Shown here piece after piece: positions 1 to 64,000 of a stretch of 64,000 bases of DNA. How positions within the stretch are numbered: position 1 is the first letter of the stretch; each line of letters starts with the position of its first letter. The position numbers and the translations under genes were made by a program. The notes below the pieces were generated by a model that saw nothing but the letters and a program-made list of their open reading frames with translations, was not told the origin of the DNA and did no database searches. The DNA is from Afifellaceae bacterium. GTDB lineage: Bacteria > Pseudomonadota > Alphaproteobacteria > Rhizobiales > Afifellaceae. Location of the stretch: NCBI GenBank assembly GCA_028284625.1, contig JANQRH010000029.1, forward strand, positions 62,001 to 126,000. Direction: 5' to 3'.

Positions 1-757
1 CTTCCTTGAGGCGGTCGAACAGAGCGATTGTCAGCGGTGCGTCGGAACCGACCAGCATCAGCGTGGTGTTGAAGTTTTCGAAGCTCATCAGGAAGGCGAC
101 GATGCCCGCACCCAGCATGGCAGGCGCCAGGTAGGGCAGCGTTACCGTCCGGACCGCCACCCATCGCGTTGCACCAAGATTGAGGGCAGCTTCCTCCAGA
201 CTGACATCGAACTTTCGCAGGCGAGCGGAGATGACCAGCGTCGCGATCGTCGCGATGAAGGAGAACTGCCCCAGAATGACAAGCACCAGGCCGGGGCGGA
301 GGGCCTCGATCTCGATCCCGATCGCATCGTCGACTCCGTTGGCGATTCCCGACGACATGACCAGGATGGAGATACCCAGGATGATGCCTGGCACGACCAG
401 CGGCGTCAGCATGAGCACATAGGCGAGGTTCTTGAAGCGGAAATTCTCACGCTCGAAGAGGAATGCGTTGGAGGTGCCCACGGCCACGGAGAGAATTGTC
501 ACAGAGATCGCGACAAGCAACGAAACCACCGAAGCATTGAGAAGTGATCGATCGTAGAACAGGCCCTGCCGCGGTTCGGTTTGGCCAAAGAACCAGTCCA
601 GCGTGAAGCCCTCCCAAGGAGGCGAGGGAAACAGCGAATCGTTGAAGGCAAAGACTGAAACGACGACAAGTGGTGCCGCGAGATAGATGAAGAACAGCGC
701 GACGTAGGTGCGGTAAACGTTCCGCAGGAACGGGTTCTGGGGGATTGAGGGGATCAT
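1..757 (-). CDS. ABC transporter permease, PotC-like (partial)
   Basis: Inner-membrane permease of a spermidine/putrescine-type (PotABCD-like) importer; the C-terminus lies beyond the window edge. The ATG at 757 gives a protein starting MIPSIPQNPFLRNVYR, followed by hydrophobic segments. The permease coupling loop (EEAALNLGATRW, then LPYLAPAMLGA) is clear and would contact the ATPase. The start is 1 nt after the stop of the preceding permease, so the two are probably translationally coupled. It completes the cassette binding protein (2805-3878), ATPase (1620-2729), permease (759-1616), permease. The substrate cannot be read from the permease; polyamine is only the family default. Confidence 0.88.
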   Translation of the reverse strand, partial: MIPSIPQNPFLRNVYRTYVALFFIYLAAPLVVVSVFAFNDSLFPSPPWEGFTLDWFFGQTEPRQGLFYDRSLLNASVVSLLVAISVTILSVAVGTSNAFLFERENFRFKNLAYVLMLTPLVVPGIILGISILVMSSGIANGVDDAIGIEIEALRPGLVLVILGQFSFIATIATLVISARLRKFDVSLEEAALNLGATRWVAVRTVTLPYLAPAMLGAGIVAFLMSFENFNTTLMLVGSDAPLTIALFDRLKE

Positions 758-758
758 C

Positions 759-1616
759 TTATCCCTGTCCCACGGTTTTGCTCAGCGTCTGGCCTGTCAG
801 CTTCAAGCCGGCCCATACGATCAATGACGACAGAATGAGCAGGAGAAAGCCGAACGCGGAGCCCTGCTCCCAATTGAAGCGTGTGATGAACTGCGCATAG
901 ATTTGCTGGGTGAACCAGAGGCTGTCCTTGCCGCCGAGCAGGATGGGCGTCAGATAGTTCCCCAGCGACAGCATGAAGACGATGATGCAGCCGGAGACGA
1001 TGCCCGGCTTGGCATGGGGGATGACGATTTCCCGCAGCACGGCAAAGCTGCTGCCGCCGAGGTCGTAGCCCGCTTCGATATAGGAATTGTCGAGGCTGTC
1101 GAGGGTCGTGACCAGCGGCACGACCATGAACAGCATGGACGTGTAGACGAGCCCGACCATGATCGCCGCGTCGTTATAAAGGAACTCGATCGGGCCGCTG
1201 GTCAGCCCCAGCCATTGCAGGGCGCTGCTCACAACACCGGTCTCGCGCAGGAGGATCATCCAGCCGAAGGTGCGCACCAGCTCCGACACCCAGAACGGCA
1301 GGAGACACAGCACAAAGAGCGTTGCGCGAAGGCGGCCCTGCGCCAGCTTGGCGATGTAGTAGGCGATAGGGAAGCCGATGATGAGGGTGAGCGCGGTGGC
1401 CGATACCGACATCAGCGCCGTCCGTGCGAAGGTGTTCCAATAGAGCGGCTCCCCGAAGAAGGCCGTATAATTGTCGAGGCCGATCTCATAGACGCGCGGC
1501 CTGACCTTCACGCTAAGCGAAGTCAGGAAAAGGTCGATATGCGGAATGATGATGAGTGCGCCGAGCCACACGACCAGAGGCGCCAATAAGAGATAGAAGC
1601 CGAATCGATGGTTCAT
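759..1616 (-). CDS. ABC transporter permease, PotB-like
   Basis: A 285-residue integral membrane permease. The N-terminal membrane segment starts near residue 6 (FYLLLAPLVVWLGALI), and further hydrophobic stretches run to the C-terminus, as in PotB. The coupling motif is EAGYDLGGSSFAVLREIVIPHAKPGI. The N-terminus has the first helix plus a large periplasmic loop, typical of the first permease of PotBC pairs. It starts 3 nt after the ATPase stop and ends 1 nt before the next permease. The family handles polyamines, opines and similar cationic or small solutes; this sequence does not decide which. Confidence 0.9.
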   Translation of the reverse strand: MNHRFGFYLLLAPLVVWLGALIIIPHIDLFLTSLSVKVRPRVYEIGLDNYTAFFGEPLYWNTFARTALMSVSATALTLIIGFPIAYYIAKLAQGRLRATLFVLCLLPFWVSELVRTFGWMILLRETGVVSSALQWLGLTSGPIEFLYNDAAIMVGLVYTSMLFMVVPLVTTLDSLDNSYIEAGYDLGGSSFAVLREIVIPHAKPGIVSGCIIVFMLSLGNYLTPILLGGKDSLWFTQQIYAQFITRFNWEQGSAFGFLLLILSSLIVWAGLKLTGQTLSKTVGQG

Positions 1617-1619
1617 CGC

Positions 1620-2729
1620 TCAGCCGATGACAAAGCACTTGGTCTGTGCATCGCTCCAGCCGAAGCTGACGGATTGGCCGGCCTGGAGGTCGTTGAACTC
1701 GCCGGTCTGGGGAAGCGCGACGTCGATCTCGTCGCCGGTCTCGCGGGCGCGAACCAGAAGGCGACTGGCGGCGCCGTTGAAGAGAACGCTGACCACTTCG
1801 CCGTCCATGTGGTTCGCCATCGTCTGCAGCGCCGATCCATCGCGCGACAACGCCACCGCCTCGGGGCGAACGAAGACCTCCACATCGTCGCCGATTGAGC
1901 ACGGGCCCGCCGCCACGCCGCTAATGCGCCCGCTTTGCGCCGTTGTCACGGTCACGCGGTTCTGGTCGATCGCAGCAACGCGGCCTCGCCATTTGTTGCT
2001 GTCGCCGACGAACTCGGCGACGAATATCGTCTTGGGTTGGTAATAGAGTTCCTGGGCCGGGCCCACTTGCTCAAACCGCCCGGCATTCATCACAGCGACC
2101 CGGTCCGACATCACCAGCGCTTCCGACTGGTCGTGGGTGATATAGATGAAGGTGGTCTCGAACTCGTGCTGAAGCTTCTTCAACTCCACCTTCATATGCT
2201 CGCGCAGCTTCAGGTCCAGGGCGCCGAGCGGCTCGTCGAGAAGCAGCACGTCGGGATCGAGCACCAGGCAGCGGGCAATCGCCACACGCTGCTTCTGGCC
2301 GCCGGAAATCTGCGAGATCCTTTTTGTCCCGGATCCAGGGAGGCCGACCCTCACAAGCGCGTCTTCGACCTTCTTGGCGATGTCTTCGCGCGGCATGCCG
2401 CGTCGCCGCAGCCCGTAGCCGACATTCTCCGCCACGTTCATCATCGGAAACAGCGCCAGGTGCTGGAAGACCATGTTCACGGCGCGCTTGTTGGGCGGCA
2501 CGTCGAGCACCGAATGGCCCTTGATCAGGATGTCTCCGGAGGTCGGCTGCAGGAAGCCGGCGATCATGCGCAGCAAGGTGGTCTTGCCGCATCCGGAAGG
2601 GCCGAGGATGGAGAAGAACGAGCCGCTGGGAATCGCAAGATCGACATCGTCAACCGCGACGAACTCGGCGAATGTCTTGCGCACCGAGCGGCACTCAAGA
2701 TCGAAGGCGGCACCTTCTCGAAGCGTCAT
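1620..2729 (-). CDS. ABC transporter ATP-binding protein, PotA-like
   Basis: Cytoplasmic ATPase of the importer formed with 2805-3878, 759-1616 and 1-757. In 369 residues it shows Walker A GPSGCGKTT (43-51), the ABC signature ISGGQ (141-145), Walker B LLLDEP (162-167) and an H-loop in ITHDQSEAL. The C-terminal ~130 residues look like a TOBE domain, as in PotA/FbpC/MalK. All catalytic motifs are intact. A strong hairpin separates it from the binding-protein gene upstream. It could in principle also energise the ATPase-less importers in this window, but that is inference. Confidence 0.92.
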   Translation of the reverse strand: MTLREGAAFDLECRSVRKTFAEFVAVDDVDLAIPSGSFFSILGPSGCGKTTLLRMIAGFLQPTSGDILIKGHSVLDVPPNKRAVNMVFQHLALFPMMNVAENVGYGLRRRGMPREDIAKKVEDALVRVGLPGSGTKRISQISGGQKQRVAIARCLVLDPDVLLLDEPLGALDLKLREHMKVELKKLQHEFETTFIYITHDQSEALVMSDRVAVMNAGRFEQVGPAQELYYQPKTIFVAEFVGDSNKWRGRVAAIDQNRVTVTTAQSGRISGVAAGPCSIGDDVEVFVRPEAVALSRDGSALQTMANHMDGEVVSVLFNGAASRLLVRARETGDEIDVALPQTGEFNDLQAGQSVSFGWSDAQTKCFVIG

Positions 2730-2755
2730 CGGGGAAGCCCGGTGCGGGTCACGGA

Positions 2756-2786
2756 AGCGCCCGGCGAGTTCGTCCCGCCGGGCGCT
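2756..2786 (-). terminator. Stem-loop after the binding-protein gene
   Basis: A perfect 11-bp inverted repeat (AGCGCCCGGCG / CGCCGGGCGCT) with a 9-nt loop lies between the binding-protein stop and the ATPase start. There is no U-tract, so it is more likely an mRNA-stabilising or attenuating hairpin than a full terminator. Confidence 0.6.
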
Positions 2787-2804
2787 GCGTCAAATACCAA
2801 TCAA

Positions 2805-3878
2805 TCAGGACGCTTGGACGCGGTCGAGGATGTCGCCCTCGATGTCCTCAAGCCCTGCCGGCACCGGCGGGTACCATTTGATGTTGTCGATTGCCTCGGC
2901 CGGGAAGCTCGCTTGGAAGCGCGCCTTCAATGCGTCCTCGGCAAATTCGTCGGCGCCTTTGGAGGCGGTGAAATTGCCGGCCGCCGCGGTGATCATCGCG
3001 GCGATCTCAGGCTGCATGACGAAGTTGATCCACTTATACGCGGCGTCCTCGTTCTTGGTCTTTGCCGGCAGGGCGAACGTGTCGATCCAGCCGAGTGCGC
3101 CCGATGCCGGCGCTACGAAAGTGATGTCGGGATTGTCCGCATTGAGCTTCCAACCGCCGGTGTCCCACGCCATTGAGGCAACAACCTCGCCCGACCTGAG
3201 GAGGTTGATCAGCGCGTCGCCGCCCGACCAATAGGCCTTCACGTTGGGCTTGCACTCCACGAGCTTGGCCTCGACCTTCTTCATCATGTCTTCGTAGGTA
3301 GCCGGGTCCGCGTAGGCGGCAAAGGGGTCCATGCCCATGGCGAAGGCGAAGCCGATCAATGTCGGCCGCTTCAGGCGGTACGATACCTTGCCGGCCACGT
3401 CGGCGTTGCAGAGGTCCGTATAGTCCTTGACGCTCCCAGCTTTCGCCGTATCCAGCACCAATCCGCTGGTGCCCCATACGTGGGGCAGGCCGTAGACCTC
3501 GCCCTCAAACTCGGTGTTCTTTTTAGTGCCGTCGAGCATCGAGGCGATAAACAGGCTGGAATCGACCTTCGACAGGTCGAGCGGCTTGTAGATGCCGTGC
3601 TCTTCTTGTGCTCCGGAGATACGATCCTGGCTGGGTTGAGCAAGGTCGAACCCGCCGCCACCGGTCGCGCGCAGCTTGGCGATCATCTCTTCGTTGTTGG
3701 AAAGCGTCACGCTGACATCGATGCCGGTCTCCGCCTCAAAAAGCGCCACGACGTCGTCTGGCGCATACCCGCCCCACGTCAACAGCCGCAGTTCCTCTGC
3801 TTGCGCCGCGCCCGCCGTCAGGGCGAAGATCGCGGCAGTGGCGACCATCGCGCGCAGTCCGGTTCCGTTCCGTTTCAT
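2805..3878 (-). CDS. Periplasmic solute-binding protein, PotD-like
   Basis: Extracytoplasmic binding protein, 357 residues from ATG 3878. A good Shine-Dalgarno (GGAGG, 8 nt upstream) supports this start over a TTG two codons earlier. The N-terminus is a classic signal peptide ending AAQA before EELRLLTWGGY. The LRLLTWGGYAPDD opening and the later GGGFDLAQPSQDR and WGTSGL blocks match the PotD/PotF group of spermidine/putrescine binding proteins. It is the first gene of its cassette and is followed by a strong hairpin, which would let it be made in excess over the permeases. The ligand is unproven. Confidence 0.88.
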   Translation of the reverse strand: MKRNGTGLRAMVATAAIFALTAGAAQAEELRLLTWGGYAPDDVVALFEAETGIDVSVTLSNNEEMIAKLRATGGGGFDLAQPSQDRISGAQEEHGIYKPLDLSKVDSSLFIASMLDGTKKNTEFEGEVYGLPHVWGTSGLVLDTAKAGSVKDYTDLCNADVAGKVSYRLKRPTLIGFAFAMGMDPFAAYADPATYEDMMKKVEAKLVECKPNVKAYWSGGDALINLLRSGEVVASMAWDTGGWKLNADNPDITFVAPASGALGWIDTFALPAKTKNEDAAYKWINFVMQPEIAAMITAAAGNFTASKGADEFAEDALKARFQASFPAEAIDNIKWYPPVPAGLEDIEGDILDRVQAS

Positions 3879-3994
3879 GACCAACCTCCATGCTCAAGTT
3901 AACCAGAGTAATCCCATCGCTGTGGCGATTGGAACCTTATCTCACCGTGCCCAGCGGAAACGGCGAGAAACCGCCCAAGCCGCTTGCTTCTCAG

Positions 3995-4816
3995 CTAGTT
4001 GCCCACCTTTGCCAGAACGTCGGCTTTGAGGAAACGCTCAATGAACAGCATGAATCCGACCGACGGGACGAGCAGGAGAAGCGAGGTAATTGAGGCGATC
4101 TGATAGTTGCCCTCCATGCTGGCGTTGAAAAGAAGCAACGGCATGGTCACCACATCGGGCACACCGACAAAGAACGTGCCTGTGAACTCATCCAAAGAAA
4201 TCAGGAACACAAAGATGGCGCTCGCCATGATGCCCGGCAGGGCCAACGGCAGCGTGATCGTCATAAACGTGCGCAGGCCCGACGCCCCAAGGTTGCGGGC
4301 GGCTTCTTCCAGCTCCCGATCCACGGCGGAGAACGCAGCCGTCGCAATCCAGACGGCAAACACCAGGCCTTGAACGGTGTGGACCAGCACCACGCCGACA
4401 TACGTGCCGGCGAGGCCGAAGCCGTAGAAGATGCGCGCCACGTTGATGTAGACGGCCACGCTCGGGAAGGCCTGCGGCAGCAGGAACGCGATCAGGATCA
4501 GGCTACGCCACGGCAGGTTTCGGCGCGCCAGCGCGTAGCCCGCCGGAATGGCGATCGCCAAGCTAACGATGACGGTAAAGATCGCGATGATGATGCTGTT
4601 GTTCAGCGACAACATAGCGTTGCCGCGTGGCTTGAAGACCTGCCGCCAGAAATCGAATCCCCATTCGAGCGGCAGCTTGTGCGGAAAATACCAGACCTCT
4701 GCGACCGACCAGAGCAACAGGTTGGCGAGCGGCCCGAAGATCGCGAACGCAAACAGTCCAAGCAGGATGGCCCGCGGAATCCACGGCACAACGACGCCGC
4801 GCCAGACATTGCTCAT
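3995..4816 (-). CDS. ABC transporter permease, PotC-like
   Basis: A 273-residue permease beginning MSNVWRGVVVPWIPRA. The open frame extends far upstream, but ATG 4816 overlaps the stop of the preceding permease as ATGA (4813-4816), so the long form is wrong. Several hydrophobic segments and the coupling loop EEAARNLGASGLRTFMTITLPLALPG are present. It pairs with 4813-5670, binding protein 5737-6885 and ATPase 6943-8049. This is the last gene of transporter B; 116 bp separate it from transporter A. Confidence 0.9.
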   Translation of the reverse strand: MSNVWRGVVVPWIPRAILLGLFAFAIFGPLANLLLWSVAEVWYFPHKLPLEWGFDFWRQVFKPRGNAMLSLNNSIIIAIFTVIVSLAIAIPAGYALARRNLPWRSLILIAFLLPQAFPSVAVYINVARIFYGFGLAGTYVGVVLVHTVQGLVFAVWIATAAFSAVDRELEEAARNLGASGLRTFMTITLPLALPGIMASAIFVFLISLDEFTGTFFVGVPDVVTMPLLLFNASMEGNYQIASITSLLLLVPSVGFMLFIERFLKADVLAKVGN

Positions 4817-5670
4817 GGCGAGCCACCCTGACGCACGCCATGGCGCAGATAGATCCAGGCCACCACGCCGGTCATCAGATAGGAGATGAAGCCGAGCGCG
4901 TTGGCGACGCCGTAATCGCCATAGGCGTTGATCCGGAACGCCATGTCGACGGTCAGCATGGTCGGCGTCTGTGCGTTGATCATGATGGGGACGGACAGCA
5001 CCGACATCATGACCACGAAGGACAGGATTAGGGCGACGACGATGGTCGGCCGTACCTGCGGCAGGATGATCTCGATGAGTATCCTGAGTCGCCCGGCGCC
5101 GAGATTCCTGGCCGACTCGATCATGGACCGATCGAGCGACGCCATGGCGCCGGCAACCAGAAGAGCAACGAAGGGCGTCTGCTTCCACACGAACGTGATG
5201 ACGATGCCGCGCCAGTCGAGGAAGCTCTGCGTCTGCAACGGCTCCAGCAGGCCGGAGCCGACAATGAGATTGTTCATCAGGCCGTTCTTGGCGAGGAACG
5301 TCCGCATCAACTGAGCGGCAACGATGAACGGAATGAACAATGGCCAGCGATAGAGCCATTTGAGAATGGCAACGGCATAAAGGTTTTCGCCGAGCGTAAG
5401 ATAGCCGCCGATAGCTATCGCAAAGACGCCGATCAGCACCGTCGAGAGCGAAACGATCACAACGGTGAAGAGGATGTCATTGGAGTAGAGATCGAACGCC
5501 TTGATGAAGTTCGCAAACGTCCATCCGCCTTCCTCCTCCGCGGAGAACGCCGACACGGCGGAGAAGCCGAGCGGATAGATAAACAACAGCCCAACGGTGA
5601 GGAGGGCCGGGGCCACCAGGGCGAACGACCACACCCGCTCGTCACGCAGCGATCTATGAAGCGTCATCAT
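4813..5670 (-). CDS. ABC transporter permease, PotB-like
   Basis: A 285-residue inner-membrane permease. Two consecutive ATGs (5670 and 5667) precede TLHRSLRDERVWSF; a TTG just upstream is less likely to be used. Membrane helices start at FALVAPALLTVGLLFIYPLG. The coupling motif is ESARNLGAGRLRILIEIILPQVRP. It forms a heterodimer with 3995-4816, whose start codon overlaps its stop. The preceding gene is a solute-binding protein, separated by a hairpin. Confidence 0.9.
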   Translation of the reverse strand: MMTLHRSLRDERVWSFALVAPALLTVGLLFIYPLGFSAVSAFSAEEEGGWTFANFIKAFDLYSNDILFTVVIVSLSTVLIGVFAIAIGGYLTLGENLYAVAILKWLYRWPLFIPFIVAAQLMRTFLAKNGLMNNLIVGSGLLEPLQTQSFLDWRGIVITFVWKQTPFVALLVAGAMASLDRSMIESARNLGAGRLRILIEIILPQVRPTIVVALILSFVVMMSVLSVPIMINAQTPTMLTVDMAFRINAYGDYGVANALGFISYLMTGVVAWIYLRHGVRQGGSP

Positions 5671-5685
5671 CAATAGCGTATCAAA

Positions 5686-5715
5686 CGAGCCGGAAGCGTT
5701 TCTGCTCCCGGCTCG
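5686..5715 (-). terminator. Stem-loop between binding protein and permeases
   Basis: An inverted repeat CGAGCCGG / CCGGCTCG (8 bp), extended by AGC/GCT across one mismatch, with a 6-nt loop, sits 21 bp past the binding-protein stop. No U-tract is evident, so a partial terminator or RNA stabiliser is the likely role. Confidence 0.55.
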
Positions 5716-5736
5716 CCTATTTGATCTCCGATCCGG

Positions 5737-6885
5737 CTAGTTCTGAACCTGCCGCTCGTAGGATTCCAGGATGTCGTCAAAGAACGGACCGATCGGGAAG
5801 ACCTTCCCTTTCGACGCCAAATCGTCCGGCGTCACGTCGGCGAAGAGCTTCTCAAAGTCCGCCGGCTCCAGGGAGTCTTCGACATGCACTGCGTCGATCC
5901 CCGGATACCAGTTGAACTTCTTGACGATGCCTTCGGCCTGCACCGCCGGACTCGTCGCCAACTCGACGAACTTCTTGCCAAGGTCGGAATTGGCCGCCTT
6001 TGCCGGCACGATGTAGTACATCGGCTGACCGGGCATGCCCGGGCCGATGAGCTTCAGCTTGATGTTGGGCGCGACGCGACCGTCGGCCTGCCAGGTGTAG
6101 AACATGTCCACCCAGACCGGGCCCATGACGATTTCACCGCGGTTGAGCATGTCCAGCGTGCCGGCATTGCCGGGCGTGAAGGTCACGTTCTCATTGAAGC
6201 TCTTCAGCTCGGCGAGAACGTCGCCCCAGCCGTCCTTCAGCGCCGGATCGTAAGGACCAGCGCTCAGCACGTCTTCCTGACCGCTATGGGCATACATCCA
6301 GCCCACGACGAAGCTGACGCCGGACATGCCTTGCTTGATGCCGTTATAGCCGAACTGCCCGGGATTGGCCGCCACCCATTCCTTGAGCTCCTCGTATGAG
6401 GAGGGCGGATCGGGGACCAGATCGGGATTGTAGGCAATCGCGGTCTGGCTGTGGAACATCGGCATGACATATCCGTCCACGTCGACGCCAAGTGCCATCT
6501 TGGCGGTGTCGCGCGTGACGAGTTCACCGGTCGCGATGTCTCCGCGATACGACCCGAGAAGGTCGGCCTCGCGCATCTGGCCGGCCATCTTCTGATGCAC
6601 GACGGCGACATCGACGTCCCACGCATCGGAACCGGCCGACATCTGGGCGTCCAGCTTCTCGAAGATCTTCTGCGAACCCGCGTCGCCCGGGCCTGTGCCG
6701 GCAGCGCGCACCGTGACGCCGGGATTTTGCTCCTCAAACAGCGGGCCGAGATAATCGGTCACGTAGTCGACCATGTTCTGGGAGCCGGCGGTTAGAACGT
6801 TGATGGTCTGTGCCTGAACGGCTCCGGCCATTCCGATCGCCAAGCCGATCGCAATAGAAGCTCTCGTCAATGCCACTCTTCTCAT
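5737..6885 (-). CDS. Extracellular solute-binding protein of transporter B
   Basis: A 382-residue periplasmic binding protein of the family 1/PotD type. The signal peptide (MRRVALTRASIAIGLAIG..) ends AVQA before QTINVLTAGSQ. The start ATG 6885 has an upstream GAGGGAGG. The mature domain has the EEQNPGVTV block typical of family 1 binding proteins and a tryptophan-rich lobe (WVDMFYTWQADG) that could line a ligand pocket. It lies between its ATPase (6943-8049) and permeases (3995-5670). The ligand is not evident. Confidence 0.85.
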   Translation of the reverse strand: MRRVALTRASIAIGLAIGMAGAVQAQTINVLTAGSQNMVDYVTDYLGPLFEEQNPGVTVRAAGTGPGDAGSQKIFEKLDAQMSAGSDAWDVDVAVVHQKMAGQMREADLLGSYRGDIATGELVTRDTAKMALGVDVDGYVMPMFHSQTAIAYNPDLVPDPPSSYEELKEWVAANPGQFGYNGIKQGMSGVSFVVGWMYAHSGQEDVLSAGPYDPALKDGWGDVLAELKSFNENVTFTPGNAGTLDMLNRGEIVMGPVWVDMFYTWQADGRVAPNIKLKLIGPGMPGQPMYYIVPAKAANSDLGKKFVELATSPAVQAEGIVKKFNWYPGIDAVHVEDSLEPADFEKLFADVTPDDLASKGKVFPIGPFFDDILESYERQVQN

Positions 6886-6942
6886 CCATACCTCCCTCGC
6901 TTTGCGGCTCGAATGCGCGAGCCCTCCTGTTCCCGCACCCGG

Positions 6943-8049
6943 TCAGCTCGATGTTGTCGGGTTTGCTGAGTACAAGTGCAGGCTCTTGGCCGGCAGACAG
7001 ATGCCGACCGCATCTCCAACGCCCAGTTTCTTGAGGTCATCGACCAAAAAGTGCCGGTCGCCGACGTCGATCGTGTAGCGGTATATGCCGCCCGGATACG
7101 ACGTCTGCGTGACGGTGCCGAACAATACCAAGCTGCCCTCGGGGCGCTCGTTGATATCGATCAGACGCGCCGCTTCGCTGCGGAAATGGGCGGTCAGCTC
7201 ACCGTCGCCGGAGCCGATTAGATTCGCGCCTTCGTCGCCGTCCGCGATACTCAAAACGGCGTCTGCGTGATCGTCTGAAGCAGACACATGAAGCCCGCCG
7301 TTGTCGCGCTTAGCCGTCAGGGGGATCACGTTGTCGGCGCCCATGAACGCTGCGACAAATGATGAGCGCGGCCGGTTATAGACGTCTTCCGGCGTGCCGA
7401 TCTGGGCGATCTCGCCGCGGTCGAGGATCACTATCCGGTCAGCCATGACCATGGCTTCCTCGCGGTCATGCGTGACGTGAATGGCGGTGATTTGAAGCTG
7501 CTGCTGGAGCGCCTTGATCTCATGCCGGACGGTTTGGCGGATGCGTGCGTCGAGGTTTGACAAGGGTTCATCAAGCAGCAATGTCCGTGGCTCCACGGCC
7601 AGCGCGCGGCCCAGCGCCACACGTTGCCGCTGACCGCCAGAGAGCTGCGTAACCAGCCGATCGCCCAGCCCGTCGAGGCCGAGCAATGACATGGTCTCCT
7701 CGACACGGCGGTTGAGTTCTCCACGAGCGACCTTTCGCAGCCGCAGGCCATAGCCGATGTTCTGCGCGGCGGTCATGTGGGGCCACAGCGCGTAGGACTG
7801 GAAGACCATCGCCATGCCACGCTTGTCGGGCGGCGCGTTCGTCACATCGCGATCGGCTACCAACACCCGCCCGGCATCCACTGGCACAAAGCCCGATATG
7901 GCCCGCAGCAAGGTGGTCTTTCCGCACCCCGACGAGCCGAGAAGGGCGATGAACTCGCCGGGCGCAACGTCGATCGACACGCCGGCAAGAACCTGCACGT
8001 CGCCGTAGCTCACCTTTACACCGTCGACAGTCAGCGACTCGCCCGCCAT
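6943..8049 (-). CDS. ABC transporter ATP-binding protein of transporter B
   Basis: ATPase of the PotA/FbpC/MalK class, 368 residues from ATG 8049 (MAGESLTVDG). The frame stays open upstream to 8244, but that stretch is Arg/Ala-rich and unlike the family. Walker A GSSGCGKTT is at 38-46, the signature LSGGQ at 136-140, Walker B LLLDEP near 158-162, and the H-loop is in VTHDREEA. A TOBE-like C-terminal domain follows. It is immediately upstream of the binding protein 5737-6885, and a 204-bp gap separates it from transporter C. Confidence 0.88.
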   Translation of the reverse strand: MAGESLTVDGVKVSYGDVQVLAGVSIDVAPGEFIALLGSSGCGKTTLLRAISGFVPVDAGRVLVADRDVTNAPPDKRGMAMVFQSYALWPHMTAAQNIGYGLRLRKVARGELNRRVEETMSLLGLDGLGDRLVTQLSGGQRQRVALGRALAVEPRTLLLDEPLSNLDARIRQTVRHEIKALQQQLQITAIHVTHDREEAMVMADRIVILDRGEIAQIGTPEDVYNRPRSSFVAAFMGADNVIPLTAKRDNGGLHVSASDDHADAVLSIADGDEGANLIGSGDGELTAHFRSEAARLIDINERPEGSLVLFGTVTQTSYPGGIYRYTIDVGDRHFLVDDLKKLGVGDAVGICLPAKSLHLYSANPTTSS

Positions 8050-8253
8050 GCGATCCCATCCGTTGCTTCTTCGTGCTGTGGCAGCTGGCCGACGCGGAGC
8101 CTCGCGCGGCGCGGCCGATCGATCGTGCAGGGGAGGCGCGCGCAATCGCCTCTCGCGGCCAACGACCAGCGCAGTTCCCCAATTGGCGTCGTCAAATGAA
8201 GACCTCCGGTGCTCTGCTGAAGTTTGTGCAGCACGACGCGACATGACAATTGG

Positions 8254-9363
8254 TCACCGCGCTGAAGGCTCGGGCGCGCCGTTGGTGTCGCCAGTTTGGT
8301 CACTGATCAAAGTTACTCCTCTGCGTTCAAACTGAACGGCAACCGCATCGCCTGGCGCCGCCGGAGACTCAACATGCGGATCGCTCACGAAGAGCTGCCC
8401 AATCTCGGTTTCAATCGTGTATTCCAGATGGTTGCCGAGATAGGTCGCCTTGCGGACCGTGCCCCGCATGCCGGCGCCATGATCACCTGCTGAAAGGCGA
8501 ATGGCTTCCGGCCGGATGGCGATCTTGGCCGGCCCCGCAGCGGCGGAGCGACAGGGCAATTCCAGCTCCAGGCTGCCGATGCGCACGTTAGCCGTTTCGC
8601 CTCCGCTTCCAAGGACCGTGCCTTCCACGATGTTGGCATCGCCGATGAAGTCGGCGACGAAGCTGTCGGCCGGATTGTCGTAGAGTTCGCGCGGGGTGCC
8701 TTCCTGGGCGATGGCCGCGTTTTTCATCACGACGATGCGGTCGGAAACGGCAAGCGCTTCCTCCTGGTCGTGCGTGACGTAGACCGTCGTCAGGCCAAGG
8801 TTCTGCTGAATCTCGCGAACCTCTTCACGGACCCGACGGCGCAACTTGGCGTCCAGATTTGACAGCGGTTCGTCGAAAAGCAGGACCTGCGGCTCCAAAA
8901 CCAAGGCGCGCGCGACGGCCACGCGTTGCTGCTGTCCGCCCGACAAAGCGGCAGGCATCCGCTCTCCGAGATCGGAAAGCCCGACCAGCCTTAGGGCCTC
9001 TTGGCTGCGCTCCTGTGCCTCGCGTTTTTTCACGCCGCTCACCTTGAGGCCATAGCCGACATTCTCGTTGACGCTCATGTGGGGAAACAACGCGTAGGAC
9101 TGAAAGACCATCGACACGTCGCGGTCGGTGACGGGCAGCTTGGTGACGTCGTTTTCGCCGATATAGATTTTTCCGTCCGTGGCCATCTCCAGTCCGGCGA
9201 TCAACCGAAGCGTCGTGGTCTTTCCGCAGCCGCTTGGCCCCAGCAGCGTCACCAGTTGTCCGGGCTCGATGGTGAACGAGACGCGGTCGACAGCGACCAC
9301 GGCTCCATAGGCTTTGGTCACGTTCTCGAACCGGACAGACGCGGCGTGGCTGGTCATCGTCAT
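8254..9363 (-). CDS. ABC transporter ATP-binding protein, FbpC/AfuC-like
   Basis: A 369-residue ATPase that powers the fused permease 9360-11576. Walker A GPSGCGKTT (42-50), signature LSGGQ (140-144), Walker B LLFDEP (161-166), D-loop SNLDAKLR and H-loop VTHDQEEA are all present, followed by a TOBE-type regulatory region. The ATG overlaps the permease stop as ATGA (9360-9363), indicating translational coupling. The family covers iron(III) and hexose-phosphate importers, and MalK-like promiscuity is possible. Confidence 0.9.
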   Translation of the reverse strand: MTMTSHAASVRFENVTKAYGAVVAVDRVSFTIEPGQLVTLLGPSGCGKTTTLRLIAGLEMATDGKIYIGENDVTKLPVTDRDVSMVFQSYALFPHMSVNENVGYGLKVSGVKKREAQERSQEALRLVGLSDLGERMPAALSGGQQQRVAVARALVLEPQVLLFDEPLSNLDAKLRRRVREEVREIQQNLGLTTVYVTHDQEEALAVSDRIVVMKNAAIAQEGTPRELYDNPADSFVADFIGDANIVEGTVLGSGGETANVRIGSLELELPCRSAAAGPAKIAIRPEAIRLSAGDHGAGMRGTVRKATYLGNHLEYTIETEIGQLFVSDPHVESPAAPGDAVAVQFERRGVTLISDQTGDTNGAPEPSAR

Positions 9364-11576
9364 GCCGGGGCCACCTCCGAACGGTCGACGACCGGTTGGC
9401 GCTCTGAGGCAGCACGCCGTCCGAGTTTCCTTTGGCTGACAAAGAGCTGCACGAGGCTTACCGCAGCAAGCATGACAAGGATAAGAACGGAGGAATAGGC
9501 AATCGCCAGACCGTAATCGCCGTTCTCCACCCGGCCGATGATGTAGGCGGTGGCCATGTGATAGTCGGCGGAAACGAGAAAGATCACGGCGCTGATCGAT
9601 GTGATGGCGCGGACAAAACTAAAGACGAGTGCTGCGGCGATCGCCGGCCGCAGGAGCGGCAGGATCACCTTACGCACGGTGACGAAGCTGTTGGCGCCCA
9701 ACGTCAGCGACGCCTCGTCGAGATTCCTGTCGAGTTGGCTCATGGCCGCGACACCGGCGCGCAGCCCGACCGGCATGTTCCGGAACATGAAGCAGATGAT
9801 CAGGATCATGCCAGTGGCGGTCAGCTCTATCGGCGGAACGTTGAACGCCAGGATGTAGGAAACACCGATGACCGTGCCGGGAATTGCGAAGCTCAGCATG
9901 GTTCCGAACTCGAAAGCCTCGCGGCCGGCGAACCGCTGACGCACGAGCAGATAGGCCGTCAGCAGGCCGAGGCCGGTCGTTAACGGTGCGGCGATCGCGG
10001 AGATTGTGATGGTCGTCCAGAACGAATTCCAGGCCGCGCCGCTCCACACCAGGCCAAACTCGCCGGTGGTGACGGAGAAGGCGTCAGCATAGTGCCGCAA
10101 TGTGAAGGAGTGATCGCGTCCCCAGGTTTCGACGAAGCCGCCGAACATGACCATGCAGTAGATCACCAGCATCATCAGCGTCCACGGAATCACGACGGCC
10201 AGAATCGGCCAGGTCAGACGCCGCGGAAGTGTCGCATGCAAGCCGGCGTCTCCCTTGCCGGTCACCGTGACGTAGGACTTTTTGCCGACCCAACGGCGCT
10301 GCACATAGAAAGCCGTCAGCGTGAAGGTCAGGAGCACGATCGCCAGTACGGCAGCGCGGCCCTGGTCATTTTGCGCACCGACAATGGCAAAGAATATCTC
10401 CGTGGAGAGAACGCCGTAATTGCCGCCGAGCACAAACGGATTGCCGAAATCGGCCATGCTCTCGATGAAGCCAAGCAGGAATGCGTTGGCGAGTCCCGGC
10501 CGCATCAGCGGAAACGAGACGGTGGAGAAGGTCGTCCAGGCGTCGGCACGCAGCGTCTGCGCGGCTTCCTCCATTGACGGGCTGACGCCCTCCACGACGC
10601 CGATCAACACAAGAAAAGCAATCGGCGTGAAGGCCAGCATCTGCGCCAGCCAGATGCCGGTGAAGCCGTAGATCCATCGTGTCGGGGGGATGTCGAACGC
10701 CCAGTCCATGAACTGCGTCACGACGCCGGCGCGGCCGAACAGCAAGATCATGGCGAGCCCGATGACGAAGGGCGGCGTGATAATCGGCAGCACGGTGAGC
10801 ACGCGAAACGCCCTGCCCATTCGCAGCCGCACCCGCGTCGTCACCAAGGCAAATGCAAGGCCCAGGACAGTGGAGCCAAACCCGACAGACACGGCCAGGA
10901 TGAGGGAGTTCCATGCGACGCCGCAGCTGACGTTTTCGGCGAGGCAGCGCAGTCCCCAAATCTTGGCGTCGGTGATCTTCTCAACAAACAGCGTGAACGT
11001 GTAGACGCCGTCATTGTCCTGAAACGCGCTTATCAAAATGCGCGAGACGGGGAAGAAGACGAAGGCGGCGATCAACGCGATGACAAGGCCGATCGATCCG
11101 GCGACAAACACATCGCCGGAGACGGAGCCACGGGCCGCAAAGCTACTCGTCAACAGGAAGAGGAACGACGCGGCCAGAAGAACGGCGCCGTAGCCCATGC
11201 CGAATTGACGTTCGACCGGGCCGAAAAGCGCCTCAAGCGAAGCGAATTCCCAGCCGCCGATGCCGATCGTGAAGCCCTGAAGGAACAGATATCCGAGCCC
11301 GCCGACACCGGCGAAGGTCAACGTCGGTGCGAAGTAGCGCGCTGACGGATCGGTGCGGACCACCAGCAATGCGGCCAGCACAAAGACTAAAAGCGGCGCG
11401 AGCCACACTTTGCCGTGGACAGCAATCTGGATGATTGCGGGGGCGGTGTCGCGGTCCAACGGGTAGCCGTCAAGCAGCCACCCGAAGGACCAGAATGCGT
11501 CCTCCAACGCATACCAAGGCAGGACGAAGAAACCGATGAGGCCGACAGCGAGCCACAGAGAAACGACGCGGTTCAT
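9360..11576 (-). CDS. Fused double-domain ABC permease, FbpB/AfuB-like
   Basis: A 738-residue membrane protein carrying two permease modules in one chain, the layout of FbpB/AfuB. The first coupling loop is MEEAAQTLRADAWTTFSTVSFPLMRPG, in the middle of the protein. The second is DEASLTLGANSFVTVRKVILPLLRPA, near the C-terminus. An extra block of hydrophobic segments precedes the first module. The order binding protein, fused permease, ATPase matches afuABC. Iron(III) transport is the generic annotation; sugar phosphate is the alternative suggested by the binding protein and the neighbouring phosphatase. Confidence 0.9.
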   Translation of the reverse strand: MNRVVSLWLAVGLIGFFVLPWYALEDAFWSFGWLLDGYPLDRDTAPAIIQIAVHGKVWLAPLLVFVLAALLVVRTDPSARYFAPTLTFAGVGGLGYLFLQGFTIGIGGWEFASLEALFGPVERQFGMGYGAVLLAASFLFLLTSSFAARGSVSGDVFVAGSIGLVIALIAAFVFFPVSRILISAFQDNDGVYTFTLFVEKITDAKIWGLRCLAENVSCGVAWNSLILAVSVGFGSTVLGLAFALVTTRVRLRMGRAFRVLTVLPIITPPFVIGLAMILLFGRAGVVTQFMDWAFDIPPTRWIYGFTGIWLAQMLAFTPIAFLVLIGVVEGVSPSMEEAAQTLRADAWTTFSTVSFPLMRPGLANAFLLGFIESMADFGNPFVLGGNYGVLSTEIFFAIVGAQNDQGRAAVLAIVLLTFTLTAFYVQRRWVGKKSYVTVTGKGDAGLHATLPRRLTWPILAVVIPWTLMMLVIYCMVMFGGFVETWGRDHSFTLRHYADAFSVTTGEFGLVWSGAAWNSFWTTITISAIAAPLTTGLGLLTAYLLVRQRFAGREAFEFGTMLSFAIPGTVIGVSYILAFNVPPIELTATGMILIICFMFRNMPVGLRAGVAAMSQLDRNLDEASLTLGANSFVTVRKVILPLLRPAIAAALVFSFVRAITSISAVIFLVSADYHMATAYIIGRVENGDYGLAIAYSSVLILVMLAAVSLVQLFVSQRKLGRRAASERQPVVDRSEVAPA

Positions 11577-11617
11577 TGCAGTTTCGCCGATACTGGCCTC
11601 ATCGGGTCATGGCGTTC

Positions 11618-12646
11618 CTATCGTGGCAACGCTCCAACTTCGTCGTCCCAGCGCTTGAGCAGTCGCTTGCGCTCCGCCGATGAGCCGTATTTGGCGAAGT
11701 CGTAATCGATCAACGTCAGCTTCTCCAGGTCGGGCGCCTCGTCGGGCGGCTGTGCCGAGGCGTTAGACGGCACTTGATAGGCTTTGGCTTCGCGAGCGCG
11801 CGTCTGGATGTCTGCCCGAAGCGCAAAATCGTAAAACGCCTTGGCGCTTTCCATGTTGCGCGCATTCTTGATGATGCTCATGGAGCCGATCTCGTAGCCG
11901 GTGCCCTCGCAAGGCGCGACGATCTCAACGGGAAAACCGCTCACGATCTGGGTGACCATGTCGTGCATGAAGGTAATGCCGATCGTCGTTTCACCACGCG
12001 CGGCTGCCTTGATCGGCGCGGAGCCGGATTTCGTGTACTGATTGACGTTCTTGTGCATGGCCTTCATGAGCTCGAAGGCCTCCTCCTCGCCCATGATCTG
12101 TACAAGCGTGGCGAGCGTCGTGTAGGACGTGCCGGAGGAGTTCGGATTGGCGATCTGAACCTCTCCCTTATATTCCGGCTTCGCCAGATCGGCCCAGCAT
12201 TCCGGCGCCGGCAGGCCCTTTTCCGCCAGGAGCTCGGTGTTGTAGCCAATGCCTAGAGCGCCGGCATAGATGCCGACGGTCTTGTTATTTGCGGACTGGG
12301 CCTGACTTTGCGCCCAAGGATGCAGATCGTCGAACAGCGGCGACGTATATTCCTCCGTCAAACCCTCTTCAGCAGCCTGAAGGTGGGGGTCGCCGGTGCC
12401 GCCCCACCAGACGTCACCCTTGGGATTACGGGCTTCCGCCTTGATCTGCGCAAACGTCTCGCCGGAGCTCTTGCGGGTCATGGCCACGTCGATGCCGGTT
12501 TCTTTCGAGAAGGCCTCGACCATGAGATTGCACCACTCAATCTGCGGACTGCAGTAGAGCGTCAGTTTGTCGGCGGCATTCGCCGGTCCGAAATTCACCG
12601 CCGCGAGCGACAAAGCGCCTAGCAGCAACAGTTTGTTCTTCTTCAT
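11618..12646 (-). CDS. Periplasmic binding protein, AfuA/FbpA-like
   Basis: A 342-residue binding protein with a signal peptide (MKKNKLLLLGALSLAAVNFG) cleaved near ANA. The start has a GGGAGG Shine-Dalgarno. It carries the KSSGETFAQIKAEARNPKGDVWWGGTGDPHLQAA block, which I associate with AfuA-type proteins, a group whose best-studied member binds hexose phosphates rather than iron. The Tyr pair used by FbpA for iron is not obvious. It lies between a sugar-phosphatase-like gene and the fused permease, in line with a phosphorylated ligand. This is inference from family memory. Confidence 0.82.
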   Translation of the reverse strand: MKKNKLLLLGALSLAAVNFGPANAADKLTLYCSPQIEWCNLMVEAFSKETGIDVAMTRKSSGETFAQIKAEARNPKGDVWWGGTGDPHLQAAEEGLTEEYTSPLFDDLHPWAQSQAQSANNKTVGIYAGALGIGYNTELLAEKGLPAPECWADLAKPEYKGEVQIANPNSSGTSYTTLATLVQIMGEEEAFELMKAMHKNVNQYTKSGSAPIKAAARGETTIGITFMHDMVTQIVSGFPVEIVAPCEGTGYEIGSMSIIKNARNMESAKAFYDFALRADIQTRAREAKAYQVPSNASAQPPDEAPDLEKLTLIDYDFAKYGSSAERKRLLKRWDDEVGALPR

Positions 12647-12721
12647 TACGTCCTCCCTTTGCTCGTTCCAGCTGAGTGCTTCGATCGGTGGATTGCCGGC
12701 CGGAGCGCGATGGGCATGCCT

Positions 12722-13594
12722 CTATCCGGCCGCGACCTCCTGGGCGTGGCCGCCACTTTGCGGATGACCGGACGTCGACGGATCGTTGTCGGCGATCCCA
12801 CCGATGAACTTGATATGCTCAATCAGGGCCGGCGCGGCGGCAAGCGCGGCATTGCCTCTGCGCAGCCCGTCCCCGTCGAGGAAGTCGTTGGTCCAGCCGC
12901 CGGCCTCCTCGACAAGCAAAAGGCCAGCCAGACAGTCCCAGGAATTCATGTGCGGCTCGTAGTAGCCAATCAGCCGACCGGCAGCGACCCAGGCCAAGGA
13001 CAGGGCGCCGGACCCGCAGCGATGATACATGCCGCCGAGGCTCAAGAGCCGGCTGAGCGCCGTCAATGTCAGATCTGAATCGGCGCGGAGCGAATGGCCA
13101 ATGGCGACCAGGCCCGCCCCAAAGTCCGTCGCATCGGCAGCTTTGATCGGCGTCTCATTGACGAACGCGCCGTGGCCGCGCGCGGCGGTGAATATCTCAT
13201 CGTGAACTGGGTCGAAGACAACGCCGATCTCCGTCCTGCCGTTTCGCATCCACGCAACTGAGATGCACCAGGACGGGATGCCGAAGACGAAGCAGTCCGT
13301 GCCGTCGATCGGGTCGACCACCCACGTGCCCACGCCGTGCGAATCGACGGCTTCATCCGCGCCGTATTCTTCGCCAAGGAAACCATCCTCGGGAAATCGT
13401 TCCGCAAGGCTTCTGCGGATCGCCAATTCGACATTCCTGTCGGCATTGCTGACGCGGTCTTGGACGCCCTTCTGGTCCACCTCCAACAATTGCGGCCGGC
13501 GAAACATCTCCAGCGCCTGACGCCCTGCATTGCGGGACACGTCCGTCGCGTACTTAAGCCTCTCAAGCAGCAAATCGTTTGGATCTGTCGCCAT
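12722..13594 (-). CDS. Inositol monophosphatase family phosphatase
   Basis: Mg-dependent phosphatase of the IMPase/FBPase superfamily, 290 residues from ATG 13594 (MATDPNDLLL). The metal-site motifs are complete: GEE (74-76), DPIDGTD (94-100) and NSWD (217-220). Possible substrates are inositol phosphates, sugar phosphates, histidinol phosphate or PAP. It precedes an AfuABC-like importer by 75 bp on the same strand. If that system imports sugar phosphates, this enzyme could dephosphorylate them, or an imported inositol phosphate, and feed the inositol pathway further along. An upstream in-frame extension (to 13654) looks unlike the family. Confidence 0.85.
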   Translation of the reverse strand: MATDPNDLLLERLKYATDVSRNAGRQALEMFRRPQLLEVDQKGVQDRVSNADRNVELAIRRSLAERFPEDGFLGEEYGADEAVDSHGVGTWVVDPIDGTDCFVFGIPSWCISVAWMRNGRTEIGVVFDPVHDEIFTAARGHGAFVNETPIKAADATDFGAGLVAIGHSLRADSDLTLTALSRLLSLGGMYHRCGSGALSLAWVAAGRLIGYYEPHMNSWDCLAGLLLVEEAGGWTNDFLDGDGLRRGNAALAAAPALIEHIKFIGGIADNDPSTSGHPQSGGHAQEVAAG

Positions 13595-13767
13595 CACTCG
13601 CACTGAACACGATTGCAGTTTCTTCACTATATGGTGCCCGCAGGCGAGGCACAAGCCAAAGGCTTGCGGGATAAATCGTCTTTATTACAATGAATTAGAT
13701 GGTTAACTGTCAGTGACTTGTGCAAAGCGCAGGCCGATCACGTGTGCGGCCGTTCGCCTTGAGTTGC

Positions 13768-14757
13768 CTAGAGTGTCGTGCCCCGAACGACGAGTTCCGG
13801 CTCGATGACATGCGGCTCTGCCTGCGGTTTGTCGCCGCCGCCGCGGGCCGCAATTCGGTTCATGAGAATCTGGATCGGCTGGTCAACTGCGTTGTGTATC
13901 GTCGTCAGGTTGAAGACCGGCCACGCCGCCATAGGGATGTCGTCGTACCCGATGATGGCGACATCGTTCGGCACGTGCAGTTTCATCACCGCCGCCGCCT
14001 GGATCGCGCCGAGCGCCATCTCGTCGTTGAAGCAGAAGAGGGCGTCGGGCAGCTTTTTCGCGGAGAACAATTCCATCGCCGCCCGGAAGCCGCCGTTGAA
14101 ACCTTGCGGGCCGGTCGCTTCGGCAAAGATCGACTGCCCGCCGTCGCGTAATCCAGCCTGAAAGCCTTCTCGGCGTGCTTTGTTGGAGAAGGTCATCAGC
14201 GGCTTGGTGATGTAGGCGACGCGCTCATGGCCGCAGCGCACCAGGTAACGCGCGGCGAGCCGGCCGCCGCCGAGATTGTTCCCGGTGACGCACTCCAGGC
14301 CCGGGTCTGCCACGTAGCGCTCATAAAGGAATATCGGCACGCCGAACCGGCGCAGTCGGTCGACGACCTTGGGCGAGACAGTGCCGCCCACCACGACGAT
14401 AGCGTCGACCTGGTAATCGGCGGCGTTCAGAATGGATTCGTCGATGCTTGCATCGCTTGATGCAGGGATCACCAGCGCCTGCTTTCCGCGATGCGTGATC
14501 TCCACAATGAGCCGTTCAATCAGCATCGTGTTGTGGATGCTGTCGTGCCCGGCAGTGACAAGCGCAATAAGATCGGTCTTTCCGCCGATCAACGAGCGGG
14601 CGATCGCGTTGGGCCGGTATCCGAGCTCCTCGGCTGCGGCCAGGACGCGGCGGCGAAGCTTGGCGGAAACTTGCCCCTGGCCGAAGGTCCGGGAAACGGC
14701 AGCCCTGGAGACGCCGGCGAGTTCCGCTACATCCTTTGCGCTGATCCGACGTTGCAA
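13768..14757 (-). CDS. LacI-family transcriptional regulator
   Basis: Repressor with an N-terminal LacI helix-turn-helix (ISAKDVAELAGVSRAAVSRTFG) and a periplasmic-binding-protein-like sensor domain, 329 residues from TTG 14757. I chose this TTG because AGGAG lies 7 nt upstream and the product then starts MQRRISAKDV, the usual LacI N-terminus; an earlier TTG at 14787 adds 10 atypical residues. It sits downstream of permeases 14954-16756 and upstream of the phosphatase, so it probably senses the sugar carried by transporter D. A degenerate palindrome at 14849-14864 could be its own operator. Confidence 0.88.
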   Translation of the reverse strand: MQRRISAKDVAELAGVSRAAVSRTFGQGQVSAKLRRRVLAAAEELGYRPNAIARSLIGGKTDLIALVTAGHDSIHNTMLIERLIVEITHRGKQALVIPASSDASIDESILNAADYQVDAIVVVGGTVSPKVVDRLRRFGVPIFLYERYVADPGLECVTGNNLGGGRLAARYLVRCGHERVAYITKPLMTFSNKARREGFQAGLRDGGQSIFAEATGPQGFNGGFRAAMELFSAKKLPDALFCFNDEMALGAIQAAAVMKLHVPNDVAIIGYDDIPMAAWPVFNLTTIHNAVDQPIQILMNRIAARGGGDKPQAEPHVIEPELVVRGTTL

Positions 14758-14848
14758 CGTCGCGCTCCTGTTGGTTCGGAGGTGCAAGGCAGCGCCGGCA
14801 CTTCGATGCGCCCGCGCATGCTCCTCCGTGACGCGTCATTCACTCAGA

Positions 14849-14864
14849 TTGCGCGAGCGTGCAA
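14849..14864. promoter_or_regulatory. Candidate LacI-type operator
   Basis: The 16-mer TTGCGCGAGCGTGCAA is an imperfect palindrome with TTGC/GCAA ends, the general shape of LacI-family operators. It lies 92 bp upstream of the LacI-family gene start. Assignment is by position and shape only. Confidence 0.35.
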
Positions 14865-14953
14865 CTCTTTGTGCCATATCGCGTCGCCTTGGGGCGATAA
14901 TTGCCAGCAGTGTCGATGGTCAAGCCGTCGGCGGTTCGCTTCTGCCGGTCAGC

Positions 14954-15799
14954 TCAGCTTTTGACGGACCCTGCGGTCATTCCGGCAAGGAAGTATCTCT
15001 GTGCGAAGAGATAGAGGACGAGAAGCGGCAGGGACCCCAACACGCTCATCGCCATCATCTCGTTCCACTCGAAGGCGTGTTGTCCCATCAGTAGCTGAAT
15101 GCCGATGGGAACGGTTCTCAGCTCCATCGACTTCGTCAGTGTCAGGGCAAACAGGAATTCGTTCCAAGCCAGCAGGAACGTATAGACCGCCGTTGCGACG
15201 ATCCCGGGAACCGACAGGGGAACGATGACACGCCAAAGCGCTGTCCAGCTGCTGCCGCCGTCGACCAGAACGGCCTCGTCCAGCTCCTTCGGCAGGGTGT
15301 TGATGTAGCCGGTCATCAGGAGAATGGCGTAGGGCAGCGTGAAGACCATGTAGGTCAGGATCAGCGCGAGATAGGTGTCGAAGATGCGGAAGAAGACGAC
15401 CATCCCGAAATAGGGGATGAGCAAGGTGATCGGCGGAATGGTCTGCGTGCTGATGATGATGACATTGAAGAGCTTCTTGTAGCGAAACTGGTAGCGGCTG
15501 AAGCCGTAAGCGGCGAGGATCGCGACGATCAGCGTCAGAAACGCCACCATTCCTGAGACGAAGTAGCTGTTGATGAAGAAGCGTATCTTCGTCGGGTCGC
15601 TGAAGATCGATTCATAGGCGGTGAGCGTGAACACCTTCGGCAATATGCGCGGCGGGAGCGCGAAGATTTCCGTGTTCGATTTGAGCGAGCTGAACAGCAT
15701 CCACACGACCGGGAAGGTGGCGAAGATCAGACCGACCGCCAGGCCGACATAGACGGCCAGCGAGGAGAGGAGTTCTGATTTCAGAGGATTGAAACGCAT
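14954..15799 (-). CDS. Sugar ABC transporter permease, MalG-like
   Basis: A 281-residue inner-membrane permease of the carbohydrate CUT1 class. It has a short cytoplasmic N-terminus, several hydrophobic segments and the coupling motif DEAVLVDGGSSWTALWRVIVPLSVPG. It starts 3 nt after permease 15803-16756. Together with binding protein 16878-18125 it makes an importer with no ATPase gene in the operon; an ATPase such as 8254-9363 or one elsewhere must serve it. The nearby kinase and aldolase suggest a hexose- or ketose-like substrate. Confidence 0.92.
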   Translation of the reverse strand: MRFNPLKSELLSSLAVYVGLAVGLIFATFPVVWMLFSSLKSNTEIFALPPRILPKVFTLTAYESIFSDPTKIRFFINSYFVSGMVAFLTLIVAILAAYGFSRYQFRYKKLFNVIIISTQTIPPITLLIPYFGMVVFFRIFDTYLALILTYMVFTLPYAILLMTGYINTLPKELDEAVLVDGGSSWTALWRVIVPLSVPGIVATAVYTFLLAWNEFLFALTLTKSMELRTVPIGIQLLMGQHAFEWNEMMAMSVLGSLPLLVLYLFAQRYFLAGMTAGSVKS

Positions 15800-15802
15800 G
15801 GC

Positions 15803-16756
15803 TTATGCATTCGCTGTCGATCGTTGGTGCCGGATGTAGAAGTAGGTCAGGCACATGGAGAGGACGAAGATGACGATGGCGCTGGCCGATGCCAGCGAGA
15901 ACTCGTAGCGCGTGAATGCGAGCTTGTAGGTATAGGTGCTCAGCATTTCGGTTGCGTGGATCGGGCCGCCGCCGGTGGTCATCCAGACAAGCGGAAAGAC
16001 CTGCATGGTCCAGATGAAATCGAGCAGCGCGATGCTCGTGATGATCGGCTTGAGCTGCGGCAGCGTGATGTAGAAGAAGTTCTGGACAGTGTTGGCGCCG
16101 TCGACGCGCGCCGCCTCATAATATTCCTTTGGGATGCCTTGCAGCCCGGCGAGCAGGCTGACCATGTAAAGCGGATAGCCCGCCCAGATGTTCACGAATG
16201 TCAGCGCATGGATCGCCGTTGCCGGTGAGGAAAACCACTCGACCTTGAAGTCGATGATGTTCAGGGCGATCAGGTAGCCGTTGATGACGCCGTTGGGATC
16301 CAGGATCAGGCGCCAGATGATGGCGATGATGACGGCCGTGAAGAGCCAGGGCAGGATGTAGAGAACGCGCAAGACGTTCCGCACCATTGGATGCACGCGG
16401 GACGAATTGAGCATGAGGGCAAATGTGAGGCCGATCAGGAGGTGAAACACGACACTCATGATCGTGAAGTAGAGCGTCTGCCCGAGCGACTGCCAGAAAA
16501 TCTCGTCGGAGAAGATCTCCCGGAAATTGCGAAATCCGACGAAGCTTGAGTCGGGTCGCAGGATGGCCCCGTCCATCAGCGAATAGCGGAACACCATCGC
16601 CATGGGGAAGAGCATCAGCAGGGAGAAGAGCGCCATGGCGGGCGCAACAAAGAGGTAGGGAAGCGCTGCGCCGCGCCGGCTGTTCTTGTGAGATCGCCGA
16701 CCGTTTTTCGTGACGGCCGTTGCGAAGAGCGCTCCGTCAGCTTCTCGGTGCGCCAA
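15803..16756 (-). CDS. Sugar ABC transporter permease, MalF-like
   Basis: A 317-residue CUT1-type permease partner of 14954-15799. The probable start is TTG 16756, with AGGAG 8 nt upstream. A basic N-terminal tail of about 30 residues (KNGRRSHKNSRRG) precedes the first helix LPYLFVAPAMALFSLLML. The coupling motif is EAARVDGANTVQNFFYITLPQLKP. It is separated from the binding-protein gene by a strong hairpin at 16815-16855. Confidence 0.88.
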   Translation of the reverse strand: MAHREADGALFATAVTKNGRRSHKNSRRGAALPYLFVAPAMALFSLLMLFPMAMVFRYSLMDGAILRPDSSFVGFRNFREIFSDEIFWQSLGQTLYFTIMSVVFHLLIGLTFALMLNSSRVHPMVRNVLRVLYILPWLFTAVIIAIIWRLILDPNGVINGYLIALNIIDFKVEWFSSPATAIHALTFVNIWAGYPLYMVSLLAGLQGIPKEYYEAARVDGANTVQNFFYITLPQLKPIITSIALLDFIWTMQVFPLVWMTTGGGPIHATEMLSTYTYKLAFTRYEFSLASASAIVIFVLSMCLTYFYIRHQRSTANA

Positions 16757-16814
16757 ACCGCTAGCTCCTGAACATCAGCGGCCTAAGGAAAGTGACGGAG
16801 GCTATCATGTCTGC

Positions 16815-16855
16815 GCGGCAGGCGATGCGAGAATCTGTGCCCGCATCGCCTCCGC
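16815..16855 (-). terminator. Stem-loop after sugar-binding-protein gene
   Basis: A 10-bp perfect stem (AGGCGATGCG / CGCATCGCCT) with a 12-nt loop, extended by GCGG/CCGC across a bulge, follows the binding-protein stop by 22 bp. It has no U-tract and probably reduces read-through or protects the upstream mRNA. Confidence 0.6.
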
Positions 16856-16877
16856 TCAGAAGTCGTCCGAAATGAGC

Positions 16878-18125
16878 TCAGAACTCCTCGGCCCATTTGG
16901 CTTGCGCCTTGGCAGCTGCTTCGGCAGCGCTCTGGTTGCCCTCAAGCATCTGCTGCACTTCCACGCCAAGCATCCGCATGAGTTCCTCCGCAACCGGCAG
17001 GCCGACGAACTCGTTCGCCAGATATCCGGTCTGGAAGATCTCAAACGCCGTCCCGAAGAGCTCGTCCGCCGCGACGAAGTCAGGCGTCGCGTTCACATTG
17101 CCGGGGAAGGCGTTGGCGATCGACACCAGCTTGGCGTTGACTTCGGTGCTCATGAGATAGGCGACGAGCTTGAACGCTTCTTCCTTATGCTCGCTGTTCT
17201 CGGCGATGCCGATGCCCCAGGACGCGTAGGGAAGGCCGCGGCGGCCGTCATATCCGTCCATTGCCGGCAAAGCGGTGATACCGAAGTTCAGGTCCGAATT
17301 GCGCTCGCGGATCAAGTTGATGTGCGCCAATGAGTCGACCATCATGGCGACGCGGCCGTTGACGAACTCCTCAACCTTGTCCTGTTCCTTCTTGGCGAAG
17401 GAACCCGGCGATATCAGGCCCTCGTCATACATCGATTGGATGTATTCAAGCGTCCCGACCACGTTGGCATTCGTCAGGTCGGGCATCCCGTCCTTCATCA
17501 TGCTCTTGCCGGAAGCCCAGACCCACGACATGACGTCGTTCTGAATCCCGTTGGGCGCCTGCAGCGACAGGGGCAGAACCCAGCCGTACTGGTTGTTGTC
17601 GGAATCGGTCAGCTTCCGGGCCGCTTCCACGAACTCCGTGCGGCTTGACGGCATCTGGTCGATGCCGGCGTTCTTCAGAAGGTCGAGGTTCACAAAGACC
17701 GGATAGACAAACGACGCGACCGGGAACATGTAGCTGTTCCCGTTCAGGCTGATGATCGCCGCGACTTGGCTCTTGTCGAAATCGGCGCCTGCCATCAGGT
17801 CGTCCATGGCGGCAATGGCGCCTTGCTTGGCGAGGTCGTTGACCCATGCGCCGTCAAGGCCGACCACATCGCTCAGCGTGCCGGAGGCGGCGCCGACGAC
17901 GATCTGATCGCGGGTCGCTGAATACGGGCCGCTTACGAGATTGACCTTGATGCCCGGGTTCTGGGCTTCAAAGTCATCCATGATCTGGCGAAGCGCTCCG
18001 GACGGCAGCTCCGGCTCCCACCACTGAATGAACTCCAGCGTGGTGTCGGCTTGCGCGGACGACAAACCGATCGCGATGGATAAAGCCGCAGATTTTAAGA
18101 GTGTCAGGGATTTGGCAAATCTCAT
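16878..18125 (-). CDS. Sugar ABC transporter solute-binding protein
   Basis: A 415-residue CUT1/MalE-type binding protein. ATG 18125 has GGAGG shortly upstream. The signal peptide (MRFAKSLTLLKSAALSIAIG) ends near AQA before DTTLEFIQWWEPEL. The N-terminal FEAQNPGIKVNLV block is typical of family 1 sugar-binding proteins. It heads the operon with permeases 15803-16756 and 14954-15799. The 308-bp region upstream contains two oppositely oriented TTTGCGGT sites that also occur near the DeoR gene, suggesting control by that repressor. Confidence 0.9.
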   Translation of the reverse strand: MRFAKSLTLLKSAALSIAIGLSSAQADTTLEFIQWWEPELPSGALRQIMDDFEAQNPGIKVNLVSGPYSATRDQIVVGAASGTLSDVVGLDGAWVNDLAKQGAIAAMDDLMAGADFDKSQVAAIISLNGNSYMFPVASFVYPVFVNLDLLKNAGIDQMPSSRTEFVEAARKLTDSDNNQYGWVLPLSLQAPNGIQNDVMSWVWASGKSMMKDGMPDLTNANVVGTLEYIQSMYDEGLISPGSFAKKEQDKVEEFVNGRVAMMVDSLAHINLIRERNSDLNFGITALPAMDGYDGRRGLPYASWGIGIAENSEHKEEAFKLVAYLMSTEVNAKLVSIANAFPGNVNATPDFVAADELFGTAFEIFQTGYLANEFVGLPVAEELMRMLGVEVQQMLEGNQSAAEAAAKAQAKWAEEF

Positions 18126-18433
18126 TCTTTCCTCCCTCTGGTGGATCGCCTCCACAACACGTCGTGGAAACGTAAGACGGTCACCACGAACTTCGACGCC
18201 CCCTGGCGCCCCCTGGTCACAAAGACAGGCTCTGCGGGAGAACCGGATCGCCTCCGACCAGCGTCAGCACCGGCAGACGAGCTCCCGCAGCGTTTTATCG
18301 CGTAGTTTTGCGGTATTATCAGCGAGGCCTAACGAGGTCAATAAGTTAGACCGCAGAAAACCGCAAATATCGGCGAGAGAAGCAAGGCGGAGCGCGGCGC
18401 ATCCGTATCGGGCGTCTGCTTGCTGCCCTTCGA
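18126..18433. promoter_or_regulatory. Promoter region of transporter D with TTTGCGGT inverted sites
   Basis: No gene is visible in this 308-bp gap. It contains TTTTGCGGT at 18306-18314 and, 42 bp further on, AAAACCGCAAAT at 18357-18368, which is the same motif on the other strand (TTTGCGGT core). The motif resembles the direct repeats in front of the DeoR gene (20818-20829 and 20871-20882). It probably holds the promoter and operator of the sugar transporter operon. Confidence 0.45.
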
Positions 18434-19441
18434 TCATTGCGAGTCGTGATACCAATATCGGCTCAACCGCTCAGCGACGTCCCGCTCGGGGATATTCGGC
18501 TTGCAGGGCGTGCCATGCTTCACGGTGATATCGGCGAGCTCGGCCAGTCGTGACGTGGCGCGCGCCACGCCGTCCTTGTCGGATTGCGCGTCGCCCGACG
18601 GCACGGCATCTCTCCAGATAGAGCGTCCCGCCATGAAGCCGGAAGCGCCGGCGGCGCAGGCGATACGAACCTGCGATTTGAAGGCGTCGTAATCGACACC
18701 GGCCGACAAGATCACCCACGGCGCGTCGACCGATTCCGTGATGCGTCTGCACCTCTCCTCTGAGGCCTTTCGGCCTTCATCCGTATCGACGCGTCCGGGA
18801 AATTCCAGCTTGAGCACATCTGAGCCGTGTTCGCTTGCCGTGATGGCGGATTCCACGATGCCCTCAAAGCGCCTTTCCTGCCACGCGGACTGGCTGGGGT
18901 CCTCGCCATCGAGCGGGTTCCAGATGGGCTCAACGACCAACGGCAGGGACACCTTCGCACATTGGTCGGCCAGATCCCGGACGATCCGCTTCTGTGTTTC
19001 TTGAACCGGGCTGTCCGGCCGGAAATACCAGAGAAGCTTGCACATGCTCCCACCCATCCTTTTGATTTTGGATGGGTTCCATGCGGTTCTGAATTGCGTC
19101 TCGCCGCGCGGACCTGTGCCGGCGTAGCCGCCTTCTTCCTCGACGCAGACGATCAGACCGACATCGCGCGGCAGCACGCCGGAAAGAATGGAATGTGCGG
19201 CGGCATATTCGGGATCGAGCAAGAACGAGCTCACCTGACCCGACAGCGCCGATATCAGCGCCAGCTTGCTTGCGACGGTTTGCTCAAAAGACACCTTCGA
19301 CAGATCGGGGTCGATCAGTTCCTTGTAATCATCCCCATGATCCAGAGCGCACGTTATGAAGAAGCCGTCAGACGTCGTAACCTGCTGAATACCACGTGTT
19401 TTTCCTAAATCCGTAATCGGGTTGTCGATGCCGGGGGCCAT
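18434..19441 (-). CDS. LacD-type tagatose-bisphosphate aldolase family protein
   Basis: Class I (Schiff-base) aldolase of the LacD/DeoC superfamily, 335 residues from ATG 19441 with GGAGA upstream. The motif GSDVLKLEFPG places the Schiff-base lysine at K211. CALDHGDDYK near residue 31 and LSAGV in the C-terminal half also fit LacD. The family cleaves tagatose-1,6-bisphosphate or related ketose phosphates to triose phosphates; the sulfofructose-1-phosphate aldolase YihT is a relative. It follows a sugar kinase by 22 bp, so kinase and aldolase likely form consecutive steps. The exact ketose is unknown. Confidence 0.85.
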   Translation of the reverse strand: MAPGIDNPITDLGKTRGIQQVTTSDGFFITCALDHGDDYKELIDPDLSKVSFEQTVASKLALISALSGQVSSFLLDPEYAAAHSILSGVLPRDVGLIVCVEEEGGYAGTGPRGETQFRTAWNPSKIKRMGGSMCKLLWYFRPDSPVQETQKRIVRDLADQCAKVSLPLVVEPIWNPLDGEDPSQSAWQERRFEGIVESAITASEHGSDVLKLEFPGRVDTDEGRKASEERCRRITESVDAPWVILSAGVDYDAFKSQVRIACAAGASGFMAGRSIWRDAVPSGDAQSDKDGVARATSRLAELADITVKHGTPCKPNIPERDVAERLSRYWYHDSQ

Positions 19442-19463
19442 GACGTCTCCTTTGTTCTTGGCG

Positions 19464-20726
19464 CTATCGATTGCTCGCAGCCAGAACGGCCAGGGTTCCG
19501 GCGAGAAACGAGTCGCCAAGGCCGATCGTGGTGGCGGGGTGCATGTGATGGGGCGTCGGACAACCGACGAAATGGCCGTGCGCGCCCGCCGGGCGAATTT
19601 CGGGCCAGGGAAGCGGGTGAAGCGTTGCGCCGGGGGGCAATCCAACAGGGGCGACGGGCCGGCCGGCGGCAGCGCGCGCCGATGCGGTGAGGCTTCCGTA
19701 GCGAATCGCCCTCAGCTCTTTGGCCGGATCGTCGCGCGTCAACGACATAACCCATCGATCCGCGTGGACGTTGACTCGGTCAAAGCCATAGCTCTCGGCA
19801 ACGCGATGCACGGCCTCGTCGAGCGAGGCTTCGTCGATGGCATCCTCGCCGTTCAGCGTCGCAAGCTCAGCCGCATTCATCCCCACGGAATTGCAAGTGC
19901 CGCCAAAGGTCTTCAGCACTTTGACGAGCCCGGCGGGCGTGGTGAAGTCGGCAAGTTCAAGGTGCAGGAGCGGTACGCCGGACGATGCCCATTGCGAAGC
20001 CAATCGATGCGCCCAGATCAACGCGTCATCAAAGGCGTCGCCGGACAGCGCGTTGAAGCCGGACACAATCGCTGCGCCGATTTCGCCGTCGAAGTCGGCG
20101 GTGTAGTCCGCGAACGCGTCGTCAAACTCAAACTCGTCCTGGCCGAACCGGAGAATGATCCGGTCTGCGCGCGGCGATGCTTCCGGCCCGCTATTCGCCG
20201 CGAACTCGATGATCGGATGACGGAATGCGCGGCGGCTGCCCGATGCGGCGCAACTGTCGCTCGGCGGCGCAAGGACGACGTTTGCATGGAGGAGCTTTGT
20301 GAGGTCGGGGTCGCGATGCTCAAGCGCGAGTACCGGGCAGGCTCCAATCAAGGCAAGCTGATTGGCCGCCTGTACGGCCGTCCCGCCGGGCAACGTCCTC
20401 TTTGGTTGGATGGCATCGAAGAATCGCAGACCATCCGGCCAACTAAACTCAAGCTCTCCGCCCCGGCCGGAGTTGATATATTCAAGAAGCTGCCGTTTCA
20501 GCTCCTTTTCTGTCTCTCCACCAGATCGATCCAGATACTCAATGATCGTATCGGCGTCGTATATATGATCAATACATGCAGAAAATCCGCAAAAAACTGC
20601 CGGAAGATCGGTCGCTGCCCTTTCTACATCTTCCGCGAGGGATTTGTATTGATGTTCCAGGCGCACGATTCTTGCTCCGTCAGCACCGCAGGGTTCGCTT
20701 CCCGAGGAACCCTGAGAATGCGCCAT
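19464..20726 (-). CDS. ADP-dependent phosphofructokinase/glucokinase family kinase
   Basis: Predicted ribokinase-fold sugar kinase of the ADP-dependent glucokinase/phosphofructokinase family, 420 residues. Visible motifs are CGFSACIDH (46-54) in the sugar-binding lobe, LPGGTAVQAANQLA (112-124), the ADP-kinase block NSVGMNAAEL (279-288) and the catalytic GLGDSF (402-407). Family members of about 450 residues phosphorylate glucose or fructose-6-phosphate with ADP; they are best known from archaea and are uncommon in bacteria. An alternative GTG start at 20666 has GGAG 8 nt upstream and may be the true one. It forms an operon with the LacD aldolase and is divergent from a DeoR regulator. ADP use is inferred. 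Confidence 0.75.
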   Translation of the reverse strand: MAHSQGSSGSEPCGADGARIVRLEHQYKSLAEDVERAATDLPAVFCGFSACIDHIYDADTIIEYLDRSGGETEKELKRQLLEYINSGRGGELEFSWPDGLRFFDAIQPKRTLPGGTAVQAANQLALIGACPVLALEHRDPDLTKLLHANVVLAPPSDSCAASGSRRAFRHPIIEFAANSGPEASPRADRIILRFGQDEFEFDDAFADYTADFDGEIGAAIVSGFNALSGDAFDDALIWAHRLASQWASSGVPLLHLELADFTTPAGLVKVLKTFGGTCNSVGMNAAELATLNGEDAIDEASLDEAVHRVAESYGFDRVNVHADRWVMSLTRDDPAKELRAIRYGSLTASARAAAGRPVAPVGLPPGATLHPLPWPEIRPAGAHGHFVGCPTPHHMHPATTIGLGDSFLAGTLAVLAASNR

Positions 20727-20896
20727 ACGCCCCCATTAGCCGCAATGTTTCCGGTCGTTTGCGGATAATGCCCGTGTTCCGGCGATGAATTGCCGTCAGA
20801 GTGCGTTTTTTTACGTTTTTTTGCGGGTTACCAGCATTGTATGCGGGGGTCAAGGGTGATAACACATCGCTTTTTGCGGGTTCGCCGGAGAAAGAC
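20727..20896. promoter_or_regulatory. Divergent kinase/DeoR promoter with TTTTTGCGGGTT direct repeats
   Basis: The 12-mer TTTTTGCGGGTT occurs twice, at 20818-20829 and 20871-20882. A third related site, TTTGCGGAT, is at 20758-20766. CGTTTTTTT also repeats with a 10-bp period (20804 and 20814). DeoR-family repressors commonly bind such repeated sites, so these are likely operators of the adjacent regulator for both directions. Confidence 0.5.
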
Positions 20897-21700
20897 ATGG
20901 CTCAAAGGGACGCGAGTGCGACCCCCAGGCTGCCGCAGAGAAGGCGCAACGACATCTTGTCCCTCGTTGAGCAGGATGGGCATGTCAATGTCTCCGAACT
21001 GGCGGAAATGTTCCGCGCGTCGGACGATACAATCCGCAGAGATTTGGATGCTTTGGCCGCTCAAGGGAAGCTGAAACGCGCCCATGGCGGTGCGATTTCG
21101 CTTGAGCGAGAAAGCGCCGATCACAAGCCGATCGGCGACCGCCAGTTTGCCAACGTACCGGCCAAGACGCGTATCGCGAAGCAGGTTGGCGATCTCATTT
21201 CCACTGGTGAGCGGCTTTTCATCAATGGCGGGACAACGACGTTGTGCGTTGCCAAAGAGCTCGTTTCGACAACGCGCCTGACAATTCTGACGAACAATCT
21301 TCTTGTCCCGGCCGTCATGGAGGAAAGCACCAGCTGGGACCTTTATGTTCTGGGCGGGCGCTATCACGCCGGCTCGCAGGTCACCACGAAGACCGAGGGG
21401 CTCGATTTCATGACCGCCGTCACGACCGACACGGCGATCATCGGGATCGGCGGCGTTTCCGTGGAGAGCGGCTTCACGGTGAGCCTCTTTGAGGATGCAG
21501 CCGCTATCGAGCAGATGATCACACGGGCGAGGCGGCTGATTGTGGTCGCTGATTCAAGCAAGTTCGGGAAGGATCATCTGGTGCCGGTGGTGACAAGAGG
21601 TCACGAGACGACCCTTGTCACGGACGAGATGCCTGACGCTGGCTTAGCTGAGTGGCTGGCCGCGAATTCCATAGAGCTGCTTGTGGCGGGACCAACGTAG
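20897..21700 (+). CDS. DeoR-family transcriptional regulator
   Basis: Sugar-phosphate-responsive repressor, 267 residues from ATG 20897, which has GGAGA just upstream. The N-terminal winged helix includes VNVSELAEMFRASDDTIRRDLDALAAQGKLKRAHGGA. The C-terminal DeoR sensor domain has INGGTTTLCVAKEL and the late DSSKFG element. The frame is open upstream to 20801, but that stretch is promoter sequence. It is divergent from the kinase and aldolase genes and probably controls them and transporter D through TTTTGCGG-type sites. Confidence 0.9.
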   Translation: MAQRDASATPRLPQRRRNDILSLVEQDGHVNVSELAEMFRASDDTIRRDLDALAAQGKLKRAHGGAISLERESADHKPIGDRQFANVPAKTRIAKQVGDLISTGERLFINGGTTTLCVAKELVSTTRLTILTNNLLVPAVMEESTSWDLYVLGGRYHAGSQVTTKTEGLDFMTAVTTDTAIIGIGGVSVESGFTVSLFEDAAAIEQMITRARRLIVVADSSKFGKDHLVPVVTRGHETTLVTDEMPDAGLAEWLAANSIELLVAGPT

Positions 21701-21724
21701 CGTCTCAACGCACGGCCGCCGGGT

Positions 21725-22501
21725 TCAATCGCCGCCGCGAATGGGCCACTTAGAGAAGTCCTCCAAAAAGCGCGTCAGTTCCTCGACAATGGCTGAGAAG
21801 AAACGCTCGCCTTTTTCGGCGCTTGCAAGCTCCGGGTCACCGAACACGCCGCTCGCCGACAGATCTGCGAAGTCGTTATAGGTTCGGATGGGCGAAGAGC
21901 GTGTCAGGTCGGTGGTCAGATAGGGCGAGCCGGTATCGGGGTAGACGGCCTTGGCTTCATCCATGCCGACGAGCTCGGGCGTCAGATGAAGCAGCAGCGA
22001 GGTTTCCATCTCGCCGGCATGGCCGGTTCCGCCGGGTCTTGAATCGCGCACCGCATCGATCTGCTTGGCGGCCAGCTGAAAATAGGTCAGGCCGGCGATG
22101 GAAGCGCGACCGTAATGCGCCTTGCCCAGCGTCGTGGCCAGAACGTCGAGCGCCGGTCGGTTGCCGCCATGGCCATTGATCATGAGGATGCGACGAAAGC
22201 CGTGCGCGACGGCGCTGCCGACAATGTCACTGACGATCGCCCGCATCGTATCGACGCTTAAGGTCAGGGTGCCGGAGAAGCGCATGTGGTGCTCCGACAC
22301 GCCATACCAGGGCGGCGGCAGAACGAAGGTGTCGCTTCGTTGCTCGGCCGCCGCGTCGCAGACTGCTTTGGCGATCATCGTATCGGTGCCGAGCGGAAGA
22401 TGCGGTCCGTGCTGCTCAACGGCGCCGAGCGGCAGGAGCAGGATTGTTGAGTTCCGATCGAGGGCTGCAACGGTCGGAGAAGTAAGGTGCTCGTAGCGCA
22501 T
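21725..22501 (-). CDS. Creatininase-family amidohydrolase
   Basis: Metal-dependent hydrolase of the creatininase fold, 258 residues. Metal-site motifs are GAVEQHGPHLPLGTD (26-40), NGHGGN and HAGEMETS. The family opens cyclic amides such as creatinine, and includes formamide and sugar-lactam hydrolases. It is the last gene of the leftward operon UbiD, ammonia-lyase, UbiX, creatininase, and so probably hydrolyses an amide or lactam intermediate of that pathway. The start ATG 22501 is 68 bp after the UbiX stop. It converges with the DeoR gene. Confidence 0.87.
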   Translation of the reverse strand: MRYEHLTSPTVAALDRNSTILLLPLGAVEQHGPHLPLGTDTMIAKAVCDAAAEQRSDTFVLPPPWYGVSEHHMRFSGTLTLSVDTMRAIVSDIVGSAVAHGFRRILMINGHGGNRPALDVLATTLGKAHYGRASIAGLTYFQLAAKQIDAVRDSRPGGTGHAGEMETSLLLHLTPELVGMDEAKAVYPDTGSPYLTTDLTRSSPIRTYNDFADLSASGVFGDPELASAEKGERFFSAIVEELTRFLEDFSKWPIRGGD

Positions 22502-22569
22502 GGGCTCAGTTCAACATGAACGTGGCGGCCGCGCCAGATCGTTCGGGCGCTTCGTCGCCGAGCGCGGTA

Positions 22570-23145
22570 TCACGCCTCCTTCCAGCGGCGCACAGGTCCC
22601 GCGTCGATCCCGAACAGGTCGAGCGCCCGAACCGCGGTAAAGGTGACCATATCGTCGATGCTCTCCGGCATGGGATAGAAAGCCGGAACCGGTGGCATGA
22701 CGATCGCGCCGAACTCCGTCACCGTCACCATGTTGCGGCAATGGCCGAGATGAAGCGGTGTTTCGCGAACGAGCAGGACCAGCCGCCGCCGCTCCTTGAG
22801 CGTGACGTCGGCGGCGCGGGCGACGAGCGTTGCGCCGGAGCCCGCCGCGATCTCGCCCAGCGTCTTGGCCGAGCACGGCGCGACGATCATGCCCTCCGTC
22901 CGGAACGATCCGCTGGCGATCGCGGCGGTCACGTCGTCATTGTCATAGGTCTTGTCGGCGAGGGCGGTCACCTCGCGCACCTTCATCGACGATTCGTAGG
23001 CCAGTGCCACCTGCGCCGGCTTGGAGATGATGAGGTGGGTCTCGTAGTCGCTGCTTCGCAGAAGCTGTAGCAGCTTGATGCCATAGACCAGACCGGATGC
23101 GCCGGTCATGGCGATCAAGAGGCGGCGGGGCGTAGCATCCGTCAT
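22570..23145 (-). CDS. UbiX-family flavin prenyltransferase
   Basis: A 191-residue flavoprotein with the UbiX N-terminus LLIAMTGASGLVYGIKLLQLL. The phosphate- and flavin-binding PCSAKTLGEIAAG segment and the C-terminal MVTFTAVRALDLFGID are also typical. UbiX attaches a prenyl group to FMN to make prenylated FMN, the cofactor of UbiD decarboxylases. Its position one gene away from a UbiD-family enzyme (24883-26244) fits a dedicated maturation partner. It starts 55 bp after the ammonia-lyase stop. Confidence 0.9.
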   Translation of the reverse strand: MTDATPRRLLIAMTGASGLVYGIKLLQLLRSSDYETHLIISKPAQVALAYESSMKVREVTALADKTYDNDDVTAAIASGSFRTEGMIVAPCSAKTLGEIAAGSGATLVARAADVTLKERRRLVLLVRETPLHLGHCRNMVTVTEFGAIVMPPVPAFYPMPESIDDMVTFTAVRALDLFGIDAGPVRRWKEA

Positions 23146-23200
23146 GGTGCAGAGGAACTCGTTGGCGCGGCGATTACTGCCTTACGATACAGGACAGGCC

Positions 23201-24832
23201 TTACGCCAGCGATCCCAACTTCTGCTCTACCGCCTCGCGTAGCGCGCCTGCGTCGACCAGCTCGCGCGCCGCAACAAGGTCGGCATGCAGCCAACGGTCG
23301 CCGTCGAGCGCTGCGGGAATGCGTCCCCGGATCGCCTCATAGGCGGCCTGAGTGCCGCCGCCGAGATCGAACGCGCCGAGCGTCTCCTTGGTAACACTCA
23401 GGGCCTGTGCTGCGATCAACAATTCGGTGCCGACGATCTGGCTGACGTTCTCCACAATCGTGCGCGCCTTGCGGGCAGACCAGGTGGAATTGGAGACGTG
23501 GTCCTCCTGGTTGCTTTTCGTGGGAACGGAATCGGTGCCGGCGGGCCAGCACAGCGTCTTATTCTCCGTCACCAGCGCCGCCATGGAGCAATGCGCGATG
23601 GCGTAGCCGTAGTTCACGCCAGTCAGCTTGGCGACGAGGTTGCTGGGCAGGCCATAGGACATTGTCGGGTCGAGCATGCGATAGCTTCGCCGCTCGCTGA
23701 TGCTGCCGACATCCGTCATGACGGCCGCCAAGTGATCCATGACCTGCGCGACGTACTGGCCGTGGAAATTCCCTTGGCTCAGCGCCTCATATCCCCCTTG
23801 GCCGTCTTCAAAGATCAGGGGATTGTCGGTGGCGGCGTTCATCTCCACTTCCAGCACGCGGTCGACGTAGTCGAGTGCGTCGCGCGCCGGTCCGTGGACC
23901 TGCGGTGCGCATCTTAATGAGTAAGCGTCCTGCACGCGCTGCGGGATCGTCTGGTGGGTGACGCTGATATCGTCGGGCAGGCGCACCTGCCTGGCCTCTT
24001 CGGTGCAGCGTTGGCTTCCATCGACGAGGCGGCGCACATTCTCCGCCGTCGCGACCTGCCCGGCATGCGGGCGCGCTTCGTGCACGCGCGGATCAAAGGC
24101 GGCCATCTCGCAGCGCATGGCCTCAAGGCTCAGGGCGAGAGCGATGTCGGCCGACACGAGCACATTGCGCGCCTCTTCGGCGGCAAGAACCGCCACGGCG
24201 AGCGAAACCGTGCTGCCATTGATCAATGCCAAGCCGTCCTTGGCGCGAAGCTCAAACTCAGGCTCCAGCCCAGCGCGCTTCAGCGCGTCCTGCGCCGGCA
24301 GGCGCTCGCCCTTATAAAAGGCCTCCGCGCTGGGATGACCGGTGAGCGTGCCTGTCAGATAGGCGAGGGGGGCAAGGTCGCCGCTCGCGCCGACGGAGCC
24401 GATCTGCGGAATCACCGGATGAACGCCGCGATTGAGCATGGCGAGAAGCCGCTCCACGGTTTCGCGGCGCGGCCCCGAAACGCCGCGAACAAGCGCGTTG
24501 ATGCGAAGCACCAACAGCGCGCGGACGGCGTCCTCCGGAAACGGCTCGCCCACGCCTGCGGAATGCGCGTGCACGAGCATTTTTTGAAAGAGGTCGATAT
24601 GCTCGACGGGGATGTGCGTGTCCTTCAACCGGCCGAGGCCGGTGTTGAATCCGTAGACGGGCTTGGCGCCCTCCTTGAGCCAGTTGGCCTCGATGTAGCT
24701 GCGTGCTGCTTCCAACCTCTCCCAGGCGGACTGCGCCACACTGATCGGCTCGCGACCGTCCTCGTCCAATTGCCGAGCGACGCGCACCAGATCGGCAGCT
24801 TTTAACGAGTGGCCGTCGAGCACGAGGGTCAT
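23201..24832 (-). CDS. Histidine/aromatic amino acid ammonia-lyase (HutH-like)
   Basis: MIO-dependent ammonia-lyase of 543 residues. The MIO-forming tripeptide is ASG at 149-151 (GSVGASGDLAPL), and the catalytic Tyr is Y60 in VYGFNTGLG. At the substrate-selectivity loop it reads LVHAHSAGVG: A89-H90 instead of Ser-His of bacterial histidine lyases, His-Leu of tyrosine lyases or Phe-Leu of phenylalanine lyases. The His makes a histidine-like substrate most plausible. It lies between UbiD and UbiX genes and away from any hut gene, so it is unlikely to be ordinary hutH; ergothionase-type or another histidine-derivative lyase is possible. Confidence 0.85.
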   Translation of the reverse strand: MTLVLDGHSLKAADLVRVARQLDEDGREPISVAQSAWERLEAARSYIEANWLKEGAKPVYGFNTGLGRLKDTHIPVEHIDLFQKMLVHAHSAGVGEPFPEDAVRALLVLRINALVRGVSGPRRETVERLLAMLNRGVHPVIPQIGSVGASGDLAPLAYLTGTLTGHPSAEAFYKGERLPAQDALKRAGLEPEFELRAKDGLALINGSTVSLAVAVLAAEEARNVLVSADIALALSLEAMRCEMAAFDPRVHEARPHAGQVATAENVRRLVDGSQRCTEEARQVRLPDDISVTHQTIPQRVQDAYSLRCAPQVHGPARDALDYVDRVLEVEMNAATDNPLIFEDGQGGYEALSQGNFHGQYVAQVMDHLAAVMTDVGSISERRSYRMLDPTMSYGLPSNLVAKLTGVNYGYAIAHCSMAALVTENKTLCWPAGTDSVPTKSNQEDHVSNSTWSARKARTIVENVSQIVGTELLIAAQALSVTKETLGAFDLGGGTQAAYEAIRGRIPAALDGDRWLHADLVAARELVDAGALREAVEQKLGSLA

Positions 24833-24882
24833 GCTGTTCTCCTTGGTATTGTCATGGGGCCGTTCCGCCCCGAGATGTCGGA

Positions 24883-26244
24883 TCAGTATTTGTCGATGTC
24901 GCGCTTCACGCGTTGCATGAGGTCGTCGGGCGGCTTGGCGAATTCGGAACGGCTGCCGGGCTCGCCGTCACCCGGCCGGGTGGTTGCAACCATGCCCACC
25001 TTGGTGACCGTCCCGTTCTCTTCAAGCGGGTCGCAGCGATCGGCCTTCACGCCCGGCAGGACGATCAGATCCTCATGGCCGCGAAAGCGGGCGGCGAGCG
25101 CCCATTCCACCTGCGTCCAGTCTTCCGGATCGAGGTCGTCGTCGATCACGACGACCAGCTTCAAGAGGTTCACCTGGCCCATGGCCATGAGCACGGCGCG
25201 TTTGCCTTCGCCGCGCTTCGCCTTGTGCATCGTGATGATGGCGTGCAGGCGGCCCATGCCACCGTCGGTGATCACGACCCTGCGGACCGAATGAATGACG
25301 CGGCGGAGCGCCTGGCACACGGTTGCGCCGATAGCGATGCCGCCAAGGAGGCAATGCTCCGACGCGTAGCCGGGCAGGACCGCCTGATAGATCGCGTCTC
25401 GGCGGCGGGTCAGGCATTGCACGTTCACCTCAATGCCGCTGCCATAATAGACGTAGAATCCGGGGAACTCTGAGACGGCGCCCTCATCGATGGAGCGGTC
25501 GGGATGCAGCGTTCCCTCCAGGACGATCTCCGCTTCGGCCGGCACCTCAAGATCGACGGTGGCGCAGCGGGTGAGGCGGAGCGGCTCGCCAAGCAGACTG
25601 CCGGCGATATCGTATTCGTCGTCGCCGAATTCGACATACATCTGCGACGCCAGCAGGACCGCCGGGTGATTGCCGATGGCGATCGCGATCTCCAACGGCC
25701 GGCCGAGTGCCGCAGCCCGATTGGCGAGAATTGTCAGGTGATGGCTGGGTGCAATACCGGCCATCAGCCGGTTGCCGCCTTCAAGCCTGAGGCGAGCGAT
25801 CGATATGTTGCGGCGTCCGGTGTCGGGGTCTTTCGCAACGATCACGCCGGCGGAGATATAGGGGCCGCCCTCCTTCTCAAACCATGTCGGAACCGGCAGA
25901 AGGCAGCCGATATCGAGGTCGTCCTTGATCACCATCTCCGATACCGGCGCCTCGTCGACCAGGACCGGCGGCAAGCGCTTGGCGAGTGCGGCCTGAAGGG
26001 TTTCGTCAAGGTCCTCCGTCGGCACGCCCAGGCCGCGGGCGATCTTCGCCCGCGTGTTCATCACATTGGCGACGACCGGCACATCATGCTCGGCAATTGC
26101 CGCGAAGAGCTGCGCCGGGCCGCGATCGCGCTCGATGAGCACTGCGGCGATCTCATATTCGGCGCTGACAGTGCGGCTTACGACATGGAGGTCGCCGGTC
26201 GCCTTCAGGTCGTCGAGAAAGCCGCGCAGGCTTTGATGGTTCAT
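24883..26244 (-). CDS. UbiD-family prenylated-FMN (de)carboxylase
   Basis: A 453-residue UbiD-fold decarboxylase. The catalytic triad of the family is recognisable: R151 in NISIARLRLEG, and E254/E259 in DEGAVSEFPG, with the usual five-residue spacing. The family reversibly decarboxylates acrylic, aromatic or heteroaromatic acids using prenylated FMN. It is the first gene of an operon with an ammonia-lyase, UbiX and a creatininase-family enzyme. The acrylate formed by a lyase (urocanate-, cinnamate- or coumarate-like) is an obvious candidate substrate. That link is inference. Confidence 0.88.
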   Translation of the reverse strand: MNHQSLRGFLDDLKATGDLHVVSRTVSAEYEIAAVLIERDRGPAQLFAAIAEHDVPVVANVMNTRAKIARGLGVPTEDLDETLQAALAKRLPPVLVDEAPVSEMVIKDDLDIGCLLPVPTWFEKEGGPYISAGVIVAKDPDTGRRNISIARLRLEGGNRLMAGIAPSHHLTILANRAAALGRPLEIAIAIGNHPAVLLASQMYVEFGDDEYDIAGSLLGEPLRLTRCATVDLEVPAEAEIVLEGTLHPDRSIDEGAVSEFPGFYVYYGSGIEVNVQCLTRRRDAIYQAVLPGYASEHCLLGGIAIGATVCQALRRVIHSVRRVVITDGGMGRLHAIITMHKAKRGEGKRAVLMAMGQVNLLKLVVVIDDDLDPEDWTQVEWALAARFRGHEDLIVLPGVKADRCDPLEENGTVTKVGMVATTRPGDGEPGSRSEFAKPPDDLMQRVKRDIDKY

Positions 26245-26314
26245 CGCTGCTTTCCGTGCGGTTGGACGGCAGGGCCGTCCAAGCTCATTGGCCGGCAGAA
26301 TGCAAAGCGATTGT

Positions 26315-27088
26315 TCATGTCCGCAGCGCCGTCTTGGCGTAGCGATCGGCGATGCGGTTCGCGGCGTCCTTGAGACGAGCCAAGATGGTCTCCAACTTGT
26401 CGCCCGGCGAGCGGTGCACTGGGCCTGCGACGTTGAGGCCGGCTACGAACTTTCCGTCCCACAAAAGGATCGGAACGCAGACGGCCCAGGCGTCGGTGTC
26501 AAGCTCGCCGGCGGTTTGCGCGAAGCCTTGCCGCCGGATCTGAGCAAGGTCGCGCCTGATCCGTTCGGGCTCGACAAATTTCGGTTCAGTGAAGACCTTG
26601 AGTTCGCCGCTTAAGACATGCTCCCGCTCATGGCTGCTCATATGGGCCATCACAATCTTGCCGGACGCGCCGGCGTAAAGCGGGAATTGTTCGCCCTTGC
26701 GATACGACAGACGAACGGGCCGCGAGCACTCCACCTGCTCAAAGCAAAGCGCCTGCCAACCTGAGCGGACGGTGACGAAGGTCGTTTCGCCGAGCTCTGC
26801 GACCAGTTCGTGCAACACCGGCAGGCAGGCGTTGGAAAGCTCCACCCGCGTGTCGGCGACCTTGCCGAGCTGAACGAGTTGATAGCCGAGTTCGATATGC
26901 CCCGGCCTTCCGCCGGCGCGCAGGAAGCCACGGTTCCGCAGCACCTTCACCAGGCGGTAGGCCGTGCTGCGTGTCAGGCCGAGCTGATCCATCACACCCG
27001 TCAGCGTAACGCCACCACGTTCAGCGGCGGCGCACATCATGAGGACGTCGAGTCCTCGCTCCAGCGTTTGAAGCGACTTGTCGGCCAT
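26315..27088 (-). CDS. IclR-family transcriptional regulator
   Basis: A 257-residue regulator from ATG 27088 (MADKSLQTLERGLDVLMM). An N-terminal winged helix (VTLTGVMDQLGLTRSTAYRLVKVLRNRGFL) is followed by the IclR effector domain, including YAGASGKIVMAHM and the C-terminal WAVCVPILLWDGKFVAGLNVAGP. Upstream in-frame residues to 27268 overlap the divergent gene and are rejected. It stands between the UbiD operon and the amidohydrolase operon and likely controls both through the palindrome at 27090-27110. Confidence 0.9.
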   Translation of the reverse strand: MADKSLQTLERGLDVLMMCAAAERGGVTLTGVMDQLGLTRSTAYRLVKVLRNRGFLRAGGRPGHIELGYQLVQLGKVADTRVELSNACLPVLHELVAELGETTFVTVRSGWQALCFEQVECSRPVRLSYRKGEQFPLYAGASGKIVMAHMSSHEREHVLSGELKVFTEPKFVEPERIRRDLAQIRRQGFAQTAGELDTDAWAVCVPILLWDGKFVAGLNVAGPVHRSPGDKLETILARLKDAANRIADRYAKTALRT

Positions 27089-27089
27089 A

Positions 27090-27110
27090 ACTATATTTGT
27101 CCTATATAGT
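27090..27110. promoter_or_regulatory. Candidate IclR operator
   Basis: A perfect 7-bp inverted repeat ACTATAT-N7-ATATAGT begins 2 bp from the IclR start codon. It overlaps the divergent promoter zone of the amidohydrolase operon. AT-rich palindromes next to iclR-type genes are typical of autoregulatory operators. Confidence 0.5.
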
Positions 27111-27135
27111 GAGAATATTCGGATTGATCTCCTTA

Positions 27136-27141
27136 TATAAT
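27136..27141 (+). promoter_or_regulatory. Candidate -10 box of the amidohydrolase operon
   Basis: TATAAT occurs here, ending 5 bp before the ATG at 27147. If used, transcription would begin at about the start codon, giving a leaderless mRNA, or translation would begin further in (GTG 27168). No convincing -35 box is visible at the standard spacing, so the promoter may need an activator. Confidence 0.35.
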
Positions 27142-27146
27142 GGGAT

Positions 27147-28562
27147 ATGGTTTGGCACAATCGGTTTGTGCAAGCATCAGGAACGGCCCCGTTGGCGGAG
27201 TTCGAGACGGTTATTCGCGGCGATGTCGTCGTTCCGGAACGGGTCATCCCCGGCGCCAGCATCGGCATCTCCGACGGCCGAATCTCAAAAATCTCAGCAA
27301 GTGAAACGTTGACCGGGCACCGCGTGGTCGACGCGACGGATTGCTATGTGCTGCCTGGCGCCGTTGACGGCCAGGTTCACGCCTACTCTCAAGCGGATCG
27401 TGAAGGGATCATCATTGCAACGCGGGCGGCCGCGGCCGGGGGTGTCACGACGATCGTGGACATGCCCTATGACGAACCCCAGCCCATCAACAACGCCGAA
27501 CTCTTTCGTCGCAAAGTGGAGGTCGTCGGCGAGGAAGCTCACGTTGACGTTGCGCTATACGCCACCATGGCGAAGGAGGGCGGGGTCGCCGATCTGAAGC
27601 CGCTGATCGAGGCGGGCGCCTGCGCCTTCAAGTTCTCAATGTGCGAGAGCCATCCGATCCGGTTTCCGCGCATTGCGATGGGCGACATGCTCGACGCCTT
27701 TACGACCGTAGCGCCCTCCGGCCTTGCCTGCGGCGTGCATAACGAGAACCAGGAAATCGTCGACACCTGCATCGCGCGGCTCTCCAAGGAGATGCCCAAC
27801 GATCCGCGTGTTCATGGTCTCAGCCGGCCGCCGGTTTCGGAGAGCATGGCGATCGGAGAGGTGTACGAGCTTGGGCTTGCGAGCGGGTGCCGCGCCCATA
27901 TCGTTCATTGCTCCATCGGGCACGGCATCGATCTGTGCACCTACTACAAGGGGCGCGGCGCCAAAGCGAGCATCGAGGTCTGCCTGCATTATCTGGTCTT
28001 CAATGAAGACGAGCTTCTCACCCAAGGTGCAAAAGCCAAGATCAACCCGCCGCTTCGCCCGCAGGCTGAGGTGGAGCGGCTGTGGGATTGCCTGCGCGCC
28101 GGCGAGATCGATTTCGTGTCCACTGACCACGTCGCGTGGAGCCTGGACCACAAGAGCAATCCGGAATTCTTGAAGAACAAATCCGGCGTGCCGGGGCTGG
28201 AAGCGCTCGTGCCGGTCTTCTTCACCGAATGCGTCAAGCGCGGATTTGAGATCACCACGATTGCTCGGATGCTGTCGGAGCAGCCAGCCAAGCACTTCCT
28301 GCTTTATCCGCAAAAAGGTGCGATCCACGTGGGCTCCGACGCCGATTTGATCATCCTGGAGAAGTCGGAGGGCACGATCGACAGCGCGCGCTGGCAAAGC
28401 GCGGCGGAGTGGAGCCCCTATGACGGCCGCCAAGTCTTGGGTCGCGTGGCGGCCACTTATGTTCGCGGTGTCGAAGTGTGGGACGGTTCATCGATCAAAG
28501 TGGAGCCGGGCTTCGGCCGTTTCCTTCGTCCCAATCGAGAGGGGGCATCCCATGCCGCCTAA
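27147..28562 (+). CDS. Cyclic amidohydrolase (allantoinase/dihydropyrimidinase-like) with altered metal site
   Basis: A 471-residue TIM-barrel amidohydrolase expected to open a hydantoin, dihydropyrimidine or allantoin-like ring. Metal-site residues are K162 (carbamylated Lys in FKFS), H198, H254 in HIVHCS, and D327 in VSTDH. The first motif, normally HxH, reads DGQVH: Gln76 replaces the first His. Apart from this the fold looks intact, so the metal site may be mononuclear or altered. The first codon is ATG 27147 or possibly GTG 27168. It overlaps the downstream N-carbamoyl amidohydrolase gene by 11 bp, so both ring opening and decarbamoylation are encoded together. Confidence 0.85.
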   Translation: MVWHNRFVQASGTAPLAEFETVIRGDVVVPERVIPGASIGISDGRISKISASETLTGHRVVDATDCYVLPGAVDGQVHAYSQADREGIIIATRAAAAGGVTTIVDMPYDEPQPINNAELFRRKVEVVGEEAHVDVALYATMAKEGGVADLKPLIEAGACAFKFSMCESHPIRFPRIAMGDMLDAFTTVAPSGLACGVHNENQEIVDTCIARLSKEMPNDPRVHGLSRPPVSESMAIGEVYELGLASGCRAHIVHCSIGHGIDLCTYYKGRGAKASIEVCLHYLVFNEDELLTQGAKAKINPPLRPQAEVERLWDCLRAGEIDFVSTDHVAWSLDHKSNPEFLKNKSGVPGLEALVPVFFTECVKRGFEITTIARMLSEQPAKHFLLYPQKGAIHVGSDADLIILEKSEGTIDSARWQSAAEWSPYDGRQVLGRVAATYVRGVEVWDGSSIKVEPGFGRFLRPNREGASHAA

Positions 28563-29841
28563 GCCGCAGGTCAATTCGGAGCGGCTTTGGCGCGGGATCG
28601 AAGACCTCGCGAAACTCACCGATGGCGAAAAGCCTTTCACCCGCCGGGCGTTCTCCGACCTTTATCTCGAAGGCCGCCGTTATTTGGCGGAGCGGTTCGA
28701 CGAAGCCGGATTGTCCGTGACGCGTGACACGGCAGGCAATCTGGTCGGGCGGCGCGCCGGCACCGAACAAGGACTGGGCTCCGTCGCCGTGGGGTCGCAT
28801 TCCGACACCGTGCCGGCCGGCGGTCGGTTCGACGGCATCGTCGGCGTTCTGGCCGGGCTGGAGATCGCCGAGACGTTGAGCGATGCCGGCATGAAGCTGC
28901 GGCATCCTTTCGAAGTCATCGATTTCTTGGCCGAGGAGCCGAGCCCTTACGGACTGTCCTGCATCGGAAGCCGTGCTGTTTCAGGTGGGCTCTCCGCTGA
29001 CCTTCTGGCCCAGCAAGGCCCGGACGGCAGCACGCTAAAGGATGGAATTGCCAGGGTCGGCGGCGATCCTGATCGGCTGGGCGATAGTCTGCGGTCTGCG
29101 CAGGATATCGCCTGCTTCCTTGAAGTTCATATCGAACAAGGCCCGGTGCTGGAATCGACGGGCGTGCCGATTGGCGTGGTGACCGACATTGCCGGCATCA
29201 CGCGTGTGGAGATCGTCGTTCGCGGCCGCGCCGCGCATTCGGGAACGACGCCGATGACGATGCGCAGCGATGCGCTCGTCGCTGCTTCGGAGATCGTGTT
29301 GTGGGTTGCCCGACAGGCAACCGAATGGGCGGAAACCAAACCGGGCTTCGTCGCAACGATCGGCAGGCAGATCGTGGAGCCGAACGGCGCCAATGTCGTT
29401 GCCGGCCGGGTGACCATGACGCTGGAGATCCGCTCCGGTTCCGACAAAGCACGCAGCGATTTTCTGGCGGAGACGGAAGCTTATGCCCGCGGCCTTGCCG
29501 GCAAGGCGGGCCTTGAAATCGACATGTGCCCGATCAGCGAAAGCGGCGCGGCGGCATGCGACAACACAGTGATTGAGACGCTGAGCGAGGCCTGCAGGTC
29601 GGCCGGCGTCAACTTTCGAATGATGTCCAGCGGCGCCGGGCACGATACCGCGCACATGGCGCGTGTTGTGCCGTCTGGGATGATCTTCATCCCGTGCCGC
29701 GACGGGCGAAGCCATTGCCCCGAAGAATGGGCGGACCGGGATCACGTGGCATGCGGAGCGCAGGTTCTGTGCGACGCGGTGATCCTTCACGACGCGACTG
29801 CCGAAACAAACACACGGTCCGCCTCAGCAATGTTGGCGTAG
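28552..29841 (+). CDS. M20 Zn-dependent N-carbamoyl amino acid amidohydrolase
   Basis: A 429-residue peptidase M20-family amidase, of the group with N-carbamoyl-L-amino acid hydrolase, allantoate amidohydrolase and beta-ureidopropionase. Metal motifs are GSHSDTVPAGGRFDG, EEPSPYG, HIEQGPVLE and the late GRSHCPEEWAD; the dimerisation/substrate motif is GRAAHSGTTPM. ATG 28552 follows AGAGGGGG and overlaps the upstream gene by 11 bp. It would remove the carbamoyl group (CO2 + NH3) after hydantoin ring opening. The EEPSPYG block differs from the usual EEGSRF, which may affect substrate choice. Confidence 0.88.
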   Translation: MPPKPQVNSERLWRGIEDLAKLTDGEKPFTRRAFSDLYLEGRRYLAERFDEAGLSVTRDTAGNLVGRRAGTEQGLGSVAVGSHSDTVPAGGRFDGIVGVLAGLEIAETLSDAGMKLRHPFEVIDFLAEEPSPYGLSCIGSRAVSGGLSADLLAQQGPDGSTLKDGIARVGGDPDRLGDSLRSAQDIACFLEVHIEQGPVLESTGVPIGVVTDIAGITRVEIVVRGRAAHSGTTPMTMRSDALVAASEIVLWVARQATEWAETKPGFVATIGRQIVEPNGANVVAGRVTMTLEIRSGSDKARSDFLAETEAYARGLAGKAGLEIDMCPISESGAAACDNTVIETLSEACRSAGVNFRMMSSGAGHDTAHMARVVPSGMIFIPCRDGRSHCPEEWADRDHVACGAQVLCDAVILHDATAETNTRSASAMLA

Positions 29842-29890
29842 TAGGCGCCGGGTCGTGCCACCGATCCGGCGGGTTATAGGAGGGAGAAAG

Positions 29891-31078
29891 ATGACAGGGT
29901 TGTTCAAAGCTTCGATGCCACGTCGCACGCGCACTGTGGCGCTTGCGGCCGGGTGCATTCTCGCGGCCACAATGGCTTACGCGCAAGACGATTCAGGGCC
30001 GATCTACTTCGCCGTTGCCTCGCCGCTCACCGGCGGTTCGGCGGCCTACGGAATCAACGCCCAACGCGGCGGGGATCTGGCGGTAGAAGCCATCAACGCA
30101 GCCGGCGGGATCGGCGGCCGCGAGGTTGTCTTGGAATATTTCGACGACATGGGCACGCCGCGTGAATCGGCCGCCGTTGCAAACCGCATCGTACGCGATG
30201 ACAAGTTCTGCGCGGTGATCGGGCACGTCAACAGCTCGTCCACACTGGCCGCGATGCCGATCTACAATGAAGCGGGCATCTCGGTGCTCAACGGCTCGTC
30301 AAGTAATCCGTCGATTACCGAGCAAGGGTGGAACAACATCATCCGCATGACGATCCGCGGCGACCGCGGCGCGCAGCAATATTCCGCCTTTGCGATCAAC
30401 AATCTCGGCCATGACGAGTTGGCGATCTTTTACGTGAACAGCGATTTTGGCCGCGCGCTGCGTGACGATATGGTCAAGGCGGTGGATGCGCTCGGCGCCA
30501 AGGTCGTGGCGGAAGAAACCTTCACGCCCAATGTCGATCGCGACTTCTCCGCGCAGATATCGTCGCTGCGCAGGGGCAATCCCGACGTGATCATGCTGAA
30601 CACCGACTACAATGAGGGCGGCCTGTTCCTCGGTCAGGCGCAGGATCGGGATTTCGCCGGGATCGATGTCGTCGGTCCGGACTCCAACCTCTACGACCAG
30701 TTCATCGAGCTGTCGCAGGGGGCGGCGGAAGGCGCCTATTTGCTCGCGGCGTTTGATCCCTTCGCCGACCGGGATGCCGTCAAGACCTTCATGTCCGATT
30801 TTGAGGCAGCGTATGATTCGTTGCCGTCGCAAGTGGCGATCTTCACCCACGACCTTCTGTGGCTTGCCAAGAGAGCGATGGAGGACGAGGGCGCGACCTG
30901 TGACACGCTGATCGATACCGCCAAGAGCATGAACTTCAGCGGTGCCGGCGGCGACTATGCCTGGGACGAGAAGGGCGATGTCAGCGGTCGCACTTTCGCA
31001 GTGATCCAGGTCGTCGACGGCCAGTTCGTCTCCACTGGCAAGGGTGTCGACGAGACTGGACTGGAGGCGCTGCGCTGA
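29891..31078 (+). CDS. Branched-chain-type ABC substrate-binding protein (LivJ-like)
   Basis: A 395-residue type I periplasmic binding protein. ATG 29891 follows AGGAGGGAGAAAG. The signal peptide ends AYA before QDDSGPIYFAVASPLTG. It has the LivJ features GGSAAYGINAQRGGDLAVEAIN and VIGHVNSSSTLAAMPIYNEAGI. It serves the permeases and ATPases at 32206-35661. Two unrelated small genes lie between it and livH. Homologues bind amino acids, amides, urea or aromatic acids, so it may capture the substrate of this catabolic cluster. Confidence 0.9.
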   Translation: MTGLFKASMPRRTRTVALAAGCILAATMAYAQDDSGPIYFAVASPLTGGSAAYGINAQRGGDLAVEAINAAGGIGGREVVLEYFDDMGTPRESAAVANRIVRDDKFCAVIGHVNSSSTLAAMPIYNEAGISVLNGSSSNPSITEQGWNNIIRMTIRGDRGAQQYSAFAINNLGHDELAIFYVNSDFGRALRDDMVKAVDALGAKVVAEETFTPNVDRDFSAQISSLRRGNPDVIMLNTDYNEGGLFLGQAQDRDFAGIDVVGPDSNLYDQFIELSQGAAEGAYLLAAFDPFADRDAVKTFMSDFEAAYDSLPSQVAIFTHDLLWLAKRAMEDEGATCDTLIDTAKSMNFSGAGGDYAWDEKGDVSGRTFAVIQVVDGQFVSTGKGVDETGLEALR

Positions 31079-31098
31079 TTGCACGCTGGCGATCGTGG

Positions 31099-31126
31099 CC
31101 GCCGGCGCCGTTTCGGGTGCCGGCGG
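31099..31126 (+). terminator. Stem-loop after LivJ-like gene
   Basis: An 11-bp stem CCGCCGGCGCC / GGTGCCGGCGG (one G-T pair) with a 6-nt loop lies 21 bp past the stop. There is no U-tract. It probably limits read-through or stabilises the binding-protein mRNA. Confidence 0.6.
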
Positions 31127-31170
31127 TCGATTGCTGCAACCGCTTGGTTTGAGGGAAAGGACAATTGGGA

Positions 31171-31614
31171 ATGGCAGCGAAGACATTTAACTGGCGGCTT
31201 GTGCATTTTGACACGACGCTGCGCCTCGGCCCGGCGCCCCATAATCAGGAGCTATTCGACTGGTTCGTTGAGAACCTCCCCATCCAGACGTTCACCGGCC
31301 AGACGGTTGTCGGCGGGTACAGCTTCTTTCATCTGAGCGTGCCGTTGAAAATTCCGGCGCCGTGGAAGAGCGACAAGGATCTGGTCCAAGAGGACATCTC
31401 GGAGATGCCGGTCGGCCGTCTCAACTTCTTCCTTACCGCCGGCCTGACCGCGGGCATGGCGTTGAAATGGGGCTTCTTCAATGAGCCCATGTCCTATCCG
31501 ACCTGGGCTCAGGTCGTTGAGGAGGACATTCCGGCTCTGGAAGAGGTCGGCAAGAAGGCATGGGACAACATGATGACCCGCAAGGACGTCATGCTGGTCG
31601 AGATGACGGCCTAA
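31171..31614 (+). CDS. Small protein of unknown function in liv-type operon
   Basis: A 147-residue protein with no signal peptide or membrane helix; ATG 31171 has GGGAAAGG upstream. I do not recognise it securely. The C-terminal half (PVGRLNFFLTAGLTAGM, then FFNEPM and VVEEDIPALEEVGKKAW) vaguely recalls the cyclophilin-like domain of cucumopine-synthase-type proteins, an impression from memory only. It lies between a LivJ-like gene and livH, next to a second small protein, and both are co-transcribed with ring-opening enzymes. A cytoplasmic enzyme or enzyme subunit acting on the imported compound is my best guess. Confidence 0.7.
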   Translation: MAAKTFNWRLVHFDTTLRLGPAPHNQELFDWFVENLPIQTFTGQTVVGGYSFFHLSVPLKIPAPWKSDKDLVQEDISEMPVGRLNFFLTAGLTAGMALKWGFFNEPMSYPTWAQVVEEDIPALEEVGKKAWDNMMTRKDVMLVEMTA

Positions 31615-31643
31615 GCGCGAATTCCAGAAGAGGACAAATAGCA

Positions 31644-32156
31644 ATGACCTGGCGTGACGTATTGACGACCATCCAGACCGCCGCGGCTGACATCCAAAAG
31701 GCGCCGCCCGACGACATGCTGCGCCTGTTCCATCACCAGGTCGTGCCGAGCGGGGCTGGCAACAACGCCCAATGCTTCACGACATGGTATTTCGGCGGCG
31801 CGGATATTCGCTATCTCGGCGCTTACACCTATCAGATCGTGAAGCTCGCCGGCGATTCCTCCTTCACGGTGGATCAGCTGAAGACGATGTTTAAGGAGTT
31901 CGTCCCCCAGCCATCGGAGTTCGTGGCCTATTGCGGCGTGCGGACGCAGTGGGAGTACGTTCAGGACATCGTCCGGGTTCTCCCGGAGATCGACGATCGC
32001 GACGACCTTCTGGCGCTGCTCAATGCTTTTCTGAGCTACGCTGCCAGCCTCAATGGCTGGGTCTACCATTACATGAAGTGGGAGATCAGTGGGCTCTATC
32101 AGCATAAGATGCCGGAAGACATCGAGGAGATGTCGCGGCTTTCAAAAGCCTCCTGA
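31644..32156 (+). CDS. Small helical protein of unknown function in liv-type operon
   Basis: A 170-residue protein, predicted soluble and largely helical, with no signal peptide; AGAAGAGGA precedes ATG 31644. Notable segments are FTVDQLKTMFKEF, PSEFVAYCGV and the aromatic NGWVYHYMKW near residue 145. These faintly recall the helical-bundle domain of cucumopine-synthase-related proteins, which act on histidine-derived opines; this is not verified. It sits 29 bp after the other small protein and 49 bp before livH. The pair may be two subunits of one enzyme. Confidence 0.7.
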   Translation: MTWRDVLTTIQTAAADIQKAPPDDMLRLFHHQVVPSGAGNNAQCFTTWYFGGADIRYLGAYTYQIVKLAGDSSFTVDQLKTMFKEFVPQPSEFVAYCGVRTQWEYVQDIVRVLPEIDDRDDLLALLNAFLSYAASLNGWVYHYMKWEISGLYQHKMPEDIEEMSRLSKAS

Positions 32157-32205
32157 CGGGCGGGCGTCTCGCCAGGCTAGCCATGTGTGGGAACTGGAGG
32201 CCTGA

Positions 32206-33081
32206 ATGGCTTATGTGATCGAGCAGCTGATCAACGGTCTGGCGGTCGGCAGCGTCTACGCTTTGATCGCTGTCGGCTATTCCATGGTCTACAGCATTCT
32301 CTATCTGATCAACTTCGCCCATGGCGATGTGATCACCTTCGGCGCCTTCACCGCGCTCACCATGTTGGTGATCGGCGTGCCGATACCGGTGGCGTTGTTC
32401 CTGGCATGCGTGCTTGGCGCAGCACTTGGCATGACGGTGGAGAGGATCGCCTATAGACCGGTGCGATATGCCAACCGTATCGTCCCAATGATCAGCGCGT
32501 TGGGCGCCGGGCTTGTCATCGCCTCCACCGCGCAGGCGATCTGGGGGCCGGAGGTCCACGCCTTCCCGCAGGTTATTCCGCGCTGGTCGTTTGAGCTCTT
32601 CGGGCAGCTCATTCCGTTCCAGCCGCTGATCATTATCGCGATCGCGGTGGTGCTGGTGACGATCGCTACCATCCTGCTTGACTATACGCGGCTTGGACGC
32701 GCGACGAAGTGCGTCTGTCAGGACATCCACGCCGCTCAGCTGATGGGTATTCCCATCAACACCATCGTGCCGCTCGTCTATGCGATCGGCGGCTTTCTCG
32801 GCGTGGCGGGTGCTGTTCTCTACGTCACCTACTTCAACGCCGTCTACATCCAGATGGGCCTTCTGGCGACCTTCAAGGCGTGGTCGGCGGCCATGCTGGG
32901 TGGCGTGGGCAATTTTCACGGTGCCTTTGTGGGTGGCCTCCTGCTCGGCATTGCCGAGGCGTTCTCAGTTGTCGTGGTGGGGTCGGCGTTCAAGGATGGC
33001 GTCAGCTTGGTGTTCATCGTCCTGATCCTGCTTCTGAAGCCGGACGGGCTGTTCGGCGAGCGAACGACAGCCAGATCATGA
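32206..33081 (+). CDS. livH: Branched-chain-type ABC permease LivH
   Basis: A 291-residue permease of the LivH type: N-terminal INGLAVGSVYALIAVGYSMVYSILYLINFAHGD and C-terminal LLKPDGLFGE are family hallmarks. TGGAGG lies upstream of ATG 32206. Its stop overlaps the livM start as ATGA (33078-33081). With LivM it forms the membrane channel of the importer whose binding protein is 29891-31078. Symbol given for the family; the substrate is unlikely to be plain leucine in this setting. Confidence 0.92.
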   Translation: MAYVIEQLINGLAVGSVYALIAVGYSMVYSILYLINFAHGDVITFGAFTALTMLVIGVPIPVALFLACVLGAALGMTVERIAYRPVRYANRIVPMISALGAGLVIASTAQAIWGPEVHAFPQVIPRWSFELFGQLIPFQPLIIIAIAVVLVTIATILLDYTRLGRATKCVCQDIHAAQLMGIPINTIVPLVYAIGGFLGVAGAVLYVTYFNAVYIQMGLLATFKAWSAAMLGGVGNFHGAFVGGLLLGIAEAFSVVVVGSAFKDGVSLVFIVLILLLKPDGLFGERTTARS

Positions 33082-34118
33082 GTGCCTCGCAGCAGACGAC
33101 CCACGCCGAACCGGCGCGTGGGCTCATGGAAAGATGGCTGCCGGCCGTCGCCGCGATCGCGTTCCTCATCGCTTTTCCTTTTGTTGCCGATGGCTATCTG
33201 CTCCATGTCGCCAACATCTCGCTGATCTTCATCTTGCTGGCCATCGGCCAGAACATCATCACCGGCTATACCGGCATGCTGTCTCTCGGGCATGCGGCCT
33301 TCTACGGCGTCGGCGCGTATACGTCGGCGCTGTTGACGCTGCGCCTCGGCGTCAGCTGGCCGGTCGCGTTTCTCGCCTCCGGCGTCGTGGCTTCAATCGT
33401 CGGGATGCTCATTGCGTTGCCGTGCCTGCGTGTGCGCACCGACTTTCTCAGCCTGATCACCATCGCCTTTGCTCAGATGTTCTTCGTCGTAGCCAATGGC
33501 TGGATGGGTTTGACGCGTGGGCCGATGGGATTGACGGGCATCCCGCGCATCTCGATCGGCTCCTGGGTCGCGCACAATGACATCTCCTATTATGCGGTGT
33601 TCGCCTGTATCGTCGTGGTGATCTATGTCGCCGTTCAGCGAATCCTCAACAGCTCGATCGGCCGCGCGTGGGAAATGGTCCGAGACGATGAGGTCGGGGC
33701 GCTGTCGCTCGGGGTCGATGTGACATATTACAAAGTCCTGTCGTTCGGCGTGGGCACGTTCCTCGCCGGATTGGCCGGCAGCATGTTCGCCCATTACATC
33801 CGGTTTCTGTCGCCCGACGCTTTTCTTCTTCTTGAGTCGCTCATCATCATGCAGATGGCGATCCTCGGTGGATTGGCGAGCCTGCCGGGCTCCGTCCTGG
33901 GCGCGGTCCTCCTCATCTCCATTCCCGAGGCGTTGCGCTCTTCAGAACCGCTCCTGATCACCTATCGCCCCGGCTTGGCGGGTGCGCTTCTGGTGGCGAT
34001 GATGATCTGGCGGCCGCAAGGCATTCTGGGCCGCACACGCGCGACACCGCCGATTGTCCGGCAGATCAGCGATACCCTGCGTCGGCTGGTGGGCGCTCGG
34101 CCCGTGGCAAATCCGTAG
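33078..34118 (+). CDS. livM: Branched-chain-type ABC permease LivM
   Basis: A 346-residue permease with the LivM signature GYTGMLSLGHAAFYGVGAYTSALL and the coupling region GRAWEMVRDDEVGALSLGVDV. ATG 33078 overlaps the livH stop; the much longer upstream open frame is antiphase to livH and is rejected. The first ~20 residues are a polar cytoplasmic tail. It ends 8 bp before livG. Confidence 0.92.
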   Translation: MSASQQTTHAEPARGLMERWLPAVAAIAFLIAFPFVADGYLLHVANISLIFILLAIGQNIITGYTGMLSLGHAAFYGVGAYTSALLTLRLGVSWPVAFLASGVVASIVGMLIALPCLRVRTDFLSLITIAFAQMFFVVANGWMGLTRGPMGLTGIPRISIGSWVAHNDISYYAVFACIVVVIYVAVQRILNSSIGRAWEMVRDDEVGALSLGVDVTYYKVLSFGVGTFLAGLAGSMFAHYIRFLSPDAFLLLESLIIMQMAILGGLASLPGSVLGAVLLISIPEALRSSEPLLITYRPGLAGALLVAMMIWRPQGILGRTRATPPIVRQISDTLRRLVGARPVANP

Positions 34119-34126
34119 GCTTCGTC

Positions 34127-34900
34127 GTGGCGCTCTTCCAAGCCACAGACATCACGCGGCGCTTTGCCGGCGTCGTTGCGGTGGACGGCGTGTCGCTCCA
34201 GGTCGACGAGGGTGAGATCCTCGGCCTGATGGGCCCCAATGGCAGCGGCAAGACGACCTTCATCAATTGCGTCAGCGGCGTTGACCAGGCGAACTCAGGC
34301 CGGGTCATGTTCGATGGCAGCGACATTACGAAGATGAAGCCGTTCCGCGTGGCTGAACGCGGCATTGGCCGAACGTTTCAGAACCTCCGGCTCTTTGAAA
34401 ACATGACGACCACCGAGAACGTCATGTGCGGCGGCCATTTGCGGCAGAACACCGGGCTGGTCGGTGCGCTGCTTCCCTCTCGCTCACGGCAGCAGCGCAA
34501 TGCTGAGGAACGTGAGCGCGCCGTCTCGCTTCTGCGTGAGGTGGGGCTGGAGGATCGCATCGATCAATATGCGACGGATCTCTCCTACGGCCAGACCAAG
34601 AGGCTGGAGCTCGCCCGCGCGCTCAACATCGAGCCGCGGCTCTTGCTGCTGGACGAACCGACCGCCGGCATGAACGATCGCCAGGCGGCAGAGATTTTGG
34701 GATTGGTGCGGCGCATTCAGCGTGACCGCGGCATCGCCATGATCGTGATTGAGCACAACGTGCCGGCGCTGGTTTGGCTGGCCGATCGCATTGCCGTTTT
34801 GGAGGCGGGGCGGGTCCTGGTTGAGGATGAGCCAGAGATTGTGGCGCGCCATCCTGACGTCATTCGCGCGTATCTCGGCGAGGAGGCGCTTGACGAATGA
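34127..34900 (+). CDS. livG: Branched-chain-type ABC ATP-binding protein LivG
   Basis: A 257-residue ATPase starting at GTG 34127. Walker A GPNGSGKTT (near 39-47), signature LSYGQ, Walker B LLLLDEPTAGM and the H-loop in VIEHNV identify LivG. It overlaps livF by 4 bp (ATGA). It energises the LivHM channel together with LivF. Confidence 0.93.
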   Translation: MALFQATDITRRFAGVVAVDGVSLQVDEGEILGLMGPNGSGKTTFINCVSGVDQANSGRVMFDGSDITKMKPFRVAERGIGRTFQNLRLFENMTTTENVMCGGHLRQNTGLVGALLPSRSRQQRNAEERERAVSLLREVGLEDRIDQYATDLSYGQTKRLELARALNIEPRLLLLDEPTAGMNDRQAAEILGLVRRIQRDRGIAMIVIEHNVPALVWLADRIAVLEAGRVLVEDEPEIVARHPDVIRAYLGEEALDE

Positions 34901-35661
34901 GCCTGCTGGAGATCCGGGACGTCACGTGCGGCTACGGGCACCGCATGGTGATCGATTCCATGAGCGTGACGGTGGACGAAGGCGAAGGCGTCTCGCTGCT
35001 CGGGCACAACGGCACCGGTAAGAGCACGCTGATCCGCGCCATCTCCGGCGTGATTCCGGTCAAATCGGGCGCTATCCTCTTTGAGGGGAAGCCGGTCGCC
35101 AATCTCACGCCCGACGCCCTGGTCAAGCGGGGCATCGTTCATGTGCCTGCGGGTCGCCGCGTCTTTCCCAATATGAGCGTTGAGCACAATCTGGAGGCCG
35201 GCGCGTTCACGCGCACCGACCGCCAAGAGGTCTGGCACGACGTGGAAGCCATGATGGAGCGCTTCCCGATATTGGGAGAGCGTCGCAAGAGTGCGGCCGG
35301 CCTGCTCAGCGGCGGCGAGCAGCAGGTGCTGGCCGTCGCGCGCGGCTTGATGGCGCGTCCCAAACTGCTGATGGTCGACGAGCCGTCGCTTGGATTGTCG
35401 CCGACCATGGTGCAGTTCGTCTTCGGCATCCTGGCGGAGCTGCGCAAGGATGGGACGAGTGTCATGCTCGCCGAGCAGAACGTCCGCAAGGCGCTTGCCG
35501 TCACCGACCGGGCCTATGTGCTGGCGCAGGGCCGCGTCATCATGGACGGGCCAAGCGAGTCATTGCTCAGCAGCGAAGCGTTCCGCGAGGACTATCTCGG
35601 CGCAAAACGCGGCGGCAGCTTCGGCGAGCTGGTCGAGGAAGCGCTGGGCACACAATCATGA
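34897..35661 (+). CDS. livF: Branched-chain-type ABC ATP-binding protein LivF
   Basis: A 254-residue ATPase. Walker A GHNGTGKST, signature LSGGEQQ, Walker B LLMVDEPSLGLSP and the H-loop position reading LAEQN match LivF. Its start overlaps the livG stop and its stop overlaps the following SDR start (ATGA at 35658-35661), so transport and metabolic genes are translationally coupled. Confidence 0.93.
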   Translation: MSLLEIRDVTCGYGHRMVIDSMSVTVDEGEGVSLLGHNGTGKSTLIRAISGVIPVKSGAILFEGKPVANLTPDALVKRGIVHVPAGRRVFPNMSVEHNLEAGAFTRTDRQEVWHDVEAMMERFPILGERRKSAAGLLSGGEQQVLAVARGLMARPKLLMVDEPSLGLSPTMVQFVFGILAELRKDGTSVMLAEQNVRKALAVTDRAYVLAQGRVIMDGPSESLLSSEAFREDYLGAKRGGSFGELVEEALGTQS

Positions 35662-36428
35662 GCCGGTCGGCGTCGACGATCCCTGGCGCCGTGCTCGTCG
35701 CTGGCGCGACCGGGCGGATCGGCGCAGATATCTGCCGCGCTGTGGCGTCCGCTGGTGCGTCGGTCTTCGTGCATTGTCGCAGCCGGAAGACCGAAGCACA
35801 GAAGCTCGTCGACGAAATCCGTGCATCAGGCGGAGAGGCGGCTGCCTTTGGCGCAGACCTTACGCGCCGCGACGAAGCGGAGGCTTTGATCAACGCCGCA
35901 TGCAGCCGCTTTGGCCAGATATACGGCATCGTCAATTGCGTTCATCCGCAATTCGCTCCCAAGCCGTTGATCGATGGCGACTGGGACACGGACTGGGCGA
36001 CGCATTTTCAGGACGGGCTGCGCGCCGCGGTCAACCTGACGCTCGCAGGGGCGGAGCAGGGCGGGCTGCGCCGCGTGGTCCATATTTCCGGCGGCCTCAG
36101 TACGCGTCCGGCCGTGGGATGCGCCCCCTACAGCGCCGCCAAGGCCGCCCTGAATATGCTGGCCAAGACAAGCGCGCTGGAGCTTGGCGCCGCTAACGTC
36201 GCAGTCAACATCGTGGCGCCCGGAGAGGTCGCGGGGGAGGATGGCGACGCCACCGACCATCCCGCCGCCTTCGCCGAACTGAACAAGGCGGCGAAGGCCG
36301 CCGCGCCGCTTGCGGGCGTGGCGCGGCCCGCCGACGTCAGCGAGGCGGTGCTTTACTTCCTTGGAACGGGCGCAGATTTCGTGACCGGTCAGACGCTTTA
36401 TGTCTCCGGCGGTCAAGTCATCCCGTAG
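35658..36428 (+). CDS. SDR-family oxidoreductase (canonical)
   Basis: A 256-residue NAD(P)-dependent short-chain dehydrogenase. The cofactor motif is GATGRIG (near 17-23) and the active site PYSAAKAA holds the YxxxK pair; the C-terminus FVTGQTLYVSGG is typical. It starts in an ATGA overlap with livF. A second SDR follows 9 bp downstream. In this operon it may oxidise or reduce a ring or side-chain hydroxyl of the imported compound. Confidence 0.88.
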   Translation: MSRSASTIPGAVLVAGATGRIGADICRAVASAGASVFVHCRSRKTEAQKLVDEIRASGGEAAAFGADLTRRDEAEALINAACSRFGQIYGIVNCVHPQFAPKPLIDGDWDTDWATHFQDGLRAAVNLTLAGAEQGGLRRVVHISGGLSTRPAVGCAPYSAAKAALNMLAKTSALELGAANVAVNIVAPGEVAGEDGDATDHPAAFAELNKAAKAAAPLAGVARPADVSEAVLYFLGTGADFVTGQTLYVSGGQVIP

Positions 36429-36437
36429 GAGTGCTTA

Positions 36438-37178
36438 GTGGACGATCCTCCCGAAAATCCGCTCGCCGGCAGGATTGCTTTGGTCACCGGTTCGGCGGAG
36501 CGTGTCGGTAAAGTCGTCGCTCTGGCGCTGGCGCAAGCGGGCGCCGACATCATCGTCAATCACCTTGATCGCAAGGACGCGGCCGAGGCCACAGTCGCGG
36601 AGATCGAGGCTCTGGGACGCCGCGCCATCGCCGTGGAAGCCGATGTCAGCAATCCGAGCCATGTGGAACGGATGATGGCGGCGGCGGAGTCGTTCGGCGG
36701 ATTGCACATCCTGGTCAACAGCGCGTCGAACTTCGTGACCGCCCCGTTCGACGAGCTCAGTCATGATGACTGGCGGGCGTCCTTGTCGGTGATCCTGACC
36801 GGTGCGTTCTTGTGCACGCAGCGGTCCGCGCGGCTTATGCGCGACGGCGGCAAGATCATCAATGTCATCGGCATCTCGGCCACCGAGAACTGGCCCGACT
36901 ATGTTTCCCACAGCGTCGCCAAAGCGGGGCTTGTGAAGCTCACTGAAGTGACAGCGGTTGCTTTGGGGCCGGGCATCCAGGTCAATGGAATTTCCCCCGG
37001 AACGCTGCTGATCAACGAGGGCGACGCCCACGGCTCAGTCGAACTGCCCGATCTCGGCGGGCTGATGCCGCGCGGAACGGCGGAGGACCTCGCCGCACTC
37101 GTCGTCGCGCTCTGCAGCTCAGGCGACTATCTCACCGGCGCGATCATTCCCCTCGATGGCGGGCGCCGCCTCGTCTGA
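36438..37178 (+). CDS. SDR-family protein lacking the catalytic tyrosine
   Basis: A 246-residue Rossmann protein of the SDR type from GTG 36438. It has a dinucleotide motif (TGSAERVG, 17-24), an NNAG-equivalent reading NSASN and a C-terminal YLTGAIIPLDGG. The active-site motif reads HSVAK (158-162), so His replaces the usual Tyr of YxxxK; a Tyr lies three residues earlier (Y155). It may be a partner subunit of the preceding SDR, a pteridine-reductase-like variant, or use different chemistry. It is the last gene of the rightward operon. Confidence 0.85.
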   Translation: MDDPPENPLAGRIALVTGSAERVGKVVALALAQAGADIIVNHLDRKDAAEATVAEIEALGRRAIAVEADVSNPSHVERMMAAAESFGGLHILVNSASNFVTAPFDELSHDDWRASLSVILTGAFLCTQRSARLMRDGGKIINVIGISATENWPDYVSHSVAKAGLVKLTEVTAVALGPGIQVNGISPGTLLINEGDAHGSVELPDLGGLMPRGTAEDLAALVVALCSSGDYLTGAIIPLDGGRRLV

Positions 37179-37189
37179 ACCGAGCGTTT

Positions 37190-38191
37190 CTATCGGAAGG
37201 CAGGGATGATCGTCTCGCCATATTCGGCGATGATCTGTTCCTCCTTGCCGCTGTCGAGATAGATGTTGAACTGCGTGATCCCGACCTCCTTGAGCTTGCG
37301 CAGCTTTTCGATGTGCTCCTCCGCTTCGCCCAGTACGGAAAAGGCATCGATGATCTCGTCGGTGATGAAGTCGAGATAGGGGTTATCGCTCTGGCCATGC
37401 TTGGAATAGTCGTAGCCTTTGCGGTCCTTGATGTAGGCGGTCAGCGACGGCGGGATGTCCTCGCGGTCGGTGCCGTAGCGCTCAACGATATCGGCGACAT
37501 GATTGCCCACCATGGCGGGGAACCAGCGCGTCGCCTCGCGCGCCGCCGCACGGTCGCCCAGAAATGCGGGCGCGGCCGCCATGATCTTGTAATTGGACAT
37601 GTCGCGACCGGCCGCTTTGCCTGCCGCGATGGCCTGGTCGCCCAGCCATTTGCAGATCGCGGGCTCGGCGATCTGAAGGATCAAACCGTCCCCGACCTTT
37701 CCAGCGGATGTCAGCGCTTTGGGCCCATAGGCCGCCACCCAGACCGGTAGCTCGTAACCCACCGCCCACGGGAACTGCACCGGATTCGGACAATCGCCGT
37801 ATTGCGCTTCATCGCCGCGCACGAGCGCCTTCACGACGTGGGTGAATTCTTCCAGCCGTGCAAGTGGTGCCGGCTTTTTGCCCATGACGCGCACAGCGCT
37901 GTCGCCGCGCCCTAGCCCGATGTCGAAGCGGCCGCCGGATTGCTTGGCGAGCGAGCCGAAGAGCGAGGCCGCCGCCGACCAGTCCCGCGTGTTGGGGTTG
38001 GTCACGCAGGGGCCGAAGCGCATCGTCTTGGTGTGCTCCATACACATCGCCATGGCCGGGAACGATTCCCGCCACAGGATGTGACTGTCGTAGAACCAGC
38101 AATAGGCAAAGCCTGCATGCTCTGCCAGCCGCACAAGGGCACGCGCGCGATCGGGTTCGACGAAACCCTTAAAGCAGATAGCGAATTCCAT
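37190..38191 (-). CDS. LLM-class flavin/F420-dependent oxidoreductase
   Basis: A 333-residue luciferase-like monooxygenase-fold protein. The sequence FGPCVTNPNTRDWSAAASLFGSLAKQSGGRFDIGLGRGDSAVR is characteristic of the F420-dependent reductase side of the family (Mer-like; I recall a subgroup annotated after Colwellia CPS_4354). It is encoded on the same strand as, and downstream of, an F420:NADP-type reductase (38367-39035), and convergent with the catabolic operon, ending 11 bp from it. It probably reduces or oxidises an intermediate using F420H2 or FMN. F420 use is inferred, not shown. Confidence 0.82.
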   Translation of the reverse strand: MEFAICFKGFVEPDRARALVRLAEHAGFAYCWFYDSHILWRESFPAMAMCMEHTKTMRFGPCVTNPNTRDWSAAASLFGSLAKQSGGRFDIGLGRGDSAVRVMGKKPAPLARLEEFTHVVKALVRGDEAQYGDCPNPVQFPWAVGYELPVWVAAYGPKALTSAGKVGDGLILQIAEPAICKWLGDQAIAAGKAAGRDMSNYKIMAAAPAFLGDRAAAREATRWFPAMVGNHVADIVERYGTDREDIPPSLTAYIKDRKGYDYSKHGQSDNPYLDFITDEIIDAFSVLGEAEEHIEKLRKLKEVGITQFNIYLDSGKEEQIIAEYGETIIPAFR

Positions 38192-38276
38192 AATGTCCTC
38201 CTGTTACGGCGTGCTCCGGCTAAACGATAGAGCGTTAAGGCGATTCAGTGAAACGCGAAAACGCTCAGAGCCCTAT

Positions 38277-38367
38277 CCATTCTGACCCGATCAGAATGGA
38301 GGCTCTATCTCTTTTGCGGAGCATGACCTTATCCGAAAAACCGGTCTCCACTTTCGGGATCATGCTC
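38277..38367. repeat. Rhizobial-type intergenic palindromic element, copy 1
   Basis: Two nested palindromes: CCATTCTGA-N5-TCAGAATGG (38277-38299) and GAGCATGA ... TCATGCTC (38319-38367) with a CGAAAAACCGGT...ACTTTCGGG core. This arrangement matches a dispersed intergenic element common in Hyphomicrobiales. It touches the last base of the F420:NADP reductase stop and may also act as a transcriptional terminator. A second copy, inverted, is at 42222-42331. Confidence 0.75.
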
Positions 38368-39035
38368 TAATGGTCGGGTGCCCAGATGCGAATGCCCGCA
38401 TGCGAGAAGGGCACGGCCTTTGAGATGTTGATGCGAATGAGGATGGGCGTGATCGCTTCAATACAGCGCGCCGATTGGGCGTCGCCGGCATTATAGGCTT
38501 CGACCCCGAGTTTGCGCACCAGATCGATCACCTTCTTGCGGGCATCGAGACTATTGCCGCATACGAGCACGTCGCAATTGATGTCCCAGTCAAGCGTGTT
38601 CAGCGTGTGCGCGGAGACGTTGTGGAGCGCTCCAATCACAGGGACGTCGGGCCCGACGATCGCCTGCGCTGCCTCCGTGGCGGAACCTTCAGGCGGCATG
38701 TCGACCTTCTTGGGGTCGTTCTCAGACAGCGGCACTACGATGTCGACCAGGATCTTGCCGGCGAGCCGGTCCTTGATAGCCTGCAGCGTCTTGTTGTGAC
38801 CGGACCAGGGCACGGCGAGGATGACCAGCTCATCGGCCGCATCGACGGCATCATCATTGCCGAGGCCGGTGATGTCGGCGGCGCCATCGGGGAGCTTCGC
38901 TTTGAGCTCGTCGACAATCTGGGCGGCACGTGCGGCGTCGCGCGAGCCGAGCGCCACCGGTACGCCCGCACGGGCAAACCGAAGGGCCAAGCCCTGGCCT
39001 TGCGGTCCGGTGCCGCCGAGAATTGCGATGGTCAT
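38367..39035 (-). CDS. NADPH:F420 reductase-like (Fno/NpdG family)
   Basis: A 222-residue Rossmann protein from ATG 39035 (AGGAGG upstream). The N-terminus [23 protein letters not shown] and the later [18 protein letters not shown] and [14 protein letters not shown] are close to F420-dependent NADP reductases, which pass hydride between NADPH and coenzyme F420. It is paired with the LLM enzyme 37190-38191, as expected if it regenerates F420H2. F420 biosynthesis genes are not in the window; without them the protein could be an NADP-only relative. Confidence 0.82.
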
Positions 39036-39346
39036 GTGAGCACGTCCTCCTGATCCCGCGCCCGGCAAGGCGCGCGTGTATTTCCGTTTGGCCTCGCCAG
39101 CACATCAAGGTGGCGGCTTAGACGGCCTTTCGGGACAACGAGGCCCGAGGCCGGCACCTCAGGTCAAGACCTATCGTCCCATAACCGGCCCGCCGTTTAC
39201 CAAGAATGCAAAGCATTGGACGATTCCGTTGCGGGATGCCGGGGATCGGTGCAGCGTTCCAACTGGAGGTCGATTGGTGTGACCGCTGGTGGCGGTCCGT
39301 TGCTGTCACGCCGCTTTTTGAGATTGGCGACAGAACGGGTCGTTGG
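39036..39346. other. 311-bp intergenic region, no gene recognised
   Basis: This gap separates divergent genes (38367-39035 minus, acyltransferase plus) and must hold both promoters. The acyltransferase frame is open back to 39206, but that extension has no membrane-protein character. I see no convincing palindrome, repeat or RNA gene here. Confidence 0.4.
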
Positions 39347-40453
39347 ATGAAGCACGTGGTTTATGCCCGCGATGGGCGTGACAACAACTTTCACATCATT
39401 CGCCATCTCGCCGCGTTGGCGGTGGTGCTGACGCACAGCCATTCGATCCTCACCGGTCTGTATGAATCGGAACCGCTGGTCGGCCTGCTCGGTCGGTCGA
39501 TCGGTCACTACGCGGTGGATGTCTTCTTCATCCTGAGCGGCTTCGTCGTCACTCAGAGCCTCCTGCGCGACAAGGATCTCCTCCGGTTCACCGTGGCGCG
39601 GGTGCTGCGCATCTTTCCCGCCTTGATCTTTGCGGTTCTTGCGACCGTCTTCGTGCTTGGGCCGATCGTCTCGACTTATTCTGCGAAGGCTTACTTCGCC
39701 GATCCGGCGACGTGGAGCTATCTCGTGGGTGCGGCGTCGACACTTGCGGTCGATGGCACGCTTCCCGGCGTCTTTGCTGATTCACCTGAGCGCGGCGTCA
39801 TCAACATTCCGCTGTGGACACTGAAATACGAGCTTGCCGCCAACGCCATGCTGGCCGGCCTCGCGGTCATCTCGTTCTATGGCAGCCGCGTGATGCTCGC
39901 CATGGCTTTGGTCGGCCTGGCGGCCGTCTATGTGATCGGGCGAATCTACCTCCCGTGGGAGACGGAATCGTTCGTCAGCAACGCGCTGCATCTCAGCTTG
40001 AGCTTCATGATTGGTGCGGCGGCCTATGTGTTTCGGAGGCGCATCCCGCTCACGCCGATCGCCATCATCGTGCTCTTCGCCATCACCTACGTGCTCGCCG
40101 GGACGATGTTCTACGAGCTCAGCGAGAAGCTCCTCATCGCCTACGCCTTGATGTGGCTGGCGTTCCTCACACCGAAAGAGCACACCGATCTTAGCCGCTA
40201 CGGTGACATGTCCTACGGCATCTATATTTTCGCCTTTCCGCTGCAGCAGACCCTGTTTCTGCTCCTGCCCGACATCCAGCCGCTGCCCTTGTTCGTTCTC
40301 TCGGTCGTGGTGACGGTGCCTGTTGCTCTGTTCTCGTGGCACGTCATCGAAAAGCCCTCCATGGCGCTGAGGGGCAGTGTGGTGGCACTGATCCAGACTA
40401 TGATGGCCCCATGGCGTCGGCCTGCGCCTGTTCGAATAAGGACGCCGCTTTAG
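39347..40453 (+). CDS. Acyltransferase 3 family membrane protein (OafA-like)
   Basis: An integral-membrane O-acyltransferase of about 368 residues with many hydrophobic segments. The N-terminal RHLAALAVVLTHSHSI carries the R...H motif of the family, followed by VDVFFILSGFVVTQSLL. Such proteins acylate exopolysaccharide, O-antigen or other surface glycans. The start is uncertain: ATG 39347 begins MKHVVYARDG, and the frame is open to 39206. No polysaccharide genes are nearby, so the acceptor is unknown. Confidence 0.87.
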   Translation: MKHVVYARDGRDNNFHIIRHLAALAVVLTHSHSILTGLYESEPLVGLLGRSIGHYAVDVFFILSGFVVTQSLLRDKDLLRFTVARVLRIFPALIFAVLATVFVLGPIVSTYSAKAYFADPATWSYLVGAASTLAVDGTLPGVFADSPERGVINIPLWTLKYELAANAMLAGLAVISFYGSRVMLAMALVGLAAVYVIGRIYLPWETESFVSNALHLSLSFMIGAAAYVFRRRIPLTPIAIIVLFAITYVLAGTMFYELSEKLLIAYALMWLAFLTPKEHTDLSRYGDMSYGIYIFAFPLQQTLFLLLPDIQPLPLFVLSVVVTVPVALFSWHVIEKPSMALRGSVVALIQTMMAPWRRPAPVRIRTPL

Positions 40454-40482
40454 CTTAAGCGGCCGGCAGCGGGGCGCCGGTC

Positions 40483-40827
40483 TCACTCAAACGGGGCGAG
40501 CGCGGCCTGCGCCTTCTTCGTCAGGCTGCCGCGGACGATCCGGTAGGAGGCGGCCAGCCTGTGGCGGAGTTCGTCCTCAGGCGTGTCCCACGGCAGGTTG
40601 ACCCAGGAGCGGTGGAAGTAGGGCGCCTTCACGCCGACTCCCACATCGATCAGCATCTCGGCGGTTTCGACGCTGTCGGTCTTGACGGAGACGCCGGGCG
40701 TCACCGCGCCGATGCAGGCGAACATCTTGCCGCCGACCTTCCATGCATCATGCCCGCCGCCCCAGGGATCGGACGCCTCGGCGCCGGGAAATGTCCGGCA
40801 GATCGCGTTCACAACCTTACGGCTCAT
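40483..40827 (-). CDS. MmcQ/YjbR-family protein
   Basis: A 114-residue YjbR-fold protein starting MSRKVVNAICRTFPGAEASDPWGG. The motif AWKVGGKMFACIG and the C-terminal SYRIVRGSLTKKAQAAL are typical. The fold resembles a DNA-binding domain but most members have no proven role. The open frame continues to 41397, but that part is not conserved-looking and the family start is 40827. It converges with the acyltransferase gene. Confidence 0.85.
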   Translation of the reverse strand: MSRKVVNAICRTFPGAEASDPWGGGHDAWKVGGKMFACIGAVTPGVSVKTDSVETAEMLIDVGVGVKAPYFHRSWVNLPWDTPEDELRHRLAASYRIVRGSLTKKAQAALAPFE

Positions 40828-41082
40828 CGCATTGGCCTCGCACGCAAAGATGCTGTGACCGCCGACGATATCGCGAACCGGGCCTTGGAGGCCAGCGCAG
40901 CGTTGAAAGCATCTCAGAGTGTCGACCGACTGGAATCGGGGAGGGAGGAACGGTATGACGCTTCGGGCGTTGAGTGCCCCGGGCGGCCAGTCTTTCGGAC
41001 TGTCGGGCCTGCCAATGCGCGCTGAAGCCATCGCACGATGACGAGGGCCGCGCGCCAACATCCGAAGGGGGCGTTCCAGGGC

Positions 41083-42222
41083 ATGCGTTTCGATCTCGTT
41101 CTCACAAACGGCCGGGTTATCGATCCATCGCAGAACATCGATGCGGTGTGCGACGTCGCCTTCGCCGACAAGAAGGTTGCCAAGATCGGCGAGGGGTTGG
41201 CGCAGGCGGCCGACGATGTGCGTGACGTCAGCGGCAAGATCGTCACGCCCGGACTGATCGACCTCCACACGCATGTCTATTGGGGTGGCACGTCGCTCGG
41301 CATCGATGCGGAGCATTTCGCCCGCATCAGCGGTGTCACGACGTCCGTTGATACCGGCAGCGCGGGGCCCGGCAATTTTCACGGCTTCCGCCAGCATGTC
41401 ATCGATCCGTCGGCAGTGCGCGTGCTGGCCTATTTGAACATCTCGTTTGCCGGCATCTATGCGTTCTCGTCACGCATCATGGTGGGCGAGAGCGAGGATC
41501 ACCGACTGATGGCACCGCGCGAAGTCGCGGCGGTGATTGAGGCAAACCGTGACGTCATTGTCGGGGTCAAGGTGCGGATCGGCCGCCACACGAGCGGGCC
41601 GCGGGGAATTACGCCGCTCGACTCAACGCTTGCCGCCGCCGAGGAGGTCGGGCTTCCCGTCATGTGCCATATCGACGAGCCGCCGCCCACTTATGAAGCG
41701 GTGGTGGATCGGCTGAGGCCCGGCGACGTGCTCACGCATTGTTTCCGCCCGTTTCCCAATACTCCCTATATGCGCGATGGCCGCGTAAAGGAGGCCGTGC
41801 TGGCGGCGCGCGAGCGTGGCGTCATCTTCGACATCGGTCACGGCAAGGGCTCGTTCGCCTTCAAAACGGCTCGCGCCATGCTGGCCGCCGGCTTCCCGCC
41901 CGATACGATCTCGTCGGATATCCATACGCTGTGCATCGACGGTCCGGTCTATGACCAGGTGACGACGATGACAAAGTTCCTCGGCCTCGGCATGCCGCTC
42001 ACCGAGGTGATCGCCCGCTCTACCATCGAGGCGGCCAAGGCGCTGAACAGACCTGAGCTTGGAACGCTGGCGCCGGGCGCCGTCGGCGATGCGTCGATCC
42101 TCTCGCTGAAGGCCGGACGCGTCGAGCTTGAGGACGTGGAAGGTGAAATCCTTGAGGTCGACGAGCGGCTGGTTGCCGATGGCGTGGTCGTCGCCGGCAA
42201 GTGGTGGCATCCGAGTGACTAG
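41083..42222 (+). CDS. Amidohydrolase/deacetylase-family metallohydrolase
   Basis: A 379-residue TIM-barrel amidohydrolase. It has HTH in LIDLHTHVYWGG (metal-binding), a candidate bridging Lys in GVKVRIGRH, His in MCHIDEPP and SSDIHT with the catalytic Asp. This is the dihydroorotase-like deacetylase group (Atu3266-type), known to hydrolyse N-acyl or ester bonds of amino- or hydroxy-acid derivatives. ATG 41083 (MRFDLVLTNGRVIDP) is the family start; 15 residues can be added from 41038. It stands alone, upstream of a rhizobial intergenic repeat. Confidence 0.85.
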   Translation: MRFDLVLTNGRVIDPSQNIDAVCDVAFADKKVAKIGEGLAQAADDVRDVSGKIVTPGLIDLHTHVYWGGTSLGIDAEHFARISGVTTSVDTGSAGPGNFHGFRQHVIDPSAVRVLAYLNISFAGIYAFSSRIMVGESEDHRLMAPREVAAVIEANRDVIVGVKVRIGRHTSGPRGITPLDSTLAAAEEVGLPVMCHIDEPPPTYEAVVDRLRPGDVLTHCFRPFPNTPYMRDGRVKEAVLAARERGVIFDIGHGKGSFAFKTARAMLAAGFPPDTISSDIHTLCIDGPVYDQVTTMTKFLGLGMPLTEVIARSTIEAAKALNRPELGTLAPGAVGDASILSLKAGRVELEDVEGEILEVDERLVADGVVVAGKWWHPSD

Positions 42223-42331
42223 AGCATGATCCCGAAAGCATGCCCCCGACGCGGCCGGGGGTGGATACCAATTTTCCGATAAGATCAGGCAAACAAAAAG
42301 TAGAGCTTCCATTCTGATTCAATCAGAGCGG
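42222..42331. repeat. Rhizobial-type intergenic palindromic element, copy 2
   Basis: Begins with GAGCATGATCCCGAAAG and contains CCAATTTTCCGATAAGATCA and then CCATTCTGATTCAATCAGAGCGG. It has the same two blocks as copy 1 at 38277-38367 but in the opposite order and orientation, and it is less perfect. It touches the stop codon of the deacetylase gene. Confidence 0.7.
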
Positions 42332-42472
42332 AAAGGCTCCAAATCAACGAGCGAAGGGGCCGCGAGCTCGCGGAGACGCGCGCGTCAAAAGGTCAGATGG
42401 TGGCGCTGCGGTCGGTGCCGCCATATGGCTTCAGCCGCATAAAAACGTTGGTCGAACAAAGAAGTGAATCCT

Positions 42473-42946
42473 ATGCCGATTGGTGAACAAGAACTGTCAG
42501 CCGCCCGTACCGCTTGGGGGGAAGGCCTCATATCCGTCTCAAGGGCCTACGAGGCTGGTGGGATTGATGAGGCAAGACGGGTCGCGGGCGACATCTTAGA
42601 TGCCGCCTATGGCTATGATCTGGGACCGGTCTTGTTCAAACCGACGTTGAGCGGGGGAGAACAGACATTTCGCACAACAAAGAAGGGTGCCTTGTCCTAT
42701 TTCGTCGGCCACGATCCCGACTACCCTCTCGACGGCGGATTTGGAATTAAGGGATGGCGCGCTGTGACATCAGAGACGGCCGCAAGTTTCATCGAGGGCG
42801 ATGTCGCCATGTGGATGGGCTGGTTTTCGATGACAAACCAGGACGGTCAAGTGACCAAAGTCGACAAGAGCTTTGGATATAGGAAGGGCCCTGACGGGCG
42901 CCTGAAAATTGTCCTTCACCATTCATCGCTGCCGTTCGAACCCTAA
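42473..42946 (+). CDS. NTF2-like (SnoaL/DUF4440-type) protein
   Basis: A 157-residue small protein from ATG 42473 (MPIGEQELSAARTAWGEGLI); a GTG 9 nt upstream is possible. The C-terminal half has the strand pattern of the NTF2-like fold: VAMWMGWFSMTNQDG, VTKVDKSFGYRKGPDGRLKIVLHHSSLPF, where the final HHSSLP is frequent in that family. The N-terminus is helical. There is no signal peptide. The function is unknown; members are ligand-binding or scavenging proteins. The 250-bp gap upstream holds the intergenic repeat. Confidence 0.75.
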   Translation: MPIGEQELSAARTAWGEGLISVSRAYEAGGIDEARRVAGDILDAAYGYDLGPVLFKPTLSGGEQTFRTTKKGALSYFVGHDPDYPLDGGFGIKGWRAVTSETAASFIEGDVAMWMGWFSMTNQDGQVTKVDKSFGYRKGPDGRLKIVLHHSSLPFEP

Positions 42947-42984
42947 GACGGACGTGCCGATGGGGTAGGCCATGGCCTATCCGC

Positions 42985-44214
42985 TCACTCGATCAGCTTG
43001 GTTCGGACCACCGCTTGGCTCTCCAGCGTCCGGTGGACGGGACATTTGCCGGCGATTTCAACGAGCCGCGTGCGCGTCGGCTCATCAATGTCGCCCTCAA
43101 TCTTGATCTCCCGGTCGAACGTATCGACCTTGCCCTCAAGGCCACGCTCGATGCACTCCTCGCAATCGGCGGCATGCTCCTTGTCGTGGCTGACGCGCAC
43201 GCTGAAGCGCACATTGTCGATCCCCTTGCGGTCGGCGTACATGCGCATGGTCATCGTCGTGCAGGCGCCAAGCCCGATCTTCACGAAGTCATAGGGCGTC
43301 GGGCCGCTGTTGAGCCCGCCGACGGAAGTCGGCTCGTCGGCTAGGAGCGAGAAGGGGCCGATCTGAACCTGGTTCTGGAACTTGCCCTGACCGGTCTCCG
43401 TGACAACGGCCACCGCACCCGTCGCCTCCTCGGCCTGGTCCGCGGTCGATTGATCCGGGATGTAGCGCGCTGAGGCTGCGGCGAGCACGTCGGCGACATA
43501 GATTGCGTCCTCGCGGCGCGAGAGAAGGTGGTCGGCGTCGTCCAGCGAGATGAAGGATTTTGGGTGCTTGGCAGCTTGGAAGATCATCGCGGCGTTCTCA
43601 ATGCCGACAATGTCGTCGCGCGGCGCATGCAAGACGAACAGTGCCGGCTTGAGCGTCATGATGCGCGGCTCAAGCTGCGTCTGATCGACGTCCTCCAGAA
43701 ACTGCCGTTTGATCTTGAAGGCGCGGCCGGCGAGCGTCACCTCCGCCTCGCCCTTCTGGCGGATCTGATCGAGCTTGGCGTGGAAGTTGTGCGTGACATG
43801 GGCGGCGTCGGCCGGCGCGCCGATTGTGGCGACGGCCCGCACTTCTGGTATGTCGCCTGCGGCGGCAAGCACGGCGGCTCCGCCGAGGCTGTGGCCGATC
43901 AGCAGATCCGGGGCGCGGTGGTGCGCGCGCATGTAGTGGGCCGCCGCCAGAAGGTCGTCGACATTGGAGGAGAAGTTCGTGTTGGCGAACTCACCGTCGC
44001 TGGCGCCGAGCCCGGTGAAGTCGAAGCGCAGCACCGCAAAGCCGCGTTCGGCGAGAGCGGCTGCGATGCGCGAGGCCGCAAAGATGTCCTTGGAACAGGT
44101 GAAGCAATGGGCGAACAGCGCGTAGGCGCGGATCGGTCCGGTCGGCAGATCAAGGCGCGCGGCGAGTGTGCTGCCGTCGGCGCCGGGAAAGGTGATCTTG
44201 TTGGGGCTGGACAT
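42985..44214 (-). CDS. Alpha/beta hydrolase-OsmC fusion protein
   Basis: A 409-residue fusion. Residues ~1-255 are an alpha/beta hydrolase with the nucleophile elbow GHSLGGAA near residue 107 and a late His in DDADHLLSR. Residues ~270-409 are an OsmC/Ohr-type domain with ACTTMTMRMYADRKG and EECIERGLEGKVDTFDREI, including the pair of Cys positions (ACTT and DCEEC). The OsmC domain suggests a thiol-based peroxide or electrophile defence. This two-domain layout is known in proteobacteria. It is monocistronic and divergent from the VOC gene. Confidence 0.9.
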   Translation of the reverse strand: MSSPNKITFPGADGSTLAARLDLPTGPIRAYALFAHCFTCSKDIFAASRIAAALAERGFAVLRFDFTGLGASDGEFANTNFSSNVDDLLAAAHYMRAHHRAPDLLIGHSLGGAAVLAAAGDIPEVRAVATIGAPADAAHVTHNFHAKLDQIRQKGEAEVTLAGRAFKIKRQFLEDVDQTQLEPRIMTLKPALFVLHAPRDDIVGIENAAMIFQAAKHPKSFISLDDADHLLSRREDAIYVADVLAAASARYIPDQSTADQAEEATGAVAVVTETGQGKFQNQVQIGPFSLLADEPTSVGGLNSGPTPYDFVKIGLGACTTMTMRMYADRKGIDNVRFSVRVSHDKEHAADCEECIERGLEGKVDTFDREIKIEGDIDEPTRTRLVEIAGKCPVHRTLESQAVVRTKLIE

Positions 44215-44357
44215 GAATAGGTCCCTCCTAATTGGACGCGGCTAGGCGGCGGCCACCGTCGCTTCCCGCACCTTAGCTGAGCCTTCCGCGCTTGCTTCCC
44301 CTTTGGCAAGGCCGCATCCTCCAGCGTCGGCTATCACAATTTCGCGGGGAGGAAGCG

Positions 44358-44843
44358 ATGGACATGAAAGAAGGCGGCGTCATCCAGGTTGCATATGTCG
44401 TGCGCGACCTGGAAGCCGCCATGAAGCGGCATTGGGAGGTGTGCGGCGTCGGACCGTGGCACATCTACAAGTTCGAGCCCGGCAAGGTTGAGAACTATAT
44501 CTATCGCGGCCAGCCGGCGAACCACACATGCTGGATTGCTGTCACGCCTTTAGGCGAGGGCCTCGGTGCGCAGGTGGAGCTGATGCAGCCGATCAGCGGC
44601 CGCTCCATCTACGATGAGCATTTGGAGACGAAGGGCGAGGGGCTGCATCACGTGAAGCTCTTCCACCGCGATTGCGACCAGGCGCTCAAAGATTATGCGC
44701 AGCGCGGCTATCCGGTCATCCAGCAAGGCAAGTTCGACGAGGACGTGCATTACTATCTCGATACGGAGAAGGACTTTGGCTACATCGTCGAGATCGGCAA
44801 CGGCGGCCGCATCCGCCCGCCCGAGCGGGTCTTTCCCGAATAA
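44358..44843 (+). CDS. VOC (glyoxalase/bleomycin-resistance) family protein
   Basis: A 161-residue vicinal-oxygen-chelate protein from ATG 44358, with GGGAGGAAG upstream. It starts IQVAYVVRDLEAAMKRHWEV; the second module has GLHHVKLFHRDCDQAL, with metal-binding His and Glu (VEIGNGG) positions. The family includes isomerases, dioxygenases and lyases. It abuts the Gfo/Idh gene tail to tail. The substrate is unknown; a sugar-related ketone is plausible next to iol genes. Confidence 0.82.
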   Translation: MDMKEGGVIQVAYVVRDLEAAMKRHWEVCGVGPWHIYKFEPGKVENYIYRGQPANHTCWIAVTPLGEGLGAQVELMQPISGRSIYDEHLETKGEGLHHVKLFHRDCDQALKDYAQRGYPVIQQGKFDEDVHYYLDTEKDFGYIVEIGNGGRIRPPERVFPE

Positions 44844-46001
44844 TCAGCGGAACATCGGCGGGCGGGCGTCGACCCATTTGCCGCCGGCCTTGCCTGACTC
44901 AGCAACAGCGAAGACGGCCGCCATGGAGCGCAGGCCGTCCTCGGCGCGCGGATAGAGATCGGCCGCCGGATCGACGGCGCGGCCCTCTCGCCGCGCGTGG
45001 ATGGCTTCGGCGAGGTCTTTATAGATATTGGCGAAGGCCAGAGGCATGCCCTCCGGGTGCCCGATGGTCACGCGCGACGCGCGCTCCGCTTCGGGCGACA
45101 ATCCGGCTTCACTACGCTCGATCACCTGAAGCCGGCCGCCCAGCGGCATGTAGTGAAGCTGGTTCGGCTGTTCCTGCGACCAGCGAAGCCCGCCGGTCTC
45201 GCCGAAAACCTGAAGCGTCAAGCCGTGCTGGCGGCCAATGGCGATCGACGACGTCCACAGCCGACCGACCGCGCCGCCGGACATGCGCAGATTGACCATG
45301 GCATCGTCTTCCAACGCGCGGCTTTCGATGCATGACACGGTATCGGCCGACAGGCGCTCGACCTCTTGACCCGTGACGAAGCCCGCCATGTGGAGCGCAT
45401 GGATGCCGCAATCTGCGAATTGCGCCGACACGCCGGCGGTCGCCGGATCGTAACGCCAGCGCACGCGCGGATTATCGGCGTTGCCGGCGTCGGCGTGGTG
45501 GCCATGGGCGAACTCGGCGACGACCACACGGACGCGGCCGATTTCGCCGTTCGCGACCATCGCGCGCATGTGGCGGACGAGCGGATAGCCTGAGTAGCCG
45601 TAATTGACCGCGCAGATGAGGCCCGTCTCCTCGGCGAGCCGCACGATCGCCTCGCCTTCCTCGACCGTTATGGTCATCGGCTTCTCGCACAGAACGTGGA
45701 AGCCGGCCTCGAGGAAGGCTTTTGTGATCTCAAAGTGCGTGGCGTTCGGTGTAGCGACGGTCACAAGATCAATGCGGTCGTCGCGGTTCTGCTCCGCGGC
45801 GAGCATCTCACGCCAGTCGCCGTATGCGCGGTCGGCGGCGAGGCCGAGGCGCTTGGCATAGTCGCGGCCGGCATCGGGGCGATGATCGAGCGCGCCGGCA
45901 ACGAAGTCGAAGCACGCGTCGAGGCCTGCGCCCAGGCGATGAGCCGGCCCGATCTGGCTGCCTTCGCCGCCGCCGATCATGCCCCATTTCAGCTTTGCCA
46001 C
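44844..46001 (-). CDS. Gfo/Idh/MocA-family oxidoreductase
   Basis: A 385-residue NAD(P)-dependent dehydrogenase, likely starting at GTG 46001 with AGGAG upstream. Rossmann motif MIGGGEGSQIGPAHR at the N-terminus, catalytic-lysine motif VLCEKPMT and the downstream ADCGIHALHMAGFVTGQ match inositol 2-dehydrogenase-like proteins of the longer subgroup. It is divergent from iolD, sharing a palindrome-bearing promoter region, so it may supply an inosose to the Iol enzymes from myo-, scyllo- or another inositol. The precise isomer is unknown. Confidence 0.87.
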   Translation of the reverse strand: MAKLKWGMIGGGEGSQIGPAHRLGAGLDACFDFVAGALDHRPDAGRDYAKRLGLAADRAYGDWREMLAAEQNRDDRIDLVTVATPNATHFEITKAFLEAGFHVLCEKPMTITVEEGEAIVRLAEETGLICAVNYGYSGYPLVRHMRAMVANGEIGRVRVVVAEFAHGHHADAGNADNPRVRWRYDPATAGVSAQFADCGIHALHMAGFVTGQEVERLSADTVSCIESRALEDDAMVNLRMSGGAVGRLWTSSIAIGRQHGLTLQVFGETGGLRWSQEQPNQLHYMPLGGRLQVIERSEAGLSPEAERASRVTIGHPEGMPLAFANIYKDLAEAIHARREGRAVDPAADLYPRAEDGLRSMAAVFAVAESGKAGGKWVDARPPMFR

Positions 46002-46085
46002 GGCCTACGCGCTCCTGAGATGTTCTGTAGCGACCGGAATATCGAGACTTGCCGTCCTCCGACAGCCCGGCATCGGCCAGTTCTG

Positions 46086-46101
46086 TTGCAACCGGTTGCA
46101 A
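46086..46101. promoter_or_regulatory. Perfect palindromic operator between dehydrogenase and iolD
   Basis: TTGCAACCGGTTGCAA is a perfect 16-bp palindrome in the 179-bp divergent region. The CG centre and length are those of LacI/GntR-type repressor sites. It probably controls both the dehydrogenase gene and the iolDCB operon. Confidence 0.55.
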
Positions 46102-46180
46102 AATCCCGTATCAGCAGGACTATCGGCGCGCAACACCCTTCGCCCTGTCGGGCAGCGTTTGCCGCCTTGAGGGTGACCCC

Positions 46181-48052
46181 ATGAGCGGACAGCAACCAAC
46201 CATTCGCCTGACCACGGCGCAGGCGATCGTGCGTTTTCTGACGGCGCAGTTCATCGACATCGACGGGCAAGAGACGCGCCTGTGTGGCGGTGGCTTCGCC
46301 ATTTTCGGGCATGGCAACGTGCCATGTCTTGGCGAAGCGCTTTACGGGCTCAACGACGTGCTGCCGCTCTATCGCGGGCAGAACGAGCAGAGCATGGGCT
46401 TCGCCGCGGCGGCCTACGCCAAATATCATCTCAGGCAACGCTTCATGTTCTGCACGGCGAGCGCCGGGCCGGGCACGGCGAACCTTTTGACGGCGGCCGC
46501 ACTTGCTCATGCCAACCGCCTGCCGATGCTGATGCTCTGCGGCGACACGTACATCACGCGCCTGCCGGATCCGGTGCTGCAGCAGTTGGAGCATTTCGGC
46601 AATCCGAGCCTCGGACTGAACGACGCCTTCAAGGCCGTGTCGCGTTACTGGGACCGCATCGTCCATCCCGCGCAGGTGATCCAGTCGCTGCCGGCGGCGA
46701 TTGCTACGATGCTCGACCCGGCCGATTGCGGCCCCGCCTTTATCGGACTGCCACAGGATGTTCAGGGATGGGCTCACGACTTTCCCGCGCGGCTGTTTGA
46801 GAAGCGCGTCCATCGCATTCGCCGGGTTCAGCCCGACGCGGCGGAGATCGCAGATGCTGCCGCGCTCTTGAAGACTGCCGAGCGCCCGATGATCATCGCT
46901 GGCGGCGGCGTGCAATATTCACGTGCCGTGGCGGAGCTCACGGCGTTTGCGGAACGGCATGCCATCCCCGTCGTGGAGACGATCGCCGGACGCGCCAACA
47001 TGGTCGCCACGCATCCGCTCAATATCGGACCCGTCGGCGTGACCGGATCGGACAGCGCGAACACAATCGCCGCGGAAGCGGATGTGATTCTGGCGGTCGG
47101 CACGCGCCTTCAGGATTTTACGACGGGCTCGTGGACCGCGTTTGCGCATGACGCGCAGATCATCGGTCTAAATGCGGCGCGACACGATGCCGGCAAGCAC
47201 ATGTCGCTAACCATCGTCGGCGACGCGAAGCTCGGCCTGACGGCGTTGGACGAGACGCTTGCCGCTTTCAGCGCGCCCGAAGCGTGGACCGCCAAGGCGC
47301 AGCAGGAGCGCAAGCGTTGGGACGAGGCTGTCGCCAAGAACGTGGCGCCGAGCAATCGGCCTAACAGCTACGCGCAGGCTATTGGCGTGGTGAACGCGCT
47401 TTGCGATCCGCGCGACCGTGTCGTCACAGCGGCCGGAGGCCTGCCTGCGGAAGTGACGGCCAATTGGCGCACGCTCGACATCGGCACGGTCGACGTGGAG
47501 TTCGGCTTCTCCTGCATGGGCTACGAGATTGCCGGCGGGTGGGGTGCGCGCATTGCGCAATCGGAAAAGGAACCCGAGCAGGACACGATCGTGTTCGTCG
47601 GCGACGGCTCCTACCTCTTGATGAATTCCGACATCTACTCCGCCGCGCTCACGAAGAAGAAGCTCATCATCCTCGTGCTCGACAATGGCGGGTTCGCGGT
47701 GATCAACAAATTGCAGACCAACACCGGCAATGAAAGCTTCAACAATCTGTTCAGCGACTGCCCGACGATCGCGGAGCCGTTTGCCATGGACTTTGAGGCG
47801 CATGCCGCCGCCATGGGTGCGGTGGCGGAGACCGTCGCCAGTCCGGCGGAGTTGGGCGAAGCGTTCAAGCGCGCCAAGGCCGATCCGCGCACGCATGTGA
47901 TTGTGATGAAAGTCGACGCCTATGACGGCTGGACGGAAGGCGGCCACGCTTGGTGGGAAGTCGGCACGCCGCAAGTGTCGGAGAGCGAAAAGGTGCGCGA
48001 AGCACACAAGAATTGGGAAGCGGAGCGCCATAAGCAGCGGCAGGGTGTGTGA
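46181..48052 (+). CDS. iolD: 3D-(3,5/4)-trihydroxycyclohexane-1,2-dione hydrolase IolD
   Basis: Thiamin-diphosphate enzyme that opens the inositol-derived ring (diketo intermediate) to 5-deoxy-glucuronate. 623 residues from ATG 46181. Family features are LTTAQAIVRFLTAQFID at the start, GHGNVPCLGEAL, the TPP half-site RGQNEQSMGFAAAAYAK with its catalytic Glu, and the TPP/Mg site GDGSYLLMNSDIYSA..LDNGGFAVINKLQ. It overlaps iolC by one base (TGATG). The open frame continues upstream to 46049, but the iolD family start is at MSGQQPTIRLT. Confidence 0.95.
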   Translation: MSGQQPTIRLTTAQAIVRFLTAQFIDIDGQETRLCGGGFAIFGHGNVPCLGEALYGLNDVLPLYRGQNEQSMGFAAAAYAKYHLRQRFMFCTASAGPGTANLLTAAALAHANRLPMLMLCGDTYITRLPDPVLQQLEHFGNPSLGLNDAFKAVSRYWDRIVHPAQVIQSLPAAIATMLDPADCGPAFIGLPQDVQGWAHDFPARLFEKRVHRIRRVQPDAAEIADAAALLKTAERPMIIAGGGVQYSRAVAELTAFAERHAIPVVETIAGRANMVATHPLNIGPVGVTGSDSANTIAAEADVILAVGTRLQDFTTGSWTAFAHDAQIIGLNAARHDAGKHMSLTIVGDAKLGLTALDETLAAFSAPEAWTAKAQQERKRWDEAVAKNVAPSNRPNSYAQAIGVVNALCDPRDRVVTAAGGLPAEVTANWRTLDIGTVDVEFGFSCMGYEIAGGWGARIAQSEKEPEQDTIVFVGDGSYLLMNSDIYSAALTKKKLIILVLDNGGFAVINKLQTNTGNESFNNLFSDCPTIAEPFAMDFEAHAAAMGAVAETVASPAELGEAFKRAKADPRTHVIVMKVDAYDGWTEGGHAWWEVGTPQVSESEKVREAHKNWEAERHKQRQGV

Positions 48053-49032
48053 TGGCCGACCTGTCGCGGCTGGCACGGAACAGCTTCGTCATCATCGGCC
48101 GCGCCGGCATGGATTTTTATGCTGACCCGCCAGGCACCCATCTTGAGAAAGCCGAGCGCTTCGTGGCGCATCTTGGCGGGTCGTCGGCCAACATCGCCGC
48201 GGCTATCGCCAAGCAGGGCGGCAAGGCGGCGTTGGTCACGCGCGTCTCCGATGACGCCGTTGGGCGCTTTGCGCTCAACCAGCTCGACCGCTACGGGATC
48301 GACCGCACGCATGTGACTCCGGTCGGCGGGGAGGCGCGGAACTCTCTGGCTGTCGTGGAGACGCGTCTGGAGGACTGCCAGTCGGTCATCTATCGCAACG
48401 GCGCGGCCGACTTCGAGATGAACACAGCGGATGTGGAGGCGGTGGATTACTCCGCCTATGGCGCGCTCATCACGACGGGAACGGTGCTGGCCGCCGAGCC
48501 GTCGCGAAGCGCCACGTTCCGCGCCTTCGATCTGGCGCGCGCGGCCGGCCTGCCGCTGATCTTCGATATCGATTATCGGCCCTACAGCTGGCCATCGGCC
48601 GACATTGCCGCGGAGGTCTATTCGCGCGCGGGCGCACTCAGCGACATCATTGTCGGCAATGACGTGGAGTTCGGATTCATGGTCGGCGATTACGACAAGG
48701 GCCTCGACGCGGCGCGCCGGTTGGTCGCCGATGGCGCGAAGATCGCCGTCTACAAGATGGGTGAGCGCGGGGCGGTGACGATCACGCCGGAGGGCGAGTT
48801 CCAGACAGGGGTTTTCCCAACGCGCGCGCTGAAGCCCACCGGCGCGGGCGACAGCTTCATGGGTGCCTTCGTCGTTGCGCTGGCGGGCGGCCATGGCGCG
48901 CGAAGCGCCGTAGAGCGCGGCTCGGCGGCGGCGGCGATCGTCGTGTCGCGCGTCGGCTGCGCGCCGGCATGCCCGACGACGCAAGAGCTTGAAGACTTTC
49001 TGCTCCGCCAACCGGCACCTGAATTTGCCTGA
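48052..49032 (+). CDS. iolC: 5-dehydro-2-deoxygluconokinase IolC
   Basis: PfkB-family kinase, 326 residues from ATG 48052, overlapping the iolD stop. It has GRAGMDFYADPPGTHLEKAERF at the N-terminus, LGGSSANIAAAIAKQGG and the catalytic PTGAGDSFMGAF. It phosphorylates 2-deoxy-5-keto-gluconate before aldol cleavage by the IolJ-like enzyme two genes downstream. Some relatives carry a fused aldolase domain; this one does not. Confidence 0.93.
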   Translation: MADLSRLARNSFVIIGRAGMDFYADPPGTHLEKAERFVAHLGGSSANIAAAIAKQGGKAALVTRVSDDAVGRFALNQLDRYGIDRTHVTPVGGEARNSLAVVETRLEDCQSVIYRNGAADFEMNTADVEAVDYSAYGALITTGTVLAAEPSRSATFRAFDLARAAGLPLIFDIDYRPYSWPSADIAAEVYSRAGALSDIIVGNDVEFGFMVGDYDKGLDAARRLVADGAKIAVYKMGERGAVTITPEGEFQTGVFPTRALKPTGAGDSFMGAFVVALAGGHGARSAVERGSAAAAIVVSRVGCAPACPTTQELEDFLLRQPAPEFA

Positions 49033-49041
49033 GAGGATTCC

Positions 49042-49884
49042 ATGCACATTGCGCCCTATGACAATCACAACATGCCGATCGTCGATATCGATCACGCTCT
49101 TGTTCCGCTCAACTATTTCAACATCGTCAAGCTCAGCCGCGGCGAGACGTTCGGCTATCGCGTGCCGGGCTACGAGACCTGCGTGGTCCCGGCGACCGGT
49201 ACGGTCAATGTAGAGACGGGCGGCGAGATGTTTGCGGAGATCGGCAAACGCAAGATCGATGTGTGGGACGGCGAGCCGGAAGGCGTCTATGTGCCGACCG
49301 ACGTGGCGGCTGAGATCACCTGCCTCAGCGACAAGGCGGAAGTCTTCATCGCGGGCGCCAAACATCCTGAGACGCTGACGCCCTTTGCCGTTCGCGCCGA
49401 CGAGCTCGATGTCGTTCAATACGGCTCCGACGACACGAAAACGCACCGCAAGATCAAGCACATCCTGGGTGCACAATACCACGACCGCGTGGGGCGGCTT
49501 CTCGTCTCGGAGCTCTACACCGTCGGCGCTGGCGGCTGGTCGGGCTTCCCGAGCCACAAGCATGACACCGATCGGCTGCCGGATGAAAGCCGGCACGACG
49601 AGACCTACAATTTCCGCTTTCGCCCGAATTACGGCTCCGGCCTGCAGATGTTGCAGCGGGTCGATAATGAGCCGGGCGACGCCTATCACATCGTCGACGG
49701 ATCGACTGTGCTGATCGACAAGGGCTATCACCCTTGCGCGGCGCTGCCAGGCTACGAGATGTACTACTTCACCATCCTTGGCGGTCTCAGCCAGCGCAGC
49801 CTGAAGCAGTTCTTCCAGCCCACCCACGCCGAGCAGCTCAAGACCATTCCCGGCATCATGGATATGGTCGCCAAGTTCAAATGA
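49042..49884 (+). CDS. iolB: 5-deoxy-glucuronate isomerase IolB
   Basis: A 280-residue bicupin isomerase converting 5-deoxy-glucuronate to 2-deoxy-5-keto-gluconate. Metal-binding cupin motif WSGFPSHKHDTD, then ESRHDETYNFRF, and a late EMYYFTILGG fit IolB. GAGAGGA lies upstream of the start, and its stop overlaps the next gene as ATGA (49881-49884). Confidence 0.93.
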   Translation: MHIAPYDNHNMPIVDIDHALVPLNYFNIVKLSRGETFGYRVPGYETCVVPATGTVNVETGGEMFAEIGKRKIDVWDGEPEGVYVPTDVAAEITCLSDKAEVFIAGAKHPETLTPFAVRADELDVVQYGSDDTKTHRKIKHILGAQYHDRVGRLLVSELYTVGAGGWSGFPSHKHDTDRLPDESRHDETYNFRFRPNYGSGLQMLQRVDNEPGDAYHIVDGSTVLIDKGYHPCAALPGYEMYYFTILGGLSQRSLKQFFQPTHAEQLKTIPGIMDMVAKFK

Positions 49885-50711
49885 CCTTGGCGACCCTGTC
49901 GGACGTGCTGCAACCGGCGCTCCGGGAGGGTTACGCCGTTGCCGGCTTGGTGTGTCTGGGCTGGGAGGATGCGCGCGCCTACGCATCTGCCGCGGAGGCT
50001 GAGGATGCGCCGGTCATCTTGCAGGCGGGGCCGAGCGCGCGGAGGCACATGCCGGTCTCCGTCTGGGGGGCGATGTTCAAGGAACTCGCGGAGAGCGTGC
50101 GCGTGCCGGTGGTTGCGCATCTCGATCATGCGACCAGCGCCGACGAATGCCACGCGGCGATCGATGCCGGCTTCACCTCGGTGATGTTCGACGGTTCCCG
50201 TTTGCCACTTGCGCAGAACATCGCCGACACCGCCGCCATCGTAGAGATGGCGCATGCGGCGGGCGTGTCCTGCGAAGGCGAAATCGGCTTTGTCGGGTAT
50301 GCGGGCGGTGAGGCATCAGCGGGCACCGACCCGGAGGCGGCGGCGCGCTTCGCAGCCGAGACCGGGGTCGACGCCATGGCGGTCTCCGTCGGCAATGTGC
50401 ACCTGCAGGAGCAGTCGGGCGCCGGGCTGGACGTTTCCCGCGTTCGGACAATCGAAGCGTTGACCGATTGTCCGCTGGTCATCCATGGCGGCTCGGGCGT
50501 ACCGGCGGCGCAGCGCAGCGAGCTGGCGCAATCGTCGCATATCTGCAAGTTCAACATCGGAACCGAGTTGCGGATGGCGTTCGGCGCGGCGCTTCGTGCC
50601 ACTCTCGATGCCGACCCGCAAAGCTATGACCGCATCGCGATCCTTGAGGCGACGCACGGGCCCGTCATGGAGGTGGCACGCGCGGTGATCCGGTCTTTAA
50701 GGCAACGCTAG
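49881..50711 (+). CDS. Class II aldolase, IolJ-like
   Basis: A 276-residue zinc-dependent class II ketose-bisphosphate aldolase. Zn ligands are visible as VAHLDHATS, SCEGEIGFVG, VGNVHL and VIHGGSGVP. ATG 49881 overlaps the iolB stop. Its position after iolDCB indicates cleavage of 2-deoxy-5-keto-gluconate 6-phosphate to DHAP and malonate semialdehyde. The malonate-semialdehyde dehydrogenase (iolA) is not in the window. Its stop overlaps that of the antiporter on the other strand. Confidence 0.88.
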   Translation: MTLATLSDVLQPALREGYAVAGLVCLGWEDARAYASAAEAEDAPVILQAGPSARRHMPVSVWGAMFKELAESVRVPVVAHLDHATSADECHAAIDAGFTSVMFDGSRLPLAQNIADTAAIVEMAHAAGVSCEGEIGFVGYAGGEASAGTDPEAAARFAAETGVDAMAVSVGNVHLQEQSGAGLDVSRVRTIEALTDCPLVIHGGSGVPAAQRSELAQSSHICKFNIGTELRMAFGAALRATLDADPQSYDRIAILEATHGPVMEVARAVIRSLRQR

Positions 50712-52012
50712 CCAGCGTCGGCACCTTCGTCGCCGTCGCCGTGACGCAGCCGGAACGCGGAGACCGGTTCGCGCTCCGCGCATTCGCCGGTTCTGTCGAT
50801 GAATTTGCCGTAGGCAGCGGAAAGCGGCGCCGCGGTTGCGCCATGCAGGACAATGCTCAGCGCCACGGTGATTACGACGCAGGCGAGAATCTCATCGCCG
50901 CCGGGAATGGCTTCACGTTCCACTATCAGCAGCGCGAACAGGATGGAGGCGATCCCGCGCGGGCCGAACCATCCGAGAAACGCCTTGCTTTGATAGGACA
51001 GGCCCGTGCGCGTCAGCGCAATGGCGATCGGCACCATGCGCACGATGGTCAGGAAGAGAAGCGCCAGGAGAAGCGTGCCCCAGGTTGCGTGATGCAGCGC
51101 GTCGGGCAGCATGACCGCACCGAAGACGAGGAACACGATCACCGTCAGAAGCTGGCCTTCGCTTTCCATGAACTCAAAGACGAAAGAACAACGGTGGCTC
51201 ACCGTGGCGCCGAACACCAAGCCGCCTGCAAAGGCGGCGATGAAGCCGTTGCCGCCGATCAGTTCGGCGATCGCAAAAGCGAGGATCGCCACGGCGAGGA
51301 CGGCCAAGCCTTGAAACGGCTCCGCCATCCATCCGCGCTCCGCGCCTTTATCGATTAGACGCGCGCCGATATAGCCGACGAAGAGGCCGGCGAGGGGCCC
51401 AAGCGTCACCTGCAGAAGTGCGAAGACCGCCAAACTTGAGGCGGAGCCGGCCCCTTCCATCGGCGCAAGCAGAAGCGCGGCGATCAACACCAGCGGCAGG
51501 GCCAAGCCATCGTTCAGCCCACTCTCCACATTGAGCGCCTGGCGAATGCGAACGGGGACCTGCTTGGCGGAGACGACCGACTGACCCAGTGCTGCGTCGG
51601 TCGGCGCCAGGATGGCGGCGACCAGCAGCGCCATCGCCAATGTCGCCTCAGGAAAGATGATCATGGCGAAGGCGGTGCCGATGAGGACGGTGAGCGGCAT
51701 GCCGATCGCCAACATGCGCAGCGGCAAAGTGTGATCGACGGCGAGCCGACGCACGTCGATGCGCGCGGCGTCGGAGAAGAGCACCAGGATCAAGGTCAGT
51801 TCGGCGATCAAGTGGATTGCGCCGTGATCGGTCTCAATCGGCGCCAGATGCAGCCCGCCGGAGCCGATCAGCCAGCCAAAGCCGGTGAACACGATCGGCA
51901 GCGTCACCGGCGTGCGCTCCAGCCTGCGGGAGATCAAGGCATAGGCGAGCACCGCCGCGGCGATGATTGCGATACCGGTGAGCTGCAAGCTTGCGACCTC
52001 CGACGAAGCCAT
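50708..52012 (-). CDS. CPA1-family cation:proton antiporter (NhaP-like)
   Basis: A 434-residue membrane protein with about twelve hydrophobic segments. The ion-translocation motif appears as LAPTDAALGQSVV and NVESGLNDGLALPLV (ND pair), and GWFGPRGIASILFALL is typical of NhaP/CPA1 Na+(K+)/H+ exchangers. It ends with a short polar tail. It is not obviously part of inositol metabolism; its tail overlaps the aldolase gene by 4 bp in convergent orientation. Confidence 0.9.
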   Translation of the reverse strand: MASSEVASLQLTGIAIIAAAVLAYALISRRLERTPVTLPIVFTGFGWLIGSGGLHLAPIETDHGAIHLIAELTLILVLFSDAARIDVRRLAVDHTLPLRMLAIGMPLTVLIGTAFAMIIFPEATLAMALLVAAILAPTDAALGQSVVSAKQVPVRIRQALNVESGLNDGLALPLVLIAALLLAPMEGAGSASSLAVFALLQVTLGPLAGLFVGYIGARLIDKGAERGWMAEPFQGLAVLAVAILAFAIAELIGGNGFIAAFAGGLVFGATVSHRCSFVFEFMESEGQLLTVIVFLVFGAVMLPDALHHATWGTLLLALLFLTIVRMVPIAIALTRTGLSYQSKAFLGWFGPRGIASILFALLIVEREAIPGGDEILACVVITVALSIVLHGATAAPLSAAYGKFIDRTGECAEREPVSAFRLRHGDGDEGADAG

Positions 52013-52104
52013 GCTGCGGTAGCATGGTTCGCGGATCGCGGCCCAATCAAGGCTTGTTCAGCGGATGATTTGCTGCGCGGACACCAGGGGCGGCCGATGC
52101 CGCC

Positions 52105-52881
52105 TCACCACAACGTATAGCCGCCGTCGATGACGAAGGTCGCTCCGGTCACATAGCTTGACGCGGGCGCGGCGAGGTAGAGCGCCAGCGCGCCGATCTC
52201 CTCGGGCTCGCCGGGGCGGCCCATCGGGACGGCCTCGACGAACGTGCTGATGACATCCGGGTTGCTTTCCGCCCATTTGCGATTCGGCTCCGTCATGAAC
52301 AGGCCGGGGCAAATGGCGTTCACGTTGACGCCGCGCGGGGCCCAGTCGGCGGCCACGGCACGTGTGAAATGAATGAGCGCTGCCTTGGTCGTTTCGTAAT
52401 GACGGCCGCCAATACCGCGATTGGCGATCATGCCGCTGATCGACGCGATGTTAACGACGCGGCCGGCATTGCGCTTAAGCATCGCGCCGCCGATTATCTT
52501 GGTGCAGATGAAGGCCTGAGTCAGATTATAGTCGACGCCGGTCTGCCAGGTCTCCAGATCGGACTCCTCGATAGGCACATTGACGTTGCGGCCGCCGACA
52601 TTGTTGACAAGGATGTCGATCGGCGCCTCGCTGAGCACGCTTTTGCACATCGCCGTGCAGGCGTCCGTGTCGGCGAGGTCGGCGGCGTGGGTCCAAGCCT
52701 TCCGTCCGCGTTCACGGATTTCCTCTGCGACTGCCTCAAGGGAATCGGCGCCGCGTGCGGAAACCGCTACATCGGCTCCGGCTTCCGCCAATGCCAATGC
52801 GATGATGCGTCCGAACCCGCGGCTGCCGCCGGTAACAAAAGCCCGCTTGCCGTCAAGACGAAACTGATCAAACACGCTCAT
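52105..52881 (-). CDS. SDR-family oxidoreductase (gluconate 5-dehydrogenase-like)
   Basis: A 258-residue short-chain dehydrogenase with TGGSRGFG (17-24), NNVGGRN, an active-site Tyr-Lys in HYETTKAAL, and a C-terminal SYVTGATFVIDGGYTLW. The closest groups I recall are gluconate 5-dehydrogenases and other polyol dehydrogenases. It is divergent from the sugar importer 53207-56624, with two palindromes between them, so it probably oxidises the imported polyol. Confidence 0.88.
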   Translation of the reverse strand: MSVFDQFRLDGKRAFVTGGSRGFGRIIALALAEAGADVAVSARGADSLEAVAEEIRERGRKAWTHAADLADTDACTAMCKSVLSEAPIDILVNNVGGRNVNVPIEESDLETWQTGVDYNLTQAFICTKIIGGAMLKRNAGRVVNIASISGMIANRGIGGRHYETTKAALIHFTRAVAADWAPRGVNVNAICPGLFMTEPNRKWAESNPDVISTFVEAVPMGRPGEPEEIGALALYLAAPASSYVTGATFVIDGGYTLW

Positions 52882-53206
52882 TCTTTGTCCTTTCTTCGGG
52901 CTCGGTCGTGACGCGCGATAGGAGGGAGGGTCAGGTCGCGTCGAAGTCAGGCATGGATAGGAACCACGCCGATGAGACTCAACACATAGATTGACGGCTT
53001 ACGCGTCTGCGAACAACGCCTTGATCCGCTACCCCCACGCGAAGCCAGTTGCACAACCCGGTTGTGGTGCGAATCGCGCAAACCTTTTTCAACGGCCGTC
53101 GCCGGAACTGTTCCGGAAAGTGATTGTCGTGGCGGGACGGCTTGCTAAGATGGCGTATGGGCCACATCCCCGTGAAAGATATTTCACTAATCCTGGGAGG
53201 GTTTAG
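52882..53206. promoter_or_regulatory. Divergent promoter region with two palindromes
   Basis: No gene is seen in these 325 bp. Two perfect 7-1-7 palindromes are present: CACAACC-C-GGTTGTG at 53052-53066 and CCGGAAC-T-GTTCCGG at 53102-53116. Both lie in front of the binding-protein gene. The first resembles the site upstream of iolD in its AACCGGTT-like centre. They are likely repressor operators. Confidence 0.5.
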
Positions 53207-54586
53207 ATGACGGTACGGAAGGAACAAGAACTCATCCTGCAGCAGCTCGGACGCCAGCAGCTGCTTAACGGGACCATCGACAGACGCCAGTTTCTCACGC
53301 GCAGCATGGTCGCCGGGCTTGGGCTGGCGGGCGTCGGTGCGGTGGCGAAGAGCGGCGGTATCGGATCGGCGTTCGCGCAGGATCGGCCGCTGACGCCGAC
53401 CTTCTATCAGTGGATTGAAGACCTGCATCCGGCGATCCCGGCGGTGAACTCAAACTTTGAGGGCATCAACTATCAGATCGCGCCGGTGGAAGGCTTTGGC
53501 ATCGAGCGCTTCGTCGCCGAAGCCAAGGACGGCAAGAGCACGTGGGATGTCTATGTCGGCCAGACCCCGTTCGTCGAAATGTCGGCGATGATCGAGGCCG
53601 ACGTTATCGAGCCGTGGGATCCCTATATCCCGCAGGAAGTGCTCGACGACATGATCCCGGCGATCCGCGACGAGTGCACGATCGACGGCAAGCTCTACGG
53701 CTGGCCGTTCCTGCTCGATGTTATCGGCAATTCGTGGCACTCCGGCATCACCGAGGCGGCCGGCCTTGACGACACGGCTCCGGAGACCTGGGACCAGCAT
53801 CTGGCCAACGCCAAGGCCATTGTCGACGCGGGTGCCGCGCCCTTCGGTGCAACGTTCGATGCGCATGGCTGGCGTTCGCTTGCACCGATGACGCACAGCT
53901 TGAACAGCGACGTCTACACGTCAGAGGGCCTCTTCGACTTCACCAATGACGCGGCGGTCGAAGCGCTCATGCTGATGAAGGAGATCATGGCAGTCTCACA
54001 TCCGGACATCCTGCTTGAGGGTGCGTCGGATGGTGGCGTCAACGGCACGCCGGACGAGGTTGCCTTCGCCGCCCAGCGCGTCGGCTATTACCACAAATAC
54101 TTCAACGCGCCGCTGCGTATGGCGCAGAACTGGGATGATCCGAAGCAGCTCCGCCTCGCGCCGCTGCCCAAGTTCGCCAATGGCGAGGGCTCCACGGTGT
54201 TCTGGACCACAGGCTGTGCGCTCTTCAAGCACGGCCAGAACAAGGAGCAGGCGGCTGAGTACATTCGTGCGCTGACCTACGACAACCAGATCTGGATGGA
54301 CTCCATCGTCGGTACCGAAAGCGGGCATCCCGGCCAGCTTCCCCCATACAGCTCCGTCTACGCGGAGTGGGACGCGAACCCGCCGGATTGGATGCCGGAG
54401 TTCGTCGGGCTGGTGCGCGGTCAGCTCAACCAAGCCAAGGCGATTACCAACCACCTGTTCGGCCTGCAGCAATTCGTCATCGGCAAGCCGCATTGGGAGG
54501 CCTACCTCAAAGGTGAGGAGAGCGACCCGAAGGTGGCCCTGCAGAACGTCGCCGATGCGGTGAAGGCGGAGATGGACCGCGGCTGA
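53207..54586 (+). CDS. Sugar/polyol ABC transporter binding protein (Tat-type signal)
   Basis: A 459-residue binding protein of CUT1 type. Its N-terminus carries a twin-arginine motif RRQFLTR (26-32) followed by a hydrophobic stretch and an AFAQ cleavage site, so it is probably exported folded. GGGAGG precedes ATG 53207. The mature part shows ESGHPGQLPPYSSVYAEW and other family 1 features. It pairs with permeases 54797-56624 but no ATPase is encoded here. The location suggests an inositol- or polyol-type ligand. Confidence 0.88.
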   Translation: MTVRKEQELILQQLGRQQLLNGTIDRRQFLTRSMVAGLGLAGVGAVAKSGGIGSAFAQDRPLTPTFYQWIEDLHPAIPAVNSNFEGINYQIAPVEGFGIERFVAEAKDGKSTWDVYVGQTPFVEMSAMIEADVIEPWDPYIPQEVLDDMIPAIRDECTIDGKLYGWPFLLDVIGNSWHSGITEAAGLDDTAPETWDQHLANAKAIVDAGAAPFGATFDAHGWRSLAPMTHSLNSDVYTSEGLFDFTNDAAVEALMLMKEIMAVSHPDILLEGASDGGVNGTPDEVAFAAQRVGYYHKYFNAPLRMAQNWDDPKQLRLAPLPKFANGEGSTVFWTTGCALFKHGQNKEQAAEYIRALTYDNQIWMDSIVGTESGHPGQLPPYSSVYAEWDANPPDWMPEFVGLVRGQLNQAKAITNHLFGLQQFVIGKPHWEAYLKGEESDPKVALQNVADAVKAEMDRG

Positions 54587-54598
54587 CCAGAACAAGTC

Positions 54599-54633
54599 GG
54601 GCCGAGAGCGAGGCAATGCCTCTCTCTCGGCCC
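54599..54633 (+). terminator. Stem-loop after binding-protein gene
   Basis: GGGCCGAGAG / CTCTCGGCCC (10 bp) followed inward by GAGGC/GCCTC with a 3-nt loop, 12 bp past the stop codon. One C/T mismatch separates the two stems. No run of T follows, so partial termination or mRNA stabilisation is more likely than full termination. Confidence 0.65.
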
Positions 54634-54796
54634 ATCATTCAGAGTTTCAAGTTGAAGCGCACTGCGGCCCGGTCGGCCATGAGTTTTGGTAAGGCGAGTA
54701 GGTCGCGTTGGTGGGGGCGTTTCGCGCGTTAAGGCGCATTTTCCGACAGACTTAAGACGGCTGAAACGTCGCGGGCGAGGTGTATTGGTTTAGCGC

Positions 54797-55720
54797 ATGG
54801 CACAAGCGACGGCAGCCCAGCGGATCTGGATTTTTCGGCAGGGGATCAACACCTGGCTCTTCCTGGTGCCGACGCTTGCGTTCTTCGTCGGCTATCAGGT
54901 CTATCCGATCTTCCGGGTGCTGTGGATCAGCTTCACCGACTTCCAATACCTCTCCAACGAACCGGCGAACTGGATCTGGTTCGACAACTACGTCGAGGCG
55001 TTCAACGACCCATTGATGTGGAAGAGCCTTTGGCGGGCCACCTATTTCACGCTGATGTTCCTGCCCGGCACGATCATCCTGCCGCTGTTGCTCGCCATCC
55101 TCGTCGACCGCGTCAGCAATCAGAAGTTGGCGACGCTCTACCGTGTGATCCTGCTGATCCCGGCAGTGATTCCATCCACGCTGATCTTCGTGCTGTGGAA
55201 GTGGATGTACAACTACCAAGTCGGGCCGATTAACCACTTCCTGGTGGAGACGCTCGGCCTCTTCACGCTTTACAACGCCCCGCAATGGCTCGGCGGAACG
55301 CCGCTCACGCTGCCGGCGGTGGCGATCATGGAAGTGTGGTGGGGGCTCGGATACCACACGATCTTCTTCCTGGCCGGGCTTGCCGCGATCCCCAAAGAGC
55401 TGCCGGAGGCGGCGCGCATCGACGGCGCCACTGAGTGGCAAGTGTTCTGGCATGTCACGCGGCCGCGGCTTGCGCCGATCATGATGATCCTGATTGTGCT
55501 GCGCTTCGGCACCGCGATGGCCGTGATCGACGAATATCTGATCTTCGGCGGCTTCAACCGCGATTCTCCGACCTATACGTGGACGATCTTCATGTATGAC
55601 CAGGCCTTCAAGCTCGGTCTGTGGCGACAGGGCTTCGCCGCCGCGATCGGCATGATCGGCGCCATCGCCATGATGATCGTCATGGTCATTCTGATCCGCA
55701 TCTTCCGGCCGAGGGGCTGA
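54797..55720 (+). CDS. Sugar/polyol ABC transporter permease, MalF-like
   Basis: A 307-residue CUT1 permease: WLFLVPTLAFFVGYQVYPIFRVLWISFTDF at the N-terminus and coupling loop PEAARIDGATEWQVFWHVTRPRLAP. It lies 210 bp after the binding-protein stop, beyond a hairpin, and 4 bp before its partner permease. Confidence 0.92.
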   Translation: MAQATAAQRIWIFRQGINTWLFLVPTLAFFVGYQVYPIFRVLWISFTDFQYLSNEPANWIWFDNYVEAFNDPLMWKSLWRATYFTLMFLPGTIILPLLLAILVDRVSNQKLATLYRVILLIPAVIPSTLIFVLWKWMYNYQVGPINHFLVETLGLFTLYNAPQWLGGTPLTLPAVAIMEVWWGLGYHTIFFLAGLAAIPKELPEAARIDGATEWQVFWHVTRPRLAPIMMILIVLRFGTAMAVIDEYLIFGGFNRDSPTYTWTIFMYDQAFKLGLWRQGFAAAIGMIGAIAMMIVMVILIRIFRPRG

Positions 55721-55724
55721 GCGC

Positions 55725-56624
55725 ATGACCGACGCCGCCATAACGCTCCAGGGCGCCGACACAAGAGAGGCCGTGTCGCAGGATCCGGGTTGGTTCCAGC
55801 GCAATCGAAGCGCGATCATTCGTCATGCGGTGATCAACCTCTTCAATCTGATCATCATCTTGCCGCTCGTGTGGGTGGGGATGATGTCGATCAAGTCGCG
55901 GCCCGATTCCATGCGTGGCGATTTCTGGCCGCGAAAGTTCGACTTCACGCATTACGCCTATGTCTTTGAGAAGATCGACACGTTGCCGATCAATCTCTTC
56001 AACAGCATCTATGTCACCTTCGGGACTGTAGCGATCACGTCCGTCTGCGCGGTGCTTGCGGGCTACGCGCTGGTGCACCTCAGGCCGCGCGGCGGCGCTT
56101 TCATCATCGCCACGTTGCTGGTCTCGCTCTATTTCCCGGTGCGTGTCGTCTCCATCATCAGCATCTACGAGATCCAGGACAATCTTGGCCTGATCAACAG
56201 CACCAGCGGGCTCATCCTGCCCTACGTCACGCTGCAACTGGCGATCAGCGTGCTGATCATGCGGTCGATGTTCCAACTCGTGCCGCACGAGATGTTCGAG
56301 GCCGCCACGATCGACGGCGCCGGTCCGTGGAAATCGCTGTGGATGGTGGGCGTGCCGATGGTGCGCAACGGATTGGTTGTGATCTTCATCGTCAACTTCG
56401 TGACCGCCTGGGGCGAGTTCCTCTTGTGCTCGACGCTCACCAACGACCAGGTGGCGCGCACCATGCCGGTGGTGCTCGCCGGGGCGCAGGGCGGTCTTGG
56501 TCAGTGGTCCTGGCCGGCGCTCGCCGCCGTCTACGTGCTCGTCGTCACGCCCGGCCTCGTCGCCTTCACGTTTGCCCAGAAACTGTTCTTCAAGGGCCTG
56601 GCAGAGGGCGTCACCAAAGGCTGA
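55725..56624 (+). CDS. Sugar/polyol ABC transporter permease, MalG-like
   Basis: A 299-residue CUT1 permease with a ~40-residue polar N-terminal tail, then a first helix (VINLFNLIIILPLVWVGMM) and the coupling loop FEAATIDGAGPWKSLWMVGVPMVRNG. It ends with VTPGLVAFTFAQKLFFKGLAEGVTKG, the usual MalG-type tail. No MalK-type ATPase follows; the next gene encodes a P-loop protein of another family. Confidence 0.92.
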   Translation: MTDAAITLQGADTREAVSQDPGWFQRNRSAIIRHAVINLFNLIIILPLVWVGMMSIKSRPDSMRGDFWPRKFDFTHYAYVFEKIDTLPINLFNSIYVTFGTVAITSVCAVLAGYALVHLRPRGGAFIIATLLVSLYFPVRVVSIISIYEIQDNLGLINSTSGLILPYVTLQLAISVLIMRSMFQLVPHEMFEAATIDGAGPWKSLWMVGVPMVRNGLVVIFIVNFVTAWGEFLLCSTLTNDQVARTMPVVLAGAQGGLGQWSWPALAAVYVLVVTPGLVAFTFAQKLFFKGLAEGVTKG

Positions 56625-56783
56625 TCCGCTAGCGATCACGCTTTTGTTGACGGCGGCTTGCGCCGTCTCGACGACTTTCCGCTTCCTGTGAGGGAATAGA
56701 AGCCCTCCTTCCATCGTTTGCCGCGCAACCCAGGGCGGCATCGGCTTTGCCACGAGATAGGCCGCGAGATGGAAGGACGAAAA

Positions 56784-57839
56784 ATGCAGATTCTCGACAG
56801 GAGCCGGGTCGGTCAGGCGAAACGGGCATTCTCCACACGACGTGTCCCGCTCGAGGCGATCAAGACCCTGATCACCGACGATTGCGCGCCGCGGCCCGGC
56901 GATCTTCTCTTGGCGCGGGTCTTGAAACTGGGCTCGCATCCGAAGCTTGAGTCGCCGGACGGGCGGCGCGTCGGCCTCAATCCGGGCGACGAGATCATCG
57001 TGGCCTACGGCAATCGCTATGCGCCCGACCAGTATGAGGCGATCGTGCCGGACAGCCTGGCCCCTTGCGACCTTGTCGCCGCCGGCGGGGTCGCGTCCAA
57101 GGCGTTGAGCTGGCACGATCGTCTCGCCGGTCCCACGCAGATTGCGCCCGTCGGCCTGATCGCATGTGCTGACGGCAGCCGGCTCAATCTCGCCGACTTC
57201 GCCCTGGCGCAGGCCTCTGGCCCCGTGCCGAACCAGGTCTTCGCCGTGTTCGGCACATCCATGAATGCCGGCAAGACCCTTACGGCGGCGTCTCTTGTCA
57301 GCGGCTTCAGGGCAGCTGGCCATCGTGTCGGAGCCGCAAAGATCACTGGCACGGCCGCCGGCGGCGATCCGTGGCTGATGCGCGATTGCGGCGCGGCGGA
57401 GGTTGTCGATTTCACCGATGCCGGTTTCGCCAGCACGTTCAACGTCGATCCCTCGCACATCATGCACGCCACCGAGAACCTGCTGCGCCGGCTCGGCGAG
57501 GCCGGCTGTACCGTTGCGGTCGTGGAAGTCGCCGACGGTCTCTATCAGTTGGAGACGGCGGCGCTTGCCCGCATGCAAAGCCTCCGCTCGATGCTAACGG
57601 GCACGTTCTTCGCGGCCGGGGATTCCATGGGCGCCGTCTCCGGCGCCGCGCATCTGGCGGGGCTCGGCCATCGCGTGTTGGGAATCTCCGGCGCTTTGAC
57701 GCGCTCTCCGTTGGCAATCCGTGAGACGTGCCGCGCATCCGACGTTCCGGTCTATCGGCCCGGCGATCTGGTCAAGCCGGCGACGGTTCGCGCATGGCTC
57801 ACGCTGGCGGAGCAGGAACGCGCCGTCGCCGCCGGTTAG
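56784..57839 (+). CDS. DUF1611-like P-loop NTPase
   Basis: A 351-residue cytoplasmic protein from ATG 56784 (AAGGA upstream). The N-terminal ~145 residues are an uncharacterised beta-rich domain with GDEIIVAYGNRYAPDQYEA. The C-terminal domain has Walker A GTSMNAGKT (157-165) and then KITGTAAGGD, VVDFTDAGFAST and VVEVADG, the pattern of DUF1611/DgcN-like proteins. Its role is unknown. It is followed after 10 bp by a decayed ABC-exporter-like gene, so the two probably work together. Confidence 0.82.
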   Translation: MQILDRSRVGQAKRAFSTRRVPLEAIKTLITDDCAPRPGDLLLARVLKLGSHPKLESPDGRRVGLNPGDEIIVAYGNRYAPDQYEAIVPDSLAPCDLVAAGGVASKALSWHDRLAGPTQIAPVGLIACADGSRLNLADFALAQASGPVPNQVFAVFGTSMNAGKTLTAASLVSGFRAAGHRVGAAKITGTAAGGDPWLMRDCGAAEVVDFTDAGFASTFNVDPSHIMHATENLLRRLGEAGCTVAVVEVADGLYQLETAALARMQSLRSMLTGTFFAAGDSMGAVSGAAHLAGLGHRVLGISGALTRSPLAIRETCRASDVPVYRPGDLVKPATVRAWLTLAEQERAVAAG

Positions 57840-57849
57840 GTGCATCGTC

Positions 57850-59436
57850 ATGCCGGTCCTGTGGACCCGCCGGCGGCTGGCGCAATTGGCGGGCCTTGCC
57901 GCCTTGGGCGCGCTGCAAGCAGGCTTCGCGCTGGTCGTGGCCATGGCCGGAAGCCGTCTCCTTGCCGGTGGAGGCGCAGAGTTTGGCCAGTCGCGGCTGA
58001 TGCTGGTCTTGGCGGGAGCCACGCTCGGCCTTCTCGGACTGCGCGTCCTGCAGCGCCGCTATGCTGAGGCCTTTGCGCTTGGCTATGTCGCGGAGCTACG
58101 CAGCGCCTTCATCAGCCACGTCATTCGTCTGCCGGCCGATGCGAGGGAGATGCGCATCGGTCTCGTCATGACGCGGGTGGTGAACGATTTATCGGCAATC
58201 AAGCTGTGGTTGGCGAGCGGGCTGGTGGCGATGATCGTGGCTGCGGCTATGCTGACCACGATCGCCGCCGGGCTGGTTTTCCTCGACCCGCAGATGGCGG
58301 TCGCCTTGGTGTTTGCTGTCGGGCTTTGGTGTTTGCCGGTGGTCGCCGGGCTCAAGCCGCTGGTCAGCCGCATTCGTGAAAGCCGCCGGCGGCGTGGTCG
58401 CATCGCCGCGCAGGCGGGTTCTGTCCTTGGCGCCAGCCAAACGCTCTTGCTCCACGGGCGTCACGGCGCTTCGGTGCGTCGGATCGCAAGAACGGCCGTC
58501 AAGATGAACGCCGCCCTTGTCGGCCGGGCGACGTTGTCCGGCTTGTTGCGGTCGAGCGGCGACGTGGTGTTCCCCGCCGTCGCCTTGCTGTTGACAAGCG
58601 GTATCCTCAGCTTCGGCAATGGCGCGTTGGATGCGGAGGCGCTCGGTATTCTTGTGATGATAACGGGCCTCACCGCGGTGCAGCTCAATGCTGTGGCGCT
58701 CGGTCTGGAATATCGGCTGGCGCATAACGTAGCGCTGGCGCGCCTGCAGCAGGTGCTCAAGATCCCGGCAATTGCGCTCGATTCCGGCGACGCCGAGCTG
58801 AGCCGTCAGCGTGGGGGAAGGGCGCTTGGCGTGGAGGGCCTGCCGATCGGTGGCGCGTCGCGTGCCGTGTCGTTCACCGTCGAACAGGGCGAGACCGTCA
58901 GCCTGCAGGGCGTGACGGCGGCGGAGGCAAGCGATCTCTTTTTGCAGATCGCGGGCCTCAAATCCCCTCGCGCCGGATCTGTCCGTATCGATGGGCAAGA
59001 ACATTCAACCGTGTCGCCGCGCGACTGGTGGCGGGTGGTCACGCTTGTCAGCGATCGACTGCCGATGATTCGGGGCACGATCGGCGACAATGCGTGTCTC
59101 GGTGCTCCGACGTCCGTCGGTGCGGGAGAGCGGCTGCGGGTCCTTGAGCGCTTCGGTCTGACGGAAGAAATTGCCAACACGCAGCTCAACGAGCGGAACA
59201 GGTTGCATGCACCCGAGCAAGCCGCTGCGATCCGTGCTGCGCGGGCCGTGCTGCGCCGCGCCTCCATCGTGCTGATCGACGATGCGGCGTTGGCGGAGAC
59301 TGCGCCAATCCTTGAGGCGCTCCTTGATGAGCTTGCCGCGTTGGGAGCCACCGTCGTGCTTTCGCCTGCTTGCGGGCGGCTCTCCGGGACATACCGGCGG
59401 ATCGATCTATCCGCGCGGCTTGAGCGCGTCGCGTAG
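57850..59436 (+). CDS. ABC-exporter-like protein with a degenerate nucleotide-binding domain
   Basis: A 528-residue protein. Residues ~1-310 form a membrane domain of the type I exporter class (CydC/MsbA-like), with LGYVAELRSAFISHVIRLP and a VMTRVVNDL element. Residues ~325-528 align with an ABC ATPase domain, but every catalytic motif is lost: Walker A reads LQGVTAAEAS (352-361) without Lys, the signature reads LHAPEQ (452-457), Walker B ends IDDA instead of DE, and the H-loop His is absent. The frame is long and uninterrupted, so this is a retained non-ATPase protein. It may partner with the P-loop protein encoded just upstream. Confidence 0.82.
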   Translation: MPVLWTRRRLAQLAGLAALGALQAGFALVVAMAGSRLLAGGGAEFGQSRLMLVLAGATLGLLGLRVLQRRYAEAFALGYVAELRSAFISHVIRLPADAREMRIGLVMTRVVNDLSAIKLWLASGLVAMIVAAAMLTTIAAGLVFLDPQMAVALVFAVGLWCLPVVAGLKPLVSRIRESRRRRGRIAAQAGSVLGASQTLLLHGRHGASVRRIARTAVKMNAALVGRATLSGLLRSSGDVVFPAVALLLTSGILSFGNGALDAEALGILVMITGLTAVQLNAVALGLEYRLAHNVALARLQQVLKIPAIALDSGDAELSRQRGGRALGVEGLPIGGASRAVSFTVEQGETVSLQGVTAAEASDLFLQIAGLKSPRAGSVRIDGQEHSTVSPRDWWRVVTLVSDRLPMIRGTIGDNACLGAPTSVGAGERLRVLERFGLTEEIANTQLNERNRLHAPEQAAAIRAARAVLRRASIVLIDDAALAETAPILEALLDELAALGATVVLSPACGRLSGTYRRIDLSARLERVA

Positions 59437-59442
59437 CTTGCC

Positions 59443-60216
59443 CTAGTTCAGCCCGTCTAGCACCGTCTTCTCGTCATCCGGTGACAGCGGCTCGCCAGCG
59501 CCGACCGCGGTCAGATAGGCGTCGAGCGATTCCAGCGACGACGCAGGCGCGTAGCCGTCATTGTTTTGGTCGGCCACGACGGCGAATTGGAGCTCCCACG
59601 CAGCCGCCGGCCGGCAGGCGACAGCGACGACGGTCGAAGTGTCGGCGTGATCGACCTCGAACTCGCGGCAGACGGCGCCGTCCGCGTCGCGATAGGTCGC
59701 GATGGCGCGGAAGCGGTCGCCGGCGCCGATATTGCTCTCATCACCGGCCGGGATTGTGTTCAAAGCAGCGACCAGTCCGGCCTGTTCCAGGTTCGCCACC
59801 CGCAGGCCGGGAGGCGTGTCGGTCCAATAGGTTGCGATGAGGAACCCGGCTGCCGTCCCCATCACAAGGGCAACGGAGGCGGCGATGGGCATGTCCCAGC
59901 GGGCGAAGCCGGCCGACAGGCCGTGGCGGCGGCGTGCCGCCAACGAGACAATTGTCGCGTCGTCGGCCGATGATGCTTGCTCAGCCTTATCCACCATGGC
60001 GGCGATATTGGCGCTGAGCGCTGCCGGCACCGGTTCGTTCAGAAGCGGTGCCAGCGCTGCCTTGGCGCGCACGCGGCTTTCAGCCAAGCGCGCGACGCGG
60101 TCGGCGAGATCGCCATCCGCCTCCATCTGGCGCTCCAAAGCTGCGCGCTGATCGGGTTCCAGCTCGCCGTCGGCATAGGCGATGATGATCTCATCGCTGA
60201 AATGCGTTGTCGTCAT
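59443..60216 (-). CDS. Anti-sigma factor, membrane-bound
   Basis: A 257-residue single-pass membrane protein. The N-terminal ~90 residues (DEIIIAYADGELEPDQRAALERQMEADGDLADRV) resemble the anti-sigma domain seen next to ECF sigma genes. A hydrophobic segment at ~115-135 (MPIAASVALVMGTAAGFLIA) precedes a periplasmic domain. ATG 60216 overlaps the sigma-factor stop (TGATG). It should hold the ECF factor inactive until a periplasmic signal is sensed. Confidence 0.87.
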   Translation of the reverse strand: MTTTHFSDEIIIAYADGELEPDQRAALERQMEADGDLADRVARLAESRVRAKAALAPLLNEPVPAALSANIAAMVDKAEQASSADDATIVSLAARRRHGLSAGFARWDMPIAASVALVMGTAAGFLIATYWTDTPPGLRVANLEQAGLVAALNTIPAGDESNIGAGDRFRAIATYRDADGAVCREFEVDHADTSTVVAVACRPAAAWELQFAVVADQNNDGYAPASSLESLDAYLTAVGAGEPLSPDDEKTVLDGLN

Positions 60217-60746
60217 CACATCAAGCCTTTCTGATCTTCAGAACGCTTGGTCGGCGTATCTATTCCCAGCTGATCGACAAGTTTTCGCCGCGCTCGCGCC
60301 AATCGGCTCATGATCGTTCCGACCGGTACGCTGAGAACATCAGCGGCTTCCCGGTAGGTAAGGTCCTCCACGCAGACCATGATCAGGACCTCGCGCTGGT
60401 CGTCGGGAAGGGTTGCGATCGCTTTCGCGGTGGCATCCAGCGCCAGGCGCGCTTCCGTTGTGCGCTCGCCGTCCTGGCCGACCAGAAAATGCGCATCCGC
60501 TACGTCGATGCGCGGGCCTTCGGTCTTCTGGCGCCGGGTCTGGTCGATCCAGGAATTGCGCAGGATGCGGAAAAGCCACGCGTCCAGGCGTGTGCCGGGC
60601 TGATAGCTGGCACGGGCCTGGAGGGCTTTTTCGCAGGTTGTCTGAACCAGATCGTCGGCGATATCACGGGATCGACACAACGCGATCGCAAAGCGCCTAA
60701 GATTGGGCAGCAACGCCACCAGCTCCTGGCTGAACGCATCCGGCAT
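60216..60746 (-). CDS. ECF RNA polymerase sigma factor
   Basis: A 176-residue sigma70-family ECF factor. Region 2 has RSRDIADDLVQTTCEKALQ and AWLFRILRNSWIDQTRR; region 4 has LPDDQREVLIMVCVEDLTYREAADVLSVPVGTIMSRLARARRKL. It is divergent from a secreted subtilase gene and co-transcribed with its anti-sigma factor. Confidence 0.93.
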   Translation of the reverse strand: MPDAFSQELVALLPNLRRFAIALCRSRDIADDLVQTTCEKALQARASYQPGTRLDAWLFRILRNSWIDQTRRQKTEGPRIDVADAHFLVGQDGERTTEARLALDATAKAIATLPDDQREVLIMVCVEDLTYREAADVLSVPVGTIMSRLARARRKLVDQLGIDTPTKRSEDQKGLM

Positions 60747-60787
60747 TAACCGTCACACTCCCGATCGACACATAGGTATCGCCAGTG

Positions 60788-60812
60788 GGAATAAAATCGA
60801 CACAACACCGTT
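60788..60812 (+). promoter_or_regulatory. Candidate ECF-type promoter of the subtilase gene
   Basis: GGAAT at 60788-60792 and CGTT at 60809-60812 are separated by 16 bp, the layout of ECF-dependent promoters (GGAA...CGTT). It points toward the subtilase gene, starting 56 bp downstream. TGTCGAT-type repeats on the opposite strand may mark the sigma gene's own promoter. Confidence 0.45.
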
Positions 60813-60867
60813 ATCCTTCCCAGCAATTCAACGGCCGGCCGGCCAGGTGAGCGAAAGGGCGCAAGCC

Positions 60868-62343
60868 ATGCCTCAACACAAAACGGACGGGCAGGGACAT
60901 TATTCCCTCGCTTCGCTCTTGGCGACGTTGCTGCTGGCGGCCTTGTTTCTTACCGTTGGGGCGGTCGTGCAAGCAGAGTTCGTCGGAACCAGTGTCGCGC
61001 TCGCCGACGATGATGACGATGACGACGGCGGCAGTGGCGGCGGCGGTGGCGGCGGTGGTGGTTTCGGCGGCGGCGGCTCGGGCAGCTCCGGCGTGGGCGG
61101 TGGTGGGAGCGAAACGCGCCCGTTTCAGCGGCCGCGCGGCACGATCATCGACCTCTTCGGCACCGGCGAGCGCGCGGCGCCCCCCCGTCGGCAGCAGCCG
61201 CGCCGTGTTGCGCCTCTCCCGACATTCGCGCCGAGCGAAATCATTGCGGTGGGGCTCTCCGACGAGGATGTCGCCGCGCTCGTGGCGCGCGGCTACACGG
61301 TCATCGAACGCGGGCCGCTGGCGCAATTGTCGGAATCGATCACGCGCTTTGAAGTCCCGAGCGGCACGTCGCTCGATGATGCGCGCGCGGAGATCGGCGC
61401 CCTTAACGTCGATGCCGTCACCGAGCTCAACCATTTCTATCGCACCAGCACGGCCGATGATGAGGCGGGCGAGCCGATCGGCACTTGCGAAGGACTTGGT
61501 TGCGCGGAGAAGCAACTCATCGCCTGGCCATTCGGAAAGGCGGCAACGTGCGGCGCGGAGGCGCGCATCGGGTTGATCGATACGGGCATCAATCCCGATC
61601 ATGAGACGTTCAAGGGCAGCCGGCTTGAGGTGCTGCCCATGCTGCCGGAGGAAGCACGGCAATCGGGGCGTCAGCACGGGACTGCCGTTGCAGCGATCCT
61701 GTTGGGGTCGACAGACGGCCGCGCGCCCGGCCTCCTGCCCGATGCGACGCTCATCGCCGTCGACGCGTTCTACCGCGCTGGAGGCAAGGATGTCCGCAGC
61801 GACGCCTATACGGTGGTGAAGGCGCTGGACATGCTGGTCGATCGCGATGTGTCGATCATCAATCTGAGTTTCGCCGGCCCCGACAATGATGTGCTGGAGG
61901 CCATGGTCGCACGCGTGGCGGAGCGCGGCACTGTCATGGTAGCTGCGGCGGGAAACCGTGGTCCCAAGGCGGCACCGGCCTATCCGGCCGCTTATCCCGA
62001 CGTGGTCGCGGTCACGGCGGTCAACCGGAACAAGAAGGTCTATAGGCGCGCCGGACGTGGCGACCATATCGATGTCGCGGCGCCGGGTGTCGAAGTCTGG
62101 ACTGCCGCATCAGTGCGCGGCGTGCGAACCAAGACAGGCACGTCCTACGCCGTGCCGTTCGTCACAGCGACCGTTGCTTTGATGGAGCACGGCCTCGGCC
62201 TCAAGGGCCATGACGCGATCGTTGCTGAGCTGGCAGAGCGCGCGCTCGATCTCGGCGAGCCCGGCAAGGACGAGGTTTACGGGCATGGCCTGGTGCAGGC
62301 GCAGGATTTGTGCGGCACGCCGGCTGCGCGCGAATCCGGCTAG
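60868..62343 (+). CDS. Secreted S8-family serine peptidase (subtilase)
   Basis: A 491-residue protein from ATG 60868. The N-terminal hydrophobic segment (residues 13-46) ends ALA and is followed by a poly-Asp run and a Gly/Ser-rich linker (47-80). Catalytic residues are D237 (LIDTGIN), H269 (QHGTAV) and S425 (GTSYAVPF). A pro-domain-like region (120-200) precedes the catalytic domain. With the ECF sigma and anti-sigma genes divergent from it, it may be a sigma target or a protease that takes part in the signal. Such sigma/anti-sigma/subtilase sets recur in alphaproteobacteria. Confidence 0.88.
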   Translation: MPQHKTDGQGHYSLASLLATLLLAALFLTVGAVVQAEFVGTSVALADDDDDDDGGSGGGGGGGGGFGGGGSGSSGVGGGGSETRPFQRPRGTIIDLFGTGERAAPPRRQQPRRVAPLPTFAPSEIIAVGLSDEDVAALVARGYTVIERGPLAQLSESITRFEVPSGTSLDDARAEIGALNVDAVTELNHFYRTSTADDEAGEPIGTCEGLGCAEKQLIAWPFGKAATCGAEARIGLIDTGINPDHETFKGSRLEVLPMLPEEARQSGRQHGTAVAAILLGSTDGRAPGLLPDATLIAVDAFYRAGGKDVRSDAYTVVKALDMLVDRDVSIINLSFAGPDNDVLEAMVARVAERGTVMVAAAGNRGPKAAPAYPAAYPDVVAVTAVNRNKKVYRRAGRGDHIDVAAPGVEVWTAASVRGVRTKTGTSYAVPFVTATVALMEHGLGLKGHDAIVAELAERALDLGEPGKDEVYGHGLVQAQDLCGTPAARESG

Positions 62344-62355
62344 TGGAGCGAATGG

Positions 62356-63594
62356 TCACAGATCCTTCTCCGCAAGCTCACGGAAATCGTCGGGGACGGA
62401 GCCGGAGGCGTTGAACACGACGGACCCGTAACCGACGGCCTCGCGGCCAAACCGGTTGCGTATCGCATCAACGGCACGATCGGCCATCCAGCGTGCCGCA
62501 CCTCGCCCCGCGCCGGGCCGGCGTTTTTCATCCGCCAGGCCGAGCGGCAGCTCAAGCTGGAGGTCGGCTTGCGTCTCAAGCTGCGAGACGGAAATCGCCA
62601 GAAGCGAGATCGTTTCCTCGGCCGGGTGATCGCGAAGGGCGGTGCACACCAGCTCCTCGGCGACCTCGGCAAGGATCGCCGTGGCGGAGATCGGCGCGGG
62701 AAGCGTTACGGAGCGGGTGACGGCGCGCAAATCGGCGAAGCGGACGCGAACGGTCACGGTGCGGCCGCAGCGGTCCTTGGCGCGGAGCCGCCCGCCAATG
62801 CGGTCGGCCAGGTGGCGCAAGGTGGGGCGGTAGACAAACGACGTCGCCGGCTTGCGGCCGATAGCGGATTGCGCGCCGGCTGATCGCGCGCGGCGTCGCG
62901 TCGTGATCGGACGCGGGTCGCGGTTCCAGGCAAGCGCCGCCAGTTTGCCGCCGACGGCGCGGCCAAGCAGCCGTTCCAGGGACCTGGCGGAGGTTTCCGC
63001 CAATTGCCCTATCGTGGTGACGCCCTTCTCGGCGAGCCGTGCCTTGGTGACCGGGCCGACGCCCCACATCAGCTCAACGGGGAGGCCGTGCAGGAAATCG
63101 AGCTCGCTGTTCGGATCAACCACGACCAGCCCGTCGGGCTTGGCGACCTGTGATGCGATCTTGGCCAGATGCTTGGTGCGCGCCACGCCAAGCGAGATCG
63201 GCAGGCCAAGCTCTTCGCGCACGCGACAGCGGATAGTCCTGGCGATCTCATCCGGCGGGCCGAAAAGATGCGTGCAGCCGGCGACATCAGCGAAGGCTTC
63301 GTCGATCGAAATCCGCTCCACAAGCGGCGTGTAGTCGCCGAGCACGCCGATCGCGGCGTCACCGAGCCGCTGGTATTCATCGAAATGGCCGCTGACAAAA
63401 ACGAGCCCGGGGCAGAGTTCGCGGGCGCGCCGCCCAGGCATCCCGCCATAAACGCCGAACGCCTTGGCCTCATAGGACGCGGCGAGCACGACCCCGCCGC
63501 CGACCGCGATGGGTTTGTCGCGTAGCGACGGATCGAGCAATTGCTCAACGGAGGCGTAGAAGGCGTCCAGGTCCGCATGGAGGATGGTGGCCAT
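62356..63594 (-). CDS. dinB: DNA polymerase IV
   Basis: A 412-residue Y-family translesion polymerase. N-terminal catalytic motif ILHADLDAFYASVEQ, second metal motif ISIDEAFADV, and the thumb region VELMWGVGPVTKARLAEKG (helix-hairpin-helix) are intact. A little-finger domain follows. The C-terminus is longer than the E. coli enzyme, common in alphaproteobacteria. It is convergent with the subtilase gene. Confidence 0.92.
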   Translation of the reverse strand: MATILHADLDAFYASVEQLLDPSLRDKPIAVGGGVVLAASYEAKAFGVYGGMPGRRARELCPGLVFVSGHFDEYQRLGDAAIGVLGDYTPLVERISIDEAFADVAGCTHLFGPPDEIARTIRCRVREELGLPISLGVARTKHLAKIASQVAKPDGLVVVDPNSELDFLHGLPVELMWGVGPVTKARLAEKGVTTIGQLAETSARSLERLLGRAVGGKLAALAWNRDPRPITTRRRARSAGAQSAIGRKPATSFVYRPTLRHLADRIGGRLRAKDRCGRTVTVRVRFADLRAVTRSVTLPAPISATAILAEVAEELVCTALRDHPAEETISLLAISVSQLETQADLQLELPLGLADEKRRPGAGRGAARWMADRAVDAIRNRFGREAVGYGSVVFNASGSVPDDFRELAEKDL

Positions 63595-63751
63595 CGCGTC
63601 CCTGGCTGCCCGTCTTTCCTGCCTGAAGATGGTCCCAACGTATGTTTAGCGTGAAGAACATAAAGAGAACAAACCAACGCGATTGTCAAGATGGCTTTGC
63701 AGAGTGGAAGTCGCAATCTTCCAGCCGATGGCTTGCGTGTGTCGGACAATA

Positions 63752-63786
63752 GAAAGCACCGACCGGGCACCGTGGCCGGTGCTTTC
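63752..63786 (-). terminator. Stem-loop downstream of the cytochrome gene
   Basis: A perfect 10-bp stem GAAAGCACCG / CGGTGCTTTC with a 15-nt loop lies 66 bp past the stop of the cytochrome gene. On the minus strand it is followed by TATTGTCC, a weak T-rich tail, consistent with a terminator. Confidence 0.5.
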
Positions 63787-63851
63787 CGCGGTGTCGCAGG
63801 CGATGCGCCGGCGCTACGGACTTGCCGGACGCGCTGCCTGCTGGAGGGCCG

Positions 63852-64000
63852 TTACAGGCGGTCGGTGGTGAAGAGCATGTCTTCACCGGCACCCATGTGG
63901 CAGGGGATGCACCCAGCGTCGGCGCCCTTGCCGACCAGGCCGGCGAGCTTGCGCCCAGCCGGGTTCTGATCGAGAGAGCCGTCGGGGAAATATTTGACCC
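63852..64000 (-). CDS. c-type cytochrome C-terminus, cytochrome P460-like (partial)
   Basis: Only the last 48 codons and the stop are in the window; the gene continues past the right edge. The frame gives KYFPDGSLDQNPAG, then CIPCHMGAGEDMLFTTDRL at the C-terminus. CIPCH is a covalent heme-attachment motif (CxxCH) placed about 20 residues from the end, followed by an acidic, Phe-containing tail, as in cytochrome P460. P460 proteins are periplasmic and oxidise hydroxylamine or detoxify NO. With so little sequence, another monoheme cytochrome is possible. Confidence 0.7.
   Translation of the reverse strand, partial: VKYFPDGSLDQNPAGRKLAGLVGKGADAGCIPCHMGAGEDMLFTTDRL

Follow-up and report, generated by a model that had tools for sequence, protein, structure and literature searches.

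This locus raises the question of which function a sugar kinase of the PF04587 family, best known for ADP use in archaea, fulfils in a bacterium where its gene neighbours that of a class I aldolase. Both genes lie on the minus strand of the window, i.e. the whole stretch of 64,000 nucleotides from an Afifellaceae bacterium that was analysed, at the positions given in an earlier note on this DNA. The gene of the kinase (19464..20666, ADP-dependent-kinase family) belongs to an ORF open to ATG 20726, and the ATG (19441) of the DeoC/LacD-type class I aldolase gene (18434..19441) is 22 bases past the kinase stop. The downstream genes (18155-14954), on the same strand, encode a CUT1-type solute-binding protein (16878..18155; PF01547) and two ABC sugar permeases (15803..16756 and 14954..15799; both PF00528). 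A DeoR-family regulator gene (20897..21700, plus strand; PF08220/PF00455) is divergent. Judging from the letters, the kinase probably starts at GTG 20666, which has a GGAG upstream, rather than at ATG 20726, the regulator probably at ATG 20897, and for the binding protein ATG 18125 appears to fit better than 18155.

The closest locus, from a Geminicoccaceae MAG (L067), has the same order (DeoR / kinase-aldolase-binding protein-permease-permease) with 49-83% identity (83% for the binding protein, 75% and 80% for the first and second permeases and 66% for the regulator), and no other sugar-pathway gene was recognised there on reading the locus. This minimal cassette includes no isomerase or dehydrogenase, and the conserved block no importer ATPase. 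A ketose used by the minimal cassette would therefore be either imported or produced elsewhere.

The two motifs by which the earlier note had recognised the kinase, NSVGMNAAEL and GLGDSF, are located at residues 279-288 and 402-407. Its assignment to the ADP-dependent kinase family holds, as PF04587 is passed with 88.6 bits (cut-off 27) and the Pfam search gives no PfkB match at E 0.01. Neither of the ADP-glucokinase equivalogs is reached (NF010642, 69.3 bits for a cut-off of 387; NF010641, 24.9 bits for a cut-off of 554). A profile of 22 sequences (the window kinase and 21 relatives) run against the PDB retrieves the Pyrococcus ADP-glucokinase 1ua4 (E 1.4e-23) and the ADP-phosphofructokinase 1u2x (E 3.3e-20). 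The closest fold to the AlphaFold2 model of the window kinase (alignment of 47 rows, mean pLDDT 92) is 4b8s (VIA Z 40.5, rmsd 2.6, 401 residues). The first 17 rows of the VIA list consist entirely of such kinases and of their reconstructed ancestors (Z 31-40), and the next fold family is adenosine kinase (Z 23.5). Strong canonical PF04587 kinases (235-262 bits vs 82 for the window type) were also seen in three alphaproteobacterial genomes from two other families (L004-L006).

The active site was mapped by aligning the window kinase to AncMsPFK (6c8z), the residue roles being those given in sections of PMC7948494. In this alignment, D36, E90, N181 and R206 of AncMsPFK correspond to D53, E91, H170 and R189 of the window kinase, and E282, D310/E313 and D471 to E257, N284/E287 and D405. 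The GXGD base (D405), HXE (H255/E257), NXXE (N284/E287) and the equivalent of R206, whose loss abolishes AncMsPFK activity (PMC7948494), are thus all present. Among 47 aligned kinases, E91, R189, E257, E287 and D405 are invariant, D53 is found in 46 (the remaining row having a gap) and H170 in 35, and position 284 is occupied by S in 30 sequences and by N in the other 17. The window kinase therefore has in common with the archaeal and animal ADP-dependent glucokinases and phosphofructokinases (TlGK, PfGK, AncMsPFK) the fold, GXGD, HXE, NXXE, the R206-type arginine and the glucokinase-type glutamate. It differs from them by its shorter length, by an identity of only 15-21% in structural alignments, by the shortfall against the ADP-glucokinase equivalogs, by an arginine (R193) discussed below and by its operon partners, an aldolase and a CUT1 importer.

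The residues that contact the sugar phosphate in phosphofructokinases are not kept, as there is no lysine at K179 and the residues at N181 and R212 are H170 and G195. According to sections of PMC7948494, phosphofructokinases and bifunctional enzymes retain K179 and R212, glucokinases and bifunctional enzymes retain E90, and the N181 position of TlGK is occupied by a histidine. The absence of K179 and R212 suggests a non-phosphorylated acceptor and, since the glucokinase-type E91 is kept and H170 matches the histidine of TlGK, a free sugar seems the likelier substrate.

As for the phosphoryl donor, the active-site residues and the fold give moderate preference to ADP. A kinase that would carry out the same step with ATP or pyrophosphate, only its fold being that of ADP-dependent enzymes, is a secondary although substantial possibility; it concerns the ADP clause alone and is compatible with the main explanation. 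The type of donor can change within the ribokinase superfamily (PMC5931981), the window protein is shorter than the archaeal enzymes by some 14 residues following NXXE and some 16 ahead of the last strands, and PfkB kinases fill the same place in related modules (see below). However, the invariance of R189 (the beta-phosphate arginine), E257, E287 and D405 and the wide gap that separates the ADP-dependent kinases from the next fold family argue against a change of donor. To our knowledge, no enzyme activity is known for any member of the related-kinase set. There are reports of ADP-dependent kinases from bacteria (PMC7948494).

The aldolase had been read as a Schiff-base enzyme acting through K211, and the data agree with this. 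PF01791 is matched with 70.1 bits (cut-off 23.8) and K211 (counted from ATG 19441) is invariant in 13/13 aligned aldolases; it aligns with K193 of YihT, the Schiff-base lysine of that enzyme. The DeoC/LacD class I barrel and the position of the lysine are common to the window enzyme, to the LacD tagatose-1,6-bisphosphate aldolase and to 8tnf. The LacD equivalog TIGR01232 is missed (46.1 bits for a cut-off of 432.2), and the only NCBIfam model passed is NF009498 (PRK12858 'tagatose 1,6-diphosphate aldolase' subfamily; 192.9 vs 184 bits).

The name of this subfamily suggests another order of events, in which the PF04587 enzyme would be a second kinase with a tagatose-6-phosphate-kinase role, converting a ketose-6-phosphate to the 1,6-bisphosphate for a LacD-type tagatose-bisphosphate aldolase. 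Pseudactinotalea (L135:8709-11212) indeed has two PF04587 kinases in tandem, with an SDR and a class II aldolase as neighbours. However, the window and L067 cassettes have a single kinase, a sugar imported by an ABC transporter arrives unphosphorylated, and the loss of K179, N181 and R212 with retention of E91 speaks against a phosphorylated acceptor. Such a role is considered unlikely, and phosphorylation of the free sugar is preferred.

Among solved structures, the window aldolase comes nearest to 8tnf (E 1.1e-34), which bears the title 'sulfohexulose-1-phosphate aldolase', and then to YihT (8e-24). The top matches of the window binding protein include SmoF (E 5e-17), which binds sulfoquinovosyl-glycerol. 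The substrate might thus be a ketose with a sulfonate or another anionic group; the kinase would act on its C1, and cleavage would release dihydroxyacetone phosphate (DHAP) together with sulfolactaldehyde or an analogous carboxylated product. According to sections of PMC12890257, sulfo-EMP (YihV kinase, YihT/SqiA aldolase) likewise combines a kinase with an aldolase of either class (I or II) in a route via a ketose-1-phosphate, and it too exchanges the two aldolase classes. R193, present in 41/47 kinases, would be in keeping with an anionic substrate: it aligns with S210 of AncMsPFK, which is within 5 Å of fructose-6-phosphate (PMC7948494), and the aligned archaeal enzymes do not have this arginine. 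Nevertheless, R193 is missing from most class II-paired kinases (present in 1/6), the best match of the binding protein is another CUT1 protein whose title names no ligand, the minimal locus L067 showed no recognisable gene for a reductase or dehydrogenase of sulfolactaldehyde, and no published activity for 8tnf was found in the open-access literature. In Paracoccus strain Merri, the source of 8tnf, the kinase adjoining a PF01791 aldolase, presumably 8tnf itself, is a PfkB; sections of PMC12421959 also report that this strain degrades sulfofucose by another route and that the PfkB/PF01791 pair was not significantly increased. The sulfofructose kinase of sulfo-EMP belongs to PF00294/PfkB (PMC12421959), whereas the window kinase belongs to PF04587, and in sulfosugar terms the likeness is limited to the aldolase and binding-protein similarities. 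A sulfonated or comparable anionic substrate is possible but rather unlikely, and a ketose in the wider sense remains the preferred substrate.

Whether the neighbourhood of kinase and aldolase is meaningful can be judged from its recurrence. The window kinase was used as query against 397 genomes of the order (141 genera, the window's own genome included) and gave relatives in 20 genomes and 11 genera, the own genome being counted; the search covered 10 other genomes of the family and gave no match in them. Prevalence by the Pfam model alone (3/61 and 4/337) is an undercount compared with this query. Horizontal transfer was considered from base composition and dropped: the GC of the cassette region (0.57-0.65) is not distinct, and the patchy distribution (0/10 other genomes of the family) was its sole support. 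In a collection of genome contigs, a single kinase sequence used as query gave no matches, but an alignment query did find relatives: one motif yielded 394 stretches, 284 relatives and, finally, 78 loci that were kept. These loci belong to Alphaproteobacteria, Actinomycetota, Chloroflexota, Verrucomicrobiota, Bacillota and others; plasmid records label such kinases ADP-dependent glucokinase/phosphofructokinase. As the G and L names overlap (e.g. G595 and L071 are apparently one genome), the sets of loci are not independent, and counts rest on the 78 named loci or on the G set and are never summed.

An aldolase-type partner, i.e. a LacD-type aldolase, a class II aldolase or a protein of about 338 aa described below, accompanies the kinase in 72 of the 78 loci (~338-aa protein, 43; LacD, 20; class II, 7; LacD and ~338-aa protein, 2). 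Among the six partnerless loci, the sequence of L091 stops at the kinase, the end of the contig truncates a ~338-aa gene in L092, and L102 and L138 are short contigs; at L079 and L136, which have room for a partner, the three profiles detect none. These profiles were made from 13 LacD, 5 class II and 12 ~338-aa sequences, the last from other records, and were built partly from the same loci, so that some rows match by construction. The aldolase-type matches number 71 within 3 kb of the kinase (561,100 bases) vs 6 beyond (859,200 bases), and the pairing is therefore not due to chance. On a tree of 47 kinases (that of the window and a selection from the loci), the partner labels change 9 times vs a mean of 21.7 after shuffling, and well-supported branches force at least 2 changes of the ~338-aa label. 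The grouping of kinase, aldolase and CUT1 importer as a unit, proposed in the earlier note, is borne out by this coupling, which recurs across phyla.

That note missed that the pair is one of a broader set of modules, across which the kinase and the aldolase are each exchanged. A contig carrying L042 and L071 encodes the kinase with a binding protein and permeases of the window type (68-77%), but has the ~338-aa protein in place of LacD. Another locus (L201) has the two SDR genes, the UgpC gene and the ~338-aa gene of the Agrobacterium-type cluster, but a PfkB instead of the PF04587 kinase. In Bacillus, Niallia, Brachybacterium, Demequina and Pseudactinotalea, the binding protein and permeases of the window type accompany a class II aldolase and a PF04587 kinase that is only distantly related. 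Such an exchange of parts is expected if each gene performs the same step, namely import, phosphorylation or aldol cleavage.

The ~338-aa protein has no Pfam match and no NCBIfam match over cut-off. Its AlphaFold2 model (19 rows, pLDDT 79, pTM 0.80) is a barrel that matches ADH synthase, LsrF, archaeal FBP aldolase, YihT and LacD (best Foldseek match 2qjg, E 2.8e-7; VIA Z 19.4, rmsd 3.5 over 259 residues), and its K219 is invariant and lies on strand 218-221, counted as barrel strand 6. From this model, the family is predicted to be a class I aldolase family that has so far been left unannotated. Blastp and hhalign (probability 0.1% between the two sets) gave no sign of the homology to LacD that had been expected, only the fold joining both; a ~338-aa profile run against the PDB gives LsrF with E 0.23, in a weak alignment where the lysine is one residue off.

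This family is found in 59 of the 397 genomes of the order, 5 of which (G037, G513, G555, G648 and G662) have weak partial matches, and is thus wider than the kinase. The window's own genome has a member (G000:C5:88096-89079; L150:9064-10083) that immediately precedes a PfkB kinase gene within an ABC-transporter operon. In 20 further ~338-aa loci, picked since no PF04587 kinase had been seen there, a PfkB kinase is present in 16 and directly adjacent in 14; in two others (L210 and L211), an FGGY kinase is accompanied by a fucose-isomerase-C protein, and the last two (L194 and L202, short contigs) show neither arrangement. Of six loci looked at earlier, four have a PfkB and both G059 loci are without a recognised adjacent kinase. 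The idea that the ~338-aa protein is exclusive to the PF04587 system was thus dropped.

The isomerase, FGGY kinase and aldolase of the fuculose- and rhamnulose-1-phosphate pathways offer a parallel. Their logic of an aldose-ketose isomerase, a 1-kinase and a DHAP-forming aldolase would also be that of L210 and L211, where isomerase-like, FGGY and candidate-aldolase genes adjoin, but the aldolase families differ and the window cassette is without isomerase. Some relatives of the cassette have additional genes for SDRs, an IolE-like barrel, a Gfo/Idh protein, or phosphomannose-isomerase-like or lyxose-isomerase-like cupins, as if different organisms fed in different aldoses or polyols. The IolE-like barrel and Gfo/Idh genes might also point to a cyclitol or keto-acid branch, in which the kinase and aldolase would act like IolC and IolJ and a phosphorylated keto-acid would be cleaved; IolC/IolJ, too, exists with unrelated aldolase classes. 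However, the IolE similarity is far under the cut-off (69.5 vs 290) and no iol-like gene was seen on reading the minimal cassette of L067, which makes such a branch very improbable. A sugar-catabolic role remains preferred.

From the computed families, folds, catalytic residues, conserved pairing and common synteny, the following route can be drawn. The CUT1 importer would take up a sugar (most probably a ketose), and the PF04587 kinase would phosphorylate it in its free form, most likely at C1 and probably with ADP. The class I aldolase, forming a Schiff base via K211, would then cleave the ketose-1-phosphate to DHAP and a C3 (or similar) aldehyde, and the DeoR regulator would repress both transcription units. 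The reading of the kinase as a free-sugar enzyme, the ABC import and the DHAP-type aldolase point together to a ketose-1-phosphate, which is probably the kinase product. The import, phosphorylation and aldol cleavage are supported by the non-chance pairing and by the pairing of the ~338-aa protein with PfkB or FGGY kinases. Taken as a whole, such a cassette of ketose import, PF04587 phosphorylation, class I aldol cleavage and DeoR repression is held with good confidence. A broader proposal extends to Alphaproteobacteria, Actinomycetota, Bacillota, Verrucomicrobiota and Chloroflexota, where a ketose of peripheral sugar catabolism would be prepared for aldol cleavage by ADP instead of ATP and where class I LacD, class II and ~338-aa class I aldolases would be interchangeable. 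This proposal is tentative, with somewhat less than an even chance.

Repression might be exerted through TTTTGCGG sites. This motif occurs three times in the two intergenic stretches of the cassette (18306, 20819 and 20872). Upstream of the regulator gene, it is the core (at 20819 and 20872) of a 12-nt repeat, TTTTTGCGGGTT, present as two copies 53 bp apart (20818..20829 and 20871..20882, plus strand), and a further core (18306..18313, plus strand) lies between the aldolase and binding-protein genes. In L067, it is found in both homologous intergenic stretches (4459 and 6822), near the start of the binding-protein gene (7084) and elsewhere (3537). No inverted-repeat operator was found. As the motif is short and the whole window has 6 copies vs 2.84 expected, its role as DeoR operator is a lead only. 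A creatininase-family amidohydrolase gene (PF02633; 21725-22501, minus strand) is convergent with the DeoR gene and was not seen beside the cassette in L067.

The earlier note knew of no described bacterial pathway with this kinase-aldolase pair, and no description of a PF04587 kinase-aldolase pair in bacteria was found in the open-access literature searched, judged mostly by titles and abstracts. A 2025 review (sections of PMC12965863) mentions ADP-dependent PFK-A enzymes in cyanobacteria and alphaproteobacteria, PFK-A being a different family. The cassette would be a sugar-kinase/aldolase route with an unusual kinase. If the proposal is correct, archaeal glycolysis and animal ADPGK would be joined by a second physiological role of ADP-dependent sugar kinases, in several bacterial phyla, and many genes labelled 'ADP-dependent glucokinase/phosphofructokinase' would need new names. 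The 'hypothetical' ~338-aa protein of several named genomes would gain a testable aldolase function, this so far unrecognised family being the most useful by-product of the analysis, and the pattern of swaps would provide a clean system to ask why a cell would choose ADP over ATP.

Other genes flank the cassette. The downstream stretch (759-14787) encodes an inositol-monophosphatase-family protein, a LacI regulator and several components of ABC uptake systems, one of them a binding protein of the 2-aminoethylphosphonate type, all outside the core shared with L067. On the other side (22570-26244, minus strand), consecutive genes encode a UbiX-like flavoprotein, an aromatic amino acid lyase (PF00221) and a UbiD decarboxylase, a row that looks like an ammonia-lyase and decarboxylase pathway.

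What the first reader, a model, noticed from the sequence alone, without database searches (positions are those of the whole stretch)
21725..39035. Candidate new catabolic system: ammonia-lyase + UbiD/UbiX + cyclic amidohydrolase/carbamoylase + F420-type redox pair + dedicated importer
Around one IclR regulator the window encodes a MIO ammonia-lyase, a prenyl-FMN decarboxylase with its UbiX, a creatininase-family hydrolase, a hydantoinase-like ring opener, an N-carbamoyl amidase, a LivJHMGF importer, two unknown small proteins, two SDRs, an LLM reductase and an Fno-like reductase. Each family is known, but I do not know this combination as a described pathway. A plausible scheme is import of a histidine-like or hydantoin-bearing amino acid derivative, deamination, decarboxylation and/or reduction, ring opening and decarbamoylation. 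Ergothioneine breakdown also joins a HutH-like lyase to hydantoin hydrolysis, but its other enzymes (a urocanase-like hydratase and a desulfhydrase) are not visible here.
Basis: partly seen in the sequence, partly recalled or inferred. Interest (0 to 1): 0.85.

Follow-up and report, generated by a model that had tools for sequence, protein, structure and literature searches.

The report
Histidine-type catabolic cluster using a UbiD
A bacterium of the Afifellaceae kind carries a conserved set of genes that seems to import a histidine-like compound and break it down to glutamate by an unusual route, in which an enzyme with a prenylated flavin stands where related gene sets have two other enzymes.

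Summary
All genes described are present and belong to one system. Lyase, UbiD, hydantoinase-type (ErtD-like) and carbamoylase-type (ErtE-like) genes recur together in Alphaproteobacteria and in Spirochaetaceae, Chloroflexota and Trueperaceae MAGs. The window's ErtE-like protein passes NCBI's N-carbamoyl-glutamate hydrolase model of ergothioneine use; its ErtD-like protein just misses its model. The two 'unknown small proteins' are halves of a cucumopine-synthase/Pictet-Spenglerase enzyme; fused versions sit beside hutH on Ri/Ti plasmids. The genome has no urocanase and no HutI over cut-off. Near the ErtE of 37 Hyphomicrobiales genomes, UbiD/UbiX (8) and hydratase + desulfurase (25) never co-occurred; 4 had neither. 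But 16 of 70 UbiD loci from all taxa have both, and 12 of 70 have lyase + UbiD without ErtD/ErtE. Best reading: import, release of a histidine-type amino acid, deamination, UbiD step, ring opening, decarbamoylation, glutamate. Substrate and UbiD reaction are unproven. Creatininase and the F420 pair were seen with the core only in this genus.

The parts
21725..22501 (-). creatininase-family cyclic amidohydrolase (accessory; seen with the core only in this genus)
   Evidence: PF02633 257 bits; MftE and creatininase models below cut-off; 95% identical in G398; in 1 of 70 UbiD loci, L083
22570..23145 (-). UbiX flavin prenyltransferase (makes prFMN for UbiD)
   Evidence: NF004685 244 > 188, TIGR00421 233 > 109; a UbiX at 36 of 70 UbiD loci
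23201..24832 (-). MIO histidine-type ammonia-lyase (core); the only Lyase_aromatic match in the genome
   Evidence: TIGR01225 540.9 > 539.15; single hit in genome; all 11 HutH active-site positions conserved (numbering recalled)
24883..26244 (-). UbiD-family prFMN enzyme (core), HmfF-like
   Evidence: TIGR00148 305 > 245; closest solved structure 6h6v, 297 bits, 359 with a profile; that this entry is HmfF is recalled
26315..27088 (-). IclR-family regulator (frame open to 27268; likely start 27088)
   Evidence: PF01614, PF09339; start codons
27089..27146 (.). short region between IclR and the + strand operon, with imperfect palindromes; a possible operator
   Evidence: consensus and repeat matches only
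27147..28562 (+). hydantoinase-type amidohydrolase, ErtD-like (core); exact start unsure (27147, 27168 or 27192)
   Evidence: NF058538 hydantoin-5-propionate amidohydrolase 588 vs cut-off 600; starts
28552..29841 (+). M20-type N-carbamoyl-L-glutamate amidohydrolase, ErtE-like (core)
   Evidence: NF058540 580 > 520; start
29855..31078 (+). LivJ-type substrate-binding protein
   Evidence: PF13458 187 bits
31171..31614 (+). split Pictet-Spenglerase half A (DUF3830, cyclophilin-like domain), P0001
   Evidence: phmmer to 9uwa 1.5e-7 and 9ns6 7e-6; tblastn to DUF3830 proteins of Ri/Ti plasmids
31644..32156 (+). split Pictet-Spenglerase half B (Cucumopine_C helical bundle), P0002
   Evidence: PF18631 88 > 27; phmmer to 3x27 cucumopine synthase 7e-20
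32206..33081 (+). LivH permease
   Evidence: PF02653
33078..34118 (+). LivM permease (start 33078 likely)
   Evidence: PF02653; start
34127..34900 (+). LivG ATPase
   Evidence: PF00005, PF12399
34897..35661 (+). LivF ATPase
   Evidence: PF00005
35658..36428 (+). SDR 1 (overlaps LivF by 4 bases; accessory)
   Evidence: PF13561; 87% in G398
36438..37178 (+). SDR 2 (accessory)
   Evidence: PF13561; 90% in G398
37190..38191 (-). LLM-class F420-dependent oxidoreductase, convergent neighbour (membership uncertain)
   Evidence: TIGR03842 501 > 295; 97% in G398
38367..39035 (-). NADPH-dependent F420 reductase npdG, neighbour (membership uncertain)
   Evidence: TIGR01915 192 > 150; genome encodes cofC, cofD and cofE over cut-off

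Best explanation
A catabolic gene cluster for a histidine-type compound. LivJHMGF imports it (inferred). The split cucumopine-synthase-type pair probably frees a histidine-type amino acid from a Pictet-Spengler-like adduct, that is, runs the cucumopine synthase reaction backwards (inferred). The MIO lyase removes ammonia to give a urocanate-type acrylate (supported by active-site residues). The UbiD enzyme, with prenyl-FMN from UbiX, acts next on that acid and leads to a hydantoin- or imidazolone-type propionate (inferred; it sits where the ergothioneine pathway has thiourocanate hydratase plus thiohydantoin desulfurase). The ErtD-like enzyme opens the ring and the ErtE-like enzyme removes the carbamoyl (or similar) group, giving L-glutamate (supported by family models). 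IclR controls the divergent operons (inferred).
For: ErtE over its model cut-off, ErtD near. HutH residues conserved in the window lyase and 14 other full-length cluster lyases, two of them with ACG for ASG. Core genes linked across phyla. Split PS pair by sequence to solved enzymes; the same fold beside hutH on two cucumopine-type plasmids and near lyase-UbiD-ErtD clusters of G657, G718 and L093. No urocanase in this genus and HutI not over cut-off; 7 of 51 genomes tested that hold this UbiD lack urocanase, two of them isolates. Near the over-cut-off ErtE of 37 genomes of the order: UbiD + UbiX without HutU/desulfurase 8, the reverse 25, both 0, neither 4; naive P of no overlap 1.3e-5, ignoring relatedness. 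In the ErtD tree five UbiD-only loci nest among hydratase-type loci; 13 label changes in all.
Against: Among 70 UbiD loci from all taxa, 16 also have a HutU-like and/or desulfurase gene, 12 of these without any lyase found (one of the 16, L122, is a canonical hut operon). 12 of 70 have a lyase and UbiD but no ErtD/ErtE hit in the stretch (eight with an L099-type lyase, plus L096, L109, L114, L130), and 11 have neither. G718 and G660 carry the hydratase/desulfurase pair at a separate locus of the same genome. The window's ErtD misses its cut-off, and ErtD/ErtE of its lyase-relatives L093 and L084 are far below theirs, so their ring substrate may differ. Known UbiD enzymes decarboxylate; no extra carboxylate is evident in the proposed substrate. 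PS genes were found at 6 of 74 UbiD loci only, two of these the same genus.
Confidence: 0.45

Rival explanations
1. UbiD is an ordinary decarboxylase: the substrate is a histidine-type amino acid with an extra carboxylate on or next to the ring, removed by UbiD after (or before) the lyase; the hydration step is done by canonical urocanase where one exists, and by an unrecognised enzyme where none does.
For: UbiD is closest to a five-ring heteroaromatic acid decarboxylase (that 6h6v is HmfF is recalled) and invariant R and E positions are kept in the alignment. Eight loci pair UbiD with an L099-type lyase without ErtD/ErtE, and three of these genomes that were tested (L099, L102, L108) have a urocanase. 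In HutU + desulfurase loci UbiD is an added step.
Against: Leaves hydration without an enzyme in the 7 genomes with no urocanase; one search lists no other enzyme family shared across the lyase + UbiD + ErtD/E loci. The lyase pocket is that of plain HutH.
Confidence: 0.35
2. A cucumopine/mikimopine-type opine catabolic locus: retro-Pictet-Spengler to histidine + 2-oxoglutarate, then histidine breakdown, with creatininase opening the opine lactam.
For: Cucumopine_C/DUF3830 genes beside hutH on pRi2659 and A. vitis pAvCG412, and two cucumopine-like genes beside a lyase in G480.
Against: The plasmid loci carry Hut genes and HyuA (HyuB on pRi2659); no HutU, HutG, HutF, HyuA or HyuB hit in window 11001-45000 and no urocanase in the genome. 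PS genes were found at only 3 of the 70 UbiD loci. Identity to plasmid proteins is 23-30%.
Confidence: 0.25
3. A sulfur-free branch of the ergothioneine pathway: the substrate is 2-oxohistidine (or, with the ergothionase-like lyases, its betaine), needing only hydration before ErtD.
For: ErtD of UbiD-only loci G657 (735) and L088 (783) pass the hydantoin-5-propionate model and UbiD-only ErtD nest among thio-pathway ErtD; no desulfurase at the 8 UbiD-type loci; the L095 lyase is closest to ergothionase among solved structures.
Against: No direct evidence for 2-oxohistidine; does not explain the PS pair; L093 and L084 ErtD do not fit the model.
Confidence: 0.25
4. Two unrelated operons that happen to share a regulator region.
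For: Divergent arrangement; accessory genes differ between taxa.
Against: In L084, L093, G657 and G660 the same core genes lie together on one strand.
Confidence: 0.04

Closest known systems
Ergothioneine utilisation pathway (ergothionase, thiourocanate hydratase, thiohydantoin desulfurase, ErtD, ErtE)
   Same: HAL-fold lyase, hydantoin-5-propionate-type and N-carbamoyl-glutamate hydrolases; end product glutamate
   Different: MIO lyase instead of ergothionase; UbiD/UbiX in place of hydratase + desulfurase; PS pair
Cucumopine-type Ri/Ti plasmid regions with hut genes (pRi2659, pAvCG412)
   Same: cucumopine-synthase-like protein beside a histidine lyase and an ABC importer
   Different: fused not split; canonical hut genes and HyuA; no UbiD, ErtD or ErtE hit in the stretches
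Canonical Hut pathway
   Same: histidine-type ammonia-lyase, end product glutamate
   Different: no HutU in the genome and no HutI over cut-off
HmfF and other UbiD decarboxylases
   Same: family, prFMN partner UbiX
   Different: the Arg that (from recall) binds the second carboxylate in HmfF is not kept; genomic context is imidazole/hydantoin catabolism
Pictet-Spenglerases and cucumopine synthase of the Cucumopine_C family (PDB 9ns6, 9uwa, 9k0a, 3x27)
   Same: two-domain enzyme by sequence
   Different: two separate genes in an operon with an importer
Thiourocanate desulfhydrase of gut anaerobes (Feng et al. 2025, known only from a passage in PMC13405746)
   Same: acts on thiourocanate, the acid made by ergothionase
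   Different: not compared: its sequence and family were not seen

Membership tests
Ergothioneine utilisation | N-carbamoyl-L-glutamate hydrolase ErtE (NF058540) | tested here: met
   580 > 520 bits
Ergothioneine utilisation | hydantoin-5-propionate amidohydrolase ErtD (NF058538) | tested here: not met
   588 vs 600 bits, narrowly below
Ergothioneine utilisation | thiourocanate hydratase (urocanase family) | tested here: not met
   no PF01175 match in G000
Ergothioneine utilisation | thiohydantoin desulfurase in the locus | tested here: not met
   no DUF917 hit in window 11001-45000; three PF06032 genes elsewhere on contig C12, not typed further
Ergothioneine utilisation | ergothionase without MIO tripeptide | tested here: not met
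   window lyase has ASG
Canonical Hut pathway | HutH equivalog (TIGR01225) | tested here: met
   540.9 > 539.15
Canonical Hut pathway | HutU and HutI | tested here: not met
   (best HutI score in G000 31 bits, cut-off 298)
Canonical Hut pathway | HutG/HutF elsewhere in the genome | not tested
   only window 11001-45000 was searched, no hit
Cucumopine synthase / Pictet-Spenglerase family | Cucumopine_C helical bundle domain | tested here: met
   PF18631 88 > 27
Cucumopine synthase / Pictet-Spenglerase family | second (DUF3830, cyclophilin-like) domain | tested here: met
   no Pfam hit, but phmmer 1.5e-7 to 9uwa
Cucumopine synthase / Pictet-Spenglerase family | forward or reverse Pictet-Spengler activity | not testable with these tools
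   needs enzyme assay
UbiD decarboxylases | family model and UbiX partner | tested here: met
   TIGR00148 305 > 245; UbiX two genes downstream on the same strand
UbiD decarboxylases | decarboxylase activity | not testable with these tools
   needs assay with prFMN
F420-dependent LLM redox pair | LLM and npdG models, F420 biosynthesis genes in the genome | tested here: met
F420-dependent LLM redox pair | role in this pathway | tested here: inconclusive
   adjacent in both genomes of the genus; no hit at 70 UbiD loci, of which L083 is cut before the place where they lie

The most novel reading that the evidence does not exclude
The UbiD of these clusters is not a decarboxylase but a prenyl-FMN-dependent hydratase of urocanate-type acids. 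It forms a covalent prFMN adduct with the imidazole-acrylate, much as urocanase does with NAD+ (recalled), and so replaces urocanase (and, where C2 already carries oxygen, makes the desulfurase needless). Lyase, UbiD, ErtD and ErtE would then be a complete urocanase-free route from a histidine-type amino acid to glutamate.
Probability: 0.16. Interest if true: 0.88.

Novelty: new variant of a known kind. Interest (0 to 1): 0.6.

Why it matters
It would give the UbiD family a place in amino-acid and imidazole catabolism, define a urocanase-free branch of histidine-type breakdown, and tie cucumopine-synthase-like proteins to catabolic clusters outside the plant-tumour plasmids. It makes a testable claim about what a prFMN enzyme does next to a histidine-type lyase.

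Tried and rejected
Rejected: 'two unrelated operons' (synteny). Not counted as core: creatininase, LLM, npdG (no hit at UbiD loci outside the genus) and the SDRs (weak hits only). Rejected: furan-2,5-dicarboxylate decarboxylase identity, because the Arg recalled as binding the second carboxylate of HmfF is not conserved. Considered and left open, without evidence: N-methylhistidines, hercynine and ergothioneine sulfonate as substrates.

Led nowhere: literature. UbiD + histidine ammonia-lyase + hydantoinase gave 0 papers, urocanate + prenylated FMN 0, Pictet-Spenglerase + cucumopine 0. Only listings were seen. Passages were seen of PMC10745273, PMC8554961, PMC13405746, PMC7653990 and PMC6733357; no paper was read whole. 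Hooykaas 2022 on pAtAg67 is not held. Feng et al. 2025 (thiourocanate desulfhydrase) is known only from a passage; I did not check whether that enzyme is UbiD-like, so part of the UbiD question may already be answered in a paper I did not see. The 13 other lyase relatives of 47-57% identity show no UbiD nearby (three of them on contigs of about 8 kb), so lyase identity alone does not predict the cluster. The L095 and L099 lyases match no ergothionase-named model in NCBIfam.

Limits: the 71-locus set was picked by two UbiD peptide patterns, flanks are at most 10 kb and many contigs end early, so neighbour counts are lower bounds. One search took 46 of the 71 loci, chosen by me, plus 5 handles; completeness is not told for the genomes reached through loci, and one of its 44 matches (L147) is a short piece at a contig end. 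In one search, G706 (6 kb contig), G642 and G686 (17 kb) and G289 (20.8 kb) were seen in part only; G225 and G289 were cut by contig ends. The ErtD tree was the quick kind with long branches flagged.


Full report
WHAT IS THERE. The window lies at G000:C14:62001-126000 of a 3.92 Mb genome rated 100% complete. The nearest named genome found is an Afifellaceae MAG (PL25a_bin.15, L083; its contig has the length of the G398 contig), so the host is an Afifellaceae or close relative. The minus-strand genes IclR-UbiD-lyase-UbiX-creatininase and the plus-strand genes ErtD-ErtE-LivJ-P0001-P0002-LivH-LivM-LivG-LivF-SDR-SDR diverge from a short region at about 27089-27146 with imperfect palindromes. LivG/LivF and LivF/SDR1 overlap by four bases.

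IDENTITIES. Lyase: the only Lyase_aromatic match of the genome, TIGR01225 just over cut-off, MIO motif ASG. The eleven positions that (numbering recalled) make the P. putida HutH site are all kept in it and in 14 other full-length cluster lyases, two of which have ACG; the partial L093 and the divergent L096 do not show the full set. ErtE passes NF058540; ErtD misses NF058538 by 12 bits. UbiD passes TIGR00148; the closest solved structure is 6h6v/6h6x, which I recall as HmfF. P0002 is Cucumopine_C; P0001 and P0002 align with the two domains of solved Pictet-Spenglerase/cucumopine synthase proteins, so the pair is a split version. The genome has cofC, cofD and cofE over cut-off, so it can probably make F420, and the LLM/npdG assignment holds.

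ONE SYSTEM. G398 keeps the whole block. A lyase query over 397 genomes of the order gave 17 others with full-length 47-57% homologues, the next listed matches being at 45% or less; 4 of those 17 (G602, G657, G718, G660) have lyase-ErtE-ErtD-UbiX-UbiD together, and 2 of them also Cucumopine_C genes. A scan of named genomes with the UbiD alignment gave 71 loci. At 70 of these (L083-L152; the fragment L153 left out) there are hits to ErtE in 45, ErtD in 43, one or the other in 47, UbiX in 36, an ICL/PEP-mutase-like protein in 23, HutU in 16, DUF917 in 14, PS genes in 3 (L083, L093, L116). An earlier clustering of 74 loci (these 70, the window, G602, G657, G718) gave ErtE 49, ErtD 45, UbiX 39, HutH-like lyase 18 (including the canonical L122 and the divergent L096) and a separate family of weak, L099-type lyases in 10. 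Two distant UbiD loci (L148, L149; 31-33% identity) have no ErtD, ErtE or lyase. The core is found outside Proteobacteria in L084 (Chloroflexota: ErtE, UbiD, lyase 65%, ErtD in a row), L093 (Spirochaetaceae: lyase 73% over the part present, ErtD, two cycA/cycB pairs, ABC, UbiX, ErtE, UbiD) and L098 (Trueperaceae: lyase 68%); all three are MAGs.

NO UROCANASE. PF01175 is absent from G000 and G398, and HutI is not over cut-off in either. Of 51 genomes tested that hold this UbiD (46 of the 71 loci, chosen by me, plus 5 handles), 44 have a urocanase match and 7 do not: G000, the Afifellaceae MAG, three other MAGs (L088, L093, L151) and two isolates, Devosia enhydra and Devosia sp. Root685.

ALTERNATIVE MODULES. 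The ErtE model NF058540 was over cut-off in 11 of 398 genomes of the phylum. Of these 11 (10 fetched plus the window), 4 have lyase + ErtD + ErtE + DUF917 + HutU without UbiD, 2 have lyase + UbiD + UbiX + ErtD + ErtE without HutU/DUF917, and 5 have none of ErtD, HutU, DUF917, UbiD in the stretch. In the order, 37 of 397 were over cut-off: 25 have HutU and DUF917 and no UbiD, 8 have UbiD + UbiX and no HutU/DUF917, 4 neither, 0 both in the fetched stretch; the two samples share seven genomes. Chance of no overlap, treating genomes as independent (they are not), is 1.3e-5. In Pandoraea L136 the HutU-like and DUF917 proteins pass the NCBI models for thiourocanate hydratase (1034 > 930) and thiohydantoin desulfurase (589 > 440), which identifies that module as ergothioneine-type. 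Of the 25 hydratase-type loci, 18 gave a lyase with a readable motif, CAD, AAD, TAD or TGD, none ASG or ACG; 4 had a lyase hit without a readable motif and 3 (G642, G706, G710) no lyase hit. Of the 8 UbiD-type loci, 6 have ASG or ACG and 2 (G331, G480) ASD; an ASD-type lyase (L095) is closest to ergothionase among solved structures. In an ErtD tree five UbiD-only loci (L088, L089, L095, G331, G480) fall inside a hydratase-type clade, with 13 label changes in all, so the modules have probably been swapped more than once. ErtD of UbiD-only loci G657 and L088 pass the hydantoin-5-propionate model (735, 783; cut-off 600), but those of L093 and L084 give no match at E 1e-100 and their ErtE score 392 and 407 (cut-off 520).

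AGAINST A SIMPLE SWAP. Outside the order sample, UbiD and HutU and/or DUF917 do occur together, at 16 of 70 loci; one (L122) is a canonical hut operon, 3 others have a HutH-like lyase (L110, L135, L145), and 12 show no lyase in the stretch. In G718 and G660 the hydratase/desulfurase pair exists at a separate locus of the same genome; in G718 a shorter ErtE-like match lies beside it. Twelve of 70 loci have a lyase and UbiD but no ErtD/ErtE: eight with an L099-type lyase, and L096, L109, L114, L130; in L109 only a 43-residue ErtD match remains. Eleven of 70 show neither lyase nor ErtD/ErtE, several on short contigs. So UbiD is tied to lyases somewhat independently of ErtD/ErtE.

PICTET-SPENGLERASE LINK. 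On pRi2659 and pAvCG412 a fused DUF3830 + Cucumopine_C protein lies next to hutH in a region with hutC, hutG/I (hutU listed on the first only), HyuA and ABC importers, and a second cucumopine-like gene; that cucumopine catabolism is placed on such plasmids I take from passages of PMC10745273. PF18631 was found in 1 of 398 genomes of the phylum, the window's own, and in 4 of 199 relatives. Among the 74 UbiD loci it is present in the window, L083, L093, L116, G657 and G718. A retro-Pictet-Spengler role is an inference.

MECHANISM. Shown: families, synteny, residues, absence of urocanase. Inferred: import, adduct cleavage, deamination to a urocanate-type acid, UbiD conversion, ring opening, decarbamoylation to glutamate. 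The UbiD reaction is the open question. Decarboxylation is what the family is known for, but one search lists no other enzyme family shared across the lyase + UbiD + ErtD/E loci that could hydrate the ring, which is why a prFMN hydratase is offered as the novel case.

VERDICT. Real, conserved, and a new variant of a known kind (ergothioneine-type and cucumopine-type catabolism), with one step that could be new enzymology. No held paper named the combination in the searches made, but a thiourocanate desulfhydrase paper that I did not see may bear on it.

Noticed in passing
L005 9370-12372 (Paraburkholderia phenoliruptrix symbiotic plasmid): A fused Pictet-Spenglerase-like gene directly follows an ATP phosphoribosyltransferase regulatory subunit gene and hisG, with hisC and an MFS transporter nearby: might be a histidine-derived opine or rhizopine biosynthesis locus on a nodulation plasmid.
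   Followed up: no
L136 2160-11338 and L115, L152 (Pandoraea): HutU-like and DUF917 genes (thiourocanate hydratase and thiohydantoin desulfurase by model in L136), ErtD, ErtE and UbiD together with no lyase hit within the fetched stretch.
   Followed up: partly
L099, L102, L103, L104, L106, L107, L108, L120: UbiD with a distinct weak lyase (L099 type, no ASG at the motif place in the sequences printed for L099 and L102) and no ErtD/ErtE hit in the stretch.
   Followed up: partly
L109, L114, L130 (Rhizobium leguminosarum group): Lyase, UbiD, UbiX and the ICL-like gene are kept but ErtE was not found, and in L109 only a 43-residue ErtD match remains: the lower half seems lost or moved.
   Followed up: partly
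L015 7271-8275 (G398, between lyase and UbiX): An extra open frame of 334 aa sits between lyase and UbiX in the same-genus genome but not in the window; not identified.
   Followed up: no
L056/L057, G584 contig C1 about 1238000-1242000: A 54% lyase homologue sits beside frames that look like an amidase and an AtzH/SnoaL-type protein (by eye only): another context for this lyase clade.
   Followed up: no
L109, L111-L114, L117, L118, L121-L123, L125-L131 and others: Rhizobium/Devosia-type clusters carry a conserved PEP-mutase/methylisocitrate-lyase-like protein and a dipeptide-type binding protein in the same run (ICL-like hit at 23 of 70 loci); its role is unknown.
   Followed up: partly
L138, L140, L110, L145: Loci that add an FAD-linked oxidase (Pfam for L138) and an aminotransferase-like gene (by eye) near the lyase, as if feeding a hydroxy- or keto-acid analogue into it.
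   Followed up: no
L007 11473-13514 (Nonomuraea gerenzanensis): A fused Pictet-Spenglerase-like protein beside frames that look like an FAD-dependent oxidoreductase and a P450 (by eye); no features are listed there in the collection's table.
   Followed up: no
window 41038-42222 and 42985-44214: Another amidohydrolase near the cluster, 97% identical and also near it in G398, and an alpha/beta-hydrolase fused to an OsmC domain.
   Followed up: no

Follow-up and report, generated by a model that had tools for sequence, protein, structure and literature searches.

A conserved ammonia-lyase, UbiD and hydantoinase module with a possible role in the catabolism of a modified histidine-like amino acid

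Ergothioneine catabolism ends with ErtD and ErtE, which take hydantoin-5-propionate to glutamate. In this study, we examined a window of 64,000 nucleotides from a member of the Afifellaceae (contig JANQRH010000029.1), in which relatives of these two enzymes are encoded close to an MIO ammonia-lyase and a prFMN-dependent enzyme of the UbiD family. Among UbiD enzymes, His or Asn at the position of HmfF H297 and PA0254 N318 marks those acting on heteroaromatic acids, with His setting furan specificity (PMC7976604). The same work reports that UbiD specificity sometimes departs from the family tree (PMC7976604).

By the ORF calls, the genes for UbiD, the lyase and UbiX lie in one minus-strand operon with intergenic gaps of 50 and 55 bp (Table 1), and family profiles as well as ORFs bear out the neighbourhood described in the initial annotation. 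The UbiX product is the predicted source of prFMN for UbiD. The last gene of the operon, of the creatininase family, scored under the cut-off of all named equivalogs in the profile search, and in the synteny comparison no counterpart was found next to the module in any other lineage that was mapped. On the opposite arm, the start of the hydantoinase is uncertain (27147 to ~27200) and its stop is overlapped by the carbamoylase start by 14 bp; the ORF of the intervening IclR-family regulator is open to 27268, with a likely start at ~27088. The initial annotation was silent on the hydantoinase and carbamoylase, both of which are part of the conserved unit. Downstream, the PDB matches of the substrate-binding protein are amino-acid-binding proteins, and we dropped the deduction of a substrate from this similarity as uninformative.

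Table 1 Features of the locus (positions in the window)
Feature	Position	Strand	Evidence
Creatininase-family amidohydrolase, final gene of operon	21725-22501	-	PF02633 2.1e-76
UbiX flavin prenyltransferase	22570-23145	-	TIGR00421 233 bits (cut-off 109); NF004685 244 bits (above cut-off)
MIO ammonia-lyase, K-type clade, ASG at 149-151	23201-24832	-	PF00221 6e-173
UbiD-family prFMN (de)carboxylase, HmfF-like	24883-26244	-	PF01977 1.4e-55; TIGR00148 305 bits (cut-off 245)
IclR-family regulator, between both arms	26315-27088	-	PF01614 1e-29; PF09339 3.7e-10
Hydantoinase, ErtD-like (hydantoin-5-propionate amidohydrolase family)	27147-28562	+	NF058538 588 bits (cut-off 600)
N-carbamoyl-amino-acid amidohydrolase, ErtE-like	28549-29841	+	NF058540 580 bits (cut-off 520)
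Periplasmic substrate-binding protein, branched-chain amino acid ABC type	29888-31078	+	PF13458 9.8e-55
Cyclophilin-like half of split cucumopine synthase / Pictet-Spenglerase homologue	31165-31614	+	PDB 9uwa 1.5e-7; 9ns6 (Pictet-Spenglerase) 7e-6
Helical-bundle half of the same homologue	31644-32156	+	PF18631 8.7e-25; PDB 3x27 (cucumopine synthase) 1.1e-19
ABC permeases	32206-33081, 33075-34118	+	LivH/LivM/LivG-family matches
ABC ATPases	34127-34900, 34897-35661	+	First: LivH/LivM/LivG-family match; second: ORF translation only

In distant bacteria, the five genes for lyase, UbiD, UbiX, hydantoinase and carbamoylase recur as a set. When UbiD orthologues were defined as matches at E<=1e-90 (12 sampled genomes), a lyase of the PF00221 fold was found in the same cluster in 12/12, a carbamoylase in 11/12 and a hydantoinase in 10/12. 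Since the next-nearest UbiD paralogues (35-38% identity) have such a lyase in 0/8 cases, with the hydantoinase and carbamoylase likewise at 0/8 within 20 kb, the pairing of lyase and UbiD is not due to chance. The full module is found on plasmids of grapevine Agrobacterium/Allorhizobium and in Trueperaceae; in Chloroflexi (L004) it is interrupted by contig ends. Exceptions are Thalassospira L105, which has UbiD together with a thiourocanate hydratase and no lyase nearby, and Ensifer L104, which has no adjacent lyase. The A. vitis clusters further contain a PEP-mutase-family gene resembling methylisocitrate-lyase-type enzymes. UbiD is paired with three lyase subfamilies (the MIO type, an ergothionase-like type and a third, MIO-less type), and functional coupling of lyase and UbiD is supported. 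The coupling at the heart of the deaminate-then-decarboxylate module initially envisaged is thus supported, while its substrate and the position decarboxylated are not.

In alignments to 1gkm and within its clade, the lyase keeps the HutH catalytic set (the MIO Ala-Ser-Gly, Y53, H83, N195, Q277, Y280, R283, F329 and E414). Its predicted imidazole pocket is remodelled relative to HutH: in the PDB alignment, K439, N398 and A411 replace S410, F370 and M382 of P. putida HAL, and these columns split 22/22 K-clade sequences from 21/21 HutH sequences (439, K versus S; 398, N versus F, with one M; 411, a small residue versus M). A clade separate from HutH is strongly supported, falling outside it in the tree with a support of 97/100. 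The selectivity loop had been described as HAL-like without its Ser, and A89-H90 does align with S82-H83 of the P. putida enzyme. Because relatives from the same clade have S-H at this position, however, the loss of Ser before His90 is not diagnostic, and we dropped it as a clue to specificity.

That the lyase is simply the HutH of this genome, placed by chance inside an unrelated UbiD operon, would be in line with its being the sole PF00221 protein there and with its score on the HutH equivalog TIGR01225, which it barely passes (540.9 versus 539.15 bits, a margin below 2 bits). We consider this highly improbable in view of the separate clade and pocket, the conserved association with the genes for UbiD, hydantoinase and carbamoylase, and the gene content of the window genome, in which profile searches found no urocanase (HutU; PF01175), no HutI over the cut-off (TIGR01224) and no second lyase. 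PF01175 is also missing from a second genome (G001), and the window's genus is urocanase-free. Outside this genus, all 11 module genomes checked carry a separate HutH and/or urocanase, the two being adjacent in most. An ordinary Hut pathway was therefore rejected: the window's genus lacks both urocanase and HutI, and elsewhere the lyase is present as a paralogue. The ergothioneine pathway proper was likewise rejected because the window genome has neither a urocanase-family hydratase nor a MIO-less lyase.

Turning to UbiD, the residues R151, E254 and E259 are exactly as named in the initial annotation and are conserved across the aligned orthologues; the protein combines this R-E-E triad with domains PF01977, PF20695 and PF20696, and a UbiX gene is close by. 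The ferulate decarboxylase type, named initially as an example of UbiD enzymes that decarboxylate acrylates, is not the nearest. The best PDB match is PtHmfF (6h6v, 297 bits), compared with ~95-111 bits for Fdc1 entries, and the residue alignment places His297 at the HmfF specificity position, where His is conserved in the orthologues. On this similarity and this residue an Fdc-like enzyme was rejected, and UbiD is predicted to be HmfF-like. This bears directly on a route in which the lyase would form a heteroaryl acrylate that UbiD decarboxylates to a vinyl heteroarene of the vinylimidazole type. Such a route draws on known Fdc chemistry and on the recurrence of the lyase-UbiD adjacency with three lyase subfamilies, but we regard it as decidedly unlikely: the enzyme carries the heteroaromatic-acid His and is far from Fdc1, the sister lyases of purine (urate) loci have no UbiD beside them, and no vinyl-processing enzyme was found, the conserved genes being instead a hydantoinase and a carbamoylase without obvious use for a vinyl compound. 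The remodelled pocket disfavours histidine as well, and together with the separate HutH and/or urocanase genes in 11/11 module genomes outside the window's genus it makes the proposed conversion of histidine to vinylimidazole unlikely.

The hydantoinase and carbamoylase point to the end of the pathway. On the ErtD profile NF058538 (cut-off 600), module hydantoinases score 745-784 bits (745 in L082, 772 in L104 and 784 in L136), and that of the ergothioneine-type cluster L108 scores 784 bits. The two groups are intermixed, the L136 enzyme matching that of L109 at 78%. In most module loci, hydantoinase and carbamoylase are interchangeable with ErtD and ErtE. The actual hydantoin may differ from hydantoin-5-propionate, because the window hydantoinase lies slightly under the cut-off, at 588 bits, and that of L004 is closer to allantoinase.

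We tentatively propose, with a little less than even confidence, that the module serves the catabolism not of histidine but of a modified histidine-like amino acid, with an imidazole or imidazolone ring bearing an extra polar or acidic group. The amino acid would be imported by the ABC system, and the MIO lyase would remove NH3 to yield an analogue of urocanate; where sister modules have a MIO-less lyase, trimethylamine would instead be expelled from the betaine form. Prenylated-flavin-loaded UbiD would then act on the heteroaromatic ring and not on the acrylate, the simplest such reaction being the loss of a ring carboxylate. The hydantoinase would open the resulting hydantoin (hydantoin-5-propionate or a close analogue), and the carbamoylase would release glutamate (or an analogue), CO2 and NH3. 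In the window's genus, the split Pictet-Spenglerase homologue may act on an opine-like adduct to set the amino acid free. Several points count against this proposal. Loss of a ring carboxylate does not by itself give a hydantoin, and neither a hydratase nor a natural histidine carboxylated on the ring was found. Thalassospira L105 has a thiourocanate hydratase and no lyase nearby, Ensifer L104 has no adjacent lyase, and UbiD specificity can depart from the family tree. The sister lyases of urate loci, for their part, point to a ureide substrate.

A hydration step could in principle be carried out by UbiD itself, with prFMN as an electrophile in the manner of the NAD+ of urocanase. A re-specified MIO lyase would supply 2-oxo- or 2-thio-urocanate, and its hydration would yield a (thio)hydantoin-propionate without decarboxylation. 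To our knowledge, no UbiD catalyses a hydration, the decarboxylase triad of the window enzyme is intact, and L105 has both UbiD and thiourocanate hydratase, all of which make this unlikely. In its favour, most UbiD modules have the same ErtD/ErtE yet no ert thiourocanate hydratase, the window's genus is entirely without urocanase, and in the related UbiD PA0254 imidazole and prFMN form a covalent C2 adduct (PMC7976604).

The urate-locus lyases suggest a further alternative, in which a carbamoylase frees an amine and a K-type lyase then removes its ammonia. In urate loci this amine would be ureidoglycine, and in UbiD modules an analogue of it; the UbiD module would then open an allantoin-like compound or a ring-fused uracil of the xanthine type, and UbiD would act as the decarboxylase of an imidazole carboxylate. 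Nine lyases form one nested clade; where their flanks are informative, they contain PuuD (urate oxidase), UraD or an amidohydrolase of the AllC type, and the lyase is operonic with AllC in L188 and L191. Ureidoglycine aminohydrolase over the cut-off was found in 0/8 of those genomes, and ureidoglycolate lyase is missing from 7/8. This sister group may act on ureidoglycine. In clostridial purine fermentation, moreover, the enzymes from xanthine to imidazolecarboxylate were still without genes in 2012 (PMC3519856). The reading that hydantoinase, carbamoylase and UbiD are these unassigned enzymes was kept only within the ureide alternative, as module hydantoinases intermix with ErtD. We consider the ureide alternative as a whole rather unlikely for the UbiD modules, since most of their hydantoinases score as ErtD and not allantoinase, UraD and mostly UGHY and AllA are present elsewhere in module genomes, the window genome encodes a purine cluster of its own, and a betaine substrate better fits the MIO-less lyases of the same module.

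The recurrent context joins two mechanistically famous families, MIO lyases and prFMN UbiDs, in one pathway with a limited class of candidate substrates, and bears on the recycling of modified histidines in soil and plant environments. Proteins annotated as hutH in grapevine Agrobacterium, other rhizobia and urate loci are probably not histidases, and where bacteria have no UGHY, the urate-locus lyases are testable candidates for the otherwise missing step at ureidoglycine. Hydration by prFMN, if true, would make this a UbiD that acts without decarboxylation and would add a new route of imidazole catabolism in urocanase-free bacteria. We found no direct literature precedent for ErtD/ErtE operons, a ureidoglycine ammonia-lyase or Pictet-Spengler cucumopine enzymes.

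Compared with known systems, HmfF (furan-2,5-dicarboxylate decarboxylase, PDB 6h6v) is the closest solved UbiD and shares the His and the R-E-E triad, but its R304 corresponds to Ile305 in the window enzyme, and there are no furan-pathway genes. The cucumopine regions of pAtAG67 and pRi2659 also place cucumopine-synthase homologues beside a histidase-fold lyase, an ABC importer and hydantoinase-type genes; in the window, the cyclophilin-like and helical-bundle domains are both present, on two adjacent genes instead of one protein. Because these known regions use canonical HutH and HutU (with HutI and HutG) and have no annotated UbiD, cucumopine catabolism is not supported as the general function of the module, and a cucumopine-type role may apply solely as a window-specific addition. 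Their hydantoinase/oxoprolinase pair belongs to another family. With hut (HutH-HutU-HutI), the locus has in common the lyase fold, MIO and the catalytic Tyr, Arg, Glu and His residues, but it differs in the pocket (S410K, F370N, M382 to a small residue) and in having no urocanase or imidazolonepropionase, and is not a hut locus. The nearest sister lyases, which share the Lys/Asn/small pocket, come from urate/allantoin loci (PuuD, UraD, AllC) in Rugamonas and other bacteria, without adjacent UbiD, UbiX or ErtD-like hydantoinase. With ert clusters such as that of A. tumefaciens pAtAF1_95 (L108), the window has in common a histidase-fold C-N lyase, ErtD-like and ErtE-like enzymes (the latter an N-carbamoylglutamate amidohydrolase) and ABC import. 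Its lyase has an intact MIO, unlike those of L108 and the T. denticola ergothionase, which are MIO-less, and where ert clusters have thiourocanate hydratase and thiohydantoin desulfurase, the window has UbiD and UbiX.

The initial annotation had proposed that an ammonia-lyase and a UbiD-type decarboxylase act together, and our comparative data strongly support this functional coupling. A UbiD orthologue (E ≤ 1e-90) was found in 12 of ~780 genomes (397 from the order, 385 from the class), and a PF00221-fold lyase lies within the same cluster in all 12, accompanied by a carbamoylase in 11 and a hydantoinase in 10. By contrast, lyase, hydantoinase and carbamoylase were each found in 0/8 cases within 20 kb of the next-nearest UbiD paralogues (35-38% identity), seven of which have UbiX nearby. 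The complete module (UbiD, lyase, UbiX, hydantoinase and carbamoylase) is carried by seven grapevine Agrobacterium/Allorhizobium plasmids and, with a divergent lyase, by plasmids of Rhizobium jaguaris and R. tropici, the carbamoylase of the latter aligning only partially. Like clusters are also present in Trueperaceae (MAG L003) and in Chloroflexi (MAGs L004 and L005, where contig ends interrupt them), with lyases 64-69% identical to that of the window. Exceptions with no lyase nearby are Ensifer canadensis (L104), with four of the five module genes, and Thalassospira marina (L105), with UbiD, the ergothioneine-catabolism amidohydrolases ErtD and ErtE, thiourocanate hydratase and thiohydantoin desulfurase.

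Open reading frames bear out the span first assigned to the UbiD-lyase-UbiX group, and translations and alignments contain UbiD R151/E254/E259 and lyase A89-H90 as claimed. The minus-strand genes from iclR to the creatininase-family gene are spaced by 50-70 bp, and gene order is identical in the closest named relative, an Afifellaceae (Hyphomicrobiales) MAG (L002) whose lyase is 97% identical. The creatininase-family enzyme, whose gene was not found adjoining the module in the other lineages mapped, could open an imidazolone ring. Elsewhere in the window, a protein partially matching ADP-dependent glucokinase (19464-20726, minus strand) is flanked by genes for a sugar ABC binding protein and a DeoR regulator.

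Table. Features of the module in the window and of related loci
Locus	Feature	Position	Strand	Remark
Window	creatininase-family gene	21725-22501	minus	last gene of operon
Window	ubiX	22570-23145	minus	
Window	MIO lyase	23201-24832	minus	
Window	ubiD	24883-26244	minus	
Window	iclR		minus	ahead of ubiD
Window	hydantoinase	27147-28562	plus	begins across iclR from ubiD arm
Window	carbamoylase	28549-29841	plus	
Window	binding protein of the branched-chain amino acid type; two small genes; ABC permeases and ATPases		plus	after carbamoylase
Window	split cucumopine synthase/Pictet-Spenglerase homologue, its halves being the two small genes	31165-31614, 31644-32156	plus	within transporter operon
L106	divergent MIO-less lyase	10022-11071		
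L134	divergent MIO-less lyase			
L195	divergent MIO-less lyase	9878-11257		
L197	divergent MIO-less lyase	12159-13598		
L188	K-type MIO lyase	9870-11486		directly behind AllC
L191	K-type MIO lyase	9674-11296		directly behind AllC
L082	long LysR regulator	814-2685		
L106	long LysR regulator	15979-17928		
L140	long LysR regulator	11362-13191		
L208	long LysR regulator	28748-30613		
L082	PEP-mutase/isocitrate-lyase family gene	6739-7671		

The window lyase retains the MIO tripeptide and all catalytic residues alignable to P. putida HAL, and its clade is separate from HutH in a maximum-likelihood tree (support 97/100). The 22 clade members and 21 HutH proteins compared differ without exception at three positions of the histidine pocket or its vicinity: S410 (P. 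putida HAL numbering) is replaced by Lys (position W439 of the window lyase; K-type), F370 (Phe in 20 HutH proteins, Met in one) by Asn (W398) and M382 by a small residue (W411). In HAL structures, S410 lies one helical turn ahead of E414 and M382 packs against the imidazole. The ring pocket of the clade is thus predicted to be bigger, more polar and positively charged. Of the module genomes from other genera, 11 were checked, and every one encodes an additional HutH-scoring lyase and/or a urocanase, the two being separated by just a few kb in most cases; the module lyase is therefore a paralogue there. In the window's genus, profile searches found no urocanase, no HutI over the cut-off and no second lyase. 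The window lyase exceeds the TIGR01225 cut-off by <2 bits, so its annotation as HutH is weak.

Among solved structures, the window UbiD scores highest against PtHmfF (297 bits), followed by indole-3-carboxylate decarboxylase (161) and Fdc1 entries (~95-111). The HmfF histidine (window His297) is kept in every module UbiD aligned; the equivalent position in HmfF determines furan-type substrate specificity, and in PA0254 imidazole gives a covalent C2 adduct with prFMN (PMC7976604). Together these points make a ring carbon more likely than the acrylate as the site of UbiD action, with the caveat that tree position does not always predict UbiD substrate (PMC7976604). While the initial observation and the coupling stand, the suggested conversion of histidine to a vinylimidazole-type product is not supported, as UbiD is HmfF-like and no downstream enzyme uses a vinyl product.

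Hydantoinases of most module loci score far over the ErtD equivalog cut-off of 600 bits (L136, 784; L104, 772; A. vitis-type L082, 745), on par with that of the ert-type cluster of A. tumefaciens (L108, 784). Module and thiourocanate-cluster copies are intermixed, both for hydantoinases (L136 vs L109, 78%; vs L105, 75%; L104 vs L108, 70%) and carbamoylases (L136 vs L105, 61% identical). Hence the pathway likely ends, judging from these sequence relationships, with the conversion of hydantoin-5-propionate via N-carbamoylglutamate to glutamate. The actual hydantoin may differ, since the window hydantoinase (588 bits) falls slightly below the cut-off, the L003 copy is lower and that of L004 is closest to allantoinase.

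Two further lyase subfamilies take the same position next to UbiD. T. denticola ergothionase, an enzyme that eliminates trimethylamine, is the nearest PDB entry to the L135-L137 lyases; the second subfamily (L106, L134, L195, L197) is a very divergent one of the histidase fold and, in L195, is the sole module partner of UbiD, ~20 bp apart. Neither has an intact MIO, which is also true of the lyase in L108, the S-methyl-thiourocanate cluster. Module lyases would accordingly take the free amine or betaine form of similar compounds.

Nested inside the window lyase clade (support 100/99) are nine lyases (L006, L007, L008, L142, L188-L192); those with informative flanks adjoin urate oxidase PuuD, OHCU decarboxylase UraD or AllC-type allantoate amidohydrolase. 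Among these are the K-type MIO lyases of L188, L191, L192, L142, L007 and L006. As the AllC product, ureidoglycine, is an alpha-amino acid whose side chain is a urea group, a natural guess is that these are candidate ureidoglycine ammonia-lyases. In the eight genomes carrying them, ureidoglycine aminohydrolase was over the cut-off in none, and only one had a weak ureidoglycolate-lyase match. We infer that urea and an imidazol-2-one ring could look alike to the lysine, which might bring the two branches together, provided that the UbiD module acts on a 2-oxo-imidazole.

The split Pictet-Spenglerase pair is absent from the other module loci mapped alongside the window. Full-length homologues stand next to canonical hutH, hutU, hutI and hutG on pAtAG67, within the region previously named as cucumopine catabolic (PMC10745273), and in the cucumopine catabolic region of pRi2659. 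By analogy, such enzymes plausibly run backwards (retro-Pictet-Spengler) in catabolism, and the K-type partner lyase suggests that the window homologue releases a different amino acid. An unusually long LysR regulator (~610-650 aa; two HTH-like regions in L082) is common to UbiD modules, one ergothioneine-type cluster and a cucumopine region. A PEP-mutase/isocitrate-lyase family gene is among the best conserved (86-97%) in A. vitis-type clusters, its nearest solved relatives being, for L082, methylisocitrate-lyase types.

In conclusion, the module is best read as a variant, so far uncharacterised, of ergothioneine-type imidazole catabolism, having UbiD and UbiX where that pathway has a hydratase and a desulfurase.
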